Below are positions 1-64,000 of a stretch of DNA of 64,000 nt, one piece after another. The DNA comes from Mesorhizobium sp. M2A.F.Ca.ET.046.03.2.1 (GTDB lineage: Bacteria > Pseudomonadota > Alphaproteobacteria > Rhizobiales > Rhizobiaceae): NCBI RefSeq assembly GCF_003952425.1, contig NZ_CP034449.1, positions 868,001 to 932,000 of the forward strand, read 5' to 3'. The notes under the pieces were generated by a model. That model worked only from the letters and a program-made list of their open reading frames with translations. It had not been told where the DNA came from and searched no databases. Made by a program: the position numbers and the translations under genes. Position 1 is the stretch's first letter; the number at the start of each line of letters is the position of its first letter.

Positions 1-2196
1 GTCGCCAACGCGATTGCCGCCTGGCTGATGCTGAAATTCCTGCCGACCAATCCCTTCCGCGATTTCGTCTCGATCCTGTTCCGCGCCTTCCTGCGGCTGG
101 AGGTCGAGGGGCTGGACAATCTCAAGGCGGCCGGCAAGGCGCCGATCCTGGCGCTCAACCATGTCAGCTTCCTCGACGGTCCGCTGGCGCTGACGCTGAC
201 CGACGAGGAGCCGGTCTTCGCCATCGACTACACGATCGCCCAGGCCTGGTGGATGAAGCCCTTCATGAAGCTCGCCCGCGCGCTGCCGCTCAATCCGGCG
301 AAGCCGATGTCGACCCGCACGCTGATCAAGATCGTGCAGGGCGGCGATCCGCTGGTCATCTTCCCGGAGGGCCGCATCACCGTCACCGGCGGCCTGATGA
401 AGGTCTATGACGGCGCCGCCATGGTCGCCGACAAGACCGGCTCGATGGTGGTGCCGGTGCGCATCGAGGGCCTGGAGAAGAGCTACTTCTCGCGGCTGAC
501 CTCGCAGCATGTGCGGCATCGCCTGTTCCCGAAGGTCAAGGTGACCATCCTGGAGCCGGTGAAGCTCGAAGTCCCCCAGGAGTTGAAGGGGCGCCAGCGC
601 CGGGCCGCGGCTGGCTCCGCGCTCTACCAGGTGATGTCGGACCTCGTCTTCCGCACCCAGAATATCGACAAGACAGTGCTTCAGAAGATCATCGAGACGG
701 CCCATGAGCGCGGCATGAAGGAACTCGCCGTGCAGGATCCGGTCACCGGCTCGCTGAGCTACGGCAAGCTGCTCACCGCCGCCGCGGTGCTCGGCGAGAA
801 GTTCGAGCATCTCTATGCGGGACAAGAGACGCTGGGCATCATGCTGCCCAACGCCAACGGCTCATGCGCGACGCTGCTCGGCGTCATGTCGGCCGGCAAG
901 GTGCCGGCGATGATCAACTTCACCGCGGGTGCGGCCAACATCCTATCGGCCTGCAAGGCGGCCGAGGTGAAGACCGTGCTCACCTCCCGTGCCTTCGTCG
1001 AGCAGGCCAAGCTCGGGCCAGTGATAGAGGAGATCGGCCGCTCGGTCGACATCGTCTGGCTCGACGACCTGCGCGCCACGATCGGCCTGAAGGACAAGCT
1101 GCTCGGCCTGTTGCGCAAGACGACGCCGCGGGTGGCGCGCAAGGCGGACGATCCGGCCGCGATCCTGTTCACCTCGGGCTCGGAGGGCACGCCAAAGGGC
1201 GTGGTGCTGACCCACCGCAACATCCTGGCCAACGCCGCCCAGGCGGCCTCGCGCATCGACTTCCACTCGGGCGACAAAGTGTTCAACGTGCTGCCGATCT
1301 TCCATTCCTTCGGCATGACGGCGGGAACGGTGCTGCCCTTGATCTCGGGCGTGCCGGTCTATTTCTACCCCTCGCCGCTGCACTACCGCATCGTGCCGGA
1401 ACTGATCTACGGGTCGAACGCGACGATCATCTTCGGCACCGATACGTTCCTCGCCGGCTATGCGCGCACCGCGCACCCCTACGATTTCCGCTCGGTGCGC
1501 TATTGCTTCGCCGGCGCCGAGCCGGTCAAGGCCGCGACGCGCACCACCTATATGGAGAAGTTCGGCCTGCGCATTCTCGAGGGCTACGGCGTGACGGAAG
1601 CAGCCCCGGTGATCGCCATCAACACGCCGATGTACAACAAGTCGGGCAGCGTCGGAAAAATCATGCCCGGCATGGAGTATCGCCTGGACCCGGTGCCCGG
1701 CGTCGACGAGGGCGGCCGGCTCTTCGTGCGCGGCCCGAACGTCATGGCCGGCTATCTGCGCGCCGAAAACCCCGGCGTGATCGAGCCGGTGAAGGACGGC
1801 TGGCACGACACCGGCGATGTCGTCACCGTCGACGACGCGGGCTTCATCTCGATCCGCGGCCGCGCCAAGCGCTTCGCCAAGATCGGCGGCGAGATGATCT
1901 CGCTGGCCGCGGTCGAGGCGCTGGCCGGCGAGCTCTGGAAAGGTTCGCCGGCGGCCGTCGCGACGGTGCCGGACGCGCGCAAGGGCGAGAAGCTCATCCT
2001 GATCACGGAAGCTTCCGGCGCGACCCGCGCGGACTTCCTCGCCTTTGCCAAGGCGCACGGCGCCATGGACCTGATGGTGCCGGCCGAGGTGCGCGTCGTG
2101 CCGAAAGTGCCGGTGCTCGGTTCCGGCAAGCTCGACTTCGCCGGCGTGACCCGGATGGTGCGCGGCGAGGAAGAGCTGAAGGTCAAGGCTGCTTGA
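1..2196 (+). CDS. aas: Acyltransferase / acyl-ACP (acyl-CoA) synthetase fusion, 5' end outside window
   Basis: The frame is open from base 1, so the gene starts upstream of the window. The first visible residues (VANAIAAWLMLKFLP) look like the end of a last membrane helix, which fits the three-part form with an N-terminal MFS-like transporter domain. Next comes a PlsC-type acyltransferase with NHVSFLD (the H-x4-D motif, about visible residue 53) and FPEGR (about 121). An AMP-forming synthetase follows, with FTSGSEGTPKG (about 390), GYGVTEAAP, a GWHDTGD motif and a near-terminal Lys in GSGKLDF. The family re-acylates lysophospholipids at the inner membrane using acyl groups it activates itself. 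No partner gene lies beside it here. Confidence 0.85.
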   Translation, partial: VANAIAAWLMLKFLPTNPFRDFVSILFRAFLRLEVEGLDNLKAAGKAPILALNHVSFLDGPLALTLTDEEPVFAIDYTIAQAWWMKPFMKLARALPLNPAKPMSTRTLIKIVQGGDPLVIFPEGRITVTGGLMKVYDGAAMVADKTGSMVVPVRIEGLEKSYFSRLTSQHVRHRLFPKVKVTILEPVKLEVPQELKGRQRRAAAGSALYQVMSDLVFRTQNIDKTVLQKIIETAHERGMKELAVQDPVTGSLSYGKLLTAAAVLGEKFEHLYAGQETLGIMLPNANGSCATLLGVMSAGKVPAMINFTAGAANILSACKAAEVKTVLTSRAFVEQAKLGPVIEEIGRSVDIVWLDDLRATIGLKDKLLGLLRKTTPRVARKADDPAAILFTSGSEGTPKGVVLTHRNILANAAQAASRIDFHSGDKVFNVLPIFHSFGMTAGTVLPLISGVPVYFYPSPLHYRIVPELIYGSNATIIFGTDTFLAGYARTAHPYDFRSVRYCFAGAEPVKAATRTTYMEKFGLRILEGYGVTEAAPVIAINTPMYNKSGSVGKIMPGMEYRLDPVPGVDEGGRLFVRGPNVMAGYLRAENPGVIEPVKDGWHDTGDVVTVDDAGFISIRGRAKRFAKIGGEMISLAAVEALAGELWKGSPAAVATVPDARKGEKLILITEASGATRADFLAFAKAHGAMDLMVPAEVRVVPKVPVLGSGKLDFAGVTRMVRGEEELKVKAA

Positions 2197-2210
2197 CCTC
2201 AAGGGCTGGA

Positions 2211-2236
2211 GCAGGCCGGCGTTCAGGCCGGCCTGC
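2211..2236. terminator. Perfect 10-bp stem-loop in convergent gap
   Basis: GCAGGCCGGC and GCCGGCCTGC pair perfectly around a 6-nt loop, 15 nt after the acyltransferase/synthetase stop and before the convergent SDR stop. There is no T tract on either side. It may be a structured end for both transcripts rather than a classical intrinsic terminator. Confidence 0.5.
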
Positions 2237-2276
2237 CCGTCATTCACTGACAACCGGCATCTTGGCAGACGAACGT

Positions 2277-3002
2277 CTACATATTTGCTGCCGTCGGGCG
2301 CACGATCACTTCGTTGACGTCGACGCCGTCGGGCTGTTCGAGGGCGAAGCGGATCGCGCGGGCGATGGCGTCCGGCGTCAGTGATTTCTGCCGCCACTCC
2401 TTCAAAGCCGCGGCCACCTGGGGATCGCTGATGTCGTCGCCCAGTTCGGTCGCGGTCACGCCGGGCGAGATGATCGTGGCGCGGATATCGTCATGCTCCT
2501 GGCGCAGGCCTTCGGTGATCGCCCATACCGCATATTTGGTGCCGCAGTAGACCGCTGCGGTGGGCAGCACGAGATGCGCGCCGACGGACGCCACGTTGAC
2601 TACGTGCCCGTTCTTCTGCGCGACGAAGCGCGGCAGCACCGACGCGATCCCGTTCAGCACGCCGAAGATGTTGACGTTGATCATGCGCGCCCACTCATCG
2701 CGCTTCAGCGCGGCAAGCGGCGACAGCGGCATAACGCCGGCATTGTTGACCAGCGCATCGATCCGTCCAAATTCGGCGTGCGCGGCATCGGCGAACGCAT
2801 CGAAGCTCTCGGCCTTCGCTACGTCGAGCTCGCGCCAGGCGACGCGTTCACCGATTTCCTCGGCCAGCGCCTTCAGACGCGCGCCGCGTCGGGCGCCGAT
2901 AAACAGCCTGGCGCCCGCCGAGGCGAGCTCGCGAACCGTGGCTTCGCCGATGCCGCTCGAGGCGCCGGTGATCAATACAACCTTGTCTTTCAGTCCCGTC
3001 AT
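2277..3002 (-). CDS. SDR-family NAD(P)-dependent oxidoreductase
   Basis: The 241-residue protein has the classical short-chain dehydrogenase set: TGASSGIG for the cofactor near the N-terminus, NNAG, and a YCGTK catalytic Tyr-x3-Lys. The ATG at 3002 puts the Rossmann strand directly at the N-terminus; an open frame continues upstream but has no family sequence. It is transcribed away from an AraC-family gene starting at 3152, and the 149-nt gap must hold both promoters, so that regulator probably controls it. The substrate cannot be read from the sequence. Confidence 0.85.
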   Translation of the reverse strand: MTGLKDKVVLITGASSGIGEATVRELASAGARLFIGARRGARLKALAEEIGERVAWRELDVAKAESFDAFADAAHAEFGRIDALVNNAGVMPLSPLAALKRDEWARMINVNIFGVLNGIASVLPRFVAQKNGHVVNVASVGAHLVLPTAAVYCGTKYAVWAITEGLRQEHDDIRATIISPGVTATELGDDISDPQVAAALKEWRQKSLTPDAIARAIRFALEQPDGVDVNEVIVRPTAANM

Positions 3003-3151
3003 GATCGTTTCCTTTTCGCTTGCGGTGACGGGTCGAAAAATGGTGGCGCGAAGGCGGAGAGCGGTAGCGTGATCGTCCAAAGAGTTTGCACGATCCTCCA
3101 AATAAGCCGACCAAGCCTTGCAACATTGCGCGCGATGCAGATTTATGCGGC

Positions 3152-4048
3152 ATGAACAAAATTGCCGACCTGGCTCAGCTGATCTCGCGGTTCGCACCGG
3201 TTTCCGACATGTCCGGCACCGCTGTGCCCCGGCTGTCGCTCATTCGCGCCGACCATCCCAGCGCGCCGGTGCCGGCCGTCTATGAAGCTTCGCTTTGCAT
3301 AATCGCCCAAGGGTCGAAGCGCGTCTCGCTGGCCGGCCAGAGCGTGGTCTATGATGCATCGAGCTATCTTCTTGTTTCGGTCGACCTGCCTCTGGTCGGC
3401 CATGTTCTCGAGGCCAGTCCGGCCGCGCCATATCTTTGCTGCAAGATCGACTTCGACCCCGCGGCACTTGCCGACCTGCTTGTGACCGAGCAGCGGGTTT
3501 CTTCCGAGAAGGACTTGCCCGTGCTTGCCGTCTATCCAAGCGATCCTGACCTGATCGATGCCGCATGCCGATTGGTGAAGCTGCTCGATCGCCCCGAAAC
3601 CATCGATGTCCTGGCCCCGCTCGTGGAGCGCGAAATCCTCTACCGTCTGCTCACCGGTCCGCACGGCGCAACGCTTCGCCAAATGGGAACCGTCGACAGC
3701 CACCTGAACCAGGTGAGCCGCGCCATCGCCACGATACGCACCGGCTTCCACACGCAGTTGCGGATCGACGAGATTGCCGCCGCCTCAGGCATGAGCGCGT
3801 CGTCGCTTCACGCCCACTTCAAGGCGATCACACGTATGACCCCGCTCGAGTATCAAAAGCAGCTACGCCTGCAGGAAGCGCGAAGGCTGATGCTGGCCGA
3901 CGGGGCCAACGCCGGCACCGCCGGTTTCGCGGTCGGCTACGACAGCCCGTCCCAGTTCAGTCGCGAATATCGGCGCCTGTTCGGCGCCCCGCCCCGTCAG
4001 GACATCGAGCGCCTTCAGGCTATACCCGGCTCGGCCGCGGCCTATTAA
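3152..4048 (+). CDS. AraC-family transcriptional regulator
   Basis: The protein has 298 residues. The N-terminal two thirds resemble the cupin-like AraC_N ligand-binding domain, with SLCIIAQGSKRV and a DLPLVGHV segment. The C-terminus has two helix-turn-helix motifs (IDEIAAASGMSASSLHAHFK; AGFAVGYDSPSQFSREYRRL). The ATG at 3152 (MNKIADLA) is preferred because the 22 residues upstream of it do not look like protein. It diverges from the SDR gene, a common arrangement where an AraC regulator activates the neighbouring oxidoreductase. Confidence 0.87.
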   Translation: MNKIADLAQLISRFAPVSDMSGTAVPRLSLIRADHPSAPVPAVYEASLCIIAQGSKRVSLAGQSVVYDASSYLLVSVDLPLVGHVLEASPAAPYLCCKIDFDPAALADLLVTEQRVSSEKDLPVLAVYPSDPDLIDAACRLVKLLDRPETIDVLAPLVEREILYRLLTGPHGATLRQMGTVDSHLNQVSRAIATIRTGFHTQLRIDEIAAASGMSASSLHAHFKAITRMTPLEYQKQLRLQEARRLMLADGANAGTAGFAVGYDSPSQFSREYRRLFGAPPRQDIERLQAIPGSAAAY

Positions 4049-4094
4049 CCCTTTTGCTGAGCGGGGCCGCAGCCTGCAAACAGGTAAGCGCGCC

Positions 4095-4180
4095 TCAAAC
4101 CACGACCACCACCTTGCCGAACTGTTCGGGACAGGACGGCTGGCGGGCAGCAAGTAGGAACTGCTCCCCAGTCCGCGCCT
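4095..4180 (-). pseudogene. 3' remnant of a zinc/quinone-type oxidoreductase gene
   Basis: Read leftward, the stretch ends in CPEQFGKVVVVV followed by a TGA at 4097-4095. This closely resembles the last residues of the MDR oxidoreductase at 7631-8617 (EQFGKIVVTV). No start and no upstream homologous sequence remain, because the GGDEF-EAL gene lies beyond. I read it as a vestigial gene end; the 5' limit is approximate. Confidence 0.45.
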
Positions 4181-4232
4181 CAGACTCGATCTCGGAAATG
4201 CCTTTACCTGCAGTTTCGATTCGAATGCCGTA

Positions 4233-6299
4233 TCATGCCGACTTCAGCACCGTGAACGGGCGCTTCCGCACCTGCTGCTTTGCCTGGAAGCTTGCGGCGG
4301 GCATCGGGCGGCCGACGTGGTAGCCCTGGACCTTGTCGATGCCGAATTCGCGCATCAGGGCCATTTGCTCGTCGGTCTCCACGCCTTCGACCAGGATCTT
4401 GTGGCCGCGGTTGCGGACCAGCGCGATGATGTCCTGGAGCATGGCCATGCCCTTGGGCGTGCCGCAGTCATGCAGGAACGAGCGGTCGATCTTGACCGTG
4501 TCGAAATCGATCAGGCGCAGCCATGACAGGCCGGCGAAGCCCGTGCCGAAATCGTCGAGCCAGATCTTGATGCCCAGGAGCTTCAGGTCGCTGATGCAGC
4601 GCAGGATGTCGGAGTCCATCTCCAACTCGCGCCCCTCGGTGATCTCGAAGGCAAGCCTGCTGCCGGCCACGCCGGTTTCGCCGAGGATGCCGGCGACGGA
4701 CGTCGCGAAGCCGGGCGTCTTGAGCTGGATCGGCGACACGTTGACACTGACCACGCGGACGTCGTCATGCGCAAGGACGTCGGTGCACACCGTCCTTATC
4801 GCCCAGCGGCCGAGCTCCAGGATGGCGCCGGTGCGTTCGGCCACCGGAATGAACAGGCTCGGCGGAACCAGTATGCCGTCGAGCATCTTGAGGCGCATCA
4901 GCGCCTCGACGGCCTCGACCCGGCCCGAGGCTATTTCCTGGATCGGCTGATAGACCAGGGAGACGAGATTCCTGTCGATTGCGATCTTGAGCAAGGCCGC
5001 GATGTTCTCACTCTCGTCGCTGCTCTGCGGATCGGTCGGGTCGAACAGGCGCGCGCAATTGCGGCCGCCGGCTTTCGCCAGGTACAGCGCGCGATCGGCC
5101 TCGTGGATGATCTTCTCCAACTTGGCGCCGGCCTGCGTCCTGGTGAAGGCGGCGCCGACGCTCACCGTCACGATCGAGGTGCCGTCGCGCCGCAGCTCGT
5201 GCGTCAGCGCCAGATCCTCCACCGTGCGGCAAATGGCTTCCGAGAGATCGGCGACCTGTTGCTTGTCGTTCATGCGGGCGAGCACGATGAATTCCTCGCC
5301 GCCATAGCGCCCGATCGAGCCGTTGTGTCGCGTGACCAGCTCGCCCAGCGCGTTGGCGACATGGATCAGGCAACGGTCGCCCTCCTGGTGGCCATAGCAG
5401 TCGTTGAACTTCTTGAAGAAATCCACGTCGATGAGGATCGCCGCGAAACGGTTGCCGAGCTTTTGCCAGTCGCTCCAGTATTCGCGCAGCTTCTCGTCGA
5501 TCGCGCGGCGGTTCTCCAGGCCCGTCAGCGGATCCGTCCGCGATAGTCTCAGCAAGGCCTTGCCGCGCTCCGTCGCCTCCTTGTGCTGGATCTTGGCTTC
5601 GAGCGCGTTGAGGAAGACGTTGTAGCGCTCCTCGTTCAGCTTCCAGTTCACATAGGAGGTGAAAGTGAAGCACGAGACGTAGAAGGTTCCGAACACCATT
5701 TTGTACGTCAGCGAAGCAGGCACAAAATAATTCACCACGTACAGAATGCACAGGATTATGGTCGACGTGATGATCGAAACCTTGAAGCTGAATGTGAAAA
5801 AGAGGTTGGCGCTCATCATGAAGATCGTGCCGAACACCATGTAGTAGGCGACGGTTTCCCGGTCGGCTCCCCAGGATGTAGGCCACAGCCAGCCGATATA
5901 GCCAAAGATGATTGCGGCCGCGCAGGTCAAGTCGAGCCATTGCGTGGCAACGCCGCGGCGAAGCTGGCCCTCCAGCGTCAGCAGCGCGGTCAGGCCGACG
6001 GCGAAGCGCGCCGTGATCGTGTAGAGCGCCACATCCGGTATCAGCAGCAGATCCGTCGCCGAGAACAGCACATAGATGGCGACGGCCATCCAAAGCCCGG
6101 GCCTGGCTTCCCGCCGCCGCTTCGCCTGCGATTCCTCGCGATAAAGGACGCGCAGCTCGTTCGGCCCCGGGCCGGGACGCGGCTCGTAGGGCTCGACATG
6201 CGCCATATCGGCCAATCTGGACGCGACGCGTTCGTCCGCAATGACCCCCTGCTCAAAGGGTTTTTGCCTTTCGAACTCTTTTCTCGCTCCTGCCCCCAC
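4233..6299 (-). CDS. Membrane GGDEF-EAL protein (c-di-GMP turnover)
   Basis: The protein has 688 residues. About six hydrophobic segments lie between residues 67 and 215, forming an integral membrane sensory region. A GGDEF domain follows with GGEEF at 333-337, the active-type signature. The inhibitory I-site is absent (RHNG at 324-327 instead of RxxD). The C-terminal EAL domain keeps EAL at 465-467, N520, the FEITE segment, DDFGTG at 582-587, K603, E638 and Q658, so it looks catalytically complete. The start is a GTG at 6299 with AGGAG nine bases upstream; an ATG at 6206 is possible but lacks a clear ribosome-binding site. It could both make and degrade c-di-GMP. Confidence 0.9.
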   Translation of the reverse strand: MGAGARKEFERQKPFEQGVIADERVASRLADMAHVEPYEPRPGPGPNELRVLYREESQAKRRREARPGLWMAVAIYVLFSATDLLLIPDVALYTITARFAVGLTALLTLEGQLRRGVATQWLDLTCAAAIIFGYIGWLWPTSWGADRETVAYYMVFGTIFMMSANLFFTFSFKVSIITSTIILCILYVVNYFVPASLTYKMVFGTFYVSCFTFTSYVNWKLNEERYNVFLNALEAKIQHKEATERGKALLRLSRTDPLTGLENRRAIDEKLREYWSDWQKLGNRFAAILIDVDFFKKFNDCYGHQEGDRCLIHVANALGELVTRHNGSIGRYGGEEFIVLARMNDKQQVADLSEAICRTVEDLALTHELRRDGTSIVTVSVGAAFTRTQAGAKLEKIIHEADRALYLAKAGGRNCARLFDPTDPQSSDESENIAALLKIAIDRNLVSLVYQPIQEIASGRVEAVEALMRLKMLDGILVPPSLFIPVAERTGAILELGRWAIRTVCTDVLAHDDVRVVSVNVSPIQLKTPGFATSVAGILGETGVAGSRLAFEITEGRELEMDSDILRCISDLKLLGIKIWLDDFGTGFAGLSWLRLIDFDTVKIDRSFLHDCGTPKGMAMLQDIIALVRNRGHKILVEGVETDEQMALMREFGIDKVQGYHVGRPMPAASFQAKQQVRKRPFTVLKSA

Positions 6300-6521
6300 G
6301 CGGGCCCGCTCCTAGGGAAACAACGGTTTGCCGAGCAATAAAATGCCACGGCGGGAGACAAGTTTGCGTTAACTCGAACCCGAATTCCGACCCGCAAAAT
6401 ATCTAATGAAGCGAGATGGTTAGCGGGAAATTAATCATATCATTAAAATGCTAACGACCACCGTTGGCAAATCCGACATTCTACGCAATAAGTTAAATGA
6501 CTGTTAACCACGGAGTATCCA

Positions 6522-7556
6522 GTGCAGACCGTTTTTGATGGCAAAAGCCTGATTACTGCCAAGACAATTGCGGCCGGTCTGCATCGAGGGAAGCCTGAGC
6601 GCCACGGCGAGGCGTTCGAAGCGGCGCGCGCGGAGCTGGCGCTCATCCTGTTGACGACGCAGCAGCAGATCGAGCTGCGGAAGGATCCCGCCGAGATCGT
6701 TCGCCGGCTGCTGTCAGTGCTCAATGCACTGCGTTCCAGGGTCCATCCCGATGTCTGGCAGGCCTTGATACCGGTGGCGCAGAACCATGCGATCCTGCAA
6801 TATTTCCTCCAGGATCCGCTTACGCACTGGTCCTTCACCAAGCCCAGAGGCTATTCCGGCGACGCGCAGCTGCTCGACTACATCTACTGCGACCCGCATG
6901 TGGCCGAGGACGTGGCAAACGCCTCGGAGATCGGCAAAGCGCTCTACAGCCACACCCAGAACGTACCATCATGCGTCGCGGCCCGGGAACGGCGCGACCT
7001 GTTGACCCGCTATGTCGACGAGACCGCCGCAATGAACGCCCCGGACACCGAGGTGCTGGCGATCGCGGCCGGCCATCTGCGCGAGGCCAACCGCTCGACC
7101 GCGCTTGCCGAGGGCAGGCTGAAGCGGTGGGTCGCGCTCGACCAGGATCCGCAGAGCGTCGGTCTGATCGCGCGCGATTTCCAGGGCACCGCGATCGAGG
7201 CCGTGGACGGCTCGGTGCGAACCGTGCTCACCAGAGGACACAAGCTCGGCAAGTTCGACCTGATCTATGCTTCGGGCCTTTACGACTATCTTCAGCACAA
7301 CGTCGCGGTTAAGCTGACGAAGACGTGCCTGCAGATGCTGAAGCCGAACGGCAGGTTCCTGTTCGCCAACTATGCCGAAGGCACTCCCGACGCCGGCTAT
7401 CGCGAGACATTCATGGACTGGGTGCTGCTACTGCGCTCGGAAGCCGACATGTGGAACATCATCAATGCCAGCGTCGACCGCAACACCGTCGACGCGCAGG
7501 TGTTCTATGGCGAGAACCGCAACGTGCTCTACGCGGTTATCGAAAAGCGCGGCTAG
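6522..7556 (+). CDS. Class I SAM-dependent methyltransferase-like protein
   Basis: The protein has 344 residues, with a GTG start at 6522 after CGGAG spaced six bases away. The N-terminal part carries RGYSGDA and a CVAARERR segment. The C-terminal half reads as a Rossmann methyltransferase: LAIAAGHLREA in the SAM-loop position, VALDQDPQ as the acidic strand, and FDLIYASGLYDYL as motif IV. The layout resembles large methyltransferases of the 3-hydroxy-fatty-acid methyl ester (PhcB) type, but that assignment is tentative. It diverges from the GGDEF-EAL gene across a 222-nt AT-rich gap, so signalling and methyl transfer could be co-regulated. Confidence 0.65.
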   Translation: MQTVFDGKSLITAKTIAAGLHRGKPERHGEAFEAARAELALILLTTQQQIELRKDPAEIVRRLLSVLNALRSRVHPDVWQALIPVAQNHAILQYFLQDPLTHWSFTKPRGYSGDAQLLDYIYCDPHVAEDVANASEIGKALYSHTQNVPSCVAARERRDLLTRYVDETAAMNAPDTEVLAIAAGHLREANRSTALAEGRLKRWVALDQDPQSVGLIARDFQGTAIEAVDGSVRTVLTRGHKLGKFDLIYASGLYDYLQHNVAVKLTKTCLQMLKPNGRFLFANYAEGTPDAGYRETFMDWVLLLRSEADMWNIINASVDRNTVDAQVFYGENRNVLYAVIEKRG

Positions 7557-7630
7557 CGACGGTCTCCGTAATTCGAGCGGCATGATCGATCGGGCGCGCC
7601 GCTCGATCGGGCGCCGATCCTTTCAGGCCC

Positions 7631-8617
7631 TCACACAGTCACGACGATCTTGCCGAACTGTTCGCCCGCCTCGAGAAAGCGGTGCGCCTCGGCGATCGCC
7701 TCGAACGGAAACGTCCTGGCGATGATCGGCCTCAGCGCGCCCGATGCGAGGCCATCGAGGATGAAGCGCTTGGCTGTTTCCAGCCGGCCGGGATCGCCGG
7801 TGATCTCGTGGACAAGGTAGCCGCGCAGGGTCAACGTCTTCGCCAGGACCTCGAACAGCGGGAACGGCGTCGGCTCAGGGCTGAGGCCGCCATATTCGAT
7901 GAGAATGCCGCCGTGCGCCATCGCGGCCGCAAGAGGCGGGAAGATCGGGCCGCCGACCGGGTCGAGCACGACCCGCACGCCTTGCGGCGCGATCGCTCTC
8001 AGCCGCGCCTCGAGATCGTCCTCAGCCAACGCCACCACATGCGCGGCGCCGGCATCGAGCAAAGCCGCCTTCTTGGTCGATGTCCGAGTGACGGCGATCG
8101 GCACGGCGCCAATTCCATTGGCGATCTGGATGGCGGCGAGCCCGACGCTGCTCGAAGCGGCGGTGATGACGACGGGCTCGTCACGGCACAGATGGGCGAT
8201 ATCGATCAGCGCGCCATAAGCGGTGAGATATTGCATCCATGTCGCCGCGGCGGCCTCGAACGAAAGCGACGGCGGATGCTTGACGACGAACTCGGCCGGA
8301 AAGGTCACAAGCTCGCCATAGGCAGGCCAGCGCGCCATCGATCGCGGCGGGATGATGCTGACCGCATCGCCAGTCGCGAGGCCCTCCACATCGGCGCCGA
8401 CCGCCTCGACAATACCCGCCGCTTCGAGGCCGAGGCCTGACGGCAGCGACGGCGTTTCGATGTAAGTGCCGTTGCGCATCGAGGCTTCGGCGCGGTTCAG
8501 GCCCAATGCCCTGACGCGGATCCGCACCTCGCCAGGACCTGGCGACGGAACCTCTGTTTCCTCGATGCGAAGCACCTCGGGACCGCCGTGACTGTGAAAG
8601 CGAACAATCCTTGCCAT
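7631..8617 (-). CDS. MDR-family NAD(P)H-dependent oxidoreductase (quinone-reductase type)
   Basis: The protein has 328 residues. It has the medium-chain fold without a structural-zinc Cys cluster: the N-terminal GroES-like half contains GLNRAEASMRNG and PSGLGLEAAGIV, and the nucleotide-binding half contains ITAASSSVGLAAIQ. The ATG at 8617 begins MARIVRFHSHGGPEVL, a standard family start. It is divergent from the LysR gene at 8719, with about 100 nt between the starts, so that regulator is the likely controller. The lack of zinc ligands favours quinone or enone reduction over alcohol oxidation. Confidence 0.82.
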   Translation of the reverse strand: MARIVRFHSHGGPEVLRIEETEVPSPGPGEVRIRVRALGLNRAEASMRNGTYIETPSLPSGLGLEAAGIVEAVGADVEGLATGDAVSIIPPRSMARWPAYGELVTFPAEFVVKHPPSLSFEAAAATWMQYLTAYGALIDIAHLCRDEPVVITAASSSVGLAAIQIANGIGAVPIAVTRTSTKKAALLDAGAAHVVALAEDDLEARLRAIAPQGVRVVLDPVGGPIFPPLAAAMAHGGILIEYGGLSPEPTPFPLFEVLAKTLTLRGYLVHEITGDPGRLETAKRFILDGLASGALRPIIARTFPFEAIAEAHRFLEAGEQFGKIVVTV

Positions 8618-8718
8618 CCATGCAACTCCAAATCCAATCGATGGAATGGAACTATGCAAGGGCGTGGAGAGCCGATAAATCGCTGCTCAGGCAGAACAGT
8701 CGAAACGGCAGGTTTTCA

Positions 8719-9621
8719 ATGGATCGCCTCGAAAGCATGGAAGTGTTCGTGAAAGCCATCGACCTCGGCTCGTTCACGGCCGCCGCGGCGGCTCTTGACC
8801 TTTCGGGGCCGATGGTCGGCAAGCATGTCCGCTTCCTTGAGGAGCGGCTCGGCGCACGCCTCATCAACCGCACCACGCGCCGGCAGAGCCTGACCGATTT
8901 CGGGCGCGCCTATTATGAGCGCTGCAGGATCGTGCTGGCGGAAGCGCAGGCGGCCGATGCGCTGGCGGCCGACCAATTGTCCGAGCCGCGCGGAAAACTG
9001 CGGGTGACGATGCCGGCGCATTTCGGCCGGCACTGCGTCACGCCGATCCTGCTCGCGCTCGCGCGGCGCCATCCAACGCTGGAGCTGGACCTGTCGCTCA
9101 GCGACCGCTTCGCCGATCTCGTCGAGGACGGTTTCGACCTTGCGATCCGTACCGGCGCGCTGGATGATCGGGCTGGCATCATCGGGCGCCGAGTCGCGCG
9201 CCAGCGCATGGTCGTCTGCGCTTCGCCGTCCTACATCGAGACCTTCGGCAAGCCCACCGATCTTGAGGATATCGCCGCCCATCAGGCGATCGTCTACCGG
9301 CGGCTCGGCCATGTGTTGCAGCCATGGCTCTTCCCGCGCGATGACGGTTCCGTCGCAGAGTTCGCGCCGGTCGGTCGATTGCGTCTCGACGATCTCGATG
9401 CCATCGCCGACGCGGCGAGCGAAGGCATGGGGCTGGCCTGGCTGCCATACTGGCTGGTGCGTGAGCGTGTCGAAGCAGGCAAGCTCATCCGCGTGCTGCC
9501 TGACAAGCCGGACTATCTCTACGATTGCCACGCACTCTGGCTCCAGATGCCGCATCTGCCGTTGAAGGTGCGGCTGGCCATCGACGCGCTGGCGGCGGGA
9601 TTGCCGAAGCTGACGAGCTAA
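8719..9621 (+). CDS. LysR-family transcriptional regulator
   Basis: The protein has 300 residues. The winged helix-turn-helix starts at the N-terminus (MDRLESMEVFVKAID, then AAAALDLSGPMVGKHVRFLE), and a LysR substrate-binding domain follows from about residue 90 (GKLRVTMPAHFG). The ATG at 8719 is used because upstream in-frame sequence overlaps the divergent promoter. Its TAA stop forms the first three bases of the intergenic repeat at 9619. It probably regulates the divergent oxidoreductase. Confidence 0.9.
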   Translation: MDRLESMEVFVKAIDLGSFTAAAAALDLSGPMVGKHVRFLEERLGARLINRTTRRQSLTDFGRAYYERCRIVLAEAQAADALAADQLSEPRGKLRVTMPAHFGRHCVTPILLALARRHPTLELDLSLSDRFADLVEDGFDLAIRTGALDDRAGIIGRRVARQRMVVCASPSYIETFGKPTDLEDIAAHQAIVYRRLGHVLQPWLFPRDDGSVAEFAPVGRLRLDDLDAIADAASEGMGLAWLPYWLVRERVEAGKLIRVLPDKPDYLYDCHALWLQMPHLPLKVRLAIDALAAGLPKLTS

Positions 9622-9726
9622 AGCGCGTCGCGATCCTTCGGATTCGCTCCATGCGCTTTAGGTCTTTGGTTTTTACGCATGTCTTTATCCCGAAACCGGT
9701 TCCCACTTTCGGGAGACATGCTCTAG
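9619..9726 (+). repeat. RIME1-like intergenic element, copy 1
   Basis: A 108-bp element with two palindromes: TAAAGCGC pairing with GCGCTTTA, and GCATGTC...CCCGAAA pairing with TTTCGGG...GACATGC. It closely matches the copy at 50628-50732 and is related to the one at 14042-14148. The layout fits the rhizobial RIME1 class; the name is from memory of that family. It begins exactly at the stop codon of the LysR gene. The 9622-9983 gap otherwise holds terminator-like hairpins and nothing that looks coding. Confidence 0.75.
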
Positions 9727-9785
9727 GCCACTTTGGCGCGATCAGTATCGCCTTCGCCTGATCAAGGCATCTCTAAAGCATTTGA

Positions 9786-9818
9786 AAGAAAAAGGCCGGG
9801 CGCGAAAGCAGCCCGGCC
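9786..9818 (-). terminator. Intrinsic terminator for the oxygenase transcript
   Basis: On the minus strand GGCCGGGC, a 9-nt loop and GCCCGGCC form a perfect 8-bp stem followed by TTTTTCTTTC, a textbook rho-independent terminator. It lies about 165 nt beyond the oxygenase stop at 9984. A weaker minus-strand hairpin (CGAGA/TCTCG, 9944-9964) followed by a T-rich stretch sits closer to the stop and may act first. Confidence 0.75.
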
Positions 9819-9983
9819 AAGCATGAAGGTCATAACCTTCAGAGGGGAACATCGCCCGGCGCAATGGGAGGAAAACACCGAGCGATGCTGCCTATTTGGG
9901 GTCTCGGCGGCGTATTTTCCACGAACGAAATTCCAAAAAATACCGAGATCGCGAAAAAATCTCGCTTAATCATTGTGAAGTCG

Positions 9984-11003
9984 TCAGCCGGCGGCCGATG
10001 CTTTTTCCAACAGGTCCGTATAATGGCGCCGCGCTACGTCGGGATGTGACCTCAGCCGGCTTTTCAGCACATTGGTTCCGACGTTGCGAAACAGCGGGTT
10101 GTCAGGGTCGCTGGCCGGGCCGCGCGCCTCGGCCGCCAGCTCCTCCGGCAGGCCGAGCAGCGGGATAGTCGCGTCGAGCCGGGCGCTGAAGAAGAACGGC
10201 ACCGAAATCCGCTCGACGCCGGCGGGCGGGGTGACGACGCGGTGCACGGTTGCCCTGAGATAGCCGTTCGAGGCGAGTTCAAGCAGTTCGCCGATGTTGA
10301 CGACCAGCGTTCGCGGGATCGGGTCGACATCGACCCAGCTGCCGTCATACTCGACCTGCAACCCCTTGTTCTCGTCCTGCAGCAGAAGGGTGAGGAAGCC
10401 GCCATCCTTATGCGCGCCGACGCCCTGGTCGTCGCCGGTCGTGTCGCGGCCGGGATAACGCACGATCTTCATGCGGTGGTTCGGCTCGCCGCGATAGATG
10501 GCATCGAAGGCGCCCTCCGGCTGGTCGAGCGACAGCGCGAAGGCCTTGAGCAGCCTGATCGCCACATCGGTCGCCTTGGTCTGCCAGGCAAGCAACGCCG
10601 GCTTCAGATCGGGGAGCGCGGCCGGCCACTGGTTCGGGCCCTGCAGCCGCGTCCAGGCCGGTACGCCCGGCCCTTGCGCAATGGTCGCGCGTTCGACGCC
10701 GATGTCGAGCTGCTCGCGCCAGTCGGCCTTGCCCCTGGTCAGTTCGCCGCCGGCGCGCGTATAGCCGCGGAACTGCGGCGACTTCACCATTTCGATGGCG
10801 AGCTTGTCGGCTTCCGGCAAGGCAAAGAAGCCGCGCGCAGCGCCCAGCACCGCGTCGATCTCCGGCTGGGTGATGCCGTGGCCGCTCAGATAGAAGAACC
10901 CGACATCGCGGGCGGCGGTGCGTAGATCAAACAAGAAAGTTCGAAGTTCGGATGGACCCTGCTCCAGGCGGTCGAGATCGAGCACCGGAATTATTCTTGG
11001 CAT
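9984..11003 (-). CDS. Isopenicillin-N-synthase-like 2-oxoglutarate/Fe(II) dioxygenase
   Basis: The protein has 339 residues. The N-terminal DIOX_N region (PVLDLDRL, DVGFFYLSGHGI) is followed by the 2OG-Fe(II) core with HKDGGFLTLL (His-x-Asp iron ligands), NIGELLELASNG, the distal His in RATVHRV, and RISVPFFFSA with the Arg and Ser that bind the co-substrate. The start is ATG 11003 (MPRIIPVLDLD). It lies 164 nt downstream of metI on the same strand and may be the last gene of the metQNI transcript, suggesting oxidation of the imported compound. The substrate is unknown. Confidence 0.83.
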   Translation of the reverse strand: MPRIIPVLDLDRLEQGPSELRTFLFDLRTAARDVGFFYLSGHGITQPEIDAVLGAARGFFALPEADKLAIEMVKSPQFRGYTRAGGELTRGKADWREQLDIGVERATIAQGPGVPAWTRLQGPNQWPAALPDLKPALLAWQTKATDVAIRLLKAFALSLDQPEGAFDAIYRGEPNHRMKIVRYPGRDTTGDDQGVGAHKDGGFLTLLLQDENKGLQVEYDGSWVDVDPIPRTLVVNIGELLELASNGYLRATVHRVVTPPAGVERISVPFFFSARLDATIPLLGLPEELAAEARGPASDPDNPLFRNVGTNVLKSRLRSHPDVARRHYTDLLEKASAAG

Positions 11004-11167
11004 GGTCAGGCTCCTGTTGGCGGCAACTCTTTGTTTTAGCTCCCCATCGCACGATGACATGCGTGTCATTGCCGGTGAAGAAACACACCGACCAATCTCA
11101 TTGCAAACGCAGCATACCGGCGCTCAATTCCCGGCTTTTGCGGCAAATTGCGTTCGGATGCCGCACA

Positions 11168-11824
11168 TCATCCACGATGATCCAGATGAGCGACCAGCCG
11201 GTCGCCGATCCACTGGATGCCGCAGACCAGCACGATGAGCACGATGACCACGGCGACCATGACGCTGGTTTCGAAGCGCTGATAGCCGTAGCGGATGGCG
11301 AGATCGCCGAGACCGCCGGCGCCGATGGCGCCGGCCATGGCCGAGGCGCCGACCAGCGTCACCAGTGTCACGGTAAAGCCGGCGACGATGCCCGGCAGCG
11401 CCTCCGGCACCAGCACCTCGCGGATAATCGTCCAGCGGTTGCCGCCCATGGCGCGCGCCGCCTCGATCAGCCCGTGGTCCACTTCGCGCAGCGACACTTC
11501 GGCAATACGCGCGCAATAGGGCGTCGCCGCGATCGACAGCGGCACGATCGCCGCCCAGGTGCCGATCGAGGTGCCGACGATCAGCCGCGTCACCGGGATC
11601 AGAGCCACCAGCAGGATGATGAACGGCACCGAACGGAAGCCATTGATAACGGCACCGAGGAGGCGGTTGATCCAAAGACTTTCGGCAATGCCGCCCCGAT
11701 CGGTGGCGACCAGAGCGAGGCCGAGCGGCAGGCCGAAGACAAGCGAGATCAGACCGGACGCGCCGGTCATCAGCACCGTCTCCCAGATCGAACGAAGCAG
11801 GAGTTCAAACAGGACCGGCGACAT
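11168..11824 (-). CDS. metI: Methionine-type ABC transporter permease
   Basis: The protein has 218 residues with five or six membrane segments. The BPD-type coupling loop is EAARAMGGNRWTIIREVLVP, typical of MetI. ATG 11824 is chosen over an upstream TTG. The start lies within the last 20 bases of metN, so translation is probably coupled. With metQ and metN it forms an importer of the methionine uptake (MUT) family; relatives carry D/L-methionine or other small sulfur or amino compounds. Confidence 0.88.
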   Translation of the reverse strand: MSPVLFELLLRSIWETVLMTGASGLISLVFGLPLGLALVATDRGGIAESLWINRLLGAVINGFRSVPFIILLVALIPVTRLIVGTSIGTWAAIVPLSIAATPYCARIAEVSLREVDHGLIEAARAMGGNRWTIIREVLVPEALPGIVAGFTVTLVTLVGASAMAGAIGAGGLGDLAIRYGYQRFETSVMVAVVIVLIVLVCGIQWIGDRLVAHLDHRG

Positions 11825-12896
11825 GGCCAAGCACCTCCACCCGCGCGCCGCGGTTCTTCAGGAAAGCGATAACCGCCGCCAGATGGGCAGCGTCGGCTCC
11901 AGGGAGCGCCACGAACAACGTGCCGACCGGCTGCTGCTGCACATGGTCAATGCCGCCATGCACAAGCCGGAACGCGCCGTGCACGCTGGCGCCAAGCTCG
12001 GACAGCAGCGGGCGACGCGCCGCCTCGCCGGCGACGTCGATCCGGAGGATCGTTTCCGCCCCTTCGCCCGGAACCAGCCGGCTGGCAATCTCGGGCGGCA
12101 GTTGCGGCCGGATGCCGCCGAGCAGGCTGCGGGTGATCTCCGACTTCGGATCGGCGAAGACCTGCCAGACGGCGCCCTCCTCGACGATCCGGCCGGCATC
12201 GATCACCGCCACTCGATCGGCGATGGAGCGGATCACCTCCATCTCATGCGTGATCAGCAGGATGGTGAGGCCGAGCCTGGAATTGATGTCCTTGAGCAGC
12301 GCCAGGATCGAGCGCGTAGTTTCCGGATCGAGCGCCGATGTCGCCTCATCCGACAAGAGCAGCGCCGGCCGTGCGGCCAAAGCCCTGGCGATGCCGACGC
12401 GCTGCTTCTGGCCGCCCGACAGCGAAGCGGGATAGGCCTTGGCTTTCTCCGACAGGCCGACGAGTTGCAGCAGCTCGGCCGCGCGGGCCACACGCTCGGC
12501 GCGCGGGCGTCCTTCGATCTTGAGCGGCAGCGCGACATTGTCCTCGACGGTCTTGGCCGACAAGAGATTGAAATGCTGGAACACCATGCCGATGCGGCGG
12601 CGCAGCGGCTGCAACTCGCGCTCGCCGAGGCGGCTGATCTCGCGCCCCTCGATGAAGACCTCGCCGGAATCCGGCCGCTCCAGCCCGTTCAGACAGCGGA
12701 TCAGCGTCGACTTGCCGGCGCCGCTGCGGCCGATGATGCCGAGGATCTCGCCCTTCTTCACGGTCAGCGAGACGCCGTCGAGCGCCGCCGTCGCGCCGAA
12801 GCGGCGCTTCAGATCGACGAGGCGGACAACGTCTTCCCGCCCGGTCGGCTCGACGCGGACCGGGTCGGCAAGTCCGGCGGTGACATGCTGGTTCAT
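11805..12896 (-). CDS. metN: Methionine-type ABC transporter ATP-binding protein
   Basis: The protein has 363 residues. The Walker A is GRSGAGKST, the signature SLSGGQKQR, and the Walker B runs into LLSDEATSALDPETT. After the ATPase core there is a C-terminal NIL/ACT-like domain (from about residue 270, ending GARVEVLGHVAGP), which in MetN proteins senses the substrate and inhibits transport. ATG 12896 starts about 35 residues before the ATPase core. It lies 83 nt downstream of metQ and overlaps metI. Confidence 0.92.
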   Translation of the reverse strand: MNQHVTAGLADPVRVEPTGREDVVRLVDLKRRFGATAALDGVSLTVKKGEILGIIGRSGAGKSTLIRCLNGLERPDSGEVFIEGREISRLGERELQPLRRRIGMVFQHFNLLSAKTVEDNVALPLKIEGRPRAERVARAAELLQLVGLSEKAKAYPASLSGGQKQRVGIARALAARPALLLSDEATSALDPETTRSILALLKDINSRLGLTILLITHEMEVIRSIADRVAVIDAGRIVEEGAVWQVFADPKSEITRSLLGGIRPQLPPEIASRLVPGEGAETILRIDVAGEAARRPLLSELGASVHGAFRLVHGGIDHVQQQPVGTLFVALPGADAAHLAAVIAFLKNRGARVEVLGHVAGPV

Positions 12897-12979
12897 CTCT
12901 GTTTCCGTTTCAGTGTCACGCAAACGCGACGGCGGCCCGCTCAACAGCGGACCGCCCATTTCTGCCAACCATGCGCCGG

Positions 12980-13831
12980 TCAATAGGCGCTGATCCCGGT
13001 GCCCTTGTAGACCTTGTCGAACTCGGCCTTGACCGTCTCATTCTGGTAGGAGGCGACCAGCGTCTTCACCCAGGGCTCGTTCTCGCTTCCGATCTTGACC
13101 GCGATGAAGTTGCGGTAGGGATTGTCGGCCACCGGCTCCTGCGCGATGCGGTTTTCCGGGCCGAGGCCGCTCTTCAGCGCCCAGTCGGTGTTGACGACCG
13201 CGGCGTCAAGATCGTCGACCGAGCGGCCGACGATGCCGGCGTCGAGCTCCTTGATCTCGAGCTTCTTCGGGTTGTCGGCAATGTCGGCGGTCGTCGCCAG
13301 GATGCCGGTGCCGTCTTTCAGCTTGATCAGGCCCTCATGCTCCAGCACGTGCAGCGCGCGGCCCTCGTTGGACGGGTCGTTGGGCAGGCCGATGACAGCG
13401 CCTTCCGGCAGGTCGGCGACCTTGGCGTGCTTCTTCGAATAGAGCCCGATCGGCCAGACGCCGGTATAGCCGACCGGCACGATATGATAGCCTTGCGTCT
13501 TGATCTGGTTGTCGAGATAGGGCTTGTGCTGGAAGGCGTTGGCGTCGATCTCGCCCCGCTCCAGCGCCTCGTTGGGCTGGGTGTAATCGTTGAAGACGAC
13601 TGTCTCGATGGTCAGCCCTTTCTTGGCCGCCTCGGCGGTGACGACGCGCCAGACATCCTCATCCTCGCCGCTGATGATGCCGACCTTGATCGCCTTCTTC
13701 TCCTCGGCGAAGGACGACGACGGCGCGTTGAGGCCGATGACGGCCAATGTCGTGGCGAGAAGCGCCGCCAGTCCGGCGCGCCTGGTGATTGACGTAACGA
13801 GAGAATTTGAAGCGTTGCCGGGTTCGGACAT
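12980..13831 (-). CDS. metQ: MetQ/NlpA-family substrate-binding protein without lipobox
   Basis: The protein has 283 residues. The signal region (ITRRAGLAALLATTLAVIG) ends in SSSFAEE with no Cys. MetQ proteins are commonly lipoproteins, but this one looks Sec-processed and soluble in the periplasm. The mature part has KVGIISGEDEDVWRVV, DYTQPNEALERGEID and NAFQHKPYL, the NlpA pattern that binds methionine-like ligands. It is the first gene of metQ-metN-metI and probably of the oxygenase transcript. I looked for a SAM riboswitch in the leader and saw none. Confidence 0.88.
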   Translation of the reverse strand: MSEPGNASNSLVTSITRRAGLAALLATTLAVIGLNAPSSSFAEEKKAIKVGIISGEDEDVWRVVTAEAAKKGLTIETVVFNDYTQPNEALERGEIDANAFQHKPYLDNQIKTQGYHIVPVGYTGVWPIGLYSKKHAKVADLPEGAVIGLPNDPSNEGRALHVLEHEGLIKLKDGTGILATTADIADNPKKLEIKELDAGIVGRSVDDLDAAVVNTDWALKSGLGPENRIAQEPVADNPYRNFIAVKIGSENEPWVKTLVASYQNETVKAEFDKVYKGTGISAY

Positions 13832-14041
13832 GATGCGTTCCTTGCAATCCTGAAATCATTTGGGCCTGGCGGGATGCGAAGCCTTGATATCAAGCATCAC
13901 CAATGCTGCCGGCTCGGGCAAAGAAGCGCATTTCCTCTCGGACGGGAGGCGGAAAATATTCTCTCAAAGATTTTATGACTTGGAGCACATCGGCCGCTGG
14001 CAAGCGGATATCGACGGCAAGGCGATGGAAACTTGCGCGTC

Positions 14042-14148
14042 TAAAGCTCGTCGCGCCGAACCGGATTCTGGCGACGCGGCCTTAAGTCTTTGTTTGATGC
14101 ATGTCGTTGTCCCAGAACCGCTGCACAGTTCTGGGCGCCATGCATTAG
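14042..14148 (+). repeat. RIME1-like intergenic element, diverged copy 3
   Basis: About 107 bp starting TAAAGCTCGTCGCG and ending GCGCCATGCATTAG. The second palindrome CCCAGAAC/GTTCTGGG occupies the place of CCCGAAA/TTTCGGG in copies 1 and 2, with compensating changes on both arms. Its last bases provide the TAA stop of the racemase gene (plus-strand TTA at 14145). The rest of the 13832-14041 gap holds the metQ leader, with one short perfect palindrome, CTTGATATCAAG at 13883-13894, of unknown meaning. Confidence 0.6.
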
Positions 14149-14942
14149 GAAGCCCGCCGTGTGACACGCAAGGACGGCCGGCCGTCTGCCGGCAGCGACG
14201 AGACGGTGGGCAGGCCTCGCGCTTCCTGCACAGGGTAGCCCAACCGTTGCAGGCTGGCCCGCGCCAGCGCCGCATTGCTGTCGACGACGACCAGTCCGTT
14301 CGTGTCGCCGAGGCTGGCTGCCACGACGGACAGTTCGGTGCAGCCAAGTAGGGCGACATCTGCGCCGGCCATTTGCGCGAGATGAAGCGCGCGCTCGGTC
14401 TCGGCCGCGGCTTGCGCGATCGAACCGGCCTTGACGAGCATGATCGCGCTGTCGACGCGTTCCTGAAACTCGGCATCCTGCGGAAGGCAGAGGTCGAAGC
14501 CCGCCGCCGCTATCCTGTGCTGATAGAAACCGGAAACCAGGGTGCCCGGGGTTGCGAGGTTCGCCACCCTGCCCCGGTCCAGGCCGCGGCGGATTTCCGC
14601 CACCACCGCGTCGCCGATATGGATGATCTCGGCTGACGAGTTCGCCGCCAGCTTGTCGTACCAATGATGGGCGGTGTTGCAGGGCATGGCGATGCAGGCA
14701 ACGCCGAGCGCGTTGAGCGTCGAGACCGCAGCGGTCAGCGGGGCCAGCGGCCCGTCATGGTTGCTGAGGATCGCTTCGGTCCTGTCGGGCAGCTGCGGCA
14801 CGCTGAGGATGACGGAAGGCACATGCTCGTTGTCGCGCAGCGCCTCGGTCATCCGCGTCAGCTTGACGTAGAAGTCGGCCGATGCCAGCGGCCCGAGACC
14901 GCCGATGATGCCGAGCTGCGGACGGATGGCGTCGTCGATCAT
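14145..14942 (-). CDS. Aspartate/glutamate racemase family protein
   Basis: The protein has 265 residues. It keeps both catalytic Cys regions of the cofactor-independent racemases: MPCNTAHHW in the N-terminal half and LLGCTELSVV in the C-terminal half, with the N-terminal GIIGGLGPLAS strand. It would interconvert D- and L-forms of an acidic amino acid in the cytoplasm. Its ATG overlaps the symporter stop by four bases, so it is translationally coupled to a DAACS transporter and a binding protein. The context suggests racemisation of an imported acidic amino acid. Confidence 0.87.
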   Translation of the reverse strand: MIDDAIRPQLGIIGGLGPLASADFYVKLTRMTEALRDNEHVPSVILSVPQLPDRTEAILSNHDGPLAPLTAAVSTLNALGVACIAMPCNTAHHWYDKLAANSSAEIIHIGDAVVAEIRRGLDRGRVANLATPGTLVSGFYQHRIAAAGFDLCLPQDAEFQERVDSAIMLVKAGSIAQAAAETERALHLAQMAGADVALLGCTELSVVAASLGDTNGLVVVDSNAALARASLQRLGYPVQEARGLPTVSSLPADGRPSLRVTRRAS

Positions 14943-16303
14943 CGGGCGGGCTCGGCTTCGAGATCTTGCGCGACGGTTTCAGCGCTCTGCACCGTCTCCC
15001 GATGGCTGGGTGCGATCATTGCCGTGCTTGCCGCCACGGTGGAGACGCTGGACAGCGTCATCAGCGTGTCCACGGCCGCGTCCACCGCGACGAACAGGGC
15101 GAACGCCGCCTCGAAGGGAAGCTTCAGATAGCCGCAGACGATGGACATCTGCGAGAGGATGAGCAGGCTGCCCATGCCGCCTGTCGTCAGCGCCAGAAGC
15201 GCGGAGACGACGCCGACAAGCATGAGGTCCGGGATCGCCAGCTGATGGCCGTAGAGCTGGGCAATGAACAGGGCGCCGGATGTGTAGACCAGCGCCGGCC
15301 CGGTCCGCAGCAGCGCCGCCTGCAGCGGCACGAGCAGCTCGACCACCACCAGGTTGAAGCGCAGCCGCTCGCTCAAAAGATTGATGACCCAGGGCAGCGA
15401 CGCGACGGTGGAGCGCGTCGTGATGGCAACCATCAGAAGCGGCTGAAGGGTCTTGATCGTGGCCCAGTAGCTTCGCCGCGACCTGATGGCGATAATCGCG
15501 AACGCGCCGGCGAGGAATGTCAGGCAGGAAAGGCCCATCACCAGCAGATAGCCGCCCATCAGCATCAGCGGCTTGGTGCCGGTCGACGCGGTCTGGTCGG
15601 CGATCAGGACGAAGGTTGCGAAGGGCAGTCCCCAGACGAACCAGTTGGTCAGCACCGTGCAGGCCCGATACACCGCGTTGAGCGCCTGTGAGAGGCTCAG
15701 CGACGAGGGCTGGGGAATCTTGCCCATCGCCAGCCCGAAAAGCAGGCAGAACAAGAGGACCTGGATGGTCTGGCCCGAGGCCAGCGCGTTGAAAACGTTG
15801 TTCGGCACCAGGTCCAGGAAGATCGAATGTCCGCCGTTCGGATCGGCGGTGGGCGGTGGCGGCTGGAACGGGAAGGCGAGATCGGTGGAGACGCTGCCTT
15901 GCGAATTGATGAATTCGCCGAGCTCGATGCGCGACTGTGGGTTCTCGATCTGGCCCGGCTTGAGGATCAGCGAATAGGTGCCGCTGACCAGCACGGCGAG
16001 AAATGACACGACCAACACGGCTATACCCACCTTACCGAGATAGCGGACCGATTTCGGGTCCTGAACCATGGCTGTGATCGAGAAGATGACGGACGAGACC
16101 AGGTAAGGCAGGACGACCATCTTGAGGAAATTCAGGTAGACCTGCGCCACGGGGCTGATCGCATGGGCGAAGGTCGGGTAGTACAGTCCGCACAGAATCC
16201 CGGCCAGGATCATGATGATCGTCGTCAACGGCGAGCGCAAGATGCGCTTTGCCGCCAGGCGCCAATCGAGAGGCATGGGTGCGGCTGCATCCGAGACGGC
16301 CAT
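14939..16303 (-). CDS. Dicarboxylate/amino acid:cation symporter (DAACS family)
   Basis: The protein has 454 residues and many hydrophobic segments. An MVLPYLVSSVIFSITAMV segment matches the early DAACS core, and MVAITTRSTVASLPWVI corresponds to the serine-rich re-entrant hairpin region of Glt/DctA transporters. The family couples uptake of glutamate, aspartate or C4-dicarboxylates to Na+ or H+. It starts only two bases after the stop of a periplasmic binding protein gene, which is odd because DAACS carriers are not known to need one. It overlaps the racemase gene downstream. Confidence 0.87.
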   Translation of the reverse strand: MAVSDAAAPMPLDWRLAAKRILRSPLTTIIMILAGILCGLYYPTFAHAISPVAQVYLNFLKMVVLPYLVSSVIFSITAMVQDPKSVRYLGKVGIAVLVVSFLAVLVSGTYSLILKPGQIENPQSRIELGEFINSQGSVSTDLAFPFQPPPPTADPNGGHSIFLDLVPNNVFNALASGQTIQVLLFCLLFGLAMGKIPQPSSLSLSQALNAVYRACTVLTNWFVWGLPFATFVLIADQTASTGTKPLMLMGGYLLVMGLSCLTFLAGAFAIIAIRSRRSYWATIKTLQPLLMVAITTRSTVASLPWVINLLSERLRFNLVVVELLVPLQAALLRTGPALVYTSGALFIAQLYGHQLAIPDLMLVGVVSALLALTTGGMGSLLILSQMSIVCGYLKLPFEAAFALFVAVDAAVDTLMTLSSVSTVAASTAMIAPSHRETVQSAETVAQDLEAEPAR

Positions 16304-16305
16304 TG

Positions 16306-17148
16306 TCAGGCTTTGCTCCCCTGGCGATAGCGCGCAATGATCTCGTCGGTGTTGAGGACCTGCTGACCCCTTGCCAGATCGAGATAGAGATCGACAAAGG
16401 CCGCGAGATGCGGATTGGCCGGGCTAACGCCGACCGCGATTGTGTCGACCTTGTCCGTCAGCGTGATCGAGCGCGCGACGACAGTCATCGACGGGTCATC
16501 GACCATCAGCTTCTTGATCTCGAAATCATCGCGATAAGCAAGGTCGATCGTGCCATTGCGGATCGCGTCGATGACCGTGTTCCAGCCCGCGAAGCGCTGG
16601 ATCGTGGCGTGCGGGAAAGTGGCCGCCGCATACGTGGCGAAGGACGAGCCTTCGATCACGCCGAGATCGCCGGAGAAATCGCGGATGATCTGTTCGGGCG
16701 GCTTGCCTTGCGTGATGCGCGCCAGGTTCACGCGATTGGCGAGCAGCCCCTGATGCAGCATGGCATAAGGGCGTGAATAGAGGATCGAGCGGCCGCGCTG
16801 AAGCGTGCGGCTGAGCTTGCCGATTGCCAGGTCCGCCTGACCGGAGATCAGTTTTTGCACCATGCCATCGAAGGTCACGGCGGACCGGTCGAACACGGAT
16901 TCGACGCCAAGCTCGGCGGCTATGCCGCGCGCAAGGTCCATGTCGATACCCTTGTCGCCTGAGCCGTCGGCCGGAAAGAAAGGATCGGAGGCGAAAGCCG
17001 GCATGGCGATGCGCAGCTTGTTGTCGCTCACGATGGGTTTTGGAGCGTCTTGCGCCTTGGCCGGCGTGGCCATGGCTTGCGCCTGCGCGACCAGCAGCCC
17101 TCCGCCTCCGGCTGCAAACAGCGTGCGACGTGTAAGCGGCATGCCCAT
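16306..17148 (-). CDS. Family-3 periplasmic substrate-binding protein
   Basis: The protein has 280 residues. The N-terminus has a twin-arginine-like signal (LTRRTLFAAGGGG) ending near AKAQDA. The mature region follows the amino-acid-binding pattern: KLRIAMPAFASDPF, GIDMDLARGIAAELG, and FDGMVQKLISGQADLAIG. ATG 17148 is preferred over an upstream TTG; ATG 17142 is also possible. No ABC permease or ATPase is nearby; the next gene, two bases on, is a DAACS symporter. It may present ligand to that symporter or act as a sensor. Confidence 0.85.
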   Translation of the reverse strand: MGMPLTRRTLFAAGGGGLLVAQAQAMATPAKAQDAPKPIVSDNKLRIAMPAFASDPFFPADGSGDKGIDMDLARGIAAELGVESVFDRSAVTFDGMVQKLISGQADLAIGKLSRTLQRGRSILYSRPYAMLHQGLLANRVNLARITQGKPPEQIIRDFSGDLGVIEGSSFATYAAATFPHATIQRFAGWNTVIDAIRNGTIDLAYRDDFEIKKLMVDDPSMTVVARSITLTDKVDTIAVGVSPANPHLAAFVDLYLDLARGQQVLNTDEIIARYRQGSKA

Positions 17149-17248
17149 TCTCAATTCGCGCAGGAGAGCCGGACAACAGATCTGACCAGTCCGCAGTATG
17201 CACGCCGAAGTTAAGTAAAGGTATCTTTTATTTTTCCCCTTTTTACAT

Positions 17249-17295
17249 TGCAGATCGCTAAAATGGCATCATCAAATATGCAGATCTTCTAAAAT
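17249..17295 (-). promoter_or_regulatory. Direct repeat upstream of the binding-protein operon
   Basis: On the minus strand, ATTTTAGAAGATCTGCA (17295-17279) and ATTTTAGCGATCTGCA (17264-17249) are near-identical direct repeats, about 100-150 nt upstream of the ATG at 17148. The region is AT-rich compared with its surroundings. The repeats could be tandem sites for a regulator of the operon. No regulator gene is adjacent. Confidence 0.35.
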
Positions 17296-17344
17296 AGCGC
17301 AGCTCGCGGCGGGGCGCGTTGTTGAAGAGTCCTGTAGTGGGTCG

Positions 17345-18034
17345 TCAGAACGTCTCGACCCAAGGTCTCAGCTCGACCTCGAAGCTCCAGGCGCTGCGAT
17401 GCTGGCGATGGACCGCAAGGTAGGTCTCGGCGATCGCGTCGGGCGAGAGGCGGCGGTCCGGGCGGTCGGGCTCTGGCGCCTGTCCGGCCGGCTCGATCTG
17501 GCCGTCGATGATGAAATGCGCAACATGAATGTTCTTCGGGGAAAGCTCGCGCGCCATCGATTGCGCCAGCCCGCGCAGGCCGAATTTCGGCATGGCGAAG
17601 CCGGCCGAGCCGGAAAAGCCCTTGAGGCTCGCCGTGGCGCCGGTGAACAGGATCGACCCCGAGCCGCGCGCCAAGAGCCGGTGCGCCGCCTGCTGGCCGA
17701 CCAGGAAGCCGCCATAAGCGCCGACAAGCAAAGCTTGCTTGACCGCCTCGGGATCGAGGTCGGCGATCGGCCCGCGTGTGCGGCCGCTGGCGTTGAAGAC
17801 CGCGATCTCGAGCGGGCCTGCCTTGTCGGCCGTCTCGAACAGCCGCTCGACGGAGGCCGCGTCCGACACATCGGTTTCGACGGCCAGCGCGCCGGTTTCC
17901 TTCGCCAGCGTCGCCAATTTGTCGACATTGCGCGCGGCAAGGACGACGCGGAAGCCCTCCCTGGCGAGAAGCCGCGCCAGCGAGGCGCTGAGCCCGGAGC
18001 CGGCGCCCGCGATCACTGCGATATTGGCTGCCAT
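17345..18034 (-). CDS. SDR-fold protein with Phe in place of the catalytic Tyr
   Basis: The protein has 229 residues. It begins with a Rossmann motif (VIAGAGSGLS) and keeps the SDR topology. The Tyr-x3-Lys motif reads FAMPK: the Phe codon TTC is at 17599-17597 and the Lys codon at 17587-17585. The N-terminal NNAG-like motif is FNASG. The catalytic Tyr is therefore missing, so it may bind NAD(P) without classical dehydrogenase activity or use another residue. ATG 18034 is the natural start. It diverges from anmK across 190 nt. Confidence 0.78.
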   Translation of the reverse strand: MAANIAVIAGAGSGLSASLARLLAREGFRVVLAARNVDKLATLAKETGALAVETDVSDAASVERLFETADKAGPLEIAVFNASGRTRGPIADLDPEAVKQALLVGAYGGFLVGQQAAHRLLARGSGSILFTGATASLKGFSGSAGFAMPKFGLRGLAQSMARELSPKNIHVAHFIIDGQIEPAGQAPEPDRPDRRLSPDAIAETYLAVHRQHRSAWSFEVELRPWVETF

Positions 18035-18224
18035 GGCATTTTCTCCTTGAGACAGGTCGGCAACGGTCGTGCAGGCTCGCGCCTTCGGCGGCAAGAGGCA
18101 AGAACGTGGTTGCTCGATTTTCGCCATTTGGCGCAAAAGGCCGCCGGCAAGGGCGAGCCGAAAGACTTGCCTGCCGCGCCGATCCGTCCGACACGTGGTT
18201 GGACGACGATTAGGGAACAAGACC

Positions 18225-19340
18225 ATGGAACCAATCTGGGCCGTCGGGCTGATGACCGGCACGGTGCTCGACGGCAACATCGACGTGGCGCTGATCAAGA
18301 CGGATGGTGAGCGCATCGCCGACACCGGCACATACACGCTGGCCCCTTACCCGCAATCAATCCGCGCCTTGCTCGAAGAGACGCTGCGCCAAGCCCGCGC
18401 CTGGAATTTCGAGGGAGCGGAGCCGGCGATTTTTCGCGAGGCAGAGGAGGCGCTGACGCGGGCGCAGTCGGCGGCGGTCAAGGATCTGGTCGAGAGCCAG
18501 GGCATGCGCATGGCCGAGATCGGCGTCGTCGGCTTCCACGGCCAGACGGTGCTGCATCGCGCGCCGCAGCCGGGGCGGATCGGTCGCACGCGCCAGCTCG
18601 GCGATGGCGAGCTGATGGCTTCGCTGCTCGGCACCAAGGTGGCCTATGACTTCCGCTCGGCGGATGTCGCGGCGGGCGGGCAAGGCGCGCCTCTTGCGGC
18701 CGCCTATCATGCAGCGCTGCTCAAGGAAGCCGATCCGAGCGGCAACACCGCCGTGCTCAATCTCGGCGGGGTCGGCAACATCACCTGGTGGGACGGCAAG
18801 GACAATATCGTCGCCTTCGACACCGGGCCGGCCAATGCGCCGGTCAATGATTTCATCAAGGCGAAGCGCCTCGGCGAGATGGACCGCGACGGCAGGCTGG
18901 CGGCTGCCGGCAGGGTCGATGAGGAACGGCTCGCCAGGCTCTTGCAGCATCCCTACCTGACGAAGCCCTACCCGAAATCGCTCGACCGCTTCGACTTCAC
19001 CGCGGCGATGGCCGAGGGGCTGAACGCCGAGGACGGCGCGGCGACGCTGACGGCCTTCACTGTGTCGGCCGTGGGCAAGGCGCTCGACCTGTTGCCGCGC
19101 CGGCCGAAGCGGCTGGCGGTCAGCGGCGGCGGCCGCCATAACCCGACGATGATGGCGATGCTCGAAAGCCGCGCCGGGGTCGAAGTGGTGCAGGCCGAGA
19201 CGCTCGGATGGAAGGGCGACGCGGTGGAAGCGGAATGTTTTGCTTTCCTCGCCGTACGCGTGCTGCGCGGCCTTCCGATCAGCTTTCCGAGCACCACCGG
19301 CGCGCCAGAGCCGCTGCGCGGCGGAAAGCTCGCGGGGTAG
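18225..19340 (+). CDS. anmK: Anhydro-N-acetylmuramic acid kinase
   Basis: The protein has 371 residues, the usual length. It has the phosphate-loop region [16 protein letters not shown], one residue longer than the common GTSLDGVDVAL form. Also present are the catalytic-Asp region [13 protein letters not shown], the [12 protein letters not shown] segment and [11 protein letters not shown] near the C-terminus. The enzyme phosphorylates and opens anhydro-MurNAc released from peptidoglycan turnover. ATG 18225 gives a standard N-terminus. No other recycling gene is next to it. Confidence 0.9.
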
Positions 19341-19426
19341 TTCCTTAACACAGAAGTTTTGACCGGTTGGTTAGGGTGCGTTGGTAGATCCCACGCCTTG
19401 GCGATTGGCCGAGACGCCTGTCGCGG

Positions 19427-19610
19427 TCGTCATCCACGGGCGGAGCAAGGAGCGAAGCGACGCGCGCAGACCCGAGGATCCATGCCGTGAATTGGAAGCG
19501 CCGCGGCGGTCCAGAAATTCTGCACCGTTGCACACTTCGGTCCAGGTAACGGCATGGATTCTAGGGTCTGCGCGCGTCGCTGCGCTCCTTGCTCCGCCCT
19601 AGAATGACGA
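19427..19610. repeat. Large imperfect inverted repeat with 63-bp arms
   Basis: The left arm 19427-19489 and right arm 19548-19610 are near-complete reverse complements; both contain GGGCGGAGCAAGGAGCG or its complement, and CATGCCGT or its complement at the inner ends. They flank a 58-nt spacer. The arms differ at only a few positions. This looks like a palindromic, non-coding mobile element or its RNA-structure remnant. The rest of the 19341-19777 gap shows no convincing gene. Confidence 0.75.
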
Positions 19611-19777
19611 GGTTCAGAAGCCTCCAGCTCATCGCCAACGTTTGCGCCGACTACCCCAGCGGACGTTGATAGCCTTGACCGACAAGCCTGCAATGTTTCA
19701 AAACCAATGTGTTGAGGAACTAGTTTGTTTTGCGCAATTCCGGACGGAAAACCGCTCCACAATTCCCTGGAATTGCT

Positions 19778-20200
19778 CTAAGGCAGCTTCTTCTGCAGGA
19801 AGACGCGCCGGCGGCCGATCGGGAAATCCGGCAATTCGCCGAACGGCTGATAGCCCTCACGCCGATAGACCTTTTCGGCAATTGGATTGAACGTGTCGAT
19901 CCAGGCGCCATGGCACCCGCGCGCGACAGCTTCCTGTTCGGCGGCGTCGAGCATGCCGGCGGCAACGCCTTTTCCGCGCAGCCTTTCGTCGACCCACAGC
20001 CACTGCACGTAAAGCCAGCCCCAGGCGGTGTAGCCGGATATGCCGGCAATGACGGCGTCATGCTCGTCGCGCACGAAGACAACGAGAGGCTTCCTGCCTG
20101 AGGGGCCGACGTCATCATCATTGAAAGCGGTGAGACTTTCGCCCAGGAAAGCAAGGTCCCGCGGCAGGGGCTCGGCGGTGATCTCGAGCGTCGTCTTCAT
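19778..20200 (-). CDS. GNAT-family N-acetyltransferase
   Basis: The protein has 140 residues and a single GNAT domain. The acetyl-CoA binding motif A is LRGKGVAAGMLDAAE, preceded by the strand GWLYVQWLWVDE, and the later VYRREGYQ segment matches motif B. It would transfer an acetyl group to an amine of unknown identity. It stands alone on the minus strand, 58 nt from the stop of the next gene. Confidence 0.82.
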   Translation of the reverse strand: MKTTLEITAEPLPRDLAFLGESLTAFNDDDVGPSGRKPLVVFVRDEHDAVIAGISGYTAWGWLYVQWLWVDERLRGKGVAAGMLDAAEQEAVARGCHGAWIDTFNPIAEKVYRREGYQPFGELPDFPIGRRRVFLQKKLP

Positions 20201-20258
20201 CGGCTGCGACTCCGGTTCACAAGCCAGCCTTAGCGAAGGTGTGAACGCAGATGCAAGC

Positions 20259-21443
20259 CTATTGCCGGGTGGACGACCGCCATGCCGCCGCGCCCGCCGC
20301 CACCAGCATCAATCCAGCGGCGACCAGGGCGCTGTTGGCGAAGCCGAGGCTCGTGTAGAGCGGGCCGAAGCCTGCCGTGCCGACGGTGACCGCGAGATAG
20401 GTGACCGCGCTGTTCAGTCCCATGATGGTGCCGCGCCGCGACGGGTCGAGCGCGGTGAGGCGCATGACCAGCACGTTCAGCCCGAGATGGTTGGCCAAGC
20501 CCCAGACGGCGATCGTCGCGATCAAGGGGCCGAAGGCGGTGCTGGCCAGCGCGATCGCGACATAGACGGCGGCGACCAGCAGATAGGCGAAGGGCATGAC
20601 GCGGCGCGCCCCGAGCCGATCGATGACGCCATCCAGCAAGGCGGCCGCGCCGAAGCCCAGGCCATAGGCGACCGCCGCCAGGCCATTGGCGCTTACCGGC
20701 TCGCCGAGGGCTTCATGGAGATGATCGCCAAGATAGCCATAGACGCCATAGAAGGCGATCATGAAGGCGCCGCAGGCAATGAGCAGCGGCAGAATGCCGG
20801 GAACAGCGAGCGCGCCGAGCGGCGACGGCGCGGGACCGCTTTTCCTAGTGTCGTGCAGAGAGCTCATCGCCAGGCCGGCAACAGCTGCTGCCGCCAGCAA
20901 CGCCACCGCCGCGAAGACGGCCCGCCAATGGATGAGATCGGCGAGCACCGCGGACAGCGAGACGCCGGCGACCATCGAGAGCGTCCAGCCGGTCAGCACG
21001 ACACCGATGGTGCCGCTCTCGCGGCCGGGCGGCGCGATCGCGGCCGAACTGGCGTAGATCGCCGGCATGGCGATGCCGGCGGCAATGCCGGCGACGAGCT
21101 GGGCCGCCACCAACGTCGTCACCGTCGGCGCCAACGCGCTGGCGACCAGCGCGATGGCCAGAAGCAGCAACGCGCCCTGCAACATGCGGCGCGCGCCGAT
21201 GCGGTCGATATAGCGGGCAAGGAAGAGCGCGCTGGCCGATGTGCCGAGGCCGAAGGCGGCGGCAGCCGTCATCACCGCCGGCACGCTGGCGCCGAACGAC
21301 GCCGCGACGGCAGGCGCGATCGGTCCCAGAACCAGCGAATTAGAACCGATGACGGCGATGCAGCCGGTCAGCAGATAGGCGGCGGCCGGAATCGGCGCGC
21401 GCGGCGCCAAGGTTATAAAAGTTGATTGATTGCTGTTCGACAT
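20259..21443 (-). CDS. MFS transporter
   Basis: The protein has 394 residues with about twelve membrane segments. It has the loop motif between helices 2 and 3 (LGTSASALFLARYIDRIGAR) and looks like the drug or sugar efflux (AraJ-like) group of the major facilitator superfamily. It diverges from an Lrp/AsnC gene whose start is only 48 nt away, the usual arrangement for an exporter controlled by that regulator. The substrate is unknown; an amino-acid-related compound is an inference from the regulator type. Confidence 0.85.
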   Translation of the reverse strand: MSNSNQSTFITLAPRAPIPAAAYLLTGCIAVIGSNSLVLGPIAPAVAASFGASVPAVMTAAAAFGLGTSASALFLARYIDRIGARRMLQGALLLLAIALVASALAPTVTTLVAAQLVAGIAAGIAMPAIYASSAAIAPPGRESGTIGVVLTGWTLSMVAGVSLSAVLADLIHWRAVFAAVALLAAAAVAGLAMSSLHDTRKSGPAPSPLGALAVPGILPLLIACGAFMIAFYGVYGYLGDHLHEALGEPVSANGLAAVAYGLGFGAAALLDGVIDRLGARRVMPFAYLLVAAVYVAIALASTAFGPLIATIAVWGLANHLGLNVLVMRLTALDPSRRGTIMGLNSAVTYLAVTVGTAGFGPLYTSLGFANSALVAAGLMLVAAGAAAWRSSTRQ

Positions 21444-21491
21444 ATCATCATAATGACCGAATTAAATTCCGCATCAAAGGAGAATTTCCAT

Positions 21492-22031
21492 ATGGACGCA
21501 GAAACAGATGACATTCAGCGGAACAAGCAACCGGCCCGCGAGATCGACCCGATCGACCGAAAGATATTAGGCGTTCTCGTCGAGGACGCGACCATCAGCT
21601 ACGCCGATCTGGGCGAGCGAGTCGGCCTGTCGCCGCCGGCGGCGCATGAGCGGGTCAAGCGGCTGAAGCGCAGCGGCGCCATCCGCGCCACCTCGGCGAT
21701 CATCGATCCAAGGGCGGTGAAGAAGCCGCTGCTCGCCTTCGTGCATATCGACACAAGGGGCTGGGGCAAGACGCCGGAGCTGATGGCGGTCTCCAAATAT
21801 CCGGAGGTCGAGGAGATCCACACGGTCGCCGGCGACACCTGCATGCTGCTCAAGGTGCGCACAGAGGACACGCGGGCGCTCGAAGGCCTGCTCGCCCGTC
21901 TCTACGACACGCCCGGCGTCACCTCGACGCGCAGCTACGTCGTGCTGTCGACCTATCTCGAGCGCCCGGTGCAGCCCGAAATCACGGGCGAATGGCCTGC
22001 GCCCAAGCATATGGCAAATCCCATGTATTAG
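21492..22031 (+). CDS. Lrp/AsnC-family transcriptional regulator
   Basis: The protein has 179 residues. A winged helix-turn-helix (IDPIDRKILGVLVEDA, GLSPPAAHERVKRLKRSGAI) is followed by the RAM/Lrp ligand-sensing domain (VEEIHTVAGDTCMLLKVRTED). ATG 21492 is chosen because AGGAG lies nine bases upstream. The family forms octamers and senses amino acids. Its divergent partner is the MFS transporter. Its stop overlaps the stop of a convergent membrane-protein gene by four bases. Confidence 0.9.
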   Translation: MDAETDDIQRNKQPAREIDPIDRKILGVLVEDATISYADLGERVGLSPPAAHERVKRLKRSGAIRATSAIIDPRAVKKPLLAFVHIDTRGWGKTPELMAVSKYPEVEEIHTVAGDTCMLLKVRTEDTRALEGLLARLYDTPGVTSTRSYVVLSTYLERPVQPEITGEWPAPKHMANPMY

Positions 22032-22531
22032 GCCGTTGCCGGCTGATGGCGCCTCGAACGCGCCAGCAGATAGAAGGCCGCGACATGCGTGATCATCAGC
22101 AGCGGCACGTAGATGACCGGGATCGCGTAGGTCGCGCCCAACTGGCCGGCATGGCCAGGAAGGTCGAGCATGACGCCATGATAGTAATCGCCGACAAGGT
22201 CGATCACGCCCACGACATTGAAGGCGACGACGAGCAGCCAGAAGATCGCGGGCCGCTTCGCCGCGAGCAACGCCAGCATGGCGAGCAGGCCGGTGGCGAA
22301 GTCGCCATAGGCGGCGAAGCTTGCGAAGCCAGGAGCAAGGTCGGGGCCGACAACGCCCGGGATCAGGAAGACGAGCCCGAAGAAGCGAAAGCTGTGCAGC
22401 GTGGCGATCGCGCGCTGCGCTTCTACCGGCTCCATCGATCTCAGCCTCGGCCAGATATAGGCGGTGAAGCAAAGAAGCCATGGCACGTAGCCGAGCCCAA
22501 GTTGGATGTTCAGGATCATCGCCGGTGACAT
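22028..22531 (-). CDS. Integral membrane protein of unknown function
   Basis: The protein has 167 residues with four to five hydrophobic helices (for example GYVPWLLCFTAYIWP and FFGLVFLIPGVVGPDLAPGF). I do not recognise the family beyond a general hypothetical membrane protein. ATG 22531 is preceded by a strong AGGAGGT five bases upstream; an in-frame GTG at 22537 lies inside that site and is rejected. The ribosome-binding site begins in the stop of the methyltransferase gene upstream, so the two are almost certainly co-translated. Confidence 0.75.
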   Translation of the reverse strand: MSPAMILNIQLGLGYVPWLLCFTAYIWPRLRSMEPVEAQRAIATLHSFRFFGLVFLIPGVVGPDLAPGFASFAAYGDFATGLLAMLALLAAKRPAIFWLLVVAFNVVGVIDLVGDYYHGVMLDLPGHAGQLGATYAIPVIYVPLLMITHVAAFYLLARSRRHQPATA

Positions 22532-22540
22532 CCGCACCTC

Positions 22541-23371
22541 CTATAAAGCCTTGGGGGGAACGGCTTCGAACACTGCTGTCAGAATGCCCAGCCGCCCTTC
22601 CATGAGATTGCGCCCGAGATTGGTGGTGAGTTCGGCGAAACCCTGCCCCATGACGACGCCGAGATTGAGCGACGGCGGACCGGAGGCGCGGAGTTCGGCG
22701 AACCAGGCCTTGGCTATGGCCGTGTCGTCGCGGCGGACCAGCGTGCCGAAGCCGGCGGCTTCAACCACCTCGCAAGTCGCTTCTGCGGTCAGCAGGAAGC
22801 TTTCGCCCGGCGTCTTCGCCCACGGCACCGGATAAAGAGGATCGCCGCCATTCAGCACGACGTCGAAGGTGGCGAATTTTCCGCCGGGTTTCAGCACGCG
22901 CTTGATCTCGCGGTAGAGCAGCGGCCGATCGGCGATGTTCATCGCCACATGCTGCAGAAGCACGGCGTCGAAGCGGCCGTCCTCGAAGGGCAGCGCCAAC
23001 GCACTGCCGGTCTCGAACGACACGCTGCCGTCCTGCCCGGTCCGCGCGGTCAGATAGCGCGCGGCTTCGACGAAGGGCTCGCTGAGATCGACGCCGGTCA
23101 CCTTGCAGCCATAGGTCGCCTCCAGGAAGCGAGCTGGCCCGCCGACGCCCGATCCGACGTCGAGCACCGACATGCCGGTGGTGATGGCGGCAAGTTCGGC
23201 GAGCTCGGCGGTCGCGGCCAGCCCGCGGGTGTGGAACTGGTCTAGCGCCGCCAGTTGCTCGGGCTTCAGCCGCTCTTCCTCAGGCCCAAAGACCGCCAGC
23301 GCCGTCTTCAATCGATCGGTCAGGCCGGTCGCGCGATAGTGATCGCGCACGCGATCGAGTTCGTCGGTCAT
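22541..23371 (-). CDS. SAM-dependent methyltransferase (UbiE/small-molecule type)
   Basis: The protein has 276 residues. Motif I is VLDVGSGVGGPARFLE and the motif II region is VTGVDLSEPFVEAA. FDAVLLQHVAMNI follows, then LYREIKRVLKPGGKFATFDV. This matches Methyltransf_11-type enzymes acting on small lipophilic molecules. ATG 23371 replaces an upstream TTG. It is the first gene of a two-gene unit with a membrane protein and diverges from a LysR gene 85 nt away, its likely regulator. Confidence 0.85.
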   Translation of the reverse strand: MTDELDRVRDHYRATGLTDRLKTALAVFGPEEERLKPEQLAALDQFHTRGLAATAELAELAAITTGMSVLDVGSGVGGPARFLEATYGCKVTGVDLSEPFVEAARYLTARTGQDGSVSFETGSALALPFEDGRFDAVLLQHVAMNIADRPLLYREIKRVLKPGGKFATFDVVLNGGDPLYPVPWAKTPGESFLLTAEATCEVVEAAGFGTLVRRDDTAIAKAWFAELRASGPPSLNLGVVMGQGFAELTTNLGRNLMEGRLGILTAVFEAVPPKAL

Positions 23372-23456
23372 TGCCAATTCCCTTCAGGCTTCCAAGCTCA
23401 TGGAAGAAATACAACCGCTTTCTGCGAACCACTATCCGCGATAATGTCGATGGGTC

Positions 23457-24410
23457 ATGAAGCAGAACTTCACAGTCAGGCATGGCGCCCTCGACGGCGT
23501 CGAGGCCTTCTTGAGTGTCGCGAAACACCGCAATTTCCGCAAGGCGGCGGCCGAGCTTGCCGTCACCCCGTCAGCGATCAGCCAGGCGATACGCACGCTG
23601 GAGGCGCGCATCGGCGCCGCGCTCTTCATCCGCACGACGCGTAGCGTGGGTCTCACCGAAGCCGGCGAGCGCTTTTTCGCCCGCGCCCGGCCGGCCTTCG
23701 AGGAATTGATCGCCGCGAGCGAGATCGCGCGCGGGATGGGCGAGCGGCCGGCCGGGCTGTTGCGCCTTTCGGTGCCGCCGGCCGTGGTGCCGGTGTTGCT
23801 GGAGCCGATGATCGCCTCCTTCTGCCAGGCCTATCCAGAGATCGAGCTGGAGATCGTCGCCAGCGGCGAGTTGGCCGATCTCGCCGCCGAAGGATTCGAT
23901 GCCGGCATTCGCATGGGCGATCTGATCGCGCCCGACATGGTCGCGGTGCGGCTGACGCCGTCCTTCCCGATGGTAGTGGTCGGCAGTCCCGACTATCTGC
24001 GCCGGCGCGCGGCGCCGGAGCGCATCGAGGATTTGCGTGACCATGCCTGCCTGCGCCTACGCCGCTCCAACGGTTCGGTCGCGCCGTGGTCCTTTGTCGA
24101 CGGCAACAAGACGATAGAGGCGATCGTCTCCGGACCGCTGATCGCGCACGACTATCCTTCGCTGCTCGGCGCGGCGATCCAGGGCATCGGACTGGCGCAG
24201 GTGCCTGGTCCGATCGCCGAGGCGCCGATCGCCGATGGGCGCCTGCAGGCGCTGCTCGGCCGCTTCGCGGTGACCACGCCGGGCGTTTTTCTCTATTATC
24301 CGGAACGGCACCAGGTGCTGCCGAAGTTGCGCGCTTTCATCGACCACATCAGGCAGCCGGGCGGCGCCGAGGCTTCCGCGAAGCGATCGGGCAGGCAGCG
24401 GCAAAGCTGA
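23457..24410 (+). CDS. LysR-family transcriptional regulator
   Basis: The protein has 317 residues. The N-terminal helix-turn-helix (GVEAFLSVAKHRNFRKAAAE, TPSAISQAIRTLEARIG) is followed by a substrate-binding domain from about residue 95 (GLLRLSVPPAVVPVLL). It diverges from the methyltransferase/membrane protein pair and probably controls it. The C-terminus ends in a short basic tail. Confidence 0.9.
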   Translation: MKQNFTVRHGALDGVEAFLSVAKHRNFRKAAAELAVTPSAISQAIRTLEARIGAALFIRTTRSVGLTEAGERFFARARPAFEELIAASEIARGMGERPAGLLRLSVPPAVVPVLLEPMIASFCQAYPEIELEIVASGELADLAAEGFDAGIRMGDLIAPDMVAVRLTPSFPMVVVGSPDYLRRRAAPERIEDLRDHACLRLRRSNGSVAPWSFVDGNKTIEAIVSGPLIAHDYPSLLGAAIQGIGLAQVPGPIAEAPIADGRLQALLGRFAVTTPGVFLYYPERHQVLPKLRAFIDHIRQPGGAEASAKRSGRQRQS

Positions 24411-24468
24411 CGCTTCAAATCCGACGGTTTACTGAGCCGGCTGTGTCCGAGATATTTGAGCTGCATGC

Positions 24469-24681
24469 ATGGTTGGAAGCGGCGCGCAGGCTGTGGACGC
24501 GCCACTCGACCGCATCGCCGGGGAAACCGGCTTCGGCGATCTCGGCCGCATGCGTCGCGCTTTCATGAGGAGCTTTGGCCAACCGCCGCAGGCGCTAAGG
24601 CGCGCGGAGGGCGACCAACTGGGCTCATTCAAGGTCATAAACATCTTCCACGAAGGAGTCGGACGGCGGATATTACCCTAA
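24469..24681 (+). pseudogene. Remnant of an AraC-family regulator (C-terminal HTH only)
   Basis: Codons 13-46 read LDRIAGETGFGDLGRMRRAF then MRSFGQPPQALRRA, the second helix-turn-helix of AraC/GlxA-type regulators. Nothing of the first helix-turn-helix or the ligand domain precedes it: a stop occurs at 24457 and the LysR gene ends at 24410. The short tail beyond codon 46 is not family-like. It is a truncated gene end and the only coding trace in the 24411-24751 gap. Confidence 0.55.
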
Positions 24682-24751
24682 CCGGATTGCCTTTGTGCCC
24701 CTGTTTCCGCTTCGCCGCCGCACTTTGGCGCAGTTCCGGACATGGTGACCA

Positions 24752-25609
24752 TCACTTTGCGGCGCGCGATGAGATCAGCGATTGAATGCGTTCCGCATCC
24801 GCCTGCGTCGCGGGGTTGTAGACGATCATGCCGAGCTCCGGCCGGCCGTCAACCGCGAACACCGAGAACTCCAGTTCGATCAGTCCGATCTCGGGATGCC
24901 GCAGACGCTTCAGGCCTTCGCCATGCGGGGGGACGACGTCATTGTCGCGCCATAGCGCCTCGAATTCCGGACTGATCCGGCAAAGCTCTTCGACGAGCTG
25001 GGTGATTTCCGCTCCTGCGCCGGCCCTGGTGGCATCCGCCCTGAAGGACGCGACCACGAAACGCGCGACGCTCCGCCAGTCGTCCTGCGCGTCGCGCACG
25101 CGCGGATTGCCGAACATCAGGCGCAGGATGTTGCGCTGCTCGCGCGGCAGCTTGGAATAGTCGGTGAGCATCGCTGCCGCGGCCCGGTTCCAGGCCACCA
25201 CATCCCATGTCGCGGTCTTGATGATTGCCGCGCTGGGGTCCAAGGCATCGAGGACGCGCTGCAGGCGCGGCGTGACGCTGTCGACGTTTTTGTAACGAAC
25301 TTCCGGCGGCCGCCCGAGACCCAGCATGAACAGATGCTCGCGCTCGGGCTCGGTCAGCATCAGCCCGGTGGCGATGCGGTTCAGCACATCGGCGGACGGC
25401 GCGCCGCCCCTCCCCTGCTCCAGCCAGGTGTACCAAGTGGGGGAGATATTGGCGCGCTGCGCCACCTCTTCGCGCCGCAGCCCCGGTGTGCGCCGGCGAC
25501 CCGTGGCGAAGCCGAAGGCCGCCGGATCGAGACGCATGCGGCGATCACGAAGAAAGGCGCCCAGCTTGTTGGTCGTCTCCTTGTTGGCGGTCGCTAGGGA
25601 CATTGCCAT
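24752..25609 (-). CDS. XRE-type regulator with MmyB-like ligand domain
   Basis: The protein has 285 residues. The N-terminal helix-turn-helix carries TPGLRREEVAQRANISPTWY and TWLEQGRG, the hallmark of the group with a C-terminal MmyB/PAS-like ligand-binding domain, here from about residue 110 with VVAWNRAAAAML. The start is ATG 25609. It diverges from the NAD(P)-dependent reductase at 25701 across 91 AT-rich bases and most likely represses it. Confidence 0.88.
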   Translation of the reverse strand: MAMSLATANKETTNKLGAFLRDRRMRLDPAAFGFATGRRRTPGLRREEVAQRANISPTWYTWLEQGRGGAPSADVLNRIATGLMLTEPEREHLFMLGLGRPPEVRYKNVDSVTPRLQRVLDALDPSAAIIKTATWDVVAWNRAAAAMLTDYSKLPREQRNILRLMFGNPRVRDAQDDWRSVARFVVASFRADATRAGAGAEITQLVEELCRISPEFEALWRDNDVVPPHGEGLKRLRHPEIGLIELEFSVFAVDGRPELGMIVYNPATQADAERIQSLISSRAAK

Positions 25610-25700
25610 CCTGTTGGCTATTATACCATGATAAAGTCACTACTTTAACAGAATGAGTTATAGCGCAAATAAGGCCTCCGAACAACCACAGGAGACTCCC

Positions 25701-26603
25701 ATGCGTGTATTCCTTACCGGCGCGACCGGTTTCATCGGTTCCAGAATCGTGCCTGAGCTTCTCGCCGCCGGCCATCAGGTGCTTGGCCTGACCCGCTCCG
25801 AGGCCGGCGCGCGGTCGCTTATCGCCGCCGGCGCCGAGCCCCATCGCGGCGACCTCGAAGACCTCGACAGCCTGCGCGACGGCGCGGTGAAATCGGATGC
25901 GGTGATCCACACCGCCTTCGACCACAATTTCTCGAATTTCGTCGCCAATTGCGAGAAGGACAAGCGGGTCATCGTAGCGCTGGGCGGCGCGCTGGCCGGC
26001 TCGGACCGGCTGCTCATCATCACGTCGGGTGTCGGCATGGGCTCCGCCGAACACGGACAGCCGGCGAGAGAAGACGTCTTCAACACCGACCATCCCAATC
26101 CGCGCATCCTGTCGGAGCTTACCGGCGCGGCGATGGCCGAGAAGGGCGTCAAGGTGTCGGTGGTGCGCTTGCCGCAGGTGCATGACACGGTGAAGCAGGG
26201 CCTGATCACGCCACTGATCGCCCAGACGCGCGCCAAGGGCGTGTCGGCCTATCTCGGCGAAGGCCGCAACCGGTGGTCGGCGGCGCATGTGCTCGATGTC
26301 GCCAAGCTCTACCGCCTGGCGCTCGACAAGCAGGAAGCCGGCGTGCGCTACAACGCCGTTGCCGAGGAAGGCATCCCGATGCGCGAGATCGCGGAAGTGA
26401 TCGGCGCCGGCCTCAACGTGCCGGTGGTCTCGCTGTCGCAGGACGAGGCAGCGGACCATTTCGGGTGGCTCGCCATGTTCGCCGGCCTCGACCTGCCGGC
26501 GTCGAGCGAATGGACGCGCGCGCATCTCGGCTGGCAGCCGACCGGACCCGGGCTCATCGCCGACCTTAAGCAGATGGACTATTCGCAAGCCGCCACGGCA
26601 TAG
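25701..26603 (+). CDS. NAD(P)-binding SDR-extended oxidoreductase
   Basis: The protein has 300 residues. The N-terminal Rossmann motif is VFLTGATGFIGSRIV. Later segments HTAFDHNFSNF and YLGEGRNRWSAAHVLDVAKL match the atypical extended SDRs related to NAD-dependent epimerases that lack the usual Tyr-x3-Lys. ATG 25701 follows AGGAGACTCCC. The divergent XRE regulator and single-gene layout resemble an inducible detoxification reductase. The substrate is unknown. Confidence 0.83.
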   Translation: MRVFLTGATGFIGSRIVPELLAAGHQVLGLTRSEAGARSLIAAGAEPHRGDLEDLDSLRDGAVKSDAVIHTAFDHNFSNFVANCEKDKRVIVALGGALAGSDRLLIITSGVGMGSAEHGQPAREDVFNTDHPNPRILSELTGAAMAEKGVKVSVVRLPQVHDTVKQGLITPLIAQTRAKGVSAYLGEGRNRWSAAHVLDVAKLYRLALDKQEAGVRYNAVAEEGIPMREIAEVIGAGLNVPVVSLSQDEAADHFGWLAMFAGLDLPASSEWTRAHLGWQPTGPGLIADLKQMDYSQAATA

Positions 26604-26615
26604 ATGGCTCCCCGG

Positions 26616-26643
26616 GGCGGTTCGGCAACCAAGCTGAACCGCC
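26616..26643. terminator. Stem-loop between convergent genes
   Basis: GGCGGTTC and GAACCGCC form a perfect 8-bp stem with a 12-nt loop, centred in the 58-nt gap between the convergent stops of the reductase and the GntR gene. There is no T tract. It could end both transcripts. Confidence 0.45.
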
Positions 26644-26661
26644 TCAACGTCCCCAGTTGGG

Positions 26662-27369
26662 TTAGGCGCGCAACAGATCCGCCAAACTGTCGGATTTTTC
26701 AACCTTGTCCGTGAGATCGAGTCCCGACAGCAGGTCGACCAAGTGGCTGTTCATCAAGGCGGCCGCGTCGGCGCTGTTGCCGACTTCGATCGCGTCGACC
26801 AGGGCGTGATGGGCGTGCTTCTCGCAGGTTGCGTCACGGCGCTTCCAGTAAAGAGCGATGATCAGCGAGGAGTGCGAGACGAGATCGCGCACGAAGTTGG
26901 TGAAGACCGAATGCGCCGCGATCTCGGCGATGCCGACATGGAAGCGCGCCGACAGCATGATGGCGTCGCTGTCGCGGCCGTCATGCAGCGCCTCATGCTC
27001 CTTTTCGAGATGGAGGCGCAATTGCACGATGTCCGACGGCACCGCCGCCCTGGCGGCAAGCGCCGCCACCTTGGGCTCGATCAGCGCCCGAGCCTCGAAC
27101 ACCTCGCGCGCCTCCATCTTCGACGGCTGCGCGACAAAGGCGCCGCGATTGGGCTCCAGCCGTGCCAAGCGGTCGTGCGCCAACGCCTGCAGAGCGGCGC
27201 GAACGACGGTGCGGCTCACCGAATAAATCGAGGCAAGCTCGTCTTCCGGCAGCTTCGTGCCCGGCGCGAGGCGATGGCTGACGATGGCGTCCCTCAGCCC
27301 ATAATAGATCGGCGACCAGCGTGCCGCCGGCTTGTCTTCTCGATCATCTTCCCTGAGTACCGTCAACAT
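26662..27369 (-). CDS. GntR/FCD-family transcriptional regulator
   Basis: The protein has 235 residues from ATG 27369 (MLTVLRED); ATG 27411 would add 14 residues and neither has a strong ribosome-binding site. The winged helix (LRDAIVSHRLAPGTKLPEDE, YSVSRTVVRAALQALAHD) is followed by an FCD all-helical domain (EVFEARALIEPKVAALAARA, with SARFHVGIAEIAAHSVF carrying metal-ligand-like His). It is the last gene of the liv-racemase operon, 74-116 nt after the racemase, so it is probably autoregulated. A matching palindrome, ATTGTATACAAT, lies upstream of livK. Confidence 0.88.
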   Translation of the reverse strand: MLTVLREDDREDKPAARWSPIYYGLRDAIVSHRLAPGTKLPEDELASIYSVSRTVVRAALQALAHDRLARLEPNRGAFVAQPSKMEAREVFEARALIEPKVAALAARAAVPSDIVQLRLHLEKEHEALHDGRDSDAIMLSARFHVGIAEIAAHSVFTNFVRDLVSHSSLIIALYWKRRDATCEKHAHHALVDAIEVGNSADAAALMNSHLVDLLSGLDLTDKVEKSDSLADLLRA

Positions 27370-27485
27370 GCTCTTCAACGCGCAGGCGTAGCACGCCTGA
27401 TTTGCCTCCATTGGTAGAGGTCGGTTCAATCTAATATGGCTTGCGCGGTGGTCAATCCCGGGCAACCAGCCTTACACGACCTGTC

Positions 27486-28214
27486 TCAGTCGGCCGGCGA
27501 CAGCGAGGCGAATATACCGGCAAACTGCTTGCCGCGCGGCGCCGCATAGCCGCCGATCTTCGATGTCTTCAAGCCGACCTTGAACAGGCTCTCGGCCAGC
27601 GTGACGGCGCAGACCACGCCGTCCAGCACCGGAACGCCATGCTCCTCGGACAGGCTGCGCGCCAGGTCGGCCATGCCGGCGCAGCCGAGCACGATCGCCT
27701 CGGCATGGTCCTCGCGAATGGCGCGCGCAATCTCCTGCGATATCCGATGTCTTGCATTCGAACCCGGACGTTCGAGCTCAAGCACGGCGACATCCGATGA
27801 GCGCACCTTGGCGCAGCGCGAGGCGAGGCCGTATTTGGCCAGATTGTGCTCGATCGCCGGCACCGAGCGGGCAAGCGTGGTGACGACGCTGAACTTGCCC
27901 GCGACAAGGCTCGCCATATGAAACGCCGCCTCGCCGATACCGATGACGGGAGCCTCGGTGGCGCAACGCGCGGCATCGAGGCCGGTATCGTCGAAGCAGG
28001 CGATGACATAGGCGTCGGCCTGTGCTTTGCCCATCTCGGCGATGATGCCGGGTATCGCGAAGACCTCGTCGAAATAACCTTCGATGCTCGGCGGGCCGTC
28101 GGCGGGATTGACGGCGACGATCTCTGTCGGGCCGGAGGCGACGCTTGCCGCCGCCTCGCCGATCTTGGCGGTCATCGACTGGGTGGTGTTGGGGTTGATG
28201 ACGAGAATGCGCAT
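27486..28214 (-). CDS. Hydantoin/Asp-Glu racemase family protein
   Basis: The protein has 242 residues. It belongs to the HyuA-like hydantoin racemase group: it starts MRILVINPNTTQSMT and has both catalytic Cys in ACFDDTGLDAAR and VLGCAGMADLA. It would racemise 5-substituted hydantoins or related compounds in the cytoplasm. It starts 11 nt after the livF stop, so it belongs to the branched-chain-type ABC importer operon. That points to uptake and racemisation of a chiral amino-acid derivative. No hydantoinase gene is in the window. Confidence 0.85.
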   Translation of the reverse strand: MRILVINPNTTQSMTAKIGEAAASVASGPTEIVAVNPADGPPSIEGYFDEVFAIPGIIAEMGKAQADAYVIACFDDTGLDAARCATEAPVIGIGEAAFHMASLVAGKFSVVTTLARSVPAIEHNLAKYGLASRCAKVRSSDVAVLELERPGSNARHRISQEIARAIREDHAEAIVLGCAGMADLARSLSEEHGVPVLDGVVCAVTLAESLFKVGLKTSKIGGYAAPRGKQFAGIFASLSPAD

Positions 28215-28225
28215 GCCAATCAGCC

Positions 28226-28948
28226 TCAGATCTCGCCGCCGAGATAAAGACGCTTGACCCGGTCGTCGGTCAGCAGTTCGGCGGAGTTGCCGCTCAGCGC
28301 AACACTGCCGGTGGTCAGCGCATAGGCGCGCTGCGAGATGCGCAGCGCCATACGCGAATTCTGCTCGACCAGGAGCACGCTGACCTTCTCGTCGCGATTG
28401 ATGGCGACGATCGAGCGGGCGATGTCCTGGACGAGCTTTGGCGCGACGCCCAGCGACGGCTCGTCGAGCAGCAACAGTTTCGGCTTCGCCATCAGCGCGC
28501 GGCCGATGACCAGCATCTGCTGCTCGCCACCGCTCATCGTGCCGGCGGCCTGCGAGAAGCGTTCCTTGAGCCGCGGAAAGCGGCCCAGCACCATCTCCAT
28601 CGATGCGGCGATCTCGGATTTGCTGGTGCGCGTGAAGGCGCCCATCAGGAGGTTGTCCCTGACTGACATATAGGGGAAGACGCGGCGTCCCTCCGGCACC
28701 ATGGCGATACCCATCTTGACGATCTCGTCAGGCGCGGCGCCGTCGATCCGCTTGCCGCTGTAATGGATTTCGCCGGACCGGATCTTGCGCAGGCCGGTGA
28801 TGGCGCGAAGGATCGACGATTTGCCGGCGCCGTTGGCGCCGATCAGCGCGACGGTCTCGCCCTCGTTGACCTCGAGCGAGACGCCCTTCAGCGCGTAGAC
28901 GTGGTCGTAATAGAGCTCGACATTCGCGAAGTTCAGGATCTGGTTCAT
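28226..28948 (-). CDS. livF: Branched-chain-type ABC transporter ATP-binding protein
   Basis: The protein has 240 residues. The Walker A is GANGAGKSS, the signature MSGGEQQML, and the Walker B LLLDEPSLGVAP. It has the LivF pattern without the extra C-terminal segment of LivG. Its ATG overlaps the livG stop (ATGA). It energises the importer formed with LivG, LivH, LivM and LivK. Confidence 0.92.
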   Translation of the reverse strand: MNQILNFANVELYYDHVYALKGVSLEVNEGETVALIGANGAGKSSILRAITGLRKIRSGEIHYSGKRIDGAAPDEIVKMGIAMVPEGRRVFPYMSVRDNLLMGAFTRTSKSEIAASMEMVLGRFPRLKERFSQAAGTMSGGEQQMLVIGRALMAKPKLLLLDEPSLGVAPKLVQDIARSIVAINRDEKVSVLLVEQNSRMALRISQRAYALTTGSVALSGNSAELLTDDRVKRLYLGGEI

Positions 28949-29724
28949 AGGCCGATCGCCTCGTCTTCGCTGCCGAGATAGGCCTCGATCACCTTGTCGT
29001 TGGCCTGGATCTCCGACGGCGTTCCCTCGGCGATCTTCTGCCCGAAATTGAGCACCACGAGCCGGTCCGAAATCTTCATCACAGCCGGCATGTCATGCTC
29101 GACCAGAAGTATGGTCAGGCCACGCTCGCGCAGACGCCGCACCATCTCGACCATGCGCATCGTTTCGTCATGGTTCATGCCGGCGAAGGGTTCGTCGAGC
29201 AGCAGGATGGAAGGATTGGTGGCGAGACCGATGGCGATGCCCAACGCCCGCAAATGGCCATGCGGCAGGTTGCGGGCAATCTCATAAGCTAGCGAGGAGA
29301 GGCCGAGCAGCGCCAGAATCTCATCGGCCGATTGGCCGAAAGCCGCTTCGTCGGCTTTTGCCGTGCCGGTGCCGAGGAAGAAGCCGAACAGGCTCGCCTT
29401 GGAGCGCAGATGGTGCGCGATGATGACGTTGTCGCGCACGCTCATGTTCTTGAAGATGGTGGTTTCCTGGAAGGTGCGCACCACGCCCCTGCGGGCGGCG
29501 ATGTGCGGCGCGAGGCCGGAGATGCGTTCGCCCTTCAGGCGCACCTCGCCTGTCGTCGGGCGCAGGAAAGACGAGATCAGCTTGAACAAAGTCGACTTGC
29601 CGGCGCCGTTCGGACCGATCACCGACAGGATCTCTTTCTCGCGCACCGAAAAGGAGACGTCGTTGACCGCGACCAGACCGCCGAAGCGTTTGGTGAGACG
29701 CGAGACCTCGAGCATTTCGGCCAT
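28945..29724 (-). CDS. livG: Branched-chain-type ABC transporter ATP-binding protein
   Basis: The protein has 259 residues. The Walker A is GPNGAGKST, and the LivG-specific stretch RTFQETTIFKNMSVRDN follows. The signature is replaced by NLPHGHLRALGIAIGLA, a form accepted in this family, and the Walker B is LLLDEPFAGMNHDE. It ends with the typical LivG C-terminal EAYLGSEDE. It is the second ATPase of the importer, three bases after livM. Confidence 0.92.
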   Translation of the reverse strand: MAEMLEVSRLTKRFGGLVAVNDVSFSVREKEILSVIGPNGAGKSTLFKLISSFLRPTTGEVRLKGERISGLAPHIAARRGVVRTFQETTIFKNMSVRDNVIIAHHLRSKASLFGFFLGTGTAKADEAAFGQSADEILALLGLSSLAYEIARNLPHGHLRALGIAIGLATNPSILLLDEPFAGMNHDETMRMVEMVRRLRERGLTILLVEHDMPAVMKISDRLVVLNFGQKIAEGTPSEIQANDKVIEAYLGSEDEAIGL

Positions 29725-29727
29725 GGC

Positions 29728-30708
29728 TCAACCCTTCTTCCGGGTCGTTTCGGCAAGGCTGAGCAGGCCGTTGGGCAGCACCAGCATCAGGACGATCATC
29801 AGGGCGGAATAGATGAGCAGCTGGAACTGGCCGGTCTGGAACAGAAGGTCCCAGCCGAAATAGAGCACCAGCGTGCCGAGCATCGGACCGAACACATAGC
29901 CGAGGCCGCCGAGGAAGCAGTTCAGCATGAAGTTGACGGAATCGGTGACCGTAAAGCTCGACGGGTAGATCGACTGCGAGATGGCGGCGAAGATGGCGCC
30001 GGAAACGCCGCCGAAGAAGGACGAGACGGCATAGGCGATGACGCGCAGATAGGCGATGTTGACGCCGATCGAGGAGGCGAGCTCCTCGTTCTGCTGCAGC
30101 GACTGGCACAGCTTGCCAATGCGCGAATTGACCAGCCGGTACATGATGGCGAAGCAGACCACCATCAGCGTAACCGCCAGCAGGTAGAAGGCGAGCCGCG
30201 AATTCTGCAGCGTGGCGAAATCGGGGATGAGCGTGATGCCGAAGACCGACAGCGCGCCGGGCAGCGGGATGCTGACGATGCCCTTGGCGCCGTTGGTGAT
30301 CGGCAGCGCCAGAGCGAGCAGGCGCGCAACCTCGGTCAGCACCAGCGTGACCATGGCGAAATAGACGCCGCGCAGGCGCAGGATCGGCAGGCCGATCAGC
30401 ACGCTTGCGGCGGCGCAGAACAGGCCTGCGGCTGGCAGCGTCAGCCAAAACGACCAGCCATGGTTCATCACCAGTATGGCCGAGACATAGCCGCCCATCA
30501 GCGCATAGGCGCCCTGGCCGATATTGATGCGTCCGATGTAGAAGGTGAGCCAGACGCCGGCGCTGGCGATGCTGAGCAGCGCCACCGAGGTCAGCGTGTA
30601 GTAGAGGTCGAAGCGGCCGCTCGACGAGATCGCAGCCGGCACGGCGATGAAGACGATCGCGAGGAAGGCGACGACCGCGGCGATCCTGGTGTTGCGATTG
30701 ACGGTCAT
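29728..30708 (-). CDS. livM: Branched-chain-type ABC transporter permease
   Basis: The protein has 326 residues with about nine hydrophobic segments. It has the LivM features GRINIGQGAYALMGGYVSA near the N-terminus and YRLVNSRIGKLCQSLQQNEE as the coupling loop. It forms the membrane channel with LivH and is separated from its neighbours by only 3 and 7 nt. Confidence 0.9.
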   Translation of the reverse strand: MTVNRNTRIAAVVAFLAIVFIAVPAAISSSGRFDLYYTLTSVALLSIASAGVWLTFYIGRINIGQGAYALMGGYVSAILVMNHGWSFWLTLPAAGLFCAAASVLIGLPILRLRGVYFAMVTLVLTEVARLLALALPITNGAKGIVSIPLPGALSVFGITLIPDFATLQNSRLAFYLLAVTLMVVCFAIMYRLVNSRIGKLCQSLQQNEELASSIGVNIAYLRVIAYAVSSFFGGVSGAIFAAISQSIYPSSFTVTDSVNFMLNCFLGGLGYVFGPMLGTLVLYFGWDLLFQTGQFQLLIYSALMIVLMLVLPNGLLSLAETTRKKG

Positions 30709-30715
30709 GGCGCCA

Positions 30716-31582
30716 TCAACCCCAGGGCTTGCCCATCAGCCCGTTGGGGCGGACCGACAGGAACACCATCAGGGCGGCGAAGATGACGAGATAGGTGACG
30801 TCGCCATATTCGCGCAGCACGGTGAGGCCGACCGACTCCATCATGCCGAGGATGAAACCGCCGGCGATCGCGCCGCCGACAACGCCGGCGCCGCCGATCA
30901 TCACCATCAGGAAAGCCTTGATCGAGATCGGCCCTCCAATACCTGAATTGACACCGGTGATGGTGACCAGCAGCCCGCCGACGACGCCCGCTAGCATGGC
31001 GCCCATGGCGAAGCCGATCATCGAATAGCGGTCAACGCGGACGCCCATAAGCTGGGCGGCGACACGGTCCTGTGCAAGCGCCCGCATGGCGCGGCCGACC
31101 CGGCTGTACTGCATGTAGAGCACGAACGCCGCGATGAAGACTATCGCCAGCGCGCCGACGACGATGCGGTCGTAGGGCATGATGATGCCAACGTCGTTGA
31201 ACACGCCCTTGACGATTTTGGGAACGCCGCGCTGCTTCTCGCCGAACAGAAGCAGGATGACGGCGTCGAAGAAGAAGGCGGTCGCGGCGGCCAGTAGCAT
31301 GGTGCTTTCCTCGCGATGGCTGCGCCGGATGACGGTTCGGAAGAGGAATTTCTCCATCAGCGCGCCGATGACGGCGAGCGTCACGCCCGAGGCGAGCAGC
31401 GCCACCACGAAAGGCAGGCCGAGCTGGCCGTAGACGGTGTAGGTGATGAACCCGCCCAGCACATACATCTGGCCGTGGGCGAAATTGAGCACGTTCATCA
31501 GGGCGAAGATCAGGGTCAGCCCCAGCGCGATCAGCGCATATTGGGCACCGAGATACAATCCGTTGGCGATGACCTGTTCCAT
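30716..31582 (-). CDS. livH: Branched-chain-type ABC transporter permease
   Basis: The protein has 288 residues and about eight membrane segments. It has the LivH pattern: GLYLGAQYALIALGLTLIFA and NVLNFAHGQMYVLGGF at the N-terminus, and SRVGRAMRALAQDRVAAQL as the cytoplasmic loop. It follows livK by 81 nt. In Liv operons such a gap often separates the highly expressed binding-protein part from the membrane genes. Confidence 0.9.
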   Translation of the reverse strand: MEQVIANGLYLGAQYALIALGLTLIFALMNVLNFAHGQMYVLGGFITYTVYGQLGLPFVVALLASGVTLAVIGALMEKFLFRTVIRRSHREESTMLLAAATAFFFDAVILLLFGEKQRGVPKIVKGVFNDVGIIMPYDRIVVGALAIVFIAAFVLYMQYSRVGRAMRALAQDRVAAQLMGVRVDRYSMIGFAMGAMLAGVVGGLLVTITGVNSGIGGPISIKAFLMVMIGGAGVVGGAIAGGFILGMMESVGLTVLREYGDVTYLVIFAALMVFLSVRPNGLMGKPWG

Positions 31583-31663
31583 GGATACCTTCGATCTTCC
31601 ATCGAGTCCGGCCTATCGACCGGACCCCATGGCAAGCTTGAGGAAATACGCTCGAAGGTTACG

Positions 31664-32866
31664 CTAGTCGACGGAGCCGACGAACAGGGTCTGGAAAGCG
31701 CCGTCCTTGTATTCGTTGACCACCATCGGCACCGAGAGCTGGCGCTTCTGGCCGAAGGACGTCGCGCCGACATAGCTGAGCTTCGCGTCGCCCTTCAGGA
31801 AGGGATTGGGCGCGGTGAAGGTGTCCATGGTCTTCTTGAATTCGGCGACATCGCTGATGGCCGCCGGATTGGCCTTCAGCGTGTCGAGGATGTATTCCAG
31901 CGCGTAGACCTTGGTGTTGGACTCGTCGTTGTATTCGCCGAACATCTTGGTGTAGCGGGTGACGAATTCCTTCATCTCGTCCGAAGCGATCTCCGGCGTG
32001 GAGGCGCCGCCGACGGAGATGAAGCCGTTGGCGTATTCGCCGGCGCCCTCTTCCAGCACCTTGGCGTCCTGCGCGGTTTCCGTCGAGATCAGACCTTCAT
32101 AGCCAAGCTCGCGCGCGGCGCGGATGAGCAGCGGCGCGTTGGCGGGCGCAACGCCCGACAGGACGAGCAGATCGGGCTTCAGGGCGACGATCGGCGTCAG
32201 CACCGGGGTGAAATCGCGCGTGTCGTTCTGGTAGGTGTCGTTCTGGGCGACGACTTCCAGCCCGAGAGCCTTTGCCGCCTCGACACCGGAGTCGCGCTGG
32301 CTGAGCGGGTCGGATTCATTCGCCGCAACAAAGGCGATCTTCTTCACGCCCTTGTTTTCCTTCAGATATCTATAGATCGCCGGACCGGACTGGTAATTGG
32401 CGATCATGCCCAGCACAGCATTGGAAGCCGGCTTCTGGTAGAGCGCCTTGGGGAAGGCGTAGGGGAAATAGATGATGCCGTTGGCCTCGGCGACCGGGCG
32501 CACCGCGGCGGCGCCGTCATCGACATTCGGGCCGACGACATAGTGGATGCCTTCCTGCGCCATTTTCTCCATGCCGGCGATGGCGCGCTTGGGGTCCTTC
32601 TGGTCGTCGAAGGTGACGATGTTGATGTTGTAGGTGTCGTTGCCGATCTTGACGCCGCCGGTCTCGTTTAACCAGGCGGCGCGCGTCTGCATCGAGCGCA
32701 CATTCGAGGTGCCCCAGGCGGCGGCCGGGCCGCTGGTGACGCCGACAAAGCCGATTTTCAGTTCCTTGTTTTCAGCCTGCGCATACGAAATGCCGACAGC
32801 GGCAATGGCCAGGGTCGAGACGGCGCCGAGCGCCATGGATTTCAGAGTCGAGCGACGGTTGATCAT
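31664..32866 (-). CDS. livK: Branched-chain-type ABC transporter substrate-binding protein
   Basis: The protein has 400 residues. The signal peptide (RRSTLKSMALGAVSTLAIAA) ends near YAQAEN. The mature part is a type-I periplasmic fold: LKIGFVGVTSGPAAAWGTS, VTFDDQKDPKRAIAGMEKM, and VVGPNVDDGAAAVRPVAE. ATG 32866 follows AAGGGGAAC. Such proteins bind branched-chain amino acids, amides, urea or aromatic compounds, so the ligand cannot be read. It is the first gene of livKHMGF-racemase-gntR; the promoter carries two palindromes. Confidence 0.88.
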   Translation of the reverse strand: MINRRSTLKSMALGAVSTLAIAAVGISYAQAENKELKIGFVGVTSGPAAAWGTSNVRSMQTRAAWLNETGGVKIGNDTYNINIVTFDDQKDPKRAIAGMEKMAQEGIHYVVGPNVDDGAAAVRPVAEANGIIYFPYAFPKALYQKPASNAVLGMIANYQSGPAIYRYLKENKGVKKIAFVAANESDPLSQRDSGVEAAKALGLEVVAQNDTYQNDTRDFTPVLTPIVALKPDLLVLSGVAPANAPLLIRAARELGYEGLISTETAQDAKVLEEGAGEYANGFISVGGASTPEIASDEMKEFVTRYTKMFGEYNDESNTKVYALEYILDTLKANPAAISDVAEFKKTMDTFTAPNPFLKGDAKLSYVGATSFGQKRQLSVPMVVNEYKDGAFQTLFVGSVD

Positions 32867-32935
32867 ATCAGTAGTTCCCCTTGTTATCGCGCTTTGTGTT
32901 TTGCTCAAAGGCTGCGCGGATAGCGTTAAGGGAAA

Positions 32936-32982
32936 CCGCCTAGGGCGGATTGTCAACATCTTTCTTAGGTATTGTATACAAT
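32936..32982 (-). promoter_or_regulatory. Promoter and palindromic operator candidates of the liv operon
   Basis: On the minus strand the order is ATTGTATACAAT (32982-32971, a perfect 12-bp palindrome of the kind bound by FCD-type GntR proteins), then TTGACA (32956-32951, a consensus -35 hexamer), then CCGCCCTAGGCGG (32948-32936, near-perfect palindrome) in the spacer region. The -10 element is not clear. The livK ATG is about 70-105 nt downstream. The FCD regulator encoded at the operon's end is the natural candidate to bind here. Confidence 0.5.
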
Positions 32983-33023
32983 GTTTCGCGAGAATGTGTG
33001 CACCCGTCAGTATGGGTCGAAGG

Positions 33024-33305
33024 CTACTTCCCGCAATGGTGGTCGTTGATCTTGTTGATCGCATTCGCGTCCGGCGCGACGCGGCCGTAGGAGCAAGCGC
33101 CAGCGGCGGTGGTGAACAGCTGCCGGTCGTAGTAACGCGGACCGCCGAAGAGCTGATAGAGAAGATCGTCGCTGGCCGGAACGTAGCGCTCGCGCTCGAC
33201 CGGCTGATAATGGCGATGATGATGCCTTTCGCCCGCAACCGCTTGGGCGGACACGGTCGCGGCCGTGGCCAGCACGAGCGCAGAGAGGGTCAGGTACTTC
33301 ATCAT
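33024..33305 (-). CDS. Small exported hypothetical protein
   Basis: The protein has 93 residues. A signal peptide (KYLTLSALVLATAATVSAQA) is followed by a His-rich start of the mature region (GERHHHRHYQP). The short domain after that has two Cys (ACSYGR and the final DHHCGK). Two adjacent ATGs (33305, 33302) follow AGAAGG. I do not recognise a family. The histidines could bind metal, but this is only suggested by composition. It lies between the liv promoter and the lyase gene. Confidence 0.6.
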   Translation of the reverse strand: MMKYLTLSALVLATAATVSAQAVAGERHHHRHYQPVERERYVPASDDLLYQLFGGPRYYDRQLFTTAAGACSYGRVAPDANAINKINDHHCGK

Positions 33306-33518
33306 CGACGGCAACCTTCTGGCAGTTTGGATCCGCAGCATATCCAAAATCACCAGTCGCGCAAAAGTTTCCCGTACCGGGCATTTGTCGCCGCCGCGCC
33401 GCTAGCTGAAGAAAGATAACGGCAATCGCGACGGCGGATTTTCGACAATGGCCGGCTGCGATGCCGGATATCCTGCATTCGTTCGGCCACCATTCCCGGA
33501 GGCCCAAGGAATAGCCCG

Positions 33519-35015
33519 ATGACAGCCAGAGTGATCGTTCTCGACGCCAAGCCGCTCAGCACGGAAGATGTCGCCGAGATCGCGCGGCGCAATGCCCGGC
33601 TCGTGCTCGGCGAGGAAGCCATGCGCCGCATCCGCGCAAGCAGGGCGCTGATCGAACATCTTACCCAACTCGGCAAGCCCCTCTACGGCGTCACCACCGG
33701 GCTCGGCGCCTGTGTCGACACGCCGCTGGCGCAGGCGGACCTGATCGCGTTCCAGCACAGTGTGCCGCTCAGCCATTCGATGGGCGCCGGTCCATCGCTG
33801 CCGACCGAGGCGGTGCGGGCGCTGATGGTCGCGCGCATCTGCGGCATGGCGGCGGGCGGCACCGGCACCTCGGAGGGTGTGGTGCTCGGCCTGCTCGCGG
33901 CGCTCAACGCAGGCGTCCATCCGGTCATTCCAAGCTGGGGTTCGGTGGGCGCAGCGGACCTCGCGCCGCTCGGCCATCTGGCGCGGGCGCTGCGCGGCGA
34001 CGGCGAGAGCGAATATCAGGGCAGGATCATGCCATCGGCCGAGGCGCTCAAGCTCGCCGGGCTCGAACCGCTCGACCTGCGCGAGAAGGACGGCCACGCC
34101 ATCATCGTCGCCAACAGCCTTTCGACCGGAACGGCGTGCCTCGCGCTTGAGGAGGTCGCTTGCCTGATCGACTGGTCGCTGGCGGCGGTGGCGCTGAACT
34201 ACGAGGCATTCCGGGCGTCGCTCAAGGCCATCGACGAGGATGCGCTTGCGGCGCGGCCCGCCTTCCGCCAAGTCGAGATCGGCGCGCGGTTGCGGGCCGA
34301 GCTTGTGGGCAGCGGGCTGTGGCACGACAACGCCGCGCGGCGCCTGCAGGATCCGCTCAGCTTCCGCTGCGTGCCGCAAGTGTGGGGCGGGCTCCTCCAT
34401 GCCTATGAGCAGGCGAAACTGGCGACGGAGATCGAGCTTGGCCATTCAGGCGACAATCCGGTCATCCTGCCTGAGGCCGAGCGCGTCGTCTCCAACGGCA
34501 ATTTCGACCTGACCGCCTTCACGCTGACCTGGGAAAATCTGGGCCAGGCGCTGGCGCATTGCGCGGTCGGCACCGCCAACCGCTCGATGAAGCTGATGTC
34601 GCCGACGGTCGCGGAACTGCCGCGCTTCCTGTCGGCGAAAGGCGGCAGCCGCCAGGGCTTTGCGGAACTGCAGAAGCCGGTCGCCGCGCTCGAAGCCGAG
34701 ATCCGGCACCTCGCCAATCCGATGTCGCTCAGCCCCCTGGCCATTTCGGACGGCGTCGAGGACCAGTCGTCGATGGCGCCGCGCGTCGTGGCCAAGACGG
34801 CAGGCATCATCGAGCGCCTGCGCTATCTGGTGGCGATGGAGCTGATCTTCGCGGCCACCGGCGTGCAGTTGCGCGGCGTGCTGGACTCGATGGGCGAAGG
34901 ACCGCGGCGCAGCTACGAAGCCGTGCGGGCGCTGGTCGCCCCGCTCGACGACGACCGCGAGATGAGCGCCGACATGGCGCGCGTCGCGCGCATGGTGGCG
35001 GGGCCGCGGCTGTAG
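33519..35015 (+). CDS. HAL/PAL-family lyase homologue lacking the MIO triad
   Basis: The protein has 498 residues and follows the histidine/phenylalanine ammonia-lyase fold throughout: YGVTTGLGA near residue 55, SVGAADLAPLGH near 142-153, QDPLSFRCVPQVWGG, SGDNPVI, SNGNFDLT and GVEDQSSMAPR. In MIO enzymes the motif reads GSVGASGDLAPL. Here residues 145-147 are Ala-Ala-Asp (bases 33951-33959) and the loop is one residue shorter, so the Ala-Ser-Gly that forms the electrophilic MIO cofactor is absent. In known family members ergothionase also lacks MIO and eliminates a trimethylammonium group. The true substrate here is unknown. Confidence 0.82.
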   Translation: MTARVIVLDAKPLSTEDVAEIARRNARLVLGEEAMRRIRASRALIEHLTQLGKPLYGVTTGLGACVDTPLAQADLIAFQHSVPLSHSMGAGPSLPTEAVRALMVARICGMAAGGTGTSEGVVLGLLAALNAGVHPVIPSWGSVGAADLAPLGHLARALRGDGESEYQGRIMPSAEALKLAGLEPLDLREKDGHAIIVANSLSTGTACLALEEVACLIDWSLAAVALNYEAFRASLKAIDEDALAARPAFRQVEIGARLRAELVGSGLWHDNAARRLQDPLSFRCVPQVWGGLLHAYEQAKLATEIELGHSGDNPVILPEAERVVSNGNFDLTAFTLTWENLGQALAHCAVGTANRSMKLMSPTVAELPRFLSAKGGSRQGFAELQKPVAALEAEIRHLANPMSLSPLAISDGVEDQSSMAPRVVAKTAGIIERLRYLVAMELIFAATGVQLRGVLDSMGEGPRRSYEAVRALVAPLDDDREMSADMARVARMVAGPRL

Positions 35016-35044
35016 AGCGAGCCTCCAGGCCACCGCTGCAAGCC

Positions 35045-35812
35045 TCAGTGGTAGTAGATACCGCCGTCGACGTTCAGCGCCTGACCGGTGACGAAGGCCG
35101 ACAGGTCCGAGGCGAAGAACAGCACCGGACCGATGATATCCTCGGGCGCGCCGAGGCGCTTCAGCGCCGCGACGTCCTCCCAATGGCGGATCGCGGCTTC
35201 GCTTCCCAGATTGTTCTTGCCCATCTCGGTCAGGATGATGCCGGGGCAGATTGCGTTGACCGTGACGCCGTCCATGCCGACCTCCTGCGCCAGCACGCGG
35301 GTGAGCGTGATCACCACCGCCTTGGTCGCCGCATAGTGGCCTTGCGTCGGCACGCCCTGCCGGCCGGCGATCGAAGCGATGTTGATCACCCTGCCCGACT
35401 TCCTGGCGCGCATATGCGGCAGCACCGCCTGGCACATCATCAGCACGCCCTTGGCGTTGACGTCGAAATGCGCGTCCCAATTGGCCTCGTCGAGATCTTG
35501 CAGCAGGCTGGGCTTGAGGATGCCGGCGTTGTTGACCAGCACGTCGATGCTGCCTGCCTCTTCAAGCAGGGCCTGCGCGGTCGCCTCGATGTCCTTCTTC
35601 TTGCTGACGTCCATCTTATAGACATAGGCCTTGCGGCCCGCGGCCTCGATCTCGCCCCTGGTCACGTCGAGTTCCGCCGCCTGCGACGGCAGATCGGTGA
35701 TGGCGACATCGAAGCCGGCTTCGGCAAGCCCCTTCGCGAGCGCCCTGCCGATGCCGCGGCTGGCGCCGGTGACGAGAGCCGTCTTGCCCTTGGCTTCAGG
35801 AAGAATGGTCAT
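35045..35812 (-). CDS. SDR-family oxidoreductase of the CUT2 operon
   Basis: The protein has 255 residues. Classical motifs are TGASRGIG, NNAG, catalytic YAATK, and a C-terminal NVDGGIYYH. ATG 35812 overlaps the PfkB kinase stop by four bases. It is the last gene of the operon that runs from 42972 leftward: SDR, class II aldolase, binding protein, ATPase, two permeases, kinase and this SDR. It probably oxidises or reduces a sugar or polyol intermediate. Confidence 0.88.
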   Translation of the reverse strand: MTILPEAKGKTALVTGASRGIGRALAKGLAEAGFDVAITDLPSQAAELDVTRGEIEAAGRKAYVYKMDVSKKKDIEATAQALLEEAGSIDVLVNNAGILKPSLLQDLDEANWDAHFDVNAKGVLMMCQAVLPHMRARKSGRVINIASIAGRQGVPTQGHYAATKAVVITLTRVLAQEVGMDGVTVNAICPGIILTEMGKNNLGSEAAIRHWEDVAALKRLGAPEDIIGPVLFFASDLSAFVTGQALNVDGGIYYH

Positions 35813-36774
35813 GCTGCTTCCACCTTTGATGTCTTGACCGGAAGCGAATTCATCGCCGCGACCGTGTCGTCGAATGAAACGAGTTTGCCGTCGGAACCGA
35901 GCCCCATCGCCACCTTGGCGGCGACCGCGCTGGCAAAACGCGCGGACTGCCTGAGGTCCCAACCTCTGACGACGCCGACGATGATGCCCGCCGTGAAGGA
36001 ATCGCCGCAGCCCGTTGTGTCGAAGACCTCGGCCTCGAAGGCCGGCAGATGGAAATCTTCGCCATGTTCGGGCGAGACATGAACGCCGTCGGCGCCCAGC
36101 GTGATGATGCAGTTCTTCACGCCTCTCGCCTTGAAGAAGGCCGCGACGCGGGCCGGATCGCGGTCATACGCCATTTCGCCGGCTTCGTCGATGCTGGGCA
36201 CGAAATAGTCGATGTAAGGAAGGCACGGCTCGACCAGCTTCCACGTCTCGGGCGTCGCCTGGATGAGATCGAAGGTGGTGACGCGTCCAAGCTCCTTGGC
36301 GCGCTTCAACAGCCTGACGGTCGGTTCGCCATCGAAGCGCTTCAGGAGCCCGGTGCCGCCGACATGGACGACGGTCGCATCGAGCGCGGCATCGAGATCG
36401 GCATCGGCGACCTCGAACAAGGTGGCAGTGCCCGGCACATGCAATGCCGGCCGCTCGCCGTTCGGCCGCACCGGCAGGATGGTGGACGAGGTCTGGACGC
36501 TGCCGTCGCGGCGAACGAGGCTCGTCTCCAGGCCGTATTTCTTCAGCTTGGCGAGAAACCAGTCGCCCATGTCGTCGGTGCCGAGCGTGGTGACGGCCCT
36601 GGTCTTCAGGCCCAGGATGGCGCAGTCCATGCCGGTCGCGCCGGCGGTGCCGGCGACCGTCATGCGGATCTCCTCGATATAGTCGGCGCGACCGCCTTCG
36701 GGGATACGCGAGACCGGCCGTCCGAGGATGTCGAGAACGTAGAAGCCGATCGAGCTGACGTCGAATTGGGGCAT
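35809..36774 (-). CDS. PfkB-family carbohydrate kinase
   Basis: The protein has 321 residues. An N-terminal GTAGATGMDCAILGLK region is followed by GTDDMGDWFLAKLKKYG and by the C-terminal PfkB signature DTTGCGDSFTAGIIVGVV, whose second Asp is the catalytic base and whose Gly run makes the anion hole. It would phosphorylate a sugar or keto-sugar after uptake. It lies 21 nt behind the second permease gene and is coupled to the SDR downstream, so the imported compound is probably phosphorylated by it. Confidence 0.9.
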   Translation of the reverse strand: MPQFDVSSIGFYVLDILGRPVSRIPEGGRADYIEEIRMTVAGTAGATGMDCAILGLKTRAVTTLGTDDMGDWFLAKLKKYGLETSLVRRDGSVQTSSTILPVRPNGERPALHVPGTATLFEVADADLDAALDATVVHVGGTGLLKRFDGEPTVRLLKRAKELGRVTTFDLIQATPETWKLVEPCLPYIDYFVPSIDEAGEMAYDRDPARVAAFFKARGVKNCIITLGADGVHVSPEHGEDFHLPAFEAEVFDTTGCGDSFTAGIIVGVVRGWDLRQSARFASAVAAKVAMGLGSDGKLVSFDDTVAAMNSLPVKTSKVEAA

Positions 36775-36795
36775 GGCTGACTTGACCTTTCGAAT

Positions 36796-37782
36796 TCAAT
36801 GGGCGGCGCGACGTAGGCCGAAGCTTGCGGCCAGCACCAGGAAGACGAGCACGCCGATGCCGACCTGCTGCCAGTAGAAATTCCAGCCGACCAAAAGCAG
36901 CCCGTTCTTGACGATGGCGAGCAGCAGCACGCCGAGCAGCGTGCCGATGACCGAAGGCTTGCGCTCGCGACTGAGCGTCGTGCCGATGAAGGTGGCGCCG
37001 ATGCCGTCGAGCAGGAAGGCATTGCCGGAGAGCGGCACGTAGGACTTCACCGTCGCCGACAAGAGGATGCCGGTGACGCCGGCAAGCAGCGCGCACAGAA
37101 CATGCACCATCGACAATTCGCGCGGCACGCGGATGCCGGAATACCAGGCCACGCCCGGCTGCGCGCCCATCGCCTGGACATAGCGGCCGAAGACCGAGCG
37201 ATGCAGCAGGACATGAACGGCGAAGACAAGGACGATCAGCACGATGACCGGCGTCGGTACGCCGAACAGAGCGGTGCGGGCGATGGCGTTGAACTGGTCC
37301 GCTGCATAGCCGCTCGTGAGATAAATCGGCTGGCCGCCGCTGGTGGCGAGCTGCTGCGTGCTCTGGCCGATGAAGAGGACGCCGAGCGTCGCCAGGAACG
37401 GACTGATGTTAAGCCTGGTGATCAGGATCGCGTTGAGGATGCCGACGATCAAAGCGGCGCCGAGTCCGCCAGCGACGCCGACGATGCCGCTATAGCCGGC
37501 GGCCAGAAGCATGACGAAGATCATGCTTGCCATGTCGACCGAGACGCCAACCGAGAGATCGATGCCGCCCGACGAGATGACGATGGTGAGGCCGAGCGCC
37601 ACGATCGCCAGCATGACGACATTGTTGACCAGCACGTTGAAGAGGTTGGCCGGCGTGAGAAAAGTCGGACTCGCCACCGAAAAGAAGATGACGATGGCCG
37701 CGAAGGCGATGAGCACACTGTATTTGGCGAGGAAGCCGCGCAGGCTCACCTTGGCGGTGGTTTCATTGGCCGAGATGCTCAT
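36796..37782 (-). CDS. CUT2 sugar-type ABC transporter permease (second)
   Basis: The protein has 328 residues and eight to ten membrane segments. It has the RbsC-like pattern VIFFSVASPTFLTPANLFNV, SSGGIDLSVGV and a NAILITRLNISPFLATLG stretch. ATG 37782 overlaps the stop of the first permease. Having two different permeases is typical of CUT2 importers of the rhamnose or AI-2 layout, unlike ribose systems with one. Confidence 0.9.
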   Translation of the reverse strand: MSISANETTAKVSLRGFLAKYSVLIAFAAIVIFFSVASPTFLTPANLFNVLVNNVVMLAIVALGLTIVISSGGIDLSVGVSVDMASMIFVMLLAAGYSGIVGVAGGLGAALIVGILNAILITRLNISPFLATLGVLFIGQSTQQLATSGGQPIYLTSGYAADQFNAIARTALFGVPTPVIVLIVLVFAVHVLLHRSVFGRYVQAMGAQPGVAWYSGIRVPRELSMVHVLCALLAGVTGILLSATVKSYVPLSGNAFLLDGIGATFIGTTLSRERKPSVIGTLLGVLLLAIVKNGLLLVGWNFYWQQVGIGVLVFLVLAASFGLRRAAH

Positions 37783-38810
37783 CGCGAACCCTCCGAACCG
37801 CGGGCAAAGGATGTGATCGCCACCACCAGCAGGATCAGCGCGCCCTGCACGCCGTTGACCCAGTAGCTGGAGACGTTGAGCAGTTGGAAGCCGTTCGCGA
37901 GCAAGCCGATGAACAACACGCTGAGCAGCGTGCCCCCCATGGTCGGCACGAAGCGGCGCGAGAAGACGGTGCCGAGCAGCGCCGCCGCCAGCACCGACAG
38001 AAGCAGCTCGCCGGAGCCGGGCGTGCTGGCCGACAGGCGCGAGACGGTGAGGATGCTCGCCACCGCCGCGCAGAAGCCGCTCAGCACATAGGTGAAGGAC
38101 ACGTAGAACGGCACGCTGATGCCCGCCGCGCGCGCCGCTTCCGGGTGTCCGCCGACGGCGTAGAGCCTGAGCCCGAACGACGTGCCGTGAACGACCACGA
38201 TCATGATGGCGGAGAAGACGATCAGCGCCCAGGCAAGCGCGGAGATGCCGAGGAAGCTGCCCGACACCAGCACGCCGAGCAGCGGGGAGGATGCGCCGAC
38301 GACCGTGTTCTGGGTGAGGGTGAGTTCCATGCCGGCCGCGACATTGAGCACGGCAAGTGTTGCGAGCAGCGGCAGGATGCCGAGCCCGACCACGGCAAGG
38401 GCGTTCAGCGCGCCGACCGCCATGCCGACGGCAATGGCCGCGATCACCGAGAGGAAATCGCCATAGCCCATCGACAGAAGCGTCGCATAGATCGCGGCGC
38501 AAAGCCCCATATTGGCGGCGATCGAAAGGTCGATGCCACCTTCGGTGACGTCGGAGCCGCCGCCGATGATGACGGCGGTCATGCCATAGGCGAGCACGCC
38601 CAGGATCGCCGACTGCTCGACGACGTTGATCAGGTTGAAGGTCGAGGTGAAGCCCGGCGCGAAGACGACGAAATAAGCCATGATCGCGGCGAAGGCGGCG
38701 ATCGCGCCGAGCCGCACGACGAGCGCGCCGAAGCGGCGGCCGGCGCTCTTGGCCGCGGCCTGCTTTTCGTCGGAAACACCGACGTCTGTGTGGAGGACAG
38801 TCGCGCTCAT
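37779..38810 (-). CDS. CUT2 sugar-type ABC transporter permease (first)
   Basis: The protein has 343 residues. An N-terminal cytoplasmic tail (to about residue 30) is followed by about ten membrane segments, with GGGSDVTEGGIDLSIAANMG and NALAVVGLGILPLLATLAVL, the RbsC family core. ATG 38810 overlaps the ATPase stop (ATGA), and the gene is likewise coupled to the second permease. Confidence 0.9.
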   Translation of the reverse strand: MSATVLHTDVGVSDEKQAAAKSAGRRFGALVVRLGAIAAFAAIMAYFVVFAPGFTSTFNLINVVEQSAILGVLAYGMTAVIIGGGSDVTEGGIDLSIAANMGLCAAIYATLLSMGYGDFLSVIAAIAVGMAVGALNALAVVGLGILPLLATLAVLNVAAGMELTLTQNTVVGASSPLLGVLVSGSFLGISALAWALIVFSAIMIVVVHGTSFGLRLYAVGGHPEAARAAGISVPFYVSFTYVLSGFCAAVASILTVSRLSASTPGSGELLLSVLAAALLGTVFSRRFVPTMGGTLLSVLFIGLLANGFQLLNVSSYWVNGVQGALILLVVAITSFARGSEGSR

Positions 38811-40333
38811 GCAGCCACTCCATCCATGGTCGAACGTGCGCCCGACGAAGCCGCCAGCAGCACATCGCTGTTCATCGCAGAACCGGAGAAGCTGCCGGCA
38901 AGCCGGCCGCGATAGACGACCAGCACGCGGTCGCAGACGCCGACCAATTCGAGCAGGTCGGAGGACAGAAGCAGGATCGCCGCGCCCTCGCCCGCCAGCC
39001 GATTGAGAAGATTGTAGATCTCGACCTTGGCGCCGACATCGACGGCCACCGTCGGCTCGTCCAGCACATAGACGCGCGACTGGCAGCTCAGCCATTTGGC
39101 GATCGCCACCTTCTGCTGGTTGCCGCCGGAGAGCTCGCGCACCAGCGCGTCGCGATGCGGTGTCTTGATCGACAGCTCCTTGATCAGACTGTCCACCGCC
39201 TGGTTCTCGCTGCCGCGGCTGACCAACCCGCTCTTGGAATAGCGGCGCAGGCTGGCCAGGGAAATGTTCTCGCGCACCGAAAGGCCGAGCGCCACGCCAT
39301 GGGCGCGGCGGTCTTCCGGCAGCATGGCGATGCCGTCGCGCACCGCTTTGACGGGCGTCGACAGGGCAAGCTCCCTCCCCTCGACCTTGACCCGGCCGCC
39401 CTCGGCAGTCTTGAGGCCGAACAGGCACTGGACGATCTCCTTGGCGCCTGAGCCGAGCAGGCCGGTGAGGCCGACGATCTCGCCGGCGCGGACGTTGAAA
39501 CCGATATTCTCGAAGCTGCCGCCGAGACGAAGCTTGGAAACCTCCAGCACCGGCGCGCCTAAATTGACCGAGCGCTTCGGGAACATCTCGCCGACATCGC
39601 GGGCGATCATCATCGCAATGATCTCGTCGATCGGCGTCTGACGCGGGTCGACCGTGCCGACATCGGTGCCGTTGCGCATCACGGTGACGCGGTCGCAGAG
39701 CTTCTCGATTTCCTGCATGTAGTGGGAGATGAAGACCACGGCGATGCCGTCGTCGCGCAGCCGGCGCAGCACGTCGAACAGGCTGTCGACCTCGCGCTTG
39801 ACGAGCGCCGCCGTCGGCTCGTCGAGCACCAGCACCGAGGCTTTTTGCGCCAAGGCGCGGGTGATCTGCACGACCTTCTGCTGCGCCGTGGTGAGATCTT
39901 TCACAAGCGTTCCGGCCGGCAGTTCCATGCCGAAGAAGCGCTTCAGCAGGTCCGCGGCCCTGCGCTCCATGGCGCGGCGGCTTACGAACGGGCCAAGGCC
40001 GATCTCATGGCCGAGGAACACGGCCTCGCCGACCGTCGCGGTAGGCACCAGCAGCCTGTCCTGGTGGATGAAGTGCACGCCGAGCTTTTCGACCGAGGCC
40101 GGTGTCAGCGAAGTTACGGTCTCGCCGTTGATGAGGATCGAGCCGCTGTCCGGCTTGATGATGCCGGCCAGCACCTTGATGATGGTCGACTTGCCCGCGC
40201 CGTTCTGGCCGACAAGGCCGAGGATCGAGCCGCGCGCGATCTCGAGGTTCGCGTTTTCCAAGGCGCGTACCGGACCGAACCGTTTCGAAATGCCTGTCAT
40301 CGATACAGCAATGTCACGCTTTGCTGTCTGCAT
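38807..40333 (-). CDS. CUT2 sugar-type ABC transporter ATP-binding protein (double)
   Basis: The protein has 508 residues with two ATPase halves. The first has Walker A GQNGAGKST and LVLDEPTAAL. The second has the degenerate Walker A GLLGSGAKEI usual in RbsA/MglA proteins, signature LSGGNQQKVAIAKW and VLDEPTVAVD. ATG 40333 is used; the residues upstream of it do not look like protein. It powers the importer with the two permeases and the binding protein. Confidence 0.92.
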   Translation of the reverse strand: MQTAKRDIAVSMTGISKRFGPVRALENANLEIARGSILGLVGQNGAGKSTIIKVLAGIIKPDSGSILINGETVTSLTPASVEKLGVHFIHQDRLLVPTATVGEAVFLGHEIGLGPFVSRRAMERRAADLLKRFFGMELPAGTLVKDLTTAQQKVVQITRALAQKASVLVLDEPTAALVKREVDSLFDVLRRLRDDGIAVVFISHYMQEIEKLCDRVTVMRNGTDVGTVDPRQTPIDEIIAMMIARDVGEMFPKRSVNLGAPVLEVSKLRLGGSFENIGFNVRAGEIVGLTGLLGSGAKEIVQCLFGLKTAEGGRVKVEGRELALSTPVKAVRDGIAMLPEDRRAHGVALGLSVRENISLASLRRYSKSGLVSRGSENQAVDSLIKELSIKTPHRDALVRELSGGNQQKVAIAKWLSCQSRVYVLDEPTVAVDVGAKVEIYNLLNRLAGEGAAILLLSSDLLELVGVCDRVLVVYRGRLAGSFSGSAMNSDVLLAASSGARSTMDGVAA

Positions 40334-40401
40334 GGCCGTCAATCCTGGTTGGATGTGACGGGCAGCCACATGGGCGCGGCTGCCCGCCGTTTCGTTCCGT
40401 C

Positions 40402-41403
40402 CTATTTAACGCCAGCCTTCTCGGCGGCGTCGAGGAACGGCTTTCCTTTTTCGACGGCATTTTCCTTGTTGATCAGCACCGAAGGCACGAAAGTGAAGGG
40501 CGGCACCTTCTGGCCGGCCAGATATTTCGCGGCATTGTCGACCGAGGTCTTGCCGATCTCATAGGGCTGCTGCGCCGCGACCGCGCCGGCCGGCGACTTC
40601 GGATCCATCACCATCTTGATGACTTCAGGGCTGCCGTCGATGCCGTAGGTCTTGACCTCGTTGCGGCCGGCGGCTTCGACCGCCTGCGTGGCGCCGATCT
40701 GCGGCACGTCCCAGCAGGCCCAGACCGCGCCGATCGAACCCTTCTCGGGCGACTTGGTCAGCATGTCGGTGACGTTGGAATAGGCGCTCTGCACCGTGTT
40801 CGGAATGACGTCGCGCAGCTCGGGCTCGACGATCTTCACATCCGGGAACGAGGTCAGCACATATTTCAGCTGATCGTAGCGGATCTTGCAGACCGGCACG
40901 CTGTAGAAGCCGTTGAAGACCAGCACATTGCCCTTGCCGCCCATGTCGGCGACCATCTGCAGCGCGATCTCGGCGCCGATATTGTAGTTGTTGGAGGTGG
41001 TGTTGTTGATGGCGTGCGGCGTCGCGGTATCGACCGTGAACAACGGGATGCCGGCGTCGCGGATCTTCTGCAGCCACGGGTTCAGCACTTCGAGATTGCC
41101 GAGCTGCTCGATGATCGCGTCCGGCTTCTGCGCGATCAGCGTCTGCAGCTGCGCGATCTGCTGCTGGTCCTTGCGGCCGGCGTCGAGCGCGATGACTTCA
41201 CCGCCGAGCTCCTTGACGCGGTCCTGGATGCCTTTGAAGGCCATCAGGTCCCAATAATGGTCGGTGCCGATGGCGGAGACGCCGATGCGCTTGCCTTTGA
41301 GCGACAGTTCCTCAGCGCTGGCGCCCGAGATGGCGGCCAGGCTGCAAGCCGCCGCCAACCCCAGAGCGAGCGCCTTGACGAGGCCTTTCATCGAATTTGT
41401 CAT
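40402..41403 (-). CDS. CUT2 sugar-type ABC transporter substrate-binding protein
   Basis: The protein has 333 residues. The signal peptide (KALALGLAAACSLAAISGAS) ends in AEEL. The mature part is a type-I sugar-binding fold (KRIGVSAIGTDHYWDLMAFK, ALDAGRKDQQQIAQLQTLIA, TYGIDGSPEVIKMV). GGGAGGAAA precedes the ATG. The ligand is not evident; the family covers ribose, rhamnose, xylose, polyols and AI-2. It follows the aldolase gene by 105 nt and probably shares its promoter. Confidence 0.9.
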   Translation of the reverse strand: MTNSMKGLVKALALGLAAACSLAAISGASAEELSLKGKRIGVSAIGTDHYWDLMAFKGIQDRVKELGGEVIALDAGRKDQQQIAQLQTLIAQKPDAIIEQLGNLEVLNPWLQKIRDAGIPLFTVDTATPHAINNTTSNNYNIGAEIALQMVADMGGKGNVLVFNGFYSVPVCKIRYDQLKYVLTSFPDVKIVEPELRDVIPNTVQSAYSNVTDMLTKSPEKGSIGAVWACWDVPQIGATQAVEAAGRNEVKTYGIDGSPEVIKMVMDPKSPAGAVAAQQPYEIGKTSVDNAAKYLAGQKVPPFTFVPSVLINKENAVEKGKPFLDAAEKAGVK

Positions 41404-41508
41404 TTCATTTCCTCCCTTGTTGATCGCTCCGGGCCTTCCCGGAGGATATGCGAAACAGTCAGTTGCTGCTCCAGCCCTTTGTTGGTCGCTTCGGGCAGAG
41501 CCCTCCGC

Positions 41509-42168
41509 TCAGGCAGCGGCGTCATTGTCGCGCAGGCCGTAGCTCGCCATGCGCTTGATGACGTTTTCGATCTCCTCGTCGGACAGGATTGGCGGCTCGC
41601 CGATCTGCAGGGCGCCGTGATACTGGCGCGCCAGCGTCTCGACCTCGACGGCCAGCCACATCGCCTGGGCGAGGCTCGACCCGACGGCGATCATGCCGTG
41701 CTGGGCAAGCAGGCAGGCCTTGCGGCCGCGCAATGCCTCCACCGCGTGCGCCGAAAGCTCCGCCGTGCCGAAGGTGGCGTAGGGTGCGCAACGAATGTCG
41801 CTGCCGCCGGCGACCGCGACCATGTAATGGATCGCCGGTATCTTCCGGCCCATGATGGCGATCGTCGTGCAATAGGTCGGATGCGCGTGGACGACTGCGT
41901 TGATCTCGGGCCGCGCCTTCATGATGTCGAGATGGAAACGCCATTCGCTGGATGGCGGCAGGCGTCCGTCGACCTCGCCGTCCCAGCTCATGAAGACGAT
42001 GTCCTCGGGCACCAGCGTGTCATATGGCGTGCTCGTCGGCGAGATCAGCATGCCCTCGCCATGGCGGCAGCTGATGTTGCCTGATGTGCCCTGGTTGATG
42101 CCGAGTGCGTTCATCTCGATGCAGGCGTCGATGATGGCCTGGCGCACATCTCGGTCCGAAACGGTCAT
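41509..42168 (-). CDS. Class II aldolase/adducin family (fuculose-phosphate-aldolase-like)
   Basis: The protein has 219 residues. It has GTSGNISCR for phosphate binding, SSEWRFH with the catalytic Glu, HAHPTYCT with two zinc-ligand His, and CLLAQHGMIAVG with the third zinc-ligand His. It should perform zinc-dependent retro-aldol cleavage of a phosphorylated or acid sugar. ATG 42168 replaces an upstream TTG. It sits 27 nt behind an SDR gene and ahead of the CUT2 importer, with a PfkB kinase in the same operon, so SDR then kinase then aldolase is a plausible route. Confidence 0.88.
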   Translation of the reverse strand: MTVSDRDVRQAIIDACIEMNALGINQGTSGNISCRHGEGMLISPTSTPYDTLVPEDIVFMSWDGEVDGRLPPSSEWRFHLDIMKARPEINAVVHAHPTYCTTIAIMGRKIPAIHYMVAVAGGSDIRCAPYATFGTAELSAHAVEALRGRKACLLAQHGMIAVGSSLAQAMWLAVEVETLARQYHGALQIGEPPILSDEEIENVIKRMASYGLRDNDAAA

Positions 42169-42195
42169 GCGATATTCCAATCCTTGCTCAGTCCG

Positions 42196-42972
42196 TCACC
42201 AGGCCGTGTAGCCGCCATCGATCGACAGGATCGCGCCCGTCACGTAGCTCGAGGCCGGCGACGCCAGGAACAGGATCGCCGAAGCGATCTCCTGCGGCGT
42301 GCCCAGCCGGCCCATCGGCGTCATGTCGATCCAGGTGTTGAAGAGTTCGGGACGCTCGCGCATCTTCAGCGTCATGTCGGTGCCGACATAGCCCGGCGCC
42401 AGCGCGTTGACGCGCACGCCTGACTTCGCCCACTCGACCGCAAGCGCCTTGGTCATCATGTGCACGGCGCCCTTGCTCACCATGTAGGACGGCGCGGTCT
42501 GCGGACGGTTGATGATCAGCCCCGACATGGAACCCAGATTGACGATCGAGCCCTTCTTGCGGTCGACCATCGAACGGCCGAAGGCGCGCGAGGCCCAGTA
42601 GACGCCGTTGACGTTGACATCCATCACCAGGCGCCATTCTTCGTCCGGCGTGTCGAGCGCGGTGTTGAGGCGCGCGATGCCGGCGCTGTTGACCAGGATA
42701 TCGACCTGGCCGAAATCCGCGGCGACTGCGGTTGCCGTCGCCTCGACGGCTTGCGGATCGGTAACGTTCAACACGCGGCCATCGACGCTCGCGACGCCAG
42801 CGGCCTGGAGCGCCTCGGCAGCGGCCTTCAGCCCATCCGCATTCATGTCGAGCAGGACGATCCTCGCGCCGCAAGTCCCCAGCGCCTTGGCGGCCTCGAG
42901 ACCGATGCCGCTGGCGCCGCCGGTGACGACGGCAACCTCGCCCGTCAGGTCGAATTGCGACCGGTAATCCAT
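42196..42972 (-). CDS. SDR-family oxidoreductase, first gene of the CUT2 operon
   Basis: The protein has 258 residues. Motifs are TGGASGIG, NSAG, the catalytic YMVSK, and PGYVGTDMT; the C-terminus is ILSIDGGYTAW. This matches polyol and sugar-alcohol dehydrogenases of the sorbitol/xylitol type, an inference from general similarity. It is preceded by a promoter with a 16-bp palindrome at 43128-43143. Confidence 0.88.
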   Translation of the reverse strand: MDYRSQFDLTGEVAVVTGGASGIGLEAAKALGTCGARIVLLDMNADGLKAAAEALQAAGVASVDGRVLNVTDPQAVEATATAVAADFGQVDILVNSAGIARLNTALDTPDEEWRLVMDVNVNGVYWASRAFGRSMVDRKKGSIVNLGSMSGLIINRPQTAPSYMVSKGAVHMMTKALAVEWAKSGVRVNALAPGYVGTDMTLKMRERPELFNTWIDMTPMGRLGTPQEIASAILFLASPASSYVTGAILSIDGGYTAW

Positions 42973-43098
42973 GCACGTCCTCCATCAGGACAGGCTTGAG
43001 CGCGGGCAAAACGCTGCCCTCGCCGCCGAAGCGGCGCCGCAAGCCGGCCGTCCTGATAATGCCTCCGGGGTCAGGCTCCTCCCGACCCCATGACAGGG

Positions 43099-43143
43099 AC
43101 GTTACAGAAGCTTCCCGGGTCCGTCAATCTGGTTATAACCAGA
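43099..43143 (-). promoter_or_regulatory. Promoter and GntR/UTRA operator of the CUT2 operon
   Basis: On the minus strand a perfect 16-bp palindrome TCTGGTTATAACCAGA (43143-43128) abuts TTGACG (43127-43122). A 17-nt spacer leads to TAACGT (43104-43099), a fair -35/-10 pair for the SDR at 42972. The core TGGTTATAACCA recurs at 49374-49385 in front of the CoA-ligase operon. The GntR/UTRA gene next door is the likely reader. Confidence 0.6.
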
Positions 43144-43172
43144 AAACGGAATCTTTTTTGGATGTGCGCAAT

Positions 43173-44027
43173 TCAGGTGCGATCGACACCGTTCACCGTC
43201 GCCGACGGCTGCTCGACCGCCATGTGGATGCGGGCGACAGAGGAGTTGTAGAAGGCCTCGTAATATTCAAGCGCGGCGCCGTCGGAATCATAGGCGATCG
43301 ACTCGATCTCGATCAGCGGCGTGTTGGCGGCGACACCCATCTGATCGGCTTCTTCCTTGGTGGGAAGCGCGGCACGCAGCCAGCGGTCGGCACGCTTCAC
43401 CGTCAGGCCGAAGACGGCGCGGATGGTGCCGAAGATCGACTGGTTTTCCGACAGGATGTTCTCCAGCCCCGGGACCCGATGCCCCGGCAGGCTGATACGC
43501 GTCATGGTGATCGGCGTGCCGTCGGTCATGTAGACGCGGCTGATGCGGACCACGCTGCCATTGGCGGGAATGCCGAAGACCTTGGACTCCTTCTCGCTCG
43601 GCGGGCAGCGGTAGATCTCCAGCGTGCGGGTCGAGACCTTGTGGCCCTTCGCGGTCAAATCGTCGAACACGCCGAGATTGGCGGTCATGAAGTCGACATG
43701 CTCGCGGGGAGCGGCGACGAACATGCCCTTGCGCGGCATCTTGATGATGCGGCCTTCATTGGAGAGCGATCCGATCGCGGCGCGCACGACGGGACGAGAG
43801 ACGCCGAAGAAATCGCAAAGCGCCTGTTCCGAGGGAATGCGCGAATTGGCTGCCAGCAGACCGGTGTTGATCGCCTCCTCGACTTGGTTGCGCAGCTGCA
43901 CCCAGAGCGGGGCCGCCTCGTCGCGGTTGAGCTGAACCTTGGAGCCGATCGAGCGGAAAGCCTCGGCCGCCTCGGCATCTTCCTGGTCGTAACGAGGACG
44001 CCCGCGCGTTCTGGTTGCCTGTTCCAT
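43173..44027 (-). CDS. GntR/UTRA (HutC-type) transcriptional regulator
   Basis: The protein has 284 residues. It has a winged helix (PLWVQLRNQVEEAINTGLL, IPSEQALCDFFGVSRPVVR) and a C-terminal UTRA ligand domain (from about residue 115, with VVRISRVYMTDGTPI and PLIEIESIAYDSDGAALEYY). ATG 44027 is used. It is the last gene of the CoA-ligase operon and lies next to the promoter of the CUT2 operon, so it can control both and itself. Confidence 0.9.
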   Translation of the reverse strand: MEQATRTRGRPRYDQEDAEAAEAFRSIGSKVQLNRDEAAPLWVQLRNQVEEAINTGLLAANSRIPSEQALCDFFGVSRPVVRAAIGSLSNEGRIIKMPRKGMFVAAPREHVDFMTANLGVFDDLTAKGHKVSTRTLEIYRCPPSEKESKVFGIPANGSVVRISRVYMTDGTPITMTRISLPGHRVPGLENILSENQSIFGTIRAVFGLTVKRADRWLRAALPTKEEADQMGVAANTPLIEIESIAYDSDGAALEYYEAFYNSSVARIHMAVEQPSATVNGVDRT

Positions 44028-44079
44028 TCGGGTCCCGCCGCAAATCATTTGCCGCGACTCAAAAAGCGGCAGCGCCTCC

Positions 44080-45320
<1,241 letters not shown>

Positions 45321-45324
<4 letters not shown>

Positions 45325-45773
45325 GCGCCTTGCAGCGGTACGGTGAACACCGTGGCCGTGCCGGTCAGGCAAAGCTCGCCCTGGCCGTTGCGCACGCTGG
45401 TCTCGATCTTGCAGATCGGCTTGTCGGGGCGCACTTCCTTGACCTCCACGCGGCCGGTGATCTCCTCGTCAACGCCAACGGCCTTGACGAACTTCCAGGC
45501 CACTTCGAGGAACACGGTCCCGGGGCCGGGCAGATCCTCGGCGACCAACGCGTTGAGGATGCCGGAGGTGACGCCGCCCTGCACGATGAGCTTGCCGAAC
45601 ACCGACTTCTCGGCCAGCGCGCGGTCGTAGTGCAGGGGATTGCGATCGCCGGTGATGCCGGTGAAGGCCTCGATGTCGCTCATCCTTGTGCGTCGCGTGC
45701 GCTCGGCGAAGGCGCCGACCTGCGGACGGCCTTTCACGACACCCACCCAACCGTCCTTCGTTTCGATGCTCAT
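45321..45773 (-). CDS. MaoC-like hotdog-fold enoyl-CoA hydratase
   Basis: The protein has 150 residues and a single hotdog domain. The R-hydratase motif GDRNPLHYD supplies Asp43 and His48 (D-x4-H), followed by GKLIVQGGVTSGI. It should add water across a trans-2-enoyl-CoA. ATG 45773 overlaps the DUF35 stop and its own stop overlaps the MFS start. A MaoC-type hydratase next to a DUF35 protein and a Cys-less thiolase is the combination known from steroid side-chain cleavage (ChsH1/ChsH2/Ltp2). Confidence 0.87.
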
Positions 45774-46210
45774 TGCGGCTTCTCCTCTGCTCTGGGTTCG
45801 ACTGGTCTGAAGGCCGGCAGGACACGGCCGCCGATGGCGGTCGGCGCAAGCAACAGCATGTCTCCGATCTGTTGCGGCCGTGTGCCGGGCAGGATGAAGC
45901 TCAGCATCGTCGGGCCTTCGGCCAATTCGACCAGGCCGACCACATACGGTGCCGCGGGCAGCCAGCCGGGATGGCCGGGTTTATGCACCTTGGAAAAGGA
46001 TTTGAGCCGTCCCCTGCCCGATGCGTCTTTCCAGACCAGCCGCTTGCTCCAGCAATGCGGGCAGATCGGGCGCGGATAGAAGACGGCCTTGCCGCAACCC
46101 TCGCAATGCTGGATGGTCAGCCGGCCCTCGGCGGCGGCATCCCAGAACGGCCTGGACAGCGCGGTGATCGTCGGGCCAGGGGTTTTCAGGGTGTTGAGAT
46201 CGACGGACAT
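45770..46210 (-). CDS. Zn-ribbon/OB-fold protein (DUF35)
   Basis: The protein has 146 residues. The N-terminal rubredoxin-like zinc ribbon CEGCGKAVFYPRPICPHC has two C-x2-C knuckles; the C-terminal OB fold starts near GRLKSFSKVH. DUF35 proteins partner with thiolase-superfamily enzymes, and in the Ltp2 aldolase the DUF35 subunit is essential. Its ATG overlaps the stop of the thiolase-like gene by one base, so the two are made together, supporting a complex. Confidence 0.9.
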   Translation of the reverse strand: MSVDLNTLKTPGPTITALSRPFWDAAAEGRLTIQHCEGCGKAVFYPRPICPHCWSKRLVWKDASGRGRLKSFSKVHKPGHPGWLPAAPYVVGLVELAEGPTMLSFILPGTRPQQIGDMLLLAPTAIGGRVLPAFRPVEPRAEEKPQ

Positions 46211-47361
46211 CAGGCGGCCCCCAACACCAGGGCGGTCGCTTCGCTCATCGTCGCGCCATTGCCGGTGACCAGCGCGAGCCAGGCCTTGCCGATCTGGCGT
46301 TCACCCGCCTCCCCGCGCAGCTGGCGTACCGCTTCGACGACATGGGTCATGCCGCCGGCAAGGTCGGGCTGGCCGAAGCCGAGCTGGCCGCCATGTGTGT
46401 TGAGCGGCTTGTCGCCCTTGTGCGAAAGGTCGTGGTCGCCGAGCCACGCGCCGAACTGGCCCGGCGCGCAGAGGCCGGCATCCTCGATCGTCGTCGCAAC
46501 CATGATCGTGTAGCAGTCGTAGAGCGACAGAAGGTCCATCTCGTCAGCCTTCGTGCCGGACTGAGCGAAGGCCCTTGCCATTGCGCTCTTCAGCGGACCG
46601 GAAGTCAGGTGTGGGGCCTGGCTGACCGCGCGGTGCGTGACCTTCTCGCCGGCGCCGAGCAGATGGACAGGTGGCCTGCGCAACGACCGCGCGCGTTCGG
46701 CCGAGGTGACGACGACCGCTTCGCCGCCGGCGACCGGCATGACGATTTCGAGGAGATGCAGCGGCGAGGCGATCATCGGCGAGGCAAGCACCGCTTCGAC
46801 ATCGGCCGGCTTGCCATAGAAGATGGCGTCGGGGTTGAGCTGCGCGCTGGCGCGCGCCGCCGCGGCGATCAGCGCGAAATCTCGCGCGGTCGAGCCGTAT
46901 TCCGCCATATGCGCCTGCATCAGCAGCGCATAGGAGATGTTGGCGCCCGAAGCGCCGAAAGGCACGTCGAACTCGCGGATCGGATTGCGGTTGGGCGAGC
47001 GGGGTGCAACCTCCTCGCGGTTGTTGGCGAGCACGCACAGCACCGCCTCGCACATGCCGGCCTCGATCGCGGCCGCCGCGCGCCAGACCATGCCTGCGCC
47101 GGACGCGCCGCCAAGATCGACGACATTGGCCATGGTCGGCGCGAGTCCCAGATATTCGGCTATGGTCGCCGGAACATGCTGCGGCGTCTCGCCGACCTGC
47201 GGCCCGACCAGCAGCCCGTCGATAGCCGCCGGCTCCAGCCCGGCGTCGAGCACCGCCAGGCGCGAGACCTCGGCGATCATCTCCAGCGTCGTCACGCCGC
47301 TGGTCAGGCGCTGCGGCTTCAACTCGCCGATGCCGACGACCGCTCCCTTTGCCCGGCTCAT
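46210..47361 (-). CDS. Thiolase-superfamily lipid-transfer-like protein without nucleophilic Cys (Ltp2-type)
   Basis: The protein has 383 residues and follows the SCP2/non-specific lipid-transfer thiolase pattern. The nucleophile motif, normally with Cys before Ala-Ser-Gly, reads LGGASGAG at residues 83-90 (Gly85). The middle motif, usually HDCFT, is YDCYT at 281-285, and NTHGGQLG at 321-328 keeps a His. Loss of Cys and gain of Tyr fits retro-aldolases such as Ltp2 rather than a thiolase. It is coupled to AACS upstream and DUF35 downstream. ATG 47361 is used. Confidence 0.85.
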   Translation of the reverse strand: MSRAKGAVVGIGELKPQRLTSGVTTLEMIAEVSRLAVLDAGLEPAAIDGLLVGPQVGETPQHVPATIAEYLGLAPTMANVVDLGGASGAGMVWRAAAAIEAGMCEAVLCVLANNREEVAPRSPNRNPIREFDVPFGASGANISYALLMQAHMAEYGSTARDFALIAAAARASAQLNPDAIFYGKPADVEAVLASPMIASPLHLLEIVMPVAGGEAVVVTSAERARSLRRPPVHLLGAGEKVTHRAVSQAPHLTSGPLKSAMARAFAQSGTKADEMDLLSLYDCYTIMVATTIEDAGLCAPGQFGAWLGDHDLSHKGDKPLNTHGGQLGFGQPDLAGGMTHVVEAVRQLRGEAGERQIGKAWLALVTGNGATMSEATALVLGAA

Positions 47362-49304
47362 GCCGCCTTGCTCCGGTCGAGCGCGCGGTATTCGTCGAGG
47401 CAGGCGGGATTGGCGAGCGAAGCCATGTTCTTGACCGGCTTGCCTTCGAGCGTGGCGCGGGCGGCACCCTCGACGCGCTTGCCGTTCAGCGTATAGGGCA
47501 CGGCCTGCACCGCGTGGATGCGATGCGGCACGTGACGGGGCGAGGCGCCTTCGCGGATCGCTTTGCGAATTCGCATGGCGAGCTCGGGGGTCAGCGCAAA
47601 GCCGTCGTTGAGCTTGACGCAGAGCACGATCTCCTCGTCGCCTTCGATGGGCGCGCCAAAGACCAGGCAATCCTCGATCTCGGCAAAATTCTCGCAGGCG
47701 GCGTAGATTTCCGCCGTGCCGATCCGCACGCCGCCGGGCTTCAGCGTCGTGTCCGAGCGGCCGTGGATGACGCCAGAGCCGTAAGCCGTCATCTCGGCGA
47801 CGTCGCCATGTGTCCAGATCTCGCGGCGTGCGGCGAAGTAGGTGGCGTGATAGCGCGCGTCGCCGTCCTTGCCCCAGAAGGCCAGCGGCATGGACGGGAA
47901 CGGCTCGGTGCAGACGAGATCGCCCTGCCGGCCGATGACCGGCGCATTGCGCTCGTCCATGACGCCGACGGCGAGGCCGAGCCCTTTCACGGTCAGCTCG
48001 CCGCGCCGCACAGGATGGATCGGCGATCCCAGCAGGAAGCAGCCGATGATCTCGGTGCCGCCGGAGATCGAAGCGAAGATCATGTCGCGCTTCACATGAT
48101 CGTAGACCCAGTCGAACTGCCCGGGTGAGACGGGCGCACCGGCCGACAGCAGCGAACGCAGCGACGAGAGATCATGCAGGCGCCCCGGCGCGTAACCTTC
48201 GGCGGCAAGTGTCGCCAGGTATTTAGGACTGGTGCCGAAATGCGTGACGCGAGCGCGCTCGGCCATTTTCCAGAGCGGACTGGGGTCGAGGCGATCGGCC
48301 GATTTCAGGATCGGCGCGCCGTCATAGAGCACCACGCTCGCGCCGCAGGCCAGACCTGAGATCAGCCAGTGATACATCATCCAGGCGGTGTTGGTGTACC
48401 AGCTCATGACGTCGCCCGGGCGGACGTCGCCGTGGAGCAGGTGCTCCTTCAGGTGCTGGAGCAGCACGCCGCCGGCGCGATGGACGATCGCCTTCGGCGC
48501 GCCTGTCGTGCCGGAGGTGTAGAGCACATAGGCCGGGTGGTCGAAGGGCACGCGCTCGAAACTGAGAGGAGCGTCGCGGCCGAAATCGTCGAACGAAATG
48601 CGATCCGCCGCGCAATCCGGCTTGGTGCCCGGTTCGCCGGTCAGCACCAGCGTCGTCACCGTCGGCATCGCGGCGACGATCTCGGCCAGCCTGGCGGAGA
48701 TGTCGTGCTCCTTGCCCGCATAGCGGTAGCGCGGCGCGGCGAACAGCACCTTGACGCCAATCTGGCCGAGGCGGTCGACGATCGCCGCGGCGCCGAAATC
48801 AGGCGAGCAGGACGACCAGACGGCGCCGACGGAAAGCGTCGCCAAAAGCGCCACGAGGCCCTCGACGCGATTGGGCAGGATACCGCCGACGCAATCGCCC
48901 TTGCCGACGCCGGCCGCGCGCAGGCCATGCGCCGTCCTGGCGACGAGCCGGCGCAATTCGCCCAGTGTGATGGTCTGGAAATGGCCACTCTCGTCGACCT
49001 CGATGAGAGCAACCCTCTCCTCATCGCCGCGCAGCAGGTTTTCCGCGAGATTGAGTGTCGCTTCCGGCAGGAAGCGACTCCCGGTCATCGGCGCATTGTC
49101 GTCGCGCAGGAAGGCGATCCCGCCCGGATCTCCAATGACCTCGGCGAAATCCCACAGCGCCCGCCAGAAGGCGCCGGGATCGCCGATCGACCAGCGATGC
49201 AGCGTCTCGTAGTCGCGCGGATCGAAGCCGTTGGCCATCGAAAAGCGCGCAAGATTGGACGATTGGAACGCGGCCGGCGCCGGCGTCCAAAGCACGGATG
49301 ACAT
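47358..49304 (-). CDS. Acetoacetyl-CoA synthetase (acetoacetate--CoA ligase)
   Basis: The protein has 648 residues, as expected for acetoacetate-CoA ligases. The N-terminal ACAS-type region has TLNLAENLLRG, followed by the AMP-binding motif VLYTSGTTGAPKAIVH. ISGGTEIIGCF and SDTTLKPGGVRIGTAEIY follow, and the catalytic Lys lies in YTLNGKRVEG near the C-terminus. GGGAGGAAA precedes ATG 49304. It would activate acetoacetate or a related beta-keto or short-chain acid. It is the first gene of the operon. Confidence 0.87.
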   Translation of the reverse strand: MSSVLWTPAPAAFQSSNLARFSMANGFDPRDYETLHRWSIGDPGAFWRALWDFAEVIGDPGGIAFLRDDNAPMTGSRFLPEATLNLAENLLRGDEERVALIEVDESGHFQTITLGELRRLVARTAHGLRAAGVGKGDCVGGILPNRVEGLVALLATLSVGAVWSSCSPDFGAAAIVDRLGQIGVKVLFAAPRYRYAGKEHDISARLAEIVAAMPTVTTLVLTGEPGTKPDCAADRISFDDFGRDAPLSFERVPFDHPAYVLYTSGTTGAPKAIVHRAGGVLLQHLKEHLLHGDVRPGDVMSWYTNTAWMMYHWLISGLACGASVVLYDGAPILKSADRLDPSPLWKMAERARVTHFGTSPKYLATLAAEGYAPGRLHDLSSLRSLLSAGAPVSPGQFDWVYDHVKRDMIFASISGGTEIIGCFLLGSPIHPVRRGELTVKGLGLAVGVMDERNAPVIGRQGDLVCTEPFPSMPLAFWGKDGDARYHATYFAARREIWTHGDVAEMTAYGSGVIHGRSDTTLKPGGVRIGTAEIYAACENFAEIEDCLVFGAPIEGDEEIVLCVKLNDGFALTPELAMRIRKAIREGASPRHVPHRIHAVQAVPYTLNGKRVEGAARATLEGKPVKNMASLANPACLDEYRALDRSKAA

Positions 49305-49372
49305 GGATTTCCTCCCGCAATGCAGGCCGGGCTCTTTGCCGCGACCTTGCCTGCCGATGCATTTCATGATTA

Positions 49373-49394
49373 TTGGTTATAACCAGAATGTCAA
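49373..49394 (-). promoter_or_regulatory. Promoter and GntR/UTRA operator of the CoA-ligase operon
   Basis: On the minus strand a consensus TTGACA (49394-49389) is followed by a spacer that contains the palindrome TGGTTATAACCA (49385-49374) and then TAATCA as a -10 candidate. A repressor bound there would block the polymerase directly. The same 12-bp palindrome lies at 43130-43141. The site also lies 54 nt upstream of the divergent thiolase start, so it could control both directions. Confidence 0.65.
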
Positions 49395-49438
49395 GCGGCG
49401 ATCACGCCCAAGCGGACCGCGCTGCCGGAGGAACAGAC

Positions 49439-50613
49439 ATGGACGCCTTTTACATCGTTGCCGCGAAGCGGACGCCCATCGGCAAGCTGAACGGCGCGTT
49501 CGCCGGTCTGTCGGCGGCGGAGCTGGGGGCGCAGCTTATCCAGGCGATGCTGGCCGAAAAGCAGCTTGCGCCCGATGCCGTCGGCGAGGTGATCATGGGC
49601 CAGGTGCTGACCGGCGGCGCCGGGCAGAATCCAGCCCGGCAGGCTGCTCTCAAGGCCGGCCTGCCGGTCGGGTGCCCGCCATGACCGTCAACAAGGTCTG
49701 CGGCGCCGGGCAGAAGTCGATCCATCTCGCCGCCCAGGCCATTCGCTGCGGCGACGCCGACTGCGTGATCGCCGGCGGACAGGATTCGATGACTTCGGCG
49801 CCACATGTCATTCACGGGGTGCGCGCCGGCATCCGCATGGGCGACCGTACGGTGAAGGATTCCATGATCACCGACGGTCTGTGGGACGCCTTCCATCAGG
49901 TGCATATGGGCGTCACCGCCGAAGCGCTGGCGCAGCGCTACCAGATCACCCGCGAGGAACAGGACAGGTTCGCGCTGCGCTCGCAGGAGAAGGCGGACGC
50001 CGCCATCCAGGCTGGCAGGTTCGACGACGAGATTGCGCCTGTGTCGATCAAGGCCAGGCAAGGCGATGTCGTCATCGAGCGTGACGAGCATCCCAACCCC
50101 TCCACAACGATGGAAGGCCTTGGCCGGCTGAGACCGGTCTTCGATGCGGCGGGGACGATCACGGCCGGCAACTCATCCGGTCTCAACGACGGCGCCGCCG
50201 CGGTGCTTGTGATGTCGGAGGCGCGGATGAAGGAACTCGGCCTGACACCCCTCGCCAGCATCGCCTCTTATGCTTCTGCCGGCGTCGAGCCGATGGACAT
50301 GGGCCTCGGTCCCGTCGCGGCCTCGCGGCGCGCGCTCGACAAGGCCGGCTGGCGCGCGTCCGATCTCGACGCGATGGAGATCAACGAGGCCTTCGCCGCG
50401 CAAGCCATCGCCGTCAATCGCGAGATGGGCTGGAACGAGGACATCATCAATATGAGCGGCGGCGCCATCGCGCTTGGCCATCCGCTGGCCGGCTCCGGCT
50501 GCCGCATCGTGGTGACGCTGCTGCACGAGATGGTCCGGCGTGGAGCGAAGAAGGGCTTGGCCTCGCTCTGCATCGGCGGCGGCCAGGGTGTCGCGATCTG
50601 CCTGGAGCGGTGA
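49439..50613 (+). pseudogene. Acetyl-CoA acetyltransferase (thiolase II), one-base frameshift
   Basis: GGAGG precedes ATG 49439. Codons 1-78 read a normal thiolase start (MDAFYIVAAKRTPIGKLNG) to AGLPVG. A missing G in the run at 49670-49672 shifts the frame to a stop at 49684. The other frame resumes with MTVNKVCGAG (nucleophile Cys), NEAFAAQ, ALGHPLAGSG and CIGGGQGVA. With one base restored the gene is 391 codons, the normal length. It would split acetoacetyl-CoA into two acetyl-CoA, matching the divergent AACS. It is either a true frameshift or a base-call error. Confidence 0.85.
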
Positions 50614-50627
50614 GCCTTCCGACGGCC

Positions 50628-50732
50628 TAAAGCGCGTCGCGATCTTTCAGATTCGCTCCATGCGCTTTAGGTTCTTGATTTACGCATGTCTTGATCCCGA
50701 AACCGGTTCCCACTTCGGGAGACATGCTTTAG
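50628..50732 (+). repeat. RIME1-like intergenic element, copy 2
   Basis: This 105-bp element is nearly the same as copy 1 at 9619-9726, with TAAAGCGCGTCGCGAT, GCATGTC and CCCGAAACCGGTTCCCA in order. It ends GACATGCTTTAG, and the plus-strand TTA at 50729-50731 is the TAA stop of the minus-strand nucleoside hydrolase. It sits between convergent genes. Confidence 0.78.
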
Positions 50733-51651
50733 CGGAGCAAATCGAACATCAGCTTGAAGAAGCGGTCGGCATCGACTTCATAGGCGATGCGCGCATTGTC
50801 CTCCTCACCGCGCTCATGCCAGAAATCGGCCACCGTGGCGCCGAATGTGTAGCTGCCGGACAGGTCGACGCCGATATGCGCCGGACGCGTGCGGACGAGC
50901 GTCGGATCGATCGCCAGCGCCAGCGCCAGCGGGTCGTGCATGGCGCCGCCGACGCCCATCGAGTTGCGGTGCAGCTTCTCGTAGAATTTCAGCCAGTCCA
51001 TGACCACGCGGCCGAGCGGCGTGTCGATCCTGGCCAGTTCCTCGTATTGCGGCGCCTCGATCAGCACCTGCATGGTCACGTCGAGCCCTATCATGGTGAT
51101 GGGCACCCCGGCGTCCAGCACCAGCTTCAGGGCCTCGGGGTCGCAGAAGGCGTTGAACTCGGTCGGCGTGATGATCTCGCTCTTGCGATAGAACACGCCG
51201 CCCATCCAGATCAGCTCCTTGATCTTGGGCAGCACGTGCGGGTGCTTGAGCACGAGCAGGCCGATGTTGCAGAGCGGGCCGGTCGCCACCACCAGCAGCG
51301 GTTCCGGAGATGCCGCGAGCTTCTCGGCAAGGAAGTCCACCGCATGCTGCTTGATCGGCCCGCGCGAGGGCTGCGGCAGATAGGGCGAGCCTTCGAGCCC
51401 GCTCGGGCCATCGGCGGTGCCCAGAACCAGCGGCCGCGCCAGGGGCTGCGCGCAGCCGGCGGCGACCGGCACATCGCCGGCGCCGAGGAAATCAAGCACG
51501 CGGATCGCGTTGTCCGTTGTCTTCTCGAGCTCCGCGTTGCCACATCTCGTGGTGACGCCGAGAAGCTCGATGTCGGGCGAGCGATGCGCCATGACCAGCG
51601 CAATGGCAGCGTCGTGGCGGGATCGCAGTCGTAGAGGATCGGTGTCGGCAT
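50729..51651 (-). pseudogene. Nucleoside hydrolase, one-base frameshift near the start
   Basis: From ATG 51651 the protein starts MPTPILYDCDP, the expected Asp-rich ribose and calcium site. A missing base in the run at about 51616-51622 breaks the frame: restoring one G gives DCDPGHDAAIALVMAH, which joins the long remaining frame (ELLGVTTRCGN, ATGPLCNIGLL, NAFCDPEAL, and the final AMHDPLA). The repaired length is 307 residues, normal for inosine-uridine-type hydrolases that split nucleosides into base and ribose. The start abuts an epimerase remnant on the other strand. Confidence 0.8.
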
Positions 51652-51653
51652 CG

Positions 51654-51821
51654 GTGTGGGACAGCTATATGGACGTGCCCAGCGCAACGCTCGCGGCGCA
51701 AGCCTATCCGGACGTTCCGATCACGCGTCCGCTGGATGGCAACGCCGCCTTCATCGACACCTCGGCGGCCAAAGCGGCGCTGGGATTCGAGCCGCGCTTC
51801 TCATGGCGCGACTATCGCTGA
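51654..51821 (+). pseudogene. 3' remnant of an NAD-dependent epimerase gene
   Basis: The last 55 codons read VWDSYMDVPSATLAAQAYPD, then ITRPLDGNAAFIDTSAAKAA and LGFEPRFSWRDYR with a TGA at 51819. This is a typical C-terminus of extended-SDR sugar epimerase/dehydratases. Nothing of the Rossmann part remains, because the nucleoside hydrolase starts immediately to the left on the other strand. It precedes the SDR gene by 27 nt and may once have shared an operon with it. Confidence 0.6.
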
Positions 51822-51848
51822 CCGGCATCCGGCTTTTGGAGGCAAGAG

Positions 51849-52651
51849 ATGCGCTTCAAGGACAAGATCGTTCTGGTGACGGGCGCCGCCGGCGCCATCG
51901 GCTCCGCGGCGGTGCGCCGCTTCGTCGAGGAAGGCGCGACAGTCGCCGTCGCCGACCTCGACGGGACCCGTGCAGAGGCCCTGGCAACGACATTCGGCGA
52001 TCGCGACGAAGCCTTCGCGGTGGACGTCGCCGACCCGGCGTCGGCGGAAGGCATGGTCCAGGCGGTGGCCGCACGCTTCGGCCGTATCGATGTGCTATTC
52101 AACAATGCCGGCATTTCCGGAAAGGTCGCGCCGGTCCACGAGCTGAGCACCGAGGACTGGCAACGCATCGTCGGCATCAACCTCAACGGCATGTTCTACG
52201 TCCTGCGCGCGACGGTGGCGACCATGATCGCTGGCAAGATCAAGGGATCGGTGGTCAATATGGGCTCGTCCATGGCCGGCTGGGACGTGCTGTCCGGTGG
52301 CGCCGGCTATGCCTCGACCAAGCACGGCGTGGTCGGCCTGACCAGGATCGCGGCCTCGACGCCGCTGCCTATGGCATTCGCGTCAACGCGATTTGCCCCG
52401 GGGTCATCGAGACCCGGCTGGGCGTGCCGGCGCGGGACCAGGCAGCCTATGAAGCCGGCATTCGCCGTTTCGCCGACCGCATTCCGCTGCGCCGTATCGG
52501 CCAGCCCGAGGATGTCGCCGCCGCCGTCGCCTTCCTGGCCTCGGACGATGCCCGCCACGTCACCGGCGTCGACTGGCTGCTCGACGGCGGACAGACATTG
52601 CAAAGCTGGGCGAACGCGCCCGATGCGGACGCTTTCCCGCGATTTGTCTGA
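51849..52651 (+). pseudogene. SDR-family oxidoreductase, one-base frameshift
   Basis: GGAGGCAAGAG precedes ATG 51849. The first 170 codons have TGAAGAIG, NNAG and catalytic YASTK. At the CC of 52354-52355 one C appears to be missing: restoring CCC gives ALDAAAYGIRVNAICPG and continues through DWLLDGGQTL to a stop at 52651. The repaired length is 267 residues, normal for the family. Without the repair the protein loses its substrate-binding C-terminus. Confidence 0.82.
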
Positions 52652-52865
52652 CGCTCCGGCCGCCGAACAGCTCCTCTCGACCGCGTCGGCACGGTATCGT
52701 CCTCGCCATAATGCATTGACCGATCAGAAGCCCGGCGAACGTTCAGGCCCTGGTCCCGACGCTCACAGCGACCCCTTCTCCCAGAATTGACATCGATCAA
52801 GGTCGCCGCAGCCGGTCTCTGTTTTGGTCGCGCCAACTTGGCAACCTGAACGGAGTTCCCCTGAC

Positions 52866-53045
52866 ATGGACGGCATTACCTTAAGTGCCGAACAGATCGG
52901 CGCCTGGCGGCGGGAAATTGCCTCGGCAAGGTTCCTTCCCTTCTCCGCTTCGGGGCCGCTGTCTCCGGCGCCAGTCCATCTCGAGGGGGCGCTTTTGGCG
53001 CCAGCCGAACCTGACGTATCGCGCAACACCGGAGGCCGGCTATGA
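52866..53045 (+). CDS. Possible small protein coupled to the exporter operon
   Basis: A 59-codon frame from ATG 52866 (MDGITLSAEQIGAWRREIAS) ends in a TGA that overlaps the ATG of the HlyD gene (ATGA), suggesting translational coupling. I recognise no domain. The frame could be a leader peptide or chance in GC-rich DNA. The rest of 52652-52865 shows no gene. Confidence 0.35.
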   Translation: MDGITLSAEQIGAWRREIASARFLPFSASGPLSPAPVHLEGALLAPAEPDVSRNTGGRL

Positions 53046-54109
53046 AGGTTTCCCCGCGATGGCTGATCCTCGGCGCCCTGATCGCCATCGGAGCAGCCGG
53101 CTACTATGCGTGGCAGCGTTCCAAGGACGGGCAGCTGCCGGAAGGCATCGCCAGCGGCAACGGCCGCATCGAGGCGGTCGAGATCGACGTCTCGACGAAG
53201 GCGGCGGGGCGGATCAAGGAAATCCTTGTCGGCGAAGGCGATTTCGTCAAGGCCGGCCAGGTGCTTGCCCACATGGATACCGCGCAGCTCGAGGCGCAGC
53301 GCCGCCAGGCCGAGGCGCAGTTTCAGCGCGCCACCATCGGGGTCGAGACCGCTGGCAGCCTGGTGACGCAGCGCGAGGCTGAAAAGACGGCGGCCGGCGC
53401 TGTCGTCGCGCAGCGCGAAGCCGAGCTCGACGCCGCCGATCGGACCCTGGCGCGCTCGCAGCAGCTTGCGGTCAACAACACCGTCTCCCAGCAGGTCCTG
53501 GACAACGACCGCGCGGCCGAGCAGAGCGCGAAAGCCGCCGTCGCCGCCGCGCAGGCCCAACTCGCCGCCAGTGAAGCGGCCATCAACGCCGCGCGGGCGC
53601 AGGTGGTCGATGCCAAGTCCACGGTCGACGCGGCGCAGGCCGCGATCGAAAGCATCGACGCCGATATCGGCGACGCCACGCTGGCGTCGCCGCGCGACGG
53701 GCGCATCCAGTTCCGCGTGGCGGAGCCCGGAGAGGTGCTGGCGGGCGGCGGGCGCGTGCTCAACCTCGTCGACCTCGGCGATGTCTACATGACCTTCTTC
53801 CTGTCGACCGCTCAGGCCGGGCGCGTCGCGATCGGCTCCGATGTGCGTCTCGTGCTCGACGCGGCGCCGCAATACATCATCCCCGCCAAGGTGACCTTCG
53901 TCGCGGACGTCGCGCAGTTCACGCCCAAGACGGTCGAAACGGAGGAGGAGCGCCTGAAACTCATGTTCCGGATCAAGGCGCACATCGCACCGGAGCTGCT
54001 CCGCAAATATATCCAGCAGGTGAAAACCGGCCTGCCCGGCGTGGCCTATGTGCGGCTCGATCCGCAGGCCTCATGGCCGGCGAGCCTCAAGGGAAAGCTC
54101 GTGCAATGA
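53042..54109 (+). CDS. yhiI: HlyD-family membrane fusion protein (YhiI-like)
   Basis: The protein has 355 residues. A single N-terminal membrane anchor ([18 protein letters not shown]) is followed by a biotinyl-lipoyl half ([20 protein letters not shown]). A long Ala/Gln-rich coiled coil spans about residues 80-210, and the second lipoyl half contains [20 protein letters not shown]. Length and gene order (fusion protein, double-ATPase/permease fusion, permease) match the yhiI-rbbA-yhhJ locus of enterobacteria. It bridges the inner-membrane exporter and the periplasm. Its stop overlaps the rbbA start (ATGA). Confidence 0.87.
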
Positions 54110-56885
54110 ATGCGCGGCCGGACGCCGGCGCGGGCCTTCCGTCAAGCTACGTGGCGCGGCTGGAGAATGTCGGCCACGCTTACGGAAAGGTCAGGGCTCT
54201 CGATGCCGTAACGCTCGATTTCCCGGCCGGCCGCATGGTCGGCCTGATCGGGCCGGACGGCGTCGGCAAATCCAGCCTGCTTTCCCTGATTGCCGGAGCA
54301 CGGACGATCCAGCAGGGGCATGTCGAGGTGCTGGGCGGCGACATGGCCGATCTCGGCCACCGGCAGAGCGCCTACCCCAGGATCGCCTATATGCCACAAG
54401 GCCTGGGCAAGAACCTCTATCCGACGCTGTCGGTCTTCGACAACATCGATTTCTTCGGCCGCCTGTTCGGGCATGATCGGCGCGAGCGCGAGCGCCGCAT
54501 CGGCGAGCTTCTGAAGCGAACGGGGCTGGCGCCTTTCGCCGAGCGGCAGGCCGGCAAGCTTTCGGGCGGCATGAAGCAGAAGCTTGGCCTGTGCTGCGCC
54601 CTCATCCACGATCCGGACCTCCTGATCCTGGACGAGCCGACCACCGGCGTCGATCCGTTGTCGCGCCGCCAGTTCTGGGAACTGATCGGCGAAATCCGCA
54701 AGGGTCGCGAGGGCATGAGCGTCATCATCGCCACGGCCTATATGGAAGAGGCCGCGCGCTTCGACTGGCTGGTGGCCATGGACGCGGGCCGCGTGCTCGC
54801 CTCCGGAACCCCGGCCGACCTGCTCGAAAGAACCGGCGCGCCCGACCTGGACGCCGCCTTCATAGCCCTTCTCCCGCCGGAGAAGCGGGACAGCCACGAG
54901 CCTGTGGTGATCCCTCCGCGGCCCGCCGGCGCCGACAGCGAACCTGCCATCGAGGCCGAACACCTCACCATGCGCTTCGGCGATTTCACCGCCGTCGACG
55001 ACGCGAGCTTCCGCATTGGCCGCGGCGAGATCTTCGGCTTCCTCGGATCGAACGGCTGCGGCAAGACGACCACGATGAAGATGCTGACCGGGCTGCTCGA
55101 GCCGTCCGAGGGCAAGGCACGGCTGTTCGGGCGCGAGATCGACCCCCGCGACATCGAGGTGCGGCGGCGCGTCGGCTACATGTCGCAAGGATTCTCGCTC
55201 TATTCTGAGCTGACGGTCCGGCAGAATCTCGAGCTCCATGCCCGCCTCTTCGGCATGGCCGATGCGGCGATCCCGCCCCGGGTCGAGGAGGTCGCGCAGC
55301 AATTCGGCCTCGCCGACAATGTCGACACGCTGCCCGAAGCGCTGCCGCTCGGCATCCGCCAGCGGCTGTCGCTGGCTGTGGCGATGATCCATTCTCCGGA
55401 GATACTGATCCTCGACGAGCCGACCTCCGGCGTCGACCCGGTTGCCCGCGACGGGTTCTGGCGGATTCTTGCCGACCTCTCGCGCAAGCGGAACGTGACG
55501 ATCTTCGTGTCCACGCATTTCATGAACGAGGCGGAACGCTGCGACCGCATCTCGCTCATGCATGCCGGCAAGGTCCTGGTCAGCGACACGCCGGCCGCGA
55601 TCGTCAAAAGCCGGTCGGCGGCAACGCTGGAGGAAGCCTTCGTCGGATATCTCGAGGAGGCGACAGGCAAGCAGGCAGAAACGCCGAGCATGACGGCCGG
55701 GACGATGCCGGTCCAGGAAGCGCAGGCCAGTCGCCCCGGCAGGAGCGGCACAGGCCGTTCCTTCGATTTGCGCCGCATGTTCGCCTACACGCGGCGCGAG
55801 GCGCTTGAACTCTTGCGCGATCCGATCCGGGCCACGCTGGCGACCGTCGGCAGCCTCATCCTGATGTTCGTCGTCGGCTACGGCATCAACATGGACGTCG
55901 AAAACCTCTCCTTCGCCGTCCTCGATCACGACGACACGACGATCAGCCGGGACTATGTGCTGCAGATCGCCGGCTCGCGCTATTTCACCGAGAAGGCGCC
56001 GATCATCGACTATGCCGATCTCGACCGGCGCATGGAGGACGGGGAACTCAGCCTCGCAATCGAAATCCCGCCCGGCTTCGGGCGCGACCTCGCGCGCGGC
56101 CGCGACGTCACGATCGGCGCCTGGATCGACGGCGCTATGCCTACAGGGCCGAAACCGTGCAAGGCTATGTTTCGGGAATGCATGCCGGCTGGCTGACGCG
56201 GAAGGCGCGTGAACTCTATGGCGACGCCGCCACCGCCAGCGCCTTCCAGCTCGACATCCGCTACCGCTACAATCCCGACGTCCGCAGTCTCGATGCCATC
56301 GTTCCGGCGGTTATCCCGATGCTTCTGTTGGCGATCCCGGCAATGCTGGCCGTGCTCAGCGTGGTGCGGGAGAAGGAGCTCGGCTCCATCATCAATTTCT
56401 ACGTCACGCCCGTCACCCGGCTGGAGTTCCTGATCGGCAAGCAGATTCCCTATGTCGCCCTCGCGATGCTCAACTTCGTGCTGCTGACGGGCTTCGCCGT
56501 CTTCCTCTTCGGTGTGCCGCTGACCGGCAGCCTTCCGGCTTTCGCCGCCGCCGCCCTTGTCTATGTCACGGCCACGACGGCCATGGGGCTTTTCCTGTCG
56601 ACCTTCATGAGCAGCCAGATCGCGGCGATCTTCGGAACCGCGCTGATCACCATGATCCCCGCCACCCAATATTCGGGCATGATCGACCCGGTGTCGTCGC
56701 TCCTGGGCGTCGGCGCATTCGTCGGCCGGATCTATCCGACCACCTATTTCGTGACGATCTCGCGCGGCGTCTTTTCCAAGGCGCTCAGCTTTGCCGACCT
56801 GTCCGGCGCGTTCGTGCCGATGCTCGTCGCCATCCCGGTGCTGCTCGGCCTTGGAGCGGCATTCTTGAAAAAACAGGCCCGCTGA
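54106..56885 (+). pseudogene. rbbA: RbbA-like double ABC ATPase fused to permease, one-base frameshift
   Basis: From ATG 54106 two ATPase domains follow each other: GPDGVGKSS with LSGGMKQKL and [10 protein letters not shown], then [10 protein letters not shown] with [10 protein letters not shown]. The second half has a degenerate signature, LGIRQRL. A permease domain starts near residue 570. At 56140-56141 the run CC should probably be CCC: restored, [17 protein letters not shown] continues into the ABC2 permease with [20 protein letters not shown]. The repaired length is 926 residues, against about 911 for E. coli RbbA. As read, the last membrane part is split off. Confidence 0.85.
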
Positions 56886-57997
56886 TGCGCATCGCCAACA
56901 TATACAATCTCGGCATAAAGGAACTGCGCGGTCTCATGCGGGACCCGATGATGCTCGTGCTGATCGTCTATGCCTTCACCGCCGCCATCTACACCGCCTC
57001 GAAGGCGATGCCCGAGACGCTCAATCACGCTCCGATCGCCATCGTCGATGAGGATCAGTCGCCGGTCTCGTCGCGCGTCGTCACGGCATTTTATCCGCCC
57101 TACTTCACCGCGCCTTTGCTCATCTCCCAGCCGGAGATGGACAGCCGCATGGATTCAGGCATGGATACTTTCGCGCTGGATATTCCGCCGAACTTCCAGC
57201 GCGATCTGCTGGCCGGCCGCTCGCCGGCGGTCCAGCTCAACATCGACGCCACCCGGATGTCGCAGGCCTTTACCGGCGGAGGCTACATCCAGTCGATCGT
57301 TTCGGGAGAAGTGAACGAATTCCTCGACCGCTATCGTTCCAAGGCCTCCCTGCCCGTCGACCTCGACCTGCGGGCGCGCTTCAACCCTGAACTCAACAAG
57401 GGTTGGTTCGGCGCCATCACCAATGCCATCTCCTCGATCACGATGCTGTCTATCGTGCTCACCGGCGCAGCGCTGATCCGCGAGCGCGAGCACGGGACGA
57501 TCGAGCATCTTCTGGTGATGCCGGTCACCGCATTCGAGATCATGACGAGCAAGATCTGGTCGATGGGCATTGTCGTGCTCGTGGCGTCCGGCCTTGCACT
57601 CGTCGTCGTCATCCAGGGGCTGCTGTCGGTCCCCATCAACGGATCGATCGCGCTATTCATGGTGGGCGCGGCGCTCGACATCGTCGCCATGACCTGCCTG
57701 GGGATATTCCTTGCCACCGTCGCCGGCTCCATGCCGCAATTCGGCCTGCTGCTGATGATGGTGCTCCTGCCCCTGCAGGTGCTGTCCGGCGGCGTCACGC
57801 CGCGCGAGAGCATGCCCATGGCCATCCAGGCCATCATGTTCACCGCGCCCAACACACATTTCGTCATGCTGGCACAGGCGGTGCTGTTCCGCGGCGCGGG
57901 CCTCGATGTCGTGTGGCCGCAGCTCGCGGCGCTGCTGGTCATCAGCACGCTCCTGTTTGCGTTCTCGCTGCGGCGCTTCCGCCAGTTCCTGAAATAG
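56885..57997 (+). CDS. yhhJ: ABC-2 type permease (YhhJ-like)
   Basis: The protein has 370 residues. An N-terminal helix is followed by a large periplasmic domain (HAPIAIVDEDQSPVSSRVVT, IPPNFQRDLLAG). A membrane core carries REREHGTIEHLLVMPVTAFE and a TCLGIFLATVAGSMPQFGLL segment. The ATG overlaps the last base of the rbbA stop. With the HlyD protein and the RbbA-like protein it completes a tripartite-type exporter; the substrate is unknown. Confidence 0.9.
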   Translation: MRIANIYNLGIKELRGLMRDPMMLVLIVYAFTAAIYTASKAMPETLNHAPIAIVDEDQSPVSSRVVTAFYPPYFTAPLLISQPEMDSRMDSGMDTFALDIPPNFQRDLLAGRSPAVQLNIDATRMSQAFTGGGYIQSIVSGEVNEFLDRYRSKASLPVDLDLRARFNPELNKGWFGAITNAISSITMLSIVLTGAALIREREHGTIEHLLVMPVTAFEIMTSKIWSMGIVVLVASGLALVVVIQGLLSVPINGSIALFMVGAALDIVAMTCLGIFLATVAGSMPQFGLLLMMVLLPLQVLSGGVTPRESMPMAIQAIMFTAPNTHFVMLAQAVLFRGAGLDVVWPQLAALLVISTLLFAFSLRRFRQFLK

Positions 57998-58024
57998 GAC
58001 CCACTCACAACCCAGGAGTATTCC

Positions 58025-59059
58025 ATGCCCAAGACTATGAAAGCAGCCGTCGTTCGCCAGTTCGGCAAGCCGCTCGTGATCGAAGAGGTTCAGGTGCCAA
58101 CGCCCGGAGCAGGCCAGATCCTCGTCAAGATCGCGGCCACGGGCGTGTGCCACACCGATCTGCACGCCGCCGAAGGCGATTGGCCGGTGAAGCCTAAGCC
58201 GCCCTTCATTCCCGGCCATGAGGGTGTCGGGCATGTCGTGGCCGTTGGATCAGGCGTCAAGCACGTCAAGGAAGGCGATCGCGTCGGCGTGCCCTGGCTC
58301 TATACCGCCTGCGGCCACTGCAGACATTGCCTCGGCGGATGGGAGACGCTTTGCGAGGAGCAGCAGAACACCGGTTATTCGGTGAACGGCAGCTTTGCCG
58401 AATACGTCCTTGCCGATCCCGATTATGTCGGCCATCTGCCGGGCAACATATCATTCACGGAGATCGCGCCGATCCTGTGCGCGGGCGTCACCGTCTACAA
58501 GGGCCTCAAGGTCACGGATACCAAGCCTGGCGAATGGGTGGTGATCTCGGGTATCGGCGGGCTCGGCCACCTGGCGGTTCAATACGCGAAGGCGATGGGG
58601 CTGAACGTCATTGCGGTCGACATCGACGATGCGAAGCTCGACCTCGCCAAACGCCTCGGTGCCGCGCTGGCCGTCAACGCCCGCCAGGCCGATCCCGCCG
58701 CCTTCGTCAAGAAGGAGGTCGGCGGCGCCCAGGGGGTTCTTGTCACCGCCGTGTCGCCGAAAGCCTTCGAGCAGGCGCTCGGAATGGTCGGCCGCGGAGG
58801 AACGGTGTCGCTCAACGGTTTGCCGCCAGGCGATTTCCCGCTGTCGATCTTCGATACCGTGCTCAACGGCGTGACGGTCCGCGGTTCGATCGTCGGGACA
58901 CGGCTCGACCTGCAGGAAGCGCTGGACTTTGCGGGGGACGGCAAGGTCAAGGCGACAATCGAGACCGAACAGCTCGAGAACATCAACGACATCTTCTCCC
59001 GTATGCACAAGGGTGACATCCAGGGCCGCATCGTCATTGATTATGAGAAGCGGGCCTGA
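58025..59059 (+). CDS. adhP: Zinc-dependent alcohol dehydrogenase (AdhP/AdhA type)
   Basis: The protein has 344 residues. The catalytic-zinc region is [14 protein letters not shown] with PGHEGVGHV. The structural zinc site has four Cys in [16 protein letters not shown], and the NAD motif is [19 protein letters not shown] precedes the ATG. It oxidises ethanol and other primary alcohols or reduces the aldehydes. It lies 27 nt behind the exporter genes on the same strand, so it could be co-transcribed with them. Confidence 0.9.
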
Positions 59060-59060
59060 G

Positions 59061-59113
59061 GCGCCGGCTGTAACCCTCGGAACGCGAGCTCAGCCGGCGC
59101 AGTCGGCTGAGCT
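59061..59113. terminator. Two mutually exclusive 10-bp stems between convergent genes
   Basis: GCGCCGGCTG (59061-59070) pairs with CAGCCGGCGC (59091-59100). Alternatively AGCTCAGCCG (59087-59096) pairs with CGGCTGAGCT (59104-59113) around a 7-nt loop. Both stems are perfect and share bases, so only one can form at a time. They lie just after the adhP stop, with no T tract. A transcript-end function is the simplest reading. Confidence 0.45.
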
Positions 59114-59208
59114 GGTTCGGTCGCCATTGGTCGCGCGCGATCCGGCCGAGTGCACCCATTCGCGGCCTCGGCCGCTTAAACGCGAGCTCCACGGGCGAGC
59201 AGTTCCCC

Positions 59209-60285
59209 CTACCCTCTGACGAGTTCGTCCTGATTTATCCTCATGCCACTTCGCGCGTCGAATAGGTGGACCTTCGAAACCATCACCTCTAACCCAACCT
59301 CTTGATCGGGCTTGAACGGCTGCTGATCCCGAACTTCGGCCACGAGCTCGACCCCGCTTGTCCTCAACGTCAGTTCCTGAGCCTCTCCTGTCGGCTCCAC
59401 CACCTGGACGCTGGCCCTCGCGTGATCGCCCCCGACGATGATGTGCTGAGGACGGATCCCGTAAATCACCTCTTGTGCGCCGTGGAACTCCAGACCTTTG
59501 GGCAATGGCAGGCGAAGGCCTGAACCGGCTTCGAACGCGCCGTTGTCGACGCGACCTTCGATGAGATTCATTTCCGGGGAGCCGATAAAGCCCGCGACGA
59601 ACAGATTGGCCGGTTTCTCGTAGAGTTCGGAAGGGGTGCCGATCTGTTCGATGCGGCCCTTGTTCAGGACCACGATTCGGTCGGCGAGCGTCATCGCCTC
59701 GGTCTGGTCATGCGTGACGTAGATGCTGGTGCGGCCGAGCCGCTGGTGCAGCTTCTTGATCTCGGCACGCATCTTCACGCGCAGCTTGGCGTCGAGATTG
59801 CTGAGCGGCTCGTCGAACAGGAAGGCCGAGGGCGCGCGCACGATCGCGCGACCCATGGCGACACGCTGGCGCTGGCCGCCGGACAGCTGACGCGGCATGC
59901 GGCCGAGCAGGTCCTGCAGACCGAGGATTTCGGCCGCCGCCTTCACCCTGGAGACGATCTCCTCCCTGGGAACCTTGGCCAGCCGAAGCGCGAAGCTCAT
60001 ATTGTCGGCCACGCTCATATGCGGATAGAGCGCGTAGCTCTGGAAGACCATGGCTATGTCGCGCGACTTGGCCGGCATCTCGTCGACGACGCGCCCGCCG
60101 ATGCGGATCTCACCAGTCGTATGCTCTTCGAGTCCCGCGATGATGCGCAGGAGCGTTGACTTGCCGCAGCCCGACGGACCGACAAGGACCACGAACTCGC
60201 CGCTGGCGATTTCGATGTTGACGTCGCGCAGAACTTCCACCGCGCCGAAGCTCTTGCCGAGCTGTTCTATCTCGATTGCGGACAC
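59209..60285 (-). CDS. CUT1 sugar-type ABC transporter ATP-binding protein (UgpC/MalK family)
   Basis: The protein has 358 residues. It has Walker A GPSGCGKST, signature QLSGGQRQRVAMGRA, Walker B FLFDEPLSNLDA and the C-terminal TOBE regulatory fold (GSPEMNLIEGRV). It starts with GTG 60285 after GGGAGAAG. It is the last gene of an operon with a binding protein, two permeases and an RraA-family protein. UgpC-type ATPases may also serve other CUT1 importers. Confidence 0.92.
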   Translation of the reverse strand: MSAIEIEQLGKSFGAVEVLRDVNIEIASGEFVVLVGPSGCGKSTLLRIIAGLEEHTTGEIRIGGRVVDEMPAKSRDIAMVFQSYALYPHMSVADNMSFALRLAKVPREEIVSRVKAAAEILGLQDLLGRMPRQLSGGQRQRVAMGRAIVRAPSAFLFDEPLSNLDAKLRVKMRAEIKKLHQRLGRTSIYVTHDQTEAMTLADRIVVLNKGRIEQIGTPSELYEKPANLFVAGFIGSPEMNLIEGRVDNGAFEAGSGLRLPLPKGLEFHGAQEVIYGIRPQHIIVGGDHARASVQVVEPTGEAQELTLRTSGVELVAEVRDQQPFKPDQEVGLEVMVSKVHLFDARSGMRINQDELVRG

Positions 60286-60311
60286 CTATTCTTCTCCCGT
60301 ACCGGCGCGGC

Positions 60312-61067
60312 TCATTTTCCTTGGGCCTGCCGCCATGCGCGGTATTCGGCCTCGCCCTCGGGGCTCAACGGGTAGTATTTCCGCAGGTCTCCTCCTTGCG
60401 CGAGCCGCGCGCGCGAAAACTCCTCCCACTCGATATGCGCGCCGGCGAGCTCGACCAATCTGGGGGCAAGGGCGACCGGCACGACGACAACGCCATCGTC
60501 GTCGGCGACGATGATGTCGCCCGGGATGACCAGGACGTTCGAGCAGGCGATCGGAACGTTGACGGCAAAGGGGACGATGTTGGTCTGGGCGTGGAAATTC
60601 GGCGTGACGCCCCTCACCCAGATGCCGATATCGAGCGCCGCCGCCTGGGCGGAATCGCGAATGCAGCCGTCGACAACGACGCCGGCGCCGCCCCGCCCAG
60701 CAAAATAGGTCAGCATCATCTCACCGAAAATGCCGCTGCCCAGATCGCCGCGGGCATCGACCACCACCATGTCGCCGGGCTGGGTGGGATAAAGCACGTG
60801 GCGGTGCAGTTGCCGCTCAGGCTCCTCATACTCCGTCTCGTTGTACAGATCCTCGCGCTTCGGCATGCACTGGAGCGTCAGCGCTGGCCCTGCCGCCGTG
60901 CTGCCGGAACGCAAGGGACGCGGCCCGCGGATCTGCGGGTCGCGAATGCCCATCTTGTGGTAGAGCTCGCTGGCCAGCGTCGCCGAACCGATCGCCGCCA
61001 GCGCGTCGACCAGTTCTCGTGGCGGCCGGGAAATGTCCGGTATCGCCGGTATCTGGTCAGCTTGCAT
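60312..61067 (-). CDS. RraA-family protein (HMG/CHA-aldolase-like)
   Basis: The protein has 251 residues. Core features are GDMVVVDARGDLGSGIFGEM and GAGVVVDGCIRDS, the Gly-x-x-Arg-Asp motif that binds metal and substrate in class II pyruvate aldolases of the HMG/CHA type, followed by VIPGDIIVADDDGVVVVP. True RNase E inhibitors share this fold but are shorter (about 160 residues). GGAGGAAC precedes ATG 61067. Its place inside a sugar-transport operon favours a catabolic aldolase or decarboxylase. Confidence 0.83.
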   Translation of the reverse strand: MQADQIPAIPDISRPPRELVDALAAIGSATLASELYHKMGIRDPQIRGPRPLRSGSTAAGPALTLQCMPKREDLYNETEYEEPERQLHRHVLYPTQPGDMVVVDARGDLGSGIFGEMMLTYFAGRGGAGVVVDGCIRDSAQAAALDIGIWVRGVTPNFHAQTNIVPFAVNVPIACSNVLVIPGDIIVADDDGVVVVPVALAPRLVELAGAHIEWEEFSRARLAQGGDLRKYYPLSPEGEAEYRAWRQAQGK

Positions 61068-61144
61068 TCCGTTCCTCCAATCTGCGCTGAGGCGCAAGCC
61101 TCAGCGATCGTCACTCAGTTGCGTTCAACCATCGTTCCAGCCGT

Positions 61145-62023
61145 TCAACCGCGAACCGCACCAGTCGTCAGGCCTTTGACCAGCAGCCCCTGGGCGAACC
61201 AGACGAACACCAAGGTCGGGATGACCATGAGCACGCCGGCGGCCGACATGGCGCCCCAGTCGATGCCATACTGCGAGACGAAATTGGTGAGCCCGACGGG
61301 CAGCGTCTGCGCCGCCTTGCTCGAAGTCAGGGTCAAGGCGAGCAAGAGGTCGTTCCAGGTGAAGAGGAAGGTGATCACGGCGCTGGCGCCGATGCCCGGC
61401 GCAATCAGCGGCGCGACGATCTGGACCAGCGTGCGCACGGTGCCGGCGCCGTCCGACTGGGCGGCCTCCTCAATCTCCTTCGGCACATCCTGAATGAAGC
61501 CCAGAAGCAGCCAGATGGCGACCGGCAGCTTGGCCGCGGTATGGCTGAGGATCAGCGCCCAGACGGTGTCGAGCAGGCCCATGGCTGCGAACACGGCGAA
61601 GAGCGGGATGGCAAGCGCGATGACAGGGATCATGCGCATGATCAAAAGCAGCCCGAAGATCAGCATGGCGCCCGGCATCCTGAAGCGCGACAGCGCATAG
61701 GCGCAGGGGATGGCCAGCAGATGGACGAGGACGACCGTCGCCACCGAGACGATGACGGTGTTCCAGACATAGCCCATCGTGTCGTACTGGGCGAAGACCG
61801 CGACATACTGCGTCAGCGTCGCGGTCTCGGGGATGATGTGCACCGGAACCGAGAAGATGTCGGCCGAGCTGCGGATCGAGGTCAGGAACAGCCACACCAG
61901 CGGAAAAACGGTGAGCGCGACGGTCAGGACCAGCGCCAAATACCGACCGGCGATCGCCGCCGTGAACCGGCGGCGCCGGCGCTTTGGCATGGAACGTGCG
62001 CCGACGATGACGGCTTCGGTCAT
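61145..62023 (-). CDS. CUT1 sugar-type ABC transporter permease (MalG family)
   Basis: The protein has 292 residues with six membrane segments. The coupling loop is EEAAQSDGAGTVRTLVQIVAP and a late FTWNDLLLALTL segment is typical of MalG-type proteins. GGAGGGCGAT precedes ATG 62023, which overlaps the stop of the partner permease (ATGA). It carries an Arg-rich N-terminal tail (SMPKRRRRRF). Confidence 0.9.
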   Translation of the reverse strand: MTEAVIVGARSMPKRRRRRFTAAIAGRYLALVLTVALTVFPLVWLFLTSIRSSADIFSVPVHIIPETATLTQYVAVFAQYDTMGYVWNTVIVSVATVVLVHLLAIPCAYALSRFRMPGAMLIFGLLLIMRMIPVIALAIPLFAVFAAMGLLDTVWALILSHTAAKLPVAIWLLLGFIQDVPKEIEEAAQSDGAGTVRTLVQIVAPLIAPGIGASAVITFLFTWNDLLLALTLTSSKAAQTLPVGLTNFVSQYGIDWGAMSAAGVLMVIPTLVFVWFAQGLLVKGLTTGAVRG

Positions 62024-62943
62024 ATCGCCCTCCGTTTCGCGATGAGCCACGGCACTCCGTAAAGCAGGCCGAGCACGAACAGCGACATGCCCAGCGCGAT
62101 GTAGGAGACCGCCGCCGCGTGTCCGAAATCCACCGCCTGAAACGCCAGCAGGTAGGAATAGACCGTGAGCAGGTTAGTGGCGCCGCCCGGTCCTCCTTGC
62201 GTCATCAGCCAGACGACGTCGAAGGTGCGGAACGTGTCGATGATGCGCAGCATCAGCGCGATCATGATGACCGGACGCATCAGCGGCAGCACGATATGCC
62301 AGAAGCGCTGCCATGGCGTGGCGCCGTCCACTGTGGCCGCCTCGAGCGGCTCCTGCGGCAAGGATTGCAGGCCGGCAAGAAACAGGAGCACCATCAGCGG
62401 CGTGTTCTGCCACACATCGGCGACGATCACCGAGACGAGCGCCCAGGCCGGATGGGTGAGCCACGGAATGTCGGGCAGGTTGAAGATGCGCAGCAGCGCG
62501 TCGACCAGCCCATACTGGGTGTTGAACAGCCAGCGGAAATTCAGGCCGACGACGGCGGGCGCGATCATCGGCGGGACCAGGAGCAAGGTGCGCGCGAGGC
62601 GCATGCCGCGCAGTTTGCCGTTGACGAGCACAGCGATCGCCATGCCGGCCACCACTTCGATCGTGATGGAAACGACGCTGAAGATGGTCTGGTTTCGGAG
62701 CGCTTGGTTGAACTGGCGGCCGAACAGCTCGTCGGTGTAGTTTCCCGTTCCGACGAATGGCGCCGATCCGCTGAGGTCCCAGCGGAAGAAGCTCATGATG
62801 AAGGAGTATCCGAGCGGATAGATGAGGATGGCCAGCATGACGAAAAGCGCCGGGCTGGCCAGCAGGTATCCTCTCTGCCAGGTGTAGGGCAGCGGCGAAC
62901 GTCGCCGGCGCCCTGACACCCGCGTCTGCGCAACGGGCGCCAT
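62020..62943 (-). CDS. CUT1 sugar-type ABC transporter permease (MalF family)
   Basis: The protein has 307 residues with six membrane segments. The N-terminal YLLASPALFVMLAILIYPLG is the usual first helix, and the coupling loop is EAATVDGATPWQRFWHIVLP. ATG 62943 replaces an upstream TTG and lies two bases past the stop of the binding protein. It pairs with the MalG-type permease. Confidence 0.9.
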   Translation of the reverse strand: MAPVAQTRVSGRRRRSPLPYTWQRGYLLASPALFVMLAILIYPLGYSFIMSFFRWDLSGSAPFVGTGNYTDELFGRQFNQALRNQTIFSVVSITIEVVAGMAIAVLVNGKLRGMRLARTLLLVPPMIAPAVVGLNFRWLFNTQYGLVDALLRIFNLPDIPWLTHPAWALVSVIVADVWQNTPLMVLLFLAGLQSLPQEPLEAATVDGATPWQRFWHIVLPLMRPVIMIALMLRIIDTFRTFDVVWLMTQGGPGGATNLLTVYSYLLAFQAVDFGHAAAVSYIALGMSLFVLGLLYGVPWLIAKRRAI

Positions 62944-62945
62944 GC

Positions 62946-64000
62946 TCAATCGTAGGCCCCGGCCCGGCGCATGATGTCCTCCGCCTCGGTCGCCGCCTGG
63001 TTAAGCGAGTCGGCGGGGGAAGCCTGGTCGGACAGGGCCTGCTCGATGGCCGAGAACATCAAGGTGCAGACCTTCGAGAAGCCGGCAAGCTTGGGCCACT
63101 CCTTGCCGTTGGCGATCGTCGTCTCGAGCTGTTGCAGCCATGTCGCCTGGGGGCCCTTGGCCGCGGCGATCACTTCCTTGGCCAGGCTCTGGCTGCTCGG
63201 GAAGTTGGTGAACTGATCGAACTGCAGCCGCTGGGCGTCGGTGCTGACCGTGTATTTGATGAACGCGACGGCGGGTTCCTTGCGTCCGGACTGGCCATTC
63301 AGCGCCATGGCATGCGAGATGGCACATGAGATCGCCGCCTTGTCCCGCACATAGGGCGCCGTCGACCATTTGCCGACGACGCGCGAGGTTTCCGGATTGG
63401 AAAGGGTGGCGAAGGCGCCCGGCCAATCGAAAGTGGCATAGACCGTGCCGGACGAGAATTCGGTCGAGTTCTCGTTCCATTGATAGCCGACGGCGTCGGG
63501 CGGCACGATTTTGTGCTTCTGGATCAGATCGCGATAGAAGGTGAGCGCCTTTATGCCGGCTTCGGAGTTGAAGGCCGGCTTGTTGGCCTGGTCGACCCAG
63601 TCGCCGCCTGCCTGCCAGAGCAGGTCGCTGAAGGTGCGTTGCGCCGGATCGCCCTGTCCCGGCACGACAAGGCCATAGTGACCGTCGCCGGTGAGTTTCA
63701 GACCGACATCGACCAGTTCTTCCCAGGTTTCGGCCGGCTTCAGGCCTTTTTCCTGATAGATGTCGCTGCGGTAGTACTGAACGCGCGCATCCATGTTGCG
63801 CGGAATCGCCGCCAGATTTCCGGTCTTGGGATCGCGCAGGTATTTGACCGCGACGGGATAGAAGTCCGCCAGCTCGGAGTCGCTGAAATAGCTGTTCAGC
63901 GGCGCGAAATGGTTGAAGTAGGAATCGATCTGCGCCGTATGGGTACTGTAGACGTCGTACTGGCTCGACCGCGCCGCGCTCAACGTGACCACCTTCGCCG
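62946..64000 (-). CDS. CUT1 sugar-type ABC transporter substrate-binding protein, 5' end outside window
   Basis: The reading frame is open through base 64000, so the signal peptide and first strands are missing. The visible 350 residues fit a family-1 extracellular solute-binding protein: YPVAVKYLRDPKTGNLAAIP, RVQYYRSDIYQEKGLKPAET, FATLSNPETSRVVGKW and AISHAMALNGQSGRKEPAV. An internal GTG at 63992 is not the true start. It heads the operon with two permeases, an RraA-family protein and a UgpC-type ATPase. Confidence 0.85.
   Translation of the reverse strand, partial: AKVVTLSAARSSQYDVYSTHTAQIDSYFNHFAPLNSYFSDSELADFYPVAVKYLRDPKTGNLAAIPRNMDARVQYYRSDIYQEKGLKPAETWEELVDVGLKLTGDGHYGLVVPGQGDPAQRTFSDLLWQAGGDWVDQANKPAFNSEAGIKALTFYRDLIQKHKIVPPDAVGYQWNENSTEFSSGTVYATFDWPGAFATLSNPETSRVVGKWSTAPYVRDKAAISCAISHAMALNGQSGRKEPAVAFIKYTVSTDAQRLQFDQFTNFPSSQSLAKEVIAAAKGPQATWLQQLETTIANGKEWPKLAGFSKVCTLMFSAIEQALSDQASPADSLNQAATEAEDIMRRAGAYD

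Follow-up and report, generated by a model that had tools for sequence, protein, structure and literature searches.

Two neighbouring operons of Mesorhizobium sp. M2A.F.Ca.ET.046.03.2.1, here called A and B, carry the same operator and are strongly co-inherited. With moderate confidence, we propose that they form one regulon and encode one pathway for a sugar-like organosulfur compound, which would yield dihydroxyacetone phosphate (DHAP) and a CoA-activated acid. The region occupies positions 35045-50613 of a 64,000-nt window (the whole stretch of DNA analysed; NZ_CP034449.1).

Gene content of the two operons

Re-reading of the sequence and profile matches gave the same gene content, order and strand as a preliminary description of this DNA. 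Operon A (SDR1, FucA-type aldolase, CUT2 importer, PfkB, SDR2) and operon B (AACS-family ligase, thiolase-like aldolase, DUF35, MaoC, MFS, GntR/UTRA) both lie on the minus strand. Start codons for the ATPase, aldolase, AACS and GntR genes are inner ATGs that we picked.

35045..35812, minus strand: SDR2, short-chain dehydrogenase, last gene of operon A (NCBIfam SDR matches; co-conserved)
35809..36774, minus strand: PfkB-family sugar kinase (PF00294, 138 bits)
36796..37782, minus strand: CUT2 permease B (PF02653)
37779..38810, minus strand: CUT2 permease A (PF02653; ATGA overlaps)
38807..40333, minus strand: CUT2 double ATPase, XylG/AraG/RbsA-type (frame open to 40369; start at 40333 inferred)
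40402..41403, minus strand: CUT2 solute-binding protein, SBP (PF13407)
41509..42168, minus strand: class II aldolase, FucA type (NF005984; frame open to 42180)
42196..42972, minus strand: SDR1, galactitol dehydrogenase relative, first gene of operon A (2wdz match)
43130..43141, no strand: operator 1, TGGTTATAACCA, 158 bp before SDR1
43173..44027, minus strand: GntR/UTRA regulator (PF00392 and PF07702; frame open to 44048)
44080..45324, minus strand: MFS carrier (PF07690)
45321..45773, minus strand: MaoC-type hydratase (PF01575)
45770..46210, minus strand: DUF35/ChsH2-type Zn-ribbon and OB fold (PF12172, PF01796)
46210..47361, minus strand: thiolase-like aldolase, putative Sal type (YDCY, without nucleophilic Cys; motif and alignment)
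47358..49304, minus strand: acetoacetate--CoA ligase (AACS) family enzyme, first gene of operon B (TIGR01217; frame open to 49367)
49374..49385, no strand: operator 2, TGGTTATAACCA, between AACS and the divergent thiolase
49439..50613, plus strand: divergent acetyl-CoA C-acetyltransferase, frameshifted near 49672 in the assembly (ORF parts and relatives)

Operon A showed 4-base overlaps at ATPase/permease A, permease A/permease B and PfkB/SDR2. Its SBP of Peripla_BP_4 type, fused double ATPase and BPD_transp_2 permeases identify a CUT2 ABC importer; the ATPase matched XylG/AraG/RbsA-type profiles over almost its full length, at scores under the equivalog cut-offs. SDR1 aligned with 2wdz over its full length (332 bits) and is closest to galactitol dehydrogenase, whose oxidation of galactitol to L-tagatose it may share. 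The aldolase scored 268.7 bits against NF005984 (cut-off 264) and 241 bits against FucA structures (1fua and others), and as a class II aldolase, the family used in the DHAP shunt comparison below, it is predicted to act on a ketose 1-phosphate. The best NCBIfam match of the kinase was IolC-N, at 112 bits and under the cut-off of 300.

In operon B, the ligase scored 707.5 bits against TIGR01217, above the cut-off of 520.9, which places it in the acetoacetate--CoA ligase family, with acetoacetate as a possible substrate; a second family member, 45% identical, is encoded elsewhere in the genome. The thiolase-like aldolase had been described as a Cys-less thiolase of Ltp2 type. Its nucleophilic Cys is indeed replaced by Gly, but a Cys is retained inside Y281-D282-C283-Y284; we also found GGASGAG at 84-90, Q326 and Q331, and the same motifs in an alignment to 9myr. 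Sal aldolases are characterized by a YDCY motif, Gly in place of the nucleophilic Cys and two Gln near the active site (excerpt of PMC12329534), and the protein is thus a predicted Sal-type acyl-CoA aldolase. It is not of Ltp2 type, as the YDHF motif and catalytic Tyr344 of Ltp2 were absent from it, with YDCY and, in the NTHGGQLGFGQ region, Gln in their place, as in Sal. The DUF35 protein has a Zn-ribbon pattern of C-x2-C-x10-C-x2-C. The acetyl-CoA acetyltransferase is present and divergent, as previously described, but not as one open frame: the first part (from 49439) and the second (to 50613) lie in different frames, with the break near 49672. Both parts shared one frame in 51 out of 52 related loci tested, a set in which some genomes occur twice (exception L075).

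Importer relatives and the nature of the substrate

Genes of sulfur metabolism were common beside relatives of the importer. Its sister clade lies largely within sulfur-acquisition clusters, and some nearer relatives adjoin genes of the methanethiol-oxidase family, S-oxide reductases, sulfide-dehydrogenase-like proteins or FMOs. We compared 80 loci chosen by their importer, comprising 42 with operon A and 38 without it. A sulfur-type gene (at least 40% identity) occurred in 25 of the 38 non-A loci, leaving 13 without one, and in nine of the 42 A loci, where the link was FMO only; the control, 20 other CUT2 loci of the Mesorhizobium genome alone, had none, and we note that the query genes were mostly drawn from the loci then counted. 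The same queries had no matches in 23 Mesorhizobium loci, and none of the window genes scanned at 31664-52790 was of sulfur type. SfnB and NtaA/DmoA proteins scoring above their NCBIfam cut-offs lay beside importer relatives; an SfnB-like protein of Ewingella scored below the SfnB cut-off (247.7 versus 430.9). Among eight annotated sister-type plasmid loci, five encoded SfnB, four of these with LLM/NtaA monooxygenases as well, and three had no sulfur-type gene. Two loci (L124 and L129) combined the importer with a class II aldolase, a sulfide-dehydrogenase-like flavoprotein, a BisC-type reductase and SBP56, which belongs to the methanethiol oxidase family (excerpt of PMC5739008). The small additional genes of L120, L124, L129 and L085 yielded little when compared with known families. 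In an SBP tree of 47 rows that we chose, a branch (99/97) separated the SfnB/NtaA importers from a mixture of A+B, FMO and MTO/BisC/FCSD loci; one A locus (L139), on a long branch, grouped with the SfnB/NtaA importers.

The SBP was 74% identical to 3l49 and 55% to 4wt7 by structural alignment; its own structure model was poor (mean pLDDT 55.7, 5 sequences) and served only for PDB titles and identities. The structure 4wt7 is the Agrobacterium vitis protein Avi_5165 with allitol bound, its pocket residues being listed around modelled sorbitol (excerpt of PMC10318746). These residues are kept in the SBP except for Phe63, which is Trp, and are common to both importer clades apart from Cys172. This sole liganded close structure holds no sulfur compound. 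A more distant relative, Thermotoga lettingae 4ry8 (only ~25% identical), is titled a 5-methylthioribose transporter component, which indicates that importers of such ligands exist. An organosulfur ligand is suggested by the importer family, and the substrate would most likely be a sugar or polyol with an S-methyl group (methylthio or methylsulfinyl).

The 3R,4R configuration is the one cleaved by FucA-type aldolases. The characterized relative of SDR1 makes L-tagatose and D-psicose, both 3R,4R, as well as ketoses of other configuration (D-sorbose and L-fructose), and converts galactitol well (55%) and allitol poorly (2%) (excerpt of PMC12193009). That enzyme, the Rhodobacter sphaeroides D galactitol dehydrogenase, was described from a mutant strain (excerpt of PMC12193009); it and 3l49 are close relatives of SDR1 and the SBP, and a single A-type locus of Cereibacter johrii carries relatives of both.

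A plain polyol route without sulfur, which we consider unlikely, would take galactitol or a deoxy-hexitol to L-tagatose or a deoxy-ketose, phosphorylate it at C1 and cleave it to DHAP and L-glyceraldehyde or lactaldehyde, with operon B disposing of acetoacetate or a short acid that is formed in parallel. The kinship of SDR1 with an L-tagatose-forming enzyme, the aldolase score above an L-fuculose-phosphate aldolase subfamily cut-off and the allitol in 4wt7 are all consistent with this route. However, glyceraldehyde or lactaldehyde would need neither a CoA ligase nor a Sal-type aldolase, and most of the sister clade, whose pocket is nearly identical, is found in sulfur-acquisition clusters.

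Predicted flow of carbon from operon A to operon B

In the organosulfur pathway that we propose, the CUT2 importer would take up the sugar-like compound, SDR1 would oxidize it at C2 to a ketose, PfkB would phosphorylate O1, and the FucA-type aldolase would release DHAP and an aldehyde that retains the opposite end of the molecule. Oxidation of this aldehyde to an acid would fall to an aldehyde dehydrogenase (ALDH), encoded in A or B in relatives and presumably elsewhere in this genome, and the AACS-family ligase would activate the acid. MaoC, DUF35, the Sal-type aldolase and the thiolase would then convert it to acetyl-CoA units.

An ALDH gene followed SDR2, directly or behind an FMO, in 16 of the 42 A loci, and lay within the unlinked B gene string of Vibrio penaeicida and of genome G085. 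Its presence now in A and now in B suggests that the aldehyde from A feeds the ligase of B, whose acid may thus be the oxidized aldolase product. The Mesorhizobium genome itself held no close ALDH copy (best match 54%), a counterpoint to the pathway, as is the frameshift in its divergent thiolase. Import, oxidation, phosphorylation and cleavage were retained in outline from the preliminary description, together with CoA activation. Its route from carbohydrate to acetoacetate was not, since no acetoacetate-forming enzyme was recognized among the locus genes scanned, relatives add an ALDH and the importer family suggests an organosulfur ligand. Two other routes were set aside. A deoxyribonate-type pathway requires a beta-keto acid cleavage enzyme, and none was recognized in the locus. 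As for acetoacetate from leucine/HMG-CoA, Vibrio penaeicida has genes upstream of B that resemble a liu operon by length only; in NCBIfam, one was ETF-alpha-like, one gave a weak Fe-S protein match and three had no match, with a LivF-like ATPase beyond.

More tentatively, a methylthio sugar or polyol may support aerobic growth through this locus: methylthioacetaldehyde released by the aldolase would be oxidized by the ALDH to methylthioacetate, activated by the ligase and converted to methanethiol and acetyl-CoA via the Sal-type aldolase, MaoC and thiolase. The ligase might accept methylthioacetate because CH3-S-CH2-COO- mimics acetoacetate, CH3-CO-CH2-COO-. This scheme resembles the DHAP shunt (MtnK-MtnA-Ald2) for 5-methylthioribose and 5-deoxyribose, in which an aldolase splits a phosphorylated ketose into DHAP and a short (methylthio)aldehyde (excerpt of PMC10986504). 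The locus differs in having a PfkB kinase and SDRs, a CUT2 importer and an acyl-CoA module, and MtnK and MtnA had no match among the locus genes scanned. In the E. coli strain studied, the aldehyde is left as 2-methylthioethanol, unlike the fate expected with an acyl-CoA module (excerpt of PMC10986504). Operon B likewise resembles the steroid side-chain aldolases Sal/Shy and Ltp2/ChsH2 in having a thiolase fold that lacks the nucleophilic Cys, a DUF35 partner and MaoC alongside, and shares YDCY with CtSal (excerpt of PMC12329534), but stands beside a sugar importer and an AACS-family ligase, with MaoC and DUF35 as separate proteins. In the open-licence literature, which leaves most subscription journals outside, we found no description of the two-operon set (~15 genes). 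If the sulfur reading is true, it would connect methylthio sugars with the cycling of carbon and sulfur, suggest a natural role for a dehydrogenase so far described from a mutant strain and extend Sal-type aldolases beyond steroid metabolism; the methylthio proposal would add an aerobic fate for the aldehyde left by the DHAP shunt and a native role for the galactitol dehydrogenase family.

It is doubtful that operon B instead serves a separate short-chain acid arriving with the sugar, such as the acyl moiety of a conjugate, co-induced and with no carbon passing from A to B. Such a role would fit its own MFS carrier, a TIGR00366-family protein between its ligase and thiolase in Sulfitobacter, and three Rhodococcus plasmids with its aldolase; in both of those viewed, a B-like cluster includes a different ligase, and no Rhodococcus was among the SBP matches listed (40 of 109). 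The shifting position of the ALDH suggests otherwise, and the aldolase of B never occurred without A in the 80 importer-picked loci.

Shared operator and co-inheritance

The preliminary description assigned one palindromic operator to both operons, and this was borne out. With at most one mismatch, TGGTTATAACCA had only two sites in the 7.37 Mb genome, both exact and at the two operon promoters, compared with five for the reversed control pattern in the same search, a confinement beyond chance. Upstream of operon A, operator-like sites (9 to 12 of 12) were present across alpha-, beta- and gammaproteobacteria, with 11 of 12 in G085, and the AACS/thiolase promoter matched at 10 to 12 positions in Mesorhizobium, Hoeflea-type, L127 and Rhizobium C4-type loci. 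We found no match of 10/12 or better at the promoters of the unlinked B operons of Vibrio penaeicida and G085, and no above-chance site before AACS or thiolase in L112, L113, L114 and L116. The GntR helix-turn-helix, the UTRA domain and the palindrome at the presumed target promoters identify the regulator as HutC-type by profiles and site search. It would bind TGGTTATAACCA at both promoters, probably as a repressor until an effector appears, the usual mode of the family.

The tie between A and B was also upheld by their distribution, which supports strong co-inheritance, including altered gene orders and unlinked halves. Among 146 Mesorhizobium genomes, 32 had both markers (the SBP and the B aldolase), none had that of A alone, and two had that of B alone, both fragmented assemblies. 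Operon B was present in 37 of the 80 importer loci, all 37 with operon A, although the named contigs share many genomes with the genus set. On proteobacterial plasmids with the aldolase of B, the SBP was on the same record in 8/8. Class-wide samples (385 genomes) gave the locus in its own genome only, so co-occurrence rests on the genus, contig and plasmid sets. Independent operons, the case that would count against a tie, were seen in part: operon A, or its importer and aldolase, occurred without the aldolase of B (E 1e-60) in six of 12 genomes of one set, and the operator was missing at the unlinked B operons. Joint horizontal transfer of two unrelated operons under one regulator by accident would account for the patchy distribution (34 of 146 genus genomes, one in the class sample) and the plasmid copies, but is very improbable, as linkage outlasts rearrangement of gene order in five of 14 loci outside Mesorhizobium, co-occurrence outlasts the loss of linkage in Vibrio penaeicida and G085, where B is present though unlinked from A, and the operator stands at both promoters in several genera. 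The two-operon set as a whole occurs in alpha-, beta- and gammaproteobacteria.

Gene organization and the shared operator

The gene positions of the preliminary description proved right, and its family names agree with our family scans. The features considered here are as follows.

42972 to 35045, minus strand: operon A, from SDR1 to SDR2, including a class II (FucA-type) aldolase, a CUT2 importer (solute-binding protein or SBP, ATPase and two permeases) and PfkB
49304 to 43173, minus strand: operon B, from the AACS-family ligase to the GntR/UTRA regulator gene, including a thiolase-like aldolase, DUF35, MaoC and MFS
43130-43141 and 49374-49385: operator TGGTTATAACCA, one upstream of each operon

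An operator common to A and B had been proposed, and this was borne out: with up to one mismatch allowed, only two TGGTTATAACCA sites occur in the 7,372,807-base genome of the strain, both exact and both at these operons. The reversed pattern, used as a control, had 5 sites in the same genome at up to one mismatch. We consider it very probable that the two operons of this strain belong to a single regulon and function jointly.

In relatives (fetched loci, L numbers), sites were scored as matches to TGGTTATAACCA out of 12, against single-base shuffles. Upstream of operon A, the best site reached 9 to 12/12 in most loci tested, across alpha-, beta- and gammaproteobacteria, and was often embedded in TTTCTGGTNATNACCAGATT. 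Operon A of genome G085 had an 11/12 site and L139 a 12/12 site upstream of the aldolase, and the best site upstream of SDR1 was only 9/12 in L128 and L136; the stretch scored for SDR1 in the betaproteobacterial L112 misses a 12/12 site located between GntR and SDR1. The AACS/thiolase promoter carried a 10–12/12 site in Mesorhizobium, Hoeflea-type, L127 and Rhizobium C4-type loci and a 9/12 site in Marinomonas, and the thiolase-side site was 10/12 in L109 and 11/12 in L115. At this promoter, no site rose above chance by shuffle comparison in L112, L113, L114 and L116, and none reached 9/12 in L126. The B operons of Vibrio and G085 (unlinked to A) and of Mesobaculum had no promoter site of at least 10/12, scoring gave no convincing site in L123, L120, L124 and L129, and the single 10/12 site in L201 falls within ALDH. 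The shared operator is thus common rather than universal.

The divergent acetyl-CoA acetyltransferase (49439-50613) of the preliminary description is present but not as a single frame: its two parts lie in different frames, split near 49672. Both parts share one frame in 51 of 52 related loci tested, a set in which some genomes are counted twice, with L075 as the exception. An SDR gene at 51849-52790 shifts from frame 0 to frame 2 at ~52370. These two frameshifts within 3 kb represent either assembly errors or decaying genes.

On its other side, operon A adjoins a histidine ammonia-lyase family gene (33519-35015), which is HutH-like at 383 bits, below the equivalog cut-off, and lies near a gene for an amino-acid-type binding protein (31664-33238). 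The HutH-like gene is found beside operon A in some Mesorhizobium loci and is absent there in others. The Peripla_BP_4 family has 62 matches in the strain's genome (E up to 0.001, part of them below the cut-off).

Co-occurrence of operons A and B

The pairing of the two gene sets suggested in the preliminary description holds in Mesorhizobium and recurs in other genera. Among 146 Mesorhizobium genomes, the SBP was found in 32 (E 1e-80), all of them within the 34 that have B's aldolase (E 1e-140). Two of the aldolase genomes have no SBP match: G276 is split into ~630 contigs and G318 into ~1310, and in G318 the contig breaks off within operon A. The regulator was matched in 35 of the 146 (E 1e-30), including a 24% fragment in G245 and a fetched stretch without most of A and B in G273. 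Across 34 fetched Mesorhizobium loci (L048-L081), the set from SDR2 to the thiolase was complete in 31, cut by a contig end in one and reduced to remnants in two. These remnants, L066 (G273) and L081 (G245), comprise the regulator, MFS and MaoC, with most of A and B missing; a further partial regulator lies 11 kb from the remnant in G273.

In a family sample of 199 genomes, eight had the regulator: the strain itself and another Mesorhizobium (G073); G116, G013 and G117 from other genera, with the whole gene set at 49–76% identity; G085, with operon A lacking SDR1 (L085) and a lone second regulator (L086); G193, with a distant regulator only (L087); and G054. The two-operon trait is rare, since both markers were absent from a class-wide sample of 385 genomes except in the strain's own.

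Named genomes were also scanned with the SBP alignment, and 80 of 99 confirmed loci were kept, many of them from the Mesorhizobium genomes already counted. Defining A by PfkB plus aldolase and B by the thiolase-like gene, we found A in 42 loci, B in 37, both in 37, A only in five (L123, L128, L136, L139 and L161) and B only in none, in a tally selected by importer, where B without the importer could not appear. DUF35 was present in all 37 B loci, and AACS, MaoC and a ThlC match within the flank in 36 each. Fourteen loci with both operons lie outside Mesorhizobium (L109, L112-L119, L121, L122, L126, L127 and L133), in Taklimakanibacter, Paraburkholderia, Rhizobium, Geminicoccaceae, Aureimonas, Hoeflea/Pseudohoeflea, Jiella, Marinomonas and others, and five of them (L109, L112, L113, L114 and L126) have a changed order or direction of B.

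A search of 12 genomes located B's aldolase in six: those of L112, L115 and L133, where it was already visible at the locus, plus Vibrio penaeicida (G727), G085 and Mesobaculum (G726). B lies just past the locus first taken in Mesobaculum, on a different contig from A in Vibrio penaeicida and ~1.9 Mb from A in G085. The aldolase was not found at E 1e-60 in the genomes of L161, L123, L120, L139, L124 and L129. On plasmids, it occurred on 11 records, and all eight proteobacterial ones also carried the SBP (at least 69%). Rhodococcus was absent among the plasmid SBP matches listed (40 of 109), and in two Rhodococcus plasmid records viewed the ligase differs (29–30% identical). The Rhodococcus plasmid loci L203 and L204 contain a B-like cluster of an acetate/acetoacetate-type ligase, a Sal-type aldolase (65% identical), DUF35, MaoC and a thiolase, to which L203 adds two MFS carriers; importer queries had no match within the 21 kb taken.

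Predicted chemistry of the two operons

FucA-type aldolases cleave ketose 1-phosphates of 3R,4R configuration. By sequence comparison, SDR1 is nearest to galactitol dehydrogenase of R. sphaeroides. According to excerpts of PMC12193009, this enzyme converts galactitol to L-tagatose (55%) and D-altritol to D-psicose (11%), with 3R,4R products, also makes D-sorbose (17%) and L-fructose (18.5%), and converts allitol at just 2%. Because the 3R,4R dehydrogenase products match the aldolase configuration, the predicted SDR1-PfkB-aldolase chain is self-consistent for 3R,4R ketoses, sulfur-bearing or not.

The ligase of operon B scores over the acetoacetate–CoA ligase cut-off; a second family member in the same genome is 45% identical to it, and B ligases outside Mesorhizobium are 55–73% identical to it. 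Sal enzymes convert a beta-hydroxyacyl-CoA to acetyl-CoA and an aldehyde. The thiolase-like aldolase of B has Y281-D282-C283-Y284, GGASGAG at the position of the thiolase nucleophilic Cys, and Q326/Q331. In excerpts of PMC12329534, CtSal has a YDCY motif that includes Tyr302/Cys304, a Gly where the nucleophile would be, and Gln347/Gln352, and Ltp2 has YDHF and Tyr344. The nearest PDB chain, 9myr, has the same motifs and scores 325 bits, versus 155 bits for the Ltp2-type 6ok1. The thiolase-like protein of B, previously assigned to the Ltp2 type, is thus closer to Sal than to Ltp2. Compared with Sal/Ltp2 systems, DUF35 and MaoC are two separate proteins in this locus.

An ALDH gene follows SDR2 in relatives, directly or with FMO between, and was found there (at least 40% identity) in 16 of 42 A loci, two of them from Mesorhizobium (L107 and L108). 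In Vibrio and G085, where B is not linked to A, ALDH stands within the gene string of B, which reads AACS, thiolase-like, DUF35, MaoC, MFS, ALDH, thiolase. This placement of ALDH, with A in some relatives and with B in others, is the strongest indication that the aldehyde from A would become the acid used by B. The strain's own genome has no close ALDH copy (best match 54%).

Importer ligand and sulfur-gene context

The nearest solved relatives of the SBP (40402-41403) are 3l49 from Rhodobacter sphaeroides (74%) and 4wt7 (55%). Excerpts of PMC10318746 give a title for 4wt7 with allitol bound and list residues around sorbitol modelled into its pocket. With an offset of 12, the listed residues correspond to H49, D52, R77, D125, V169, C172, R175, D256 and Q278, and Phe63 is W51 here. 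These are identical in 47 A-side and 35 sister-side rows, assigned by hand with L139 placed among the latter, except for C172 (20 of 35); neighbouring Q279 deviates in one row on each side. The constancy of H49, W51, D52 and D125 is partly due to selection, as these residues belong to motifs used for the scan.

The sister clade, a branch with 99/97 support in the SBP tree, has SfnB proteins at 614.6, 591.8 and 548.4 bits against a cut-off of 430.9 (L157, at 247.7, is under it) and NtaA/DmoA monooxygenases at 526–575 bits against 279.7. Five of eight annotated sister-type plasmid loci viewed contained SfnB, one together with MetNIQ-type genes and O-acetylhomoserine aminocarboxypropyltransferase, and SfnB was absent from three, of Rhizobium leguminosarum type. 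On the A side, L120 has BisC, a sulfide-dehydrogenase-like flavoprotein follows SDR2 in L085, and FMO occurs in nine A loci.

Sulfur-type genes (at least 40% identity) were found in 25 of 38 importer loci without A and in 9 of the 42 with A, counts in which query sources (L085, L113, L120, L124, L133, L134, L136 and L157) within the counted sets self-count. Control CUT2 loci of the strain's genome had none at this identity (0 of 20) and one NtaA-like match at 35–36%, and the queries had no match in 23 Mesorhizobium loci. On balance, we lean slightly towards an organosulfur ligand for the importer. By chemical analogy with the DHAP shunt, as presented in excerpts of PMC10986504 and PMC12632272, the acid might be methylthioacetate, taken by the ligase as an acetoacetate mimic, a reading we regard as doubtful.

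In L124 and L129, two A-side loci from uncultured Rhizobiaceae, the importer occurs with SBP56, a class II aldolase, a BisC-type reductase, a sulfide-dehydrogenase-like flavoprotein, a GMC oxidoreductase and an FGGY kinase. Together these genes form a differently built candidate pathway for methylthio sugars.
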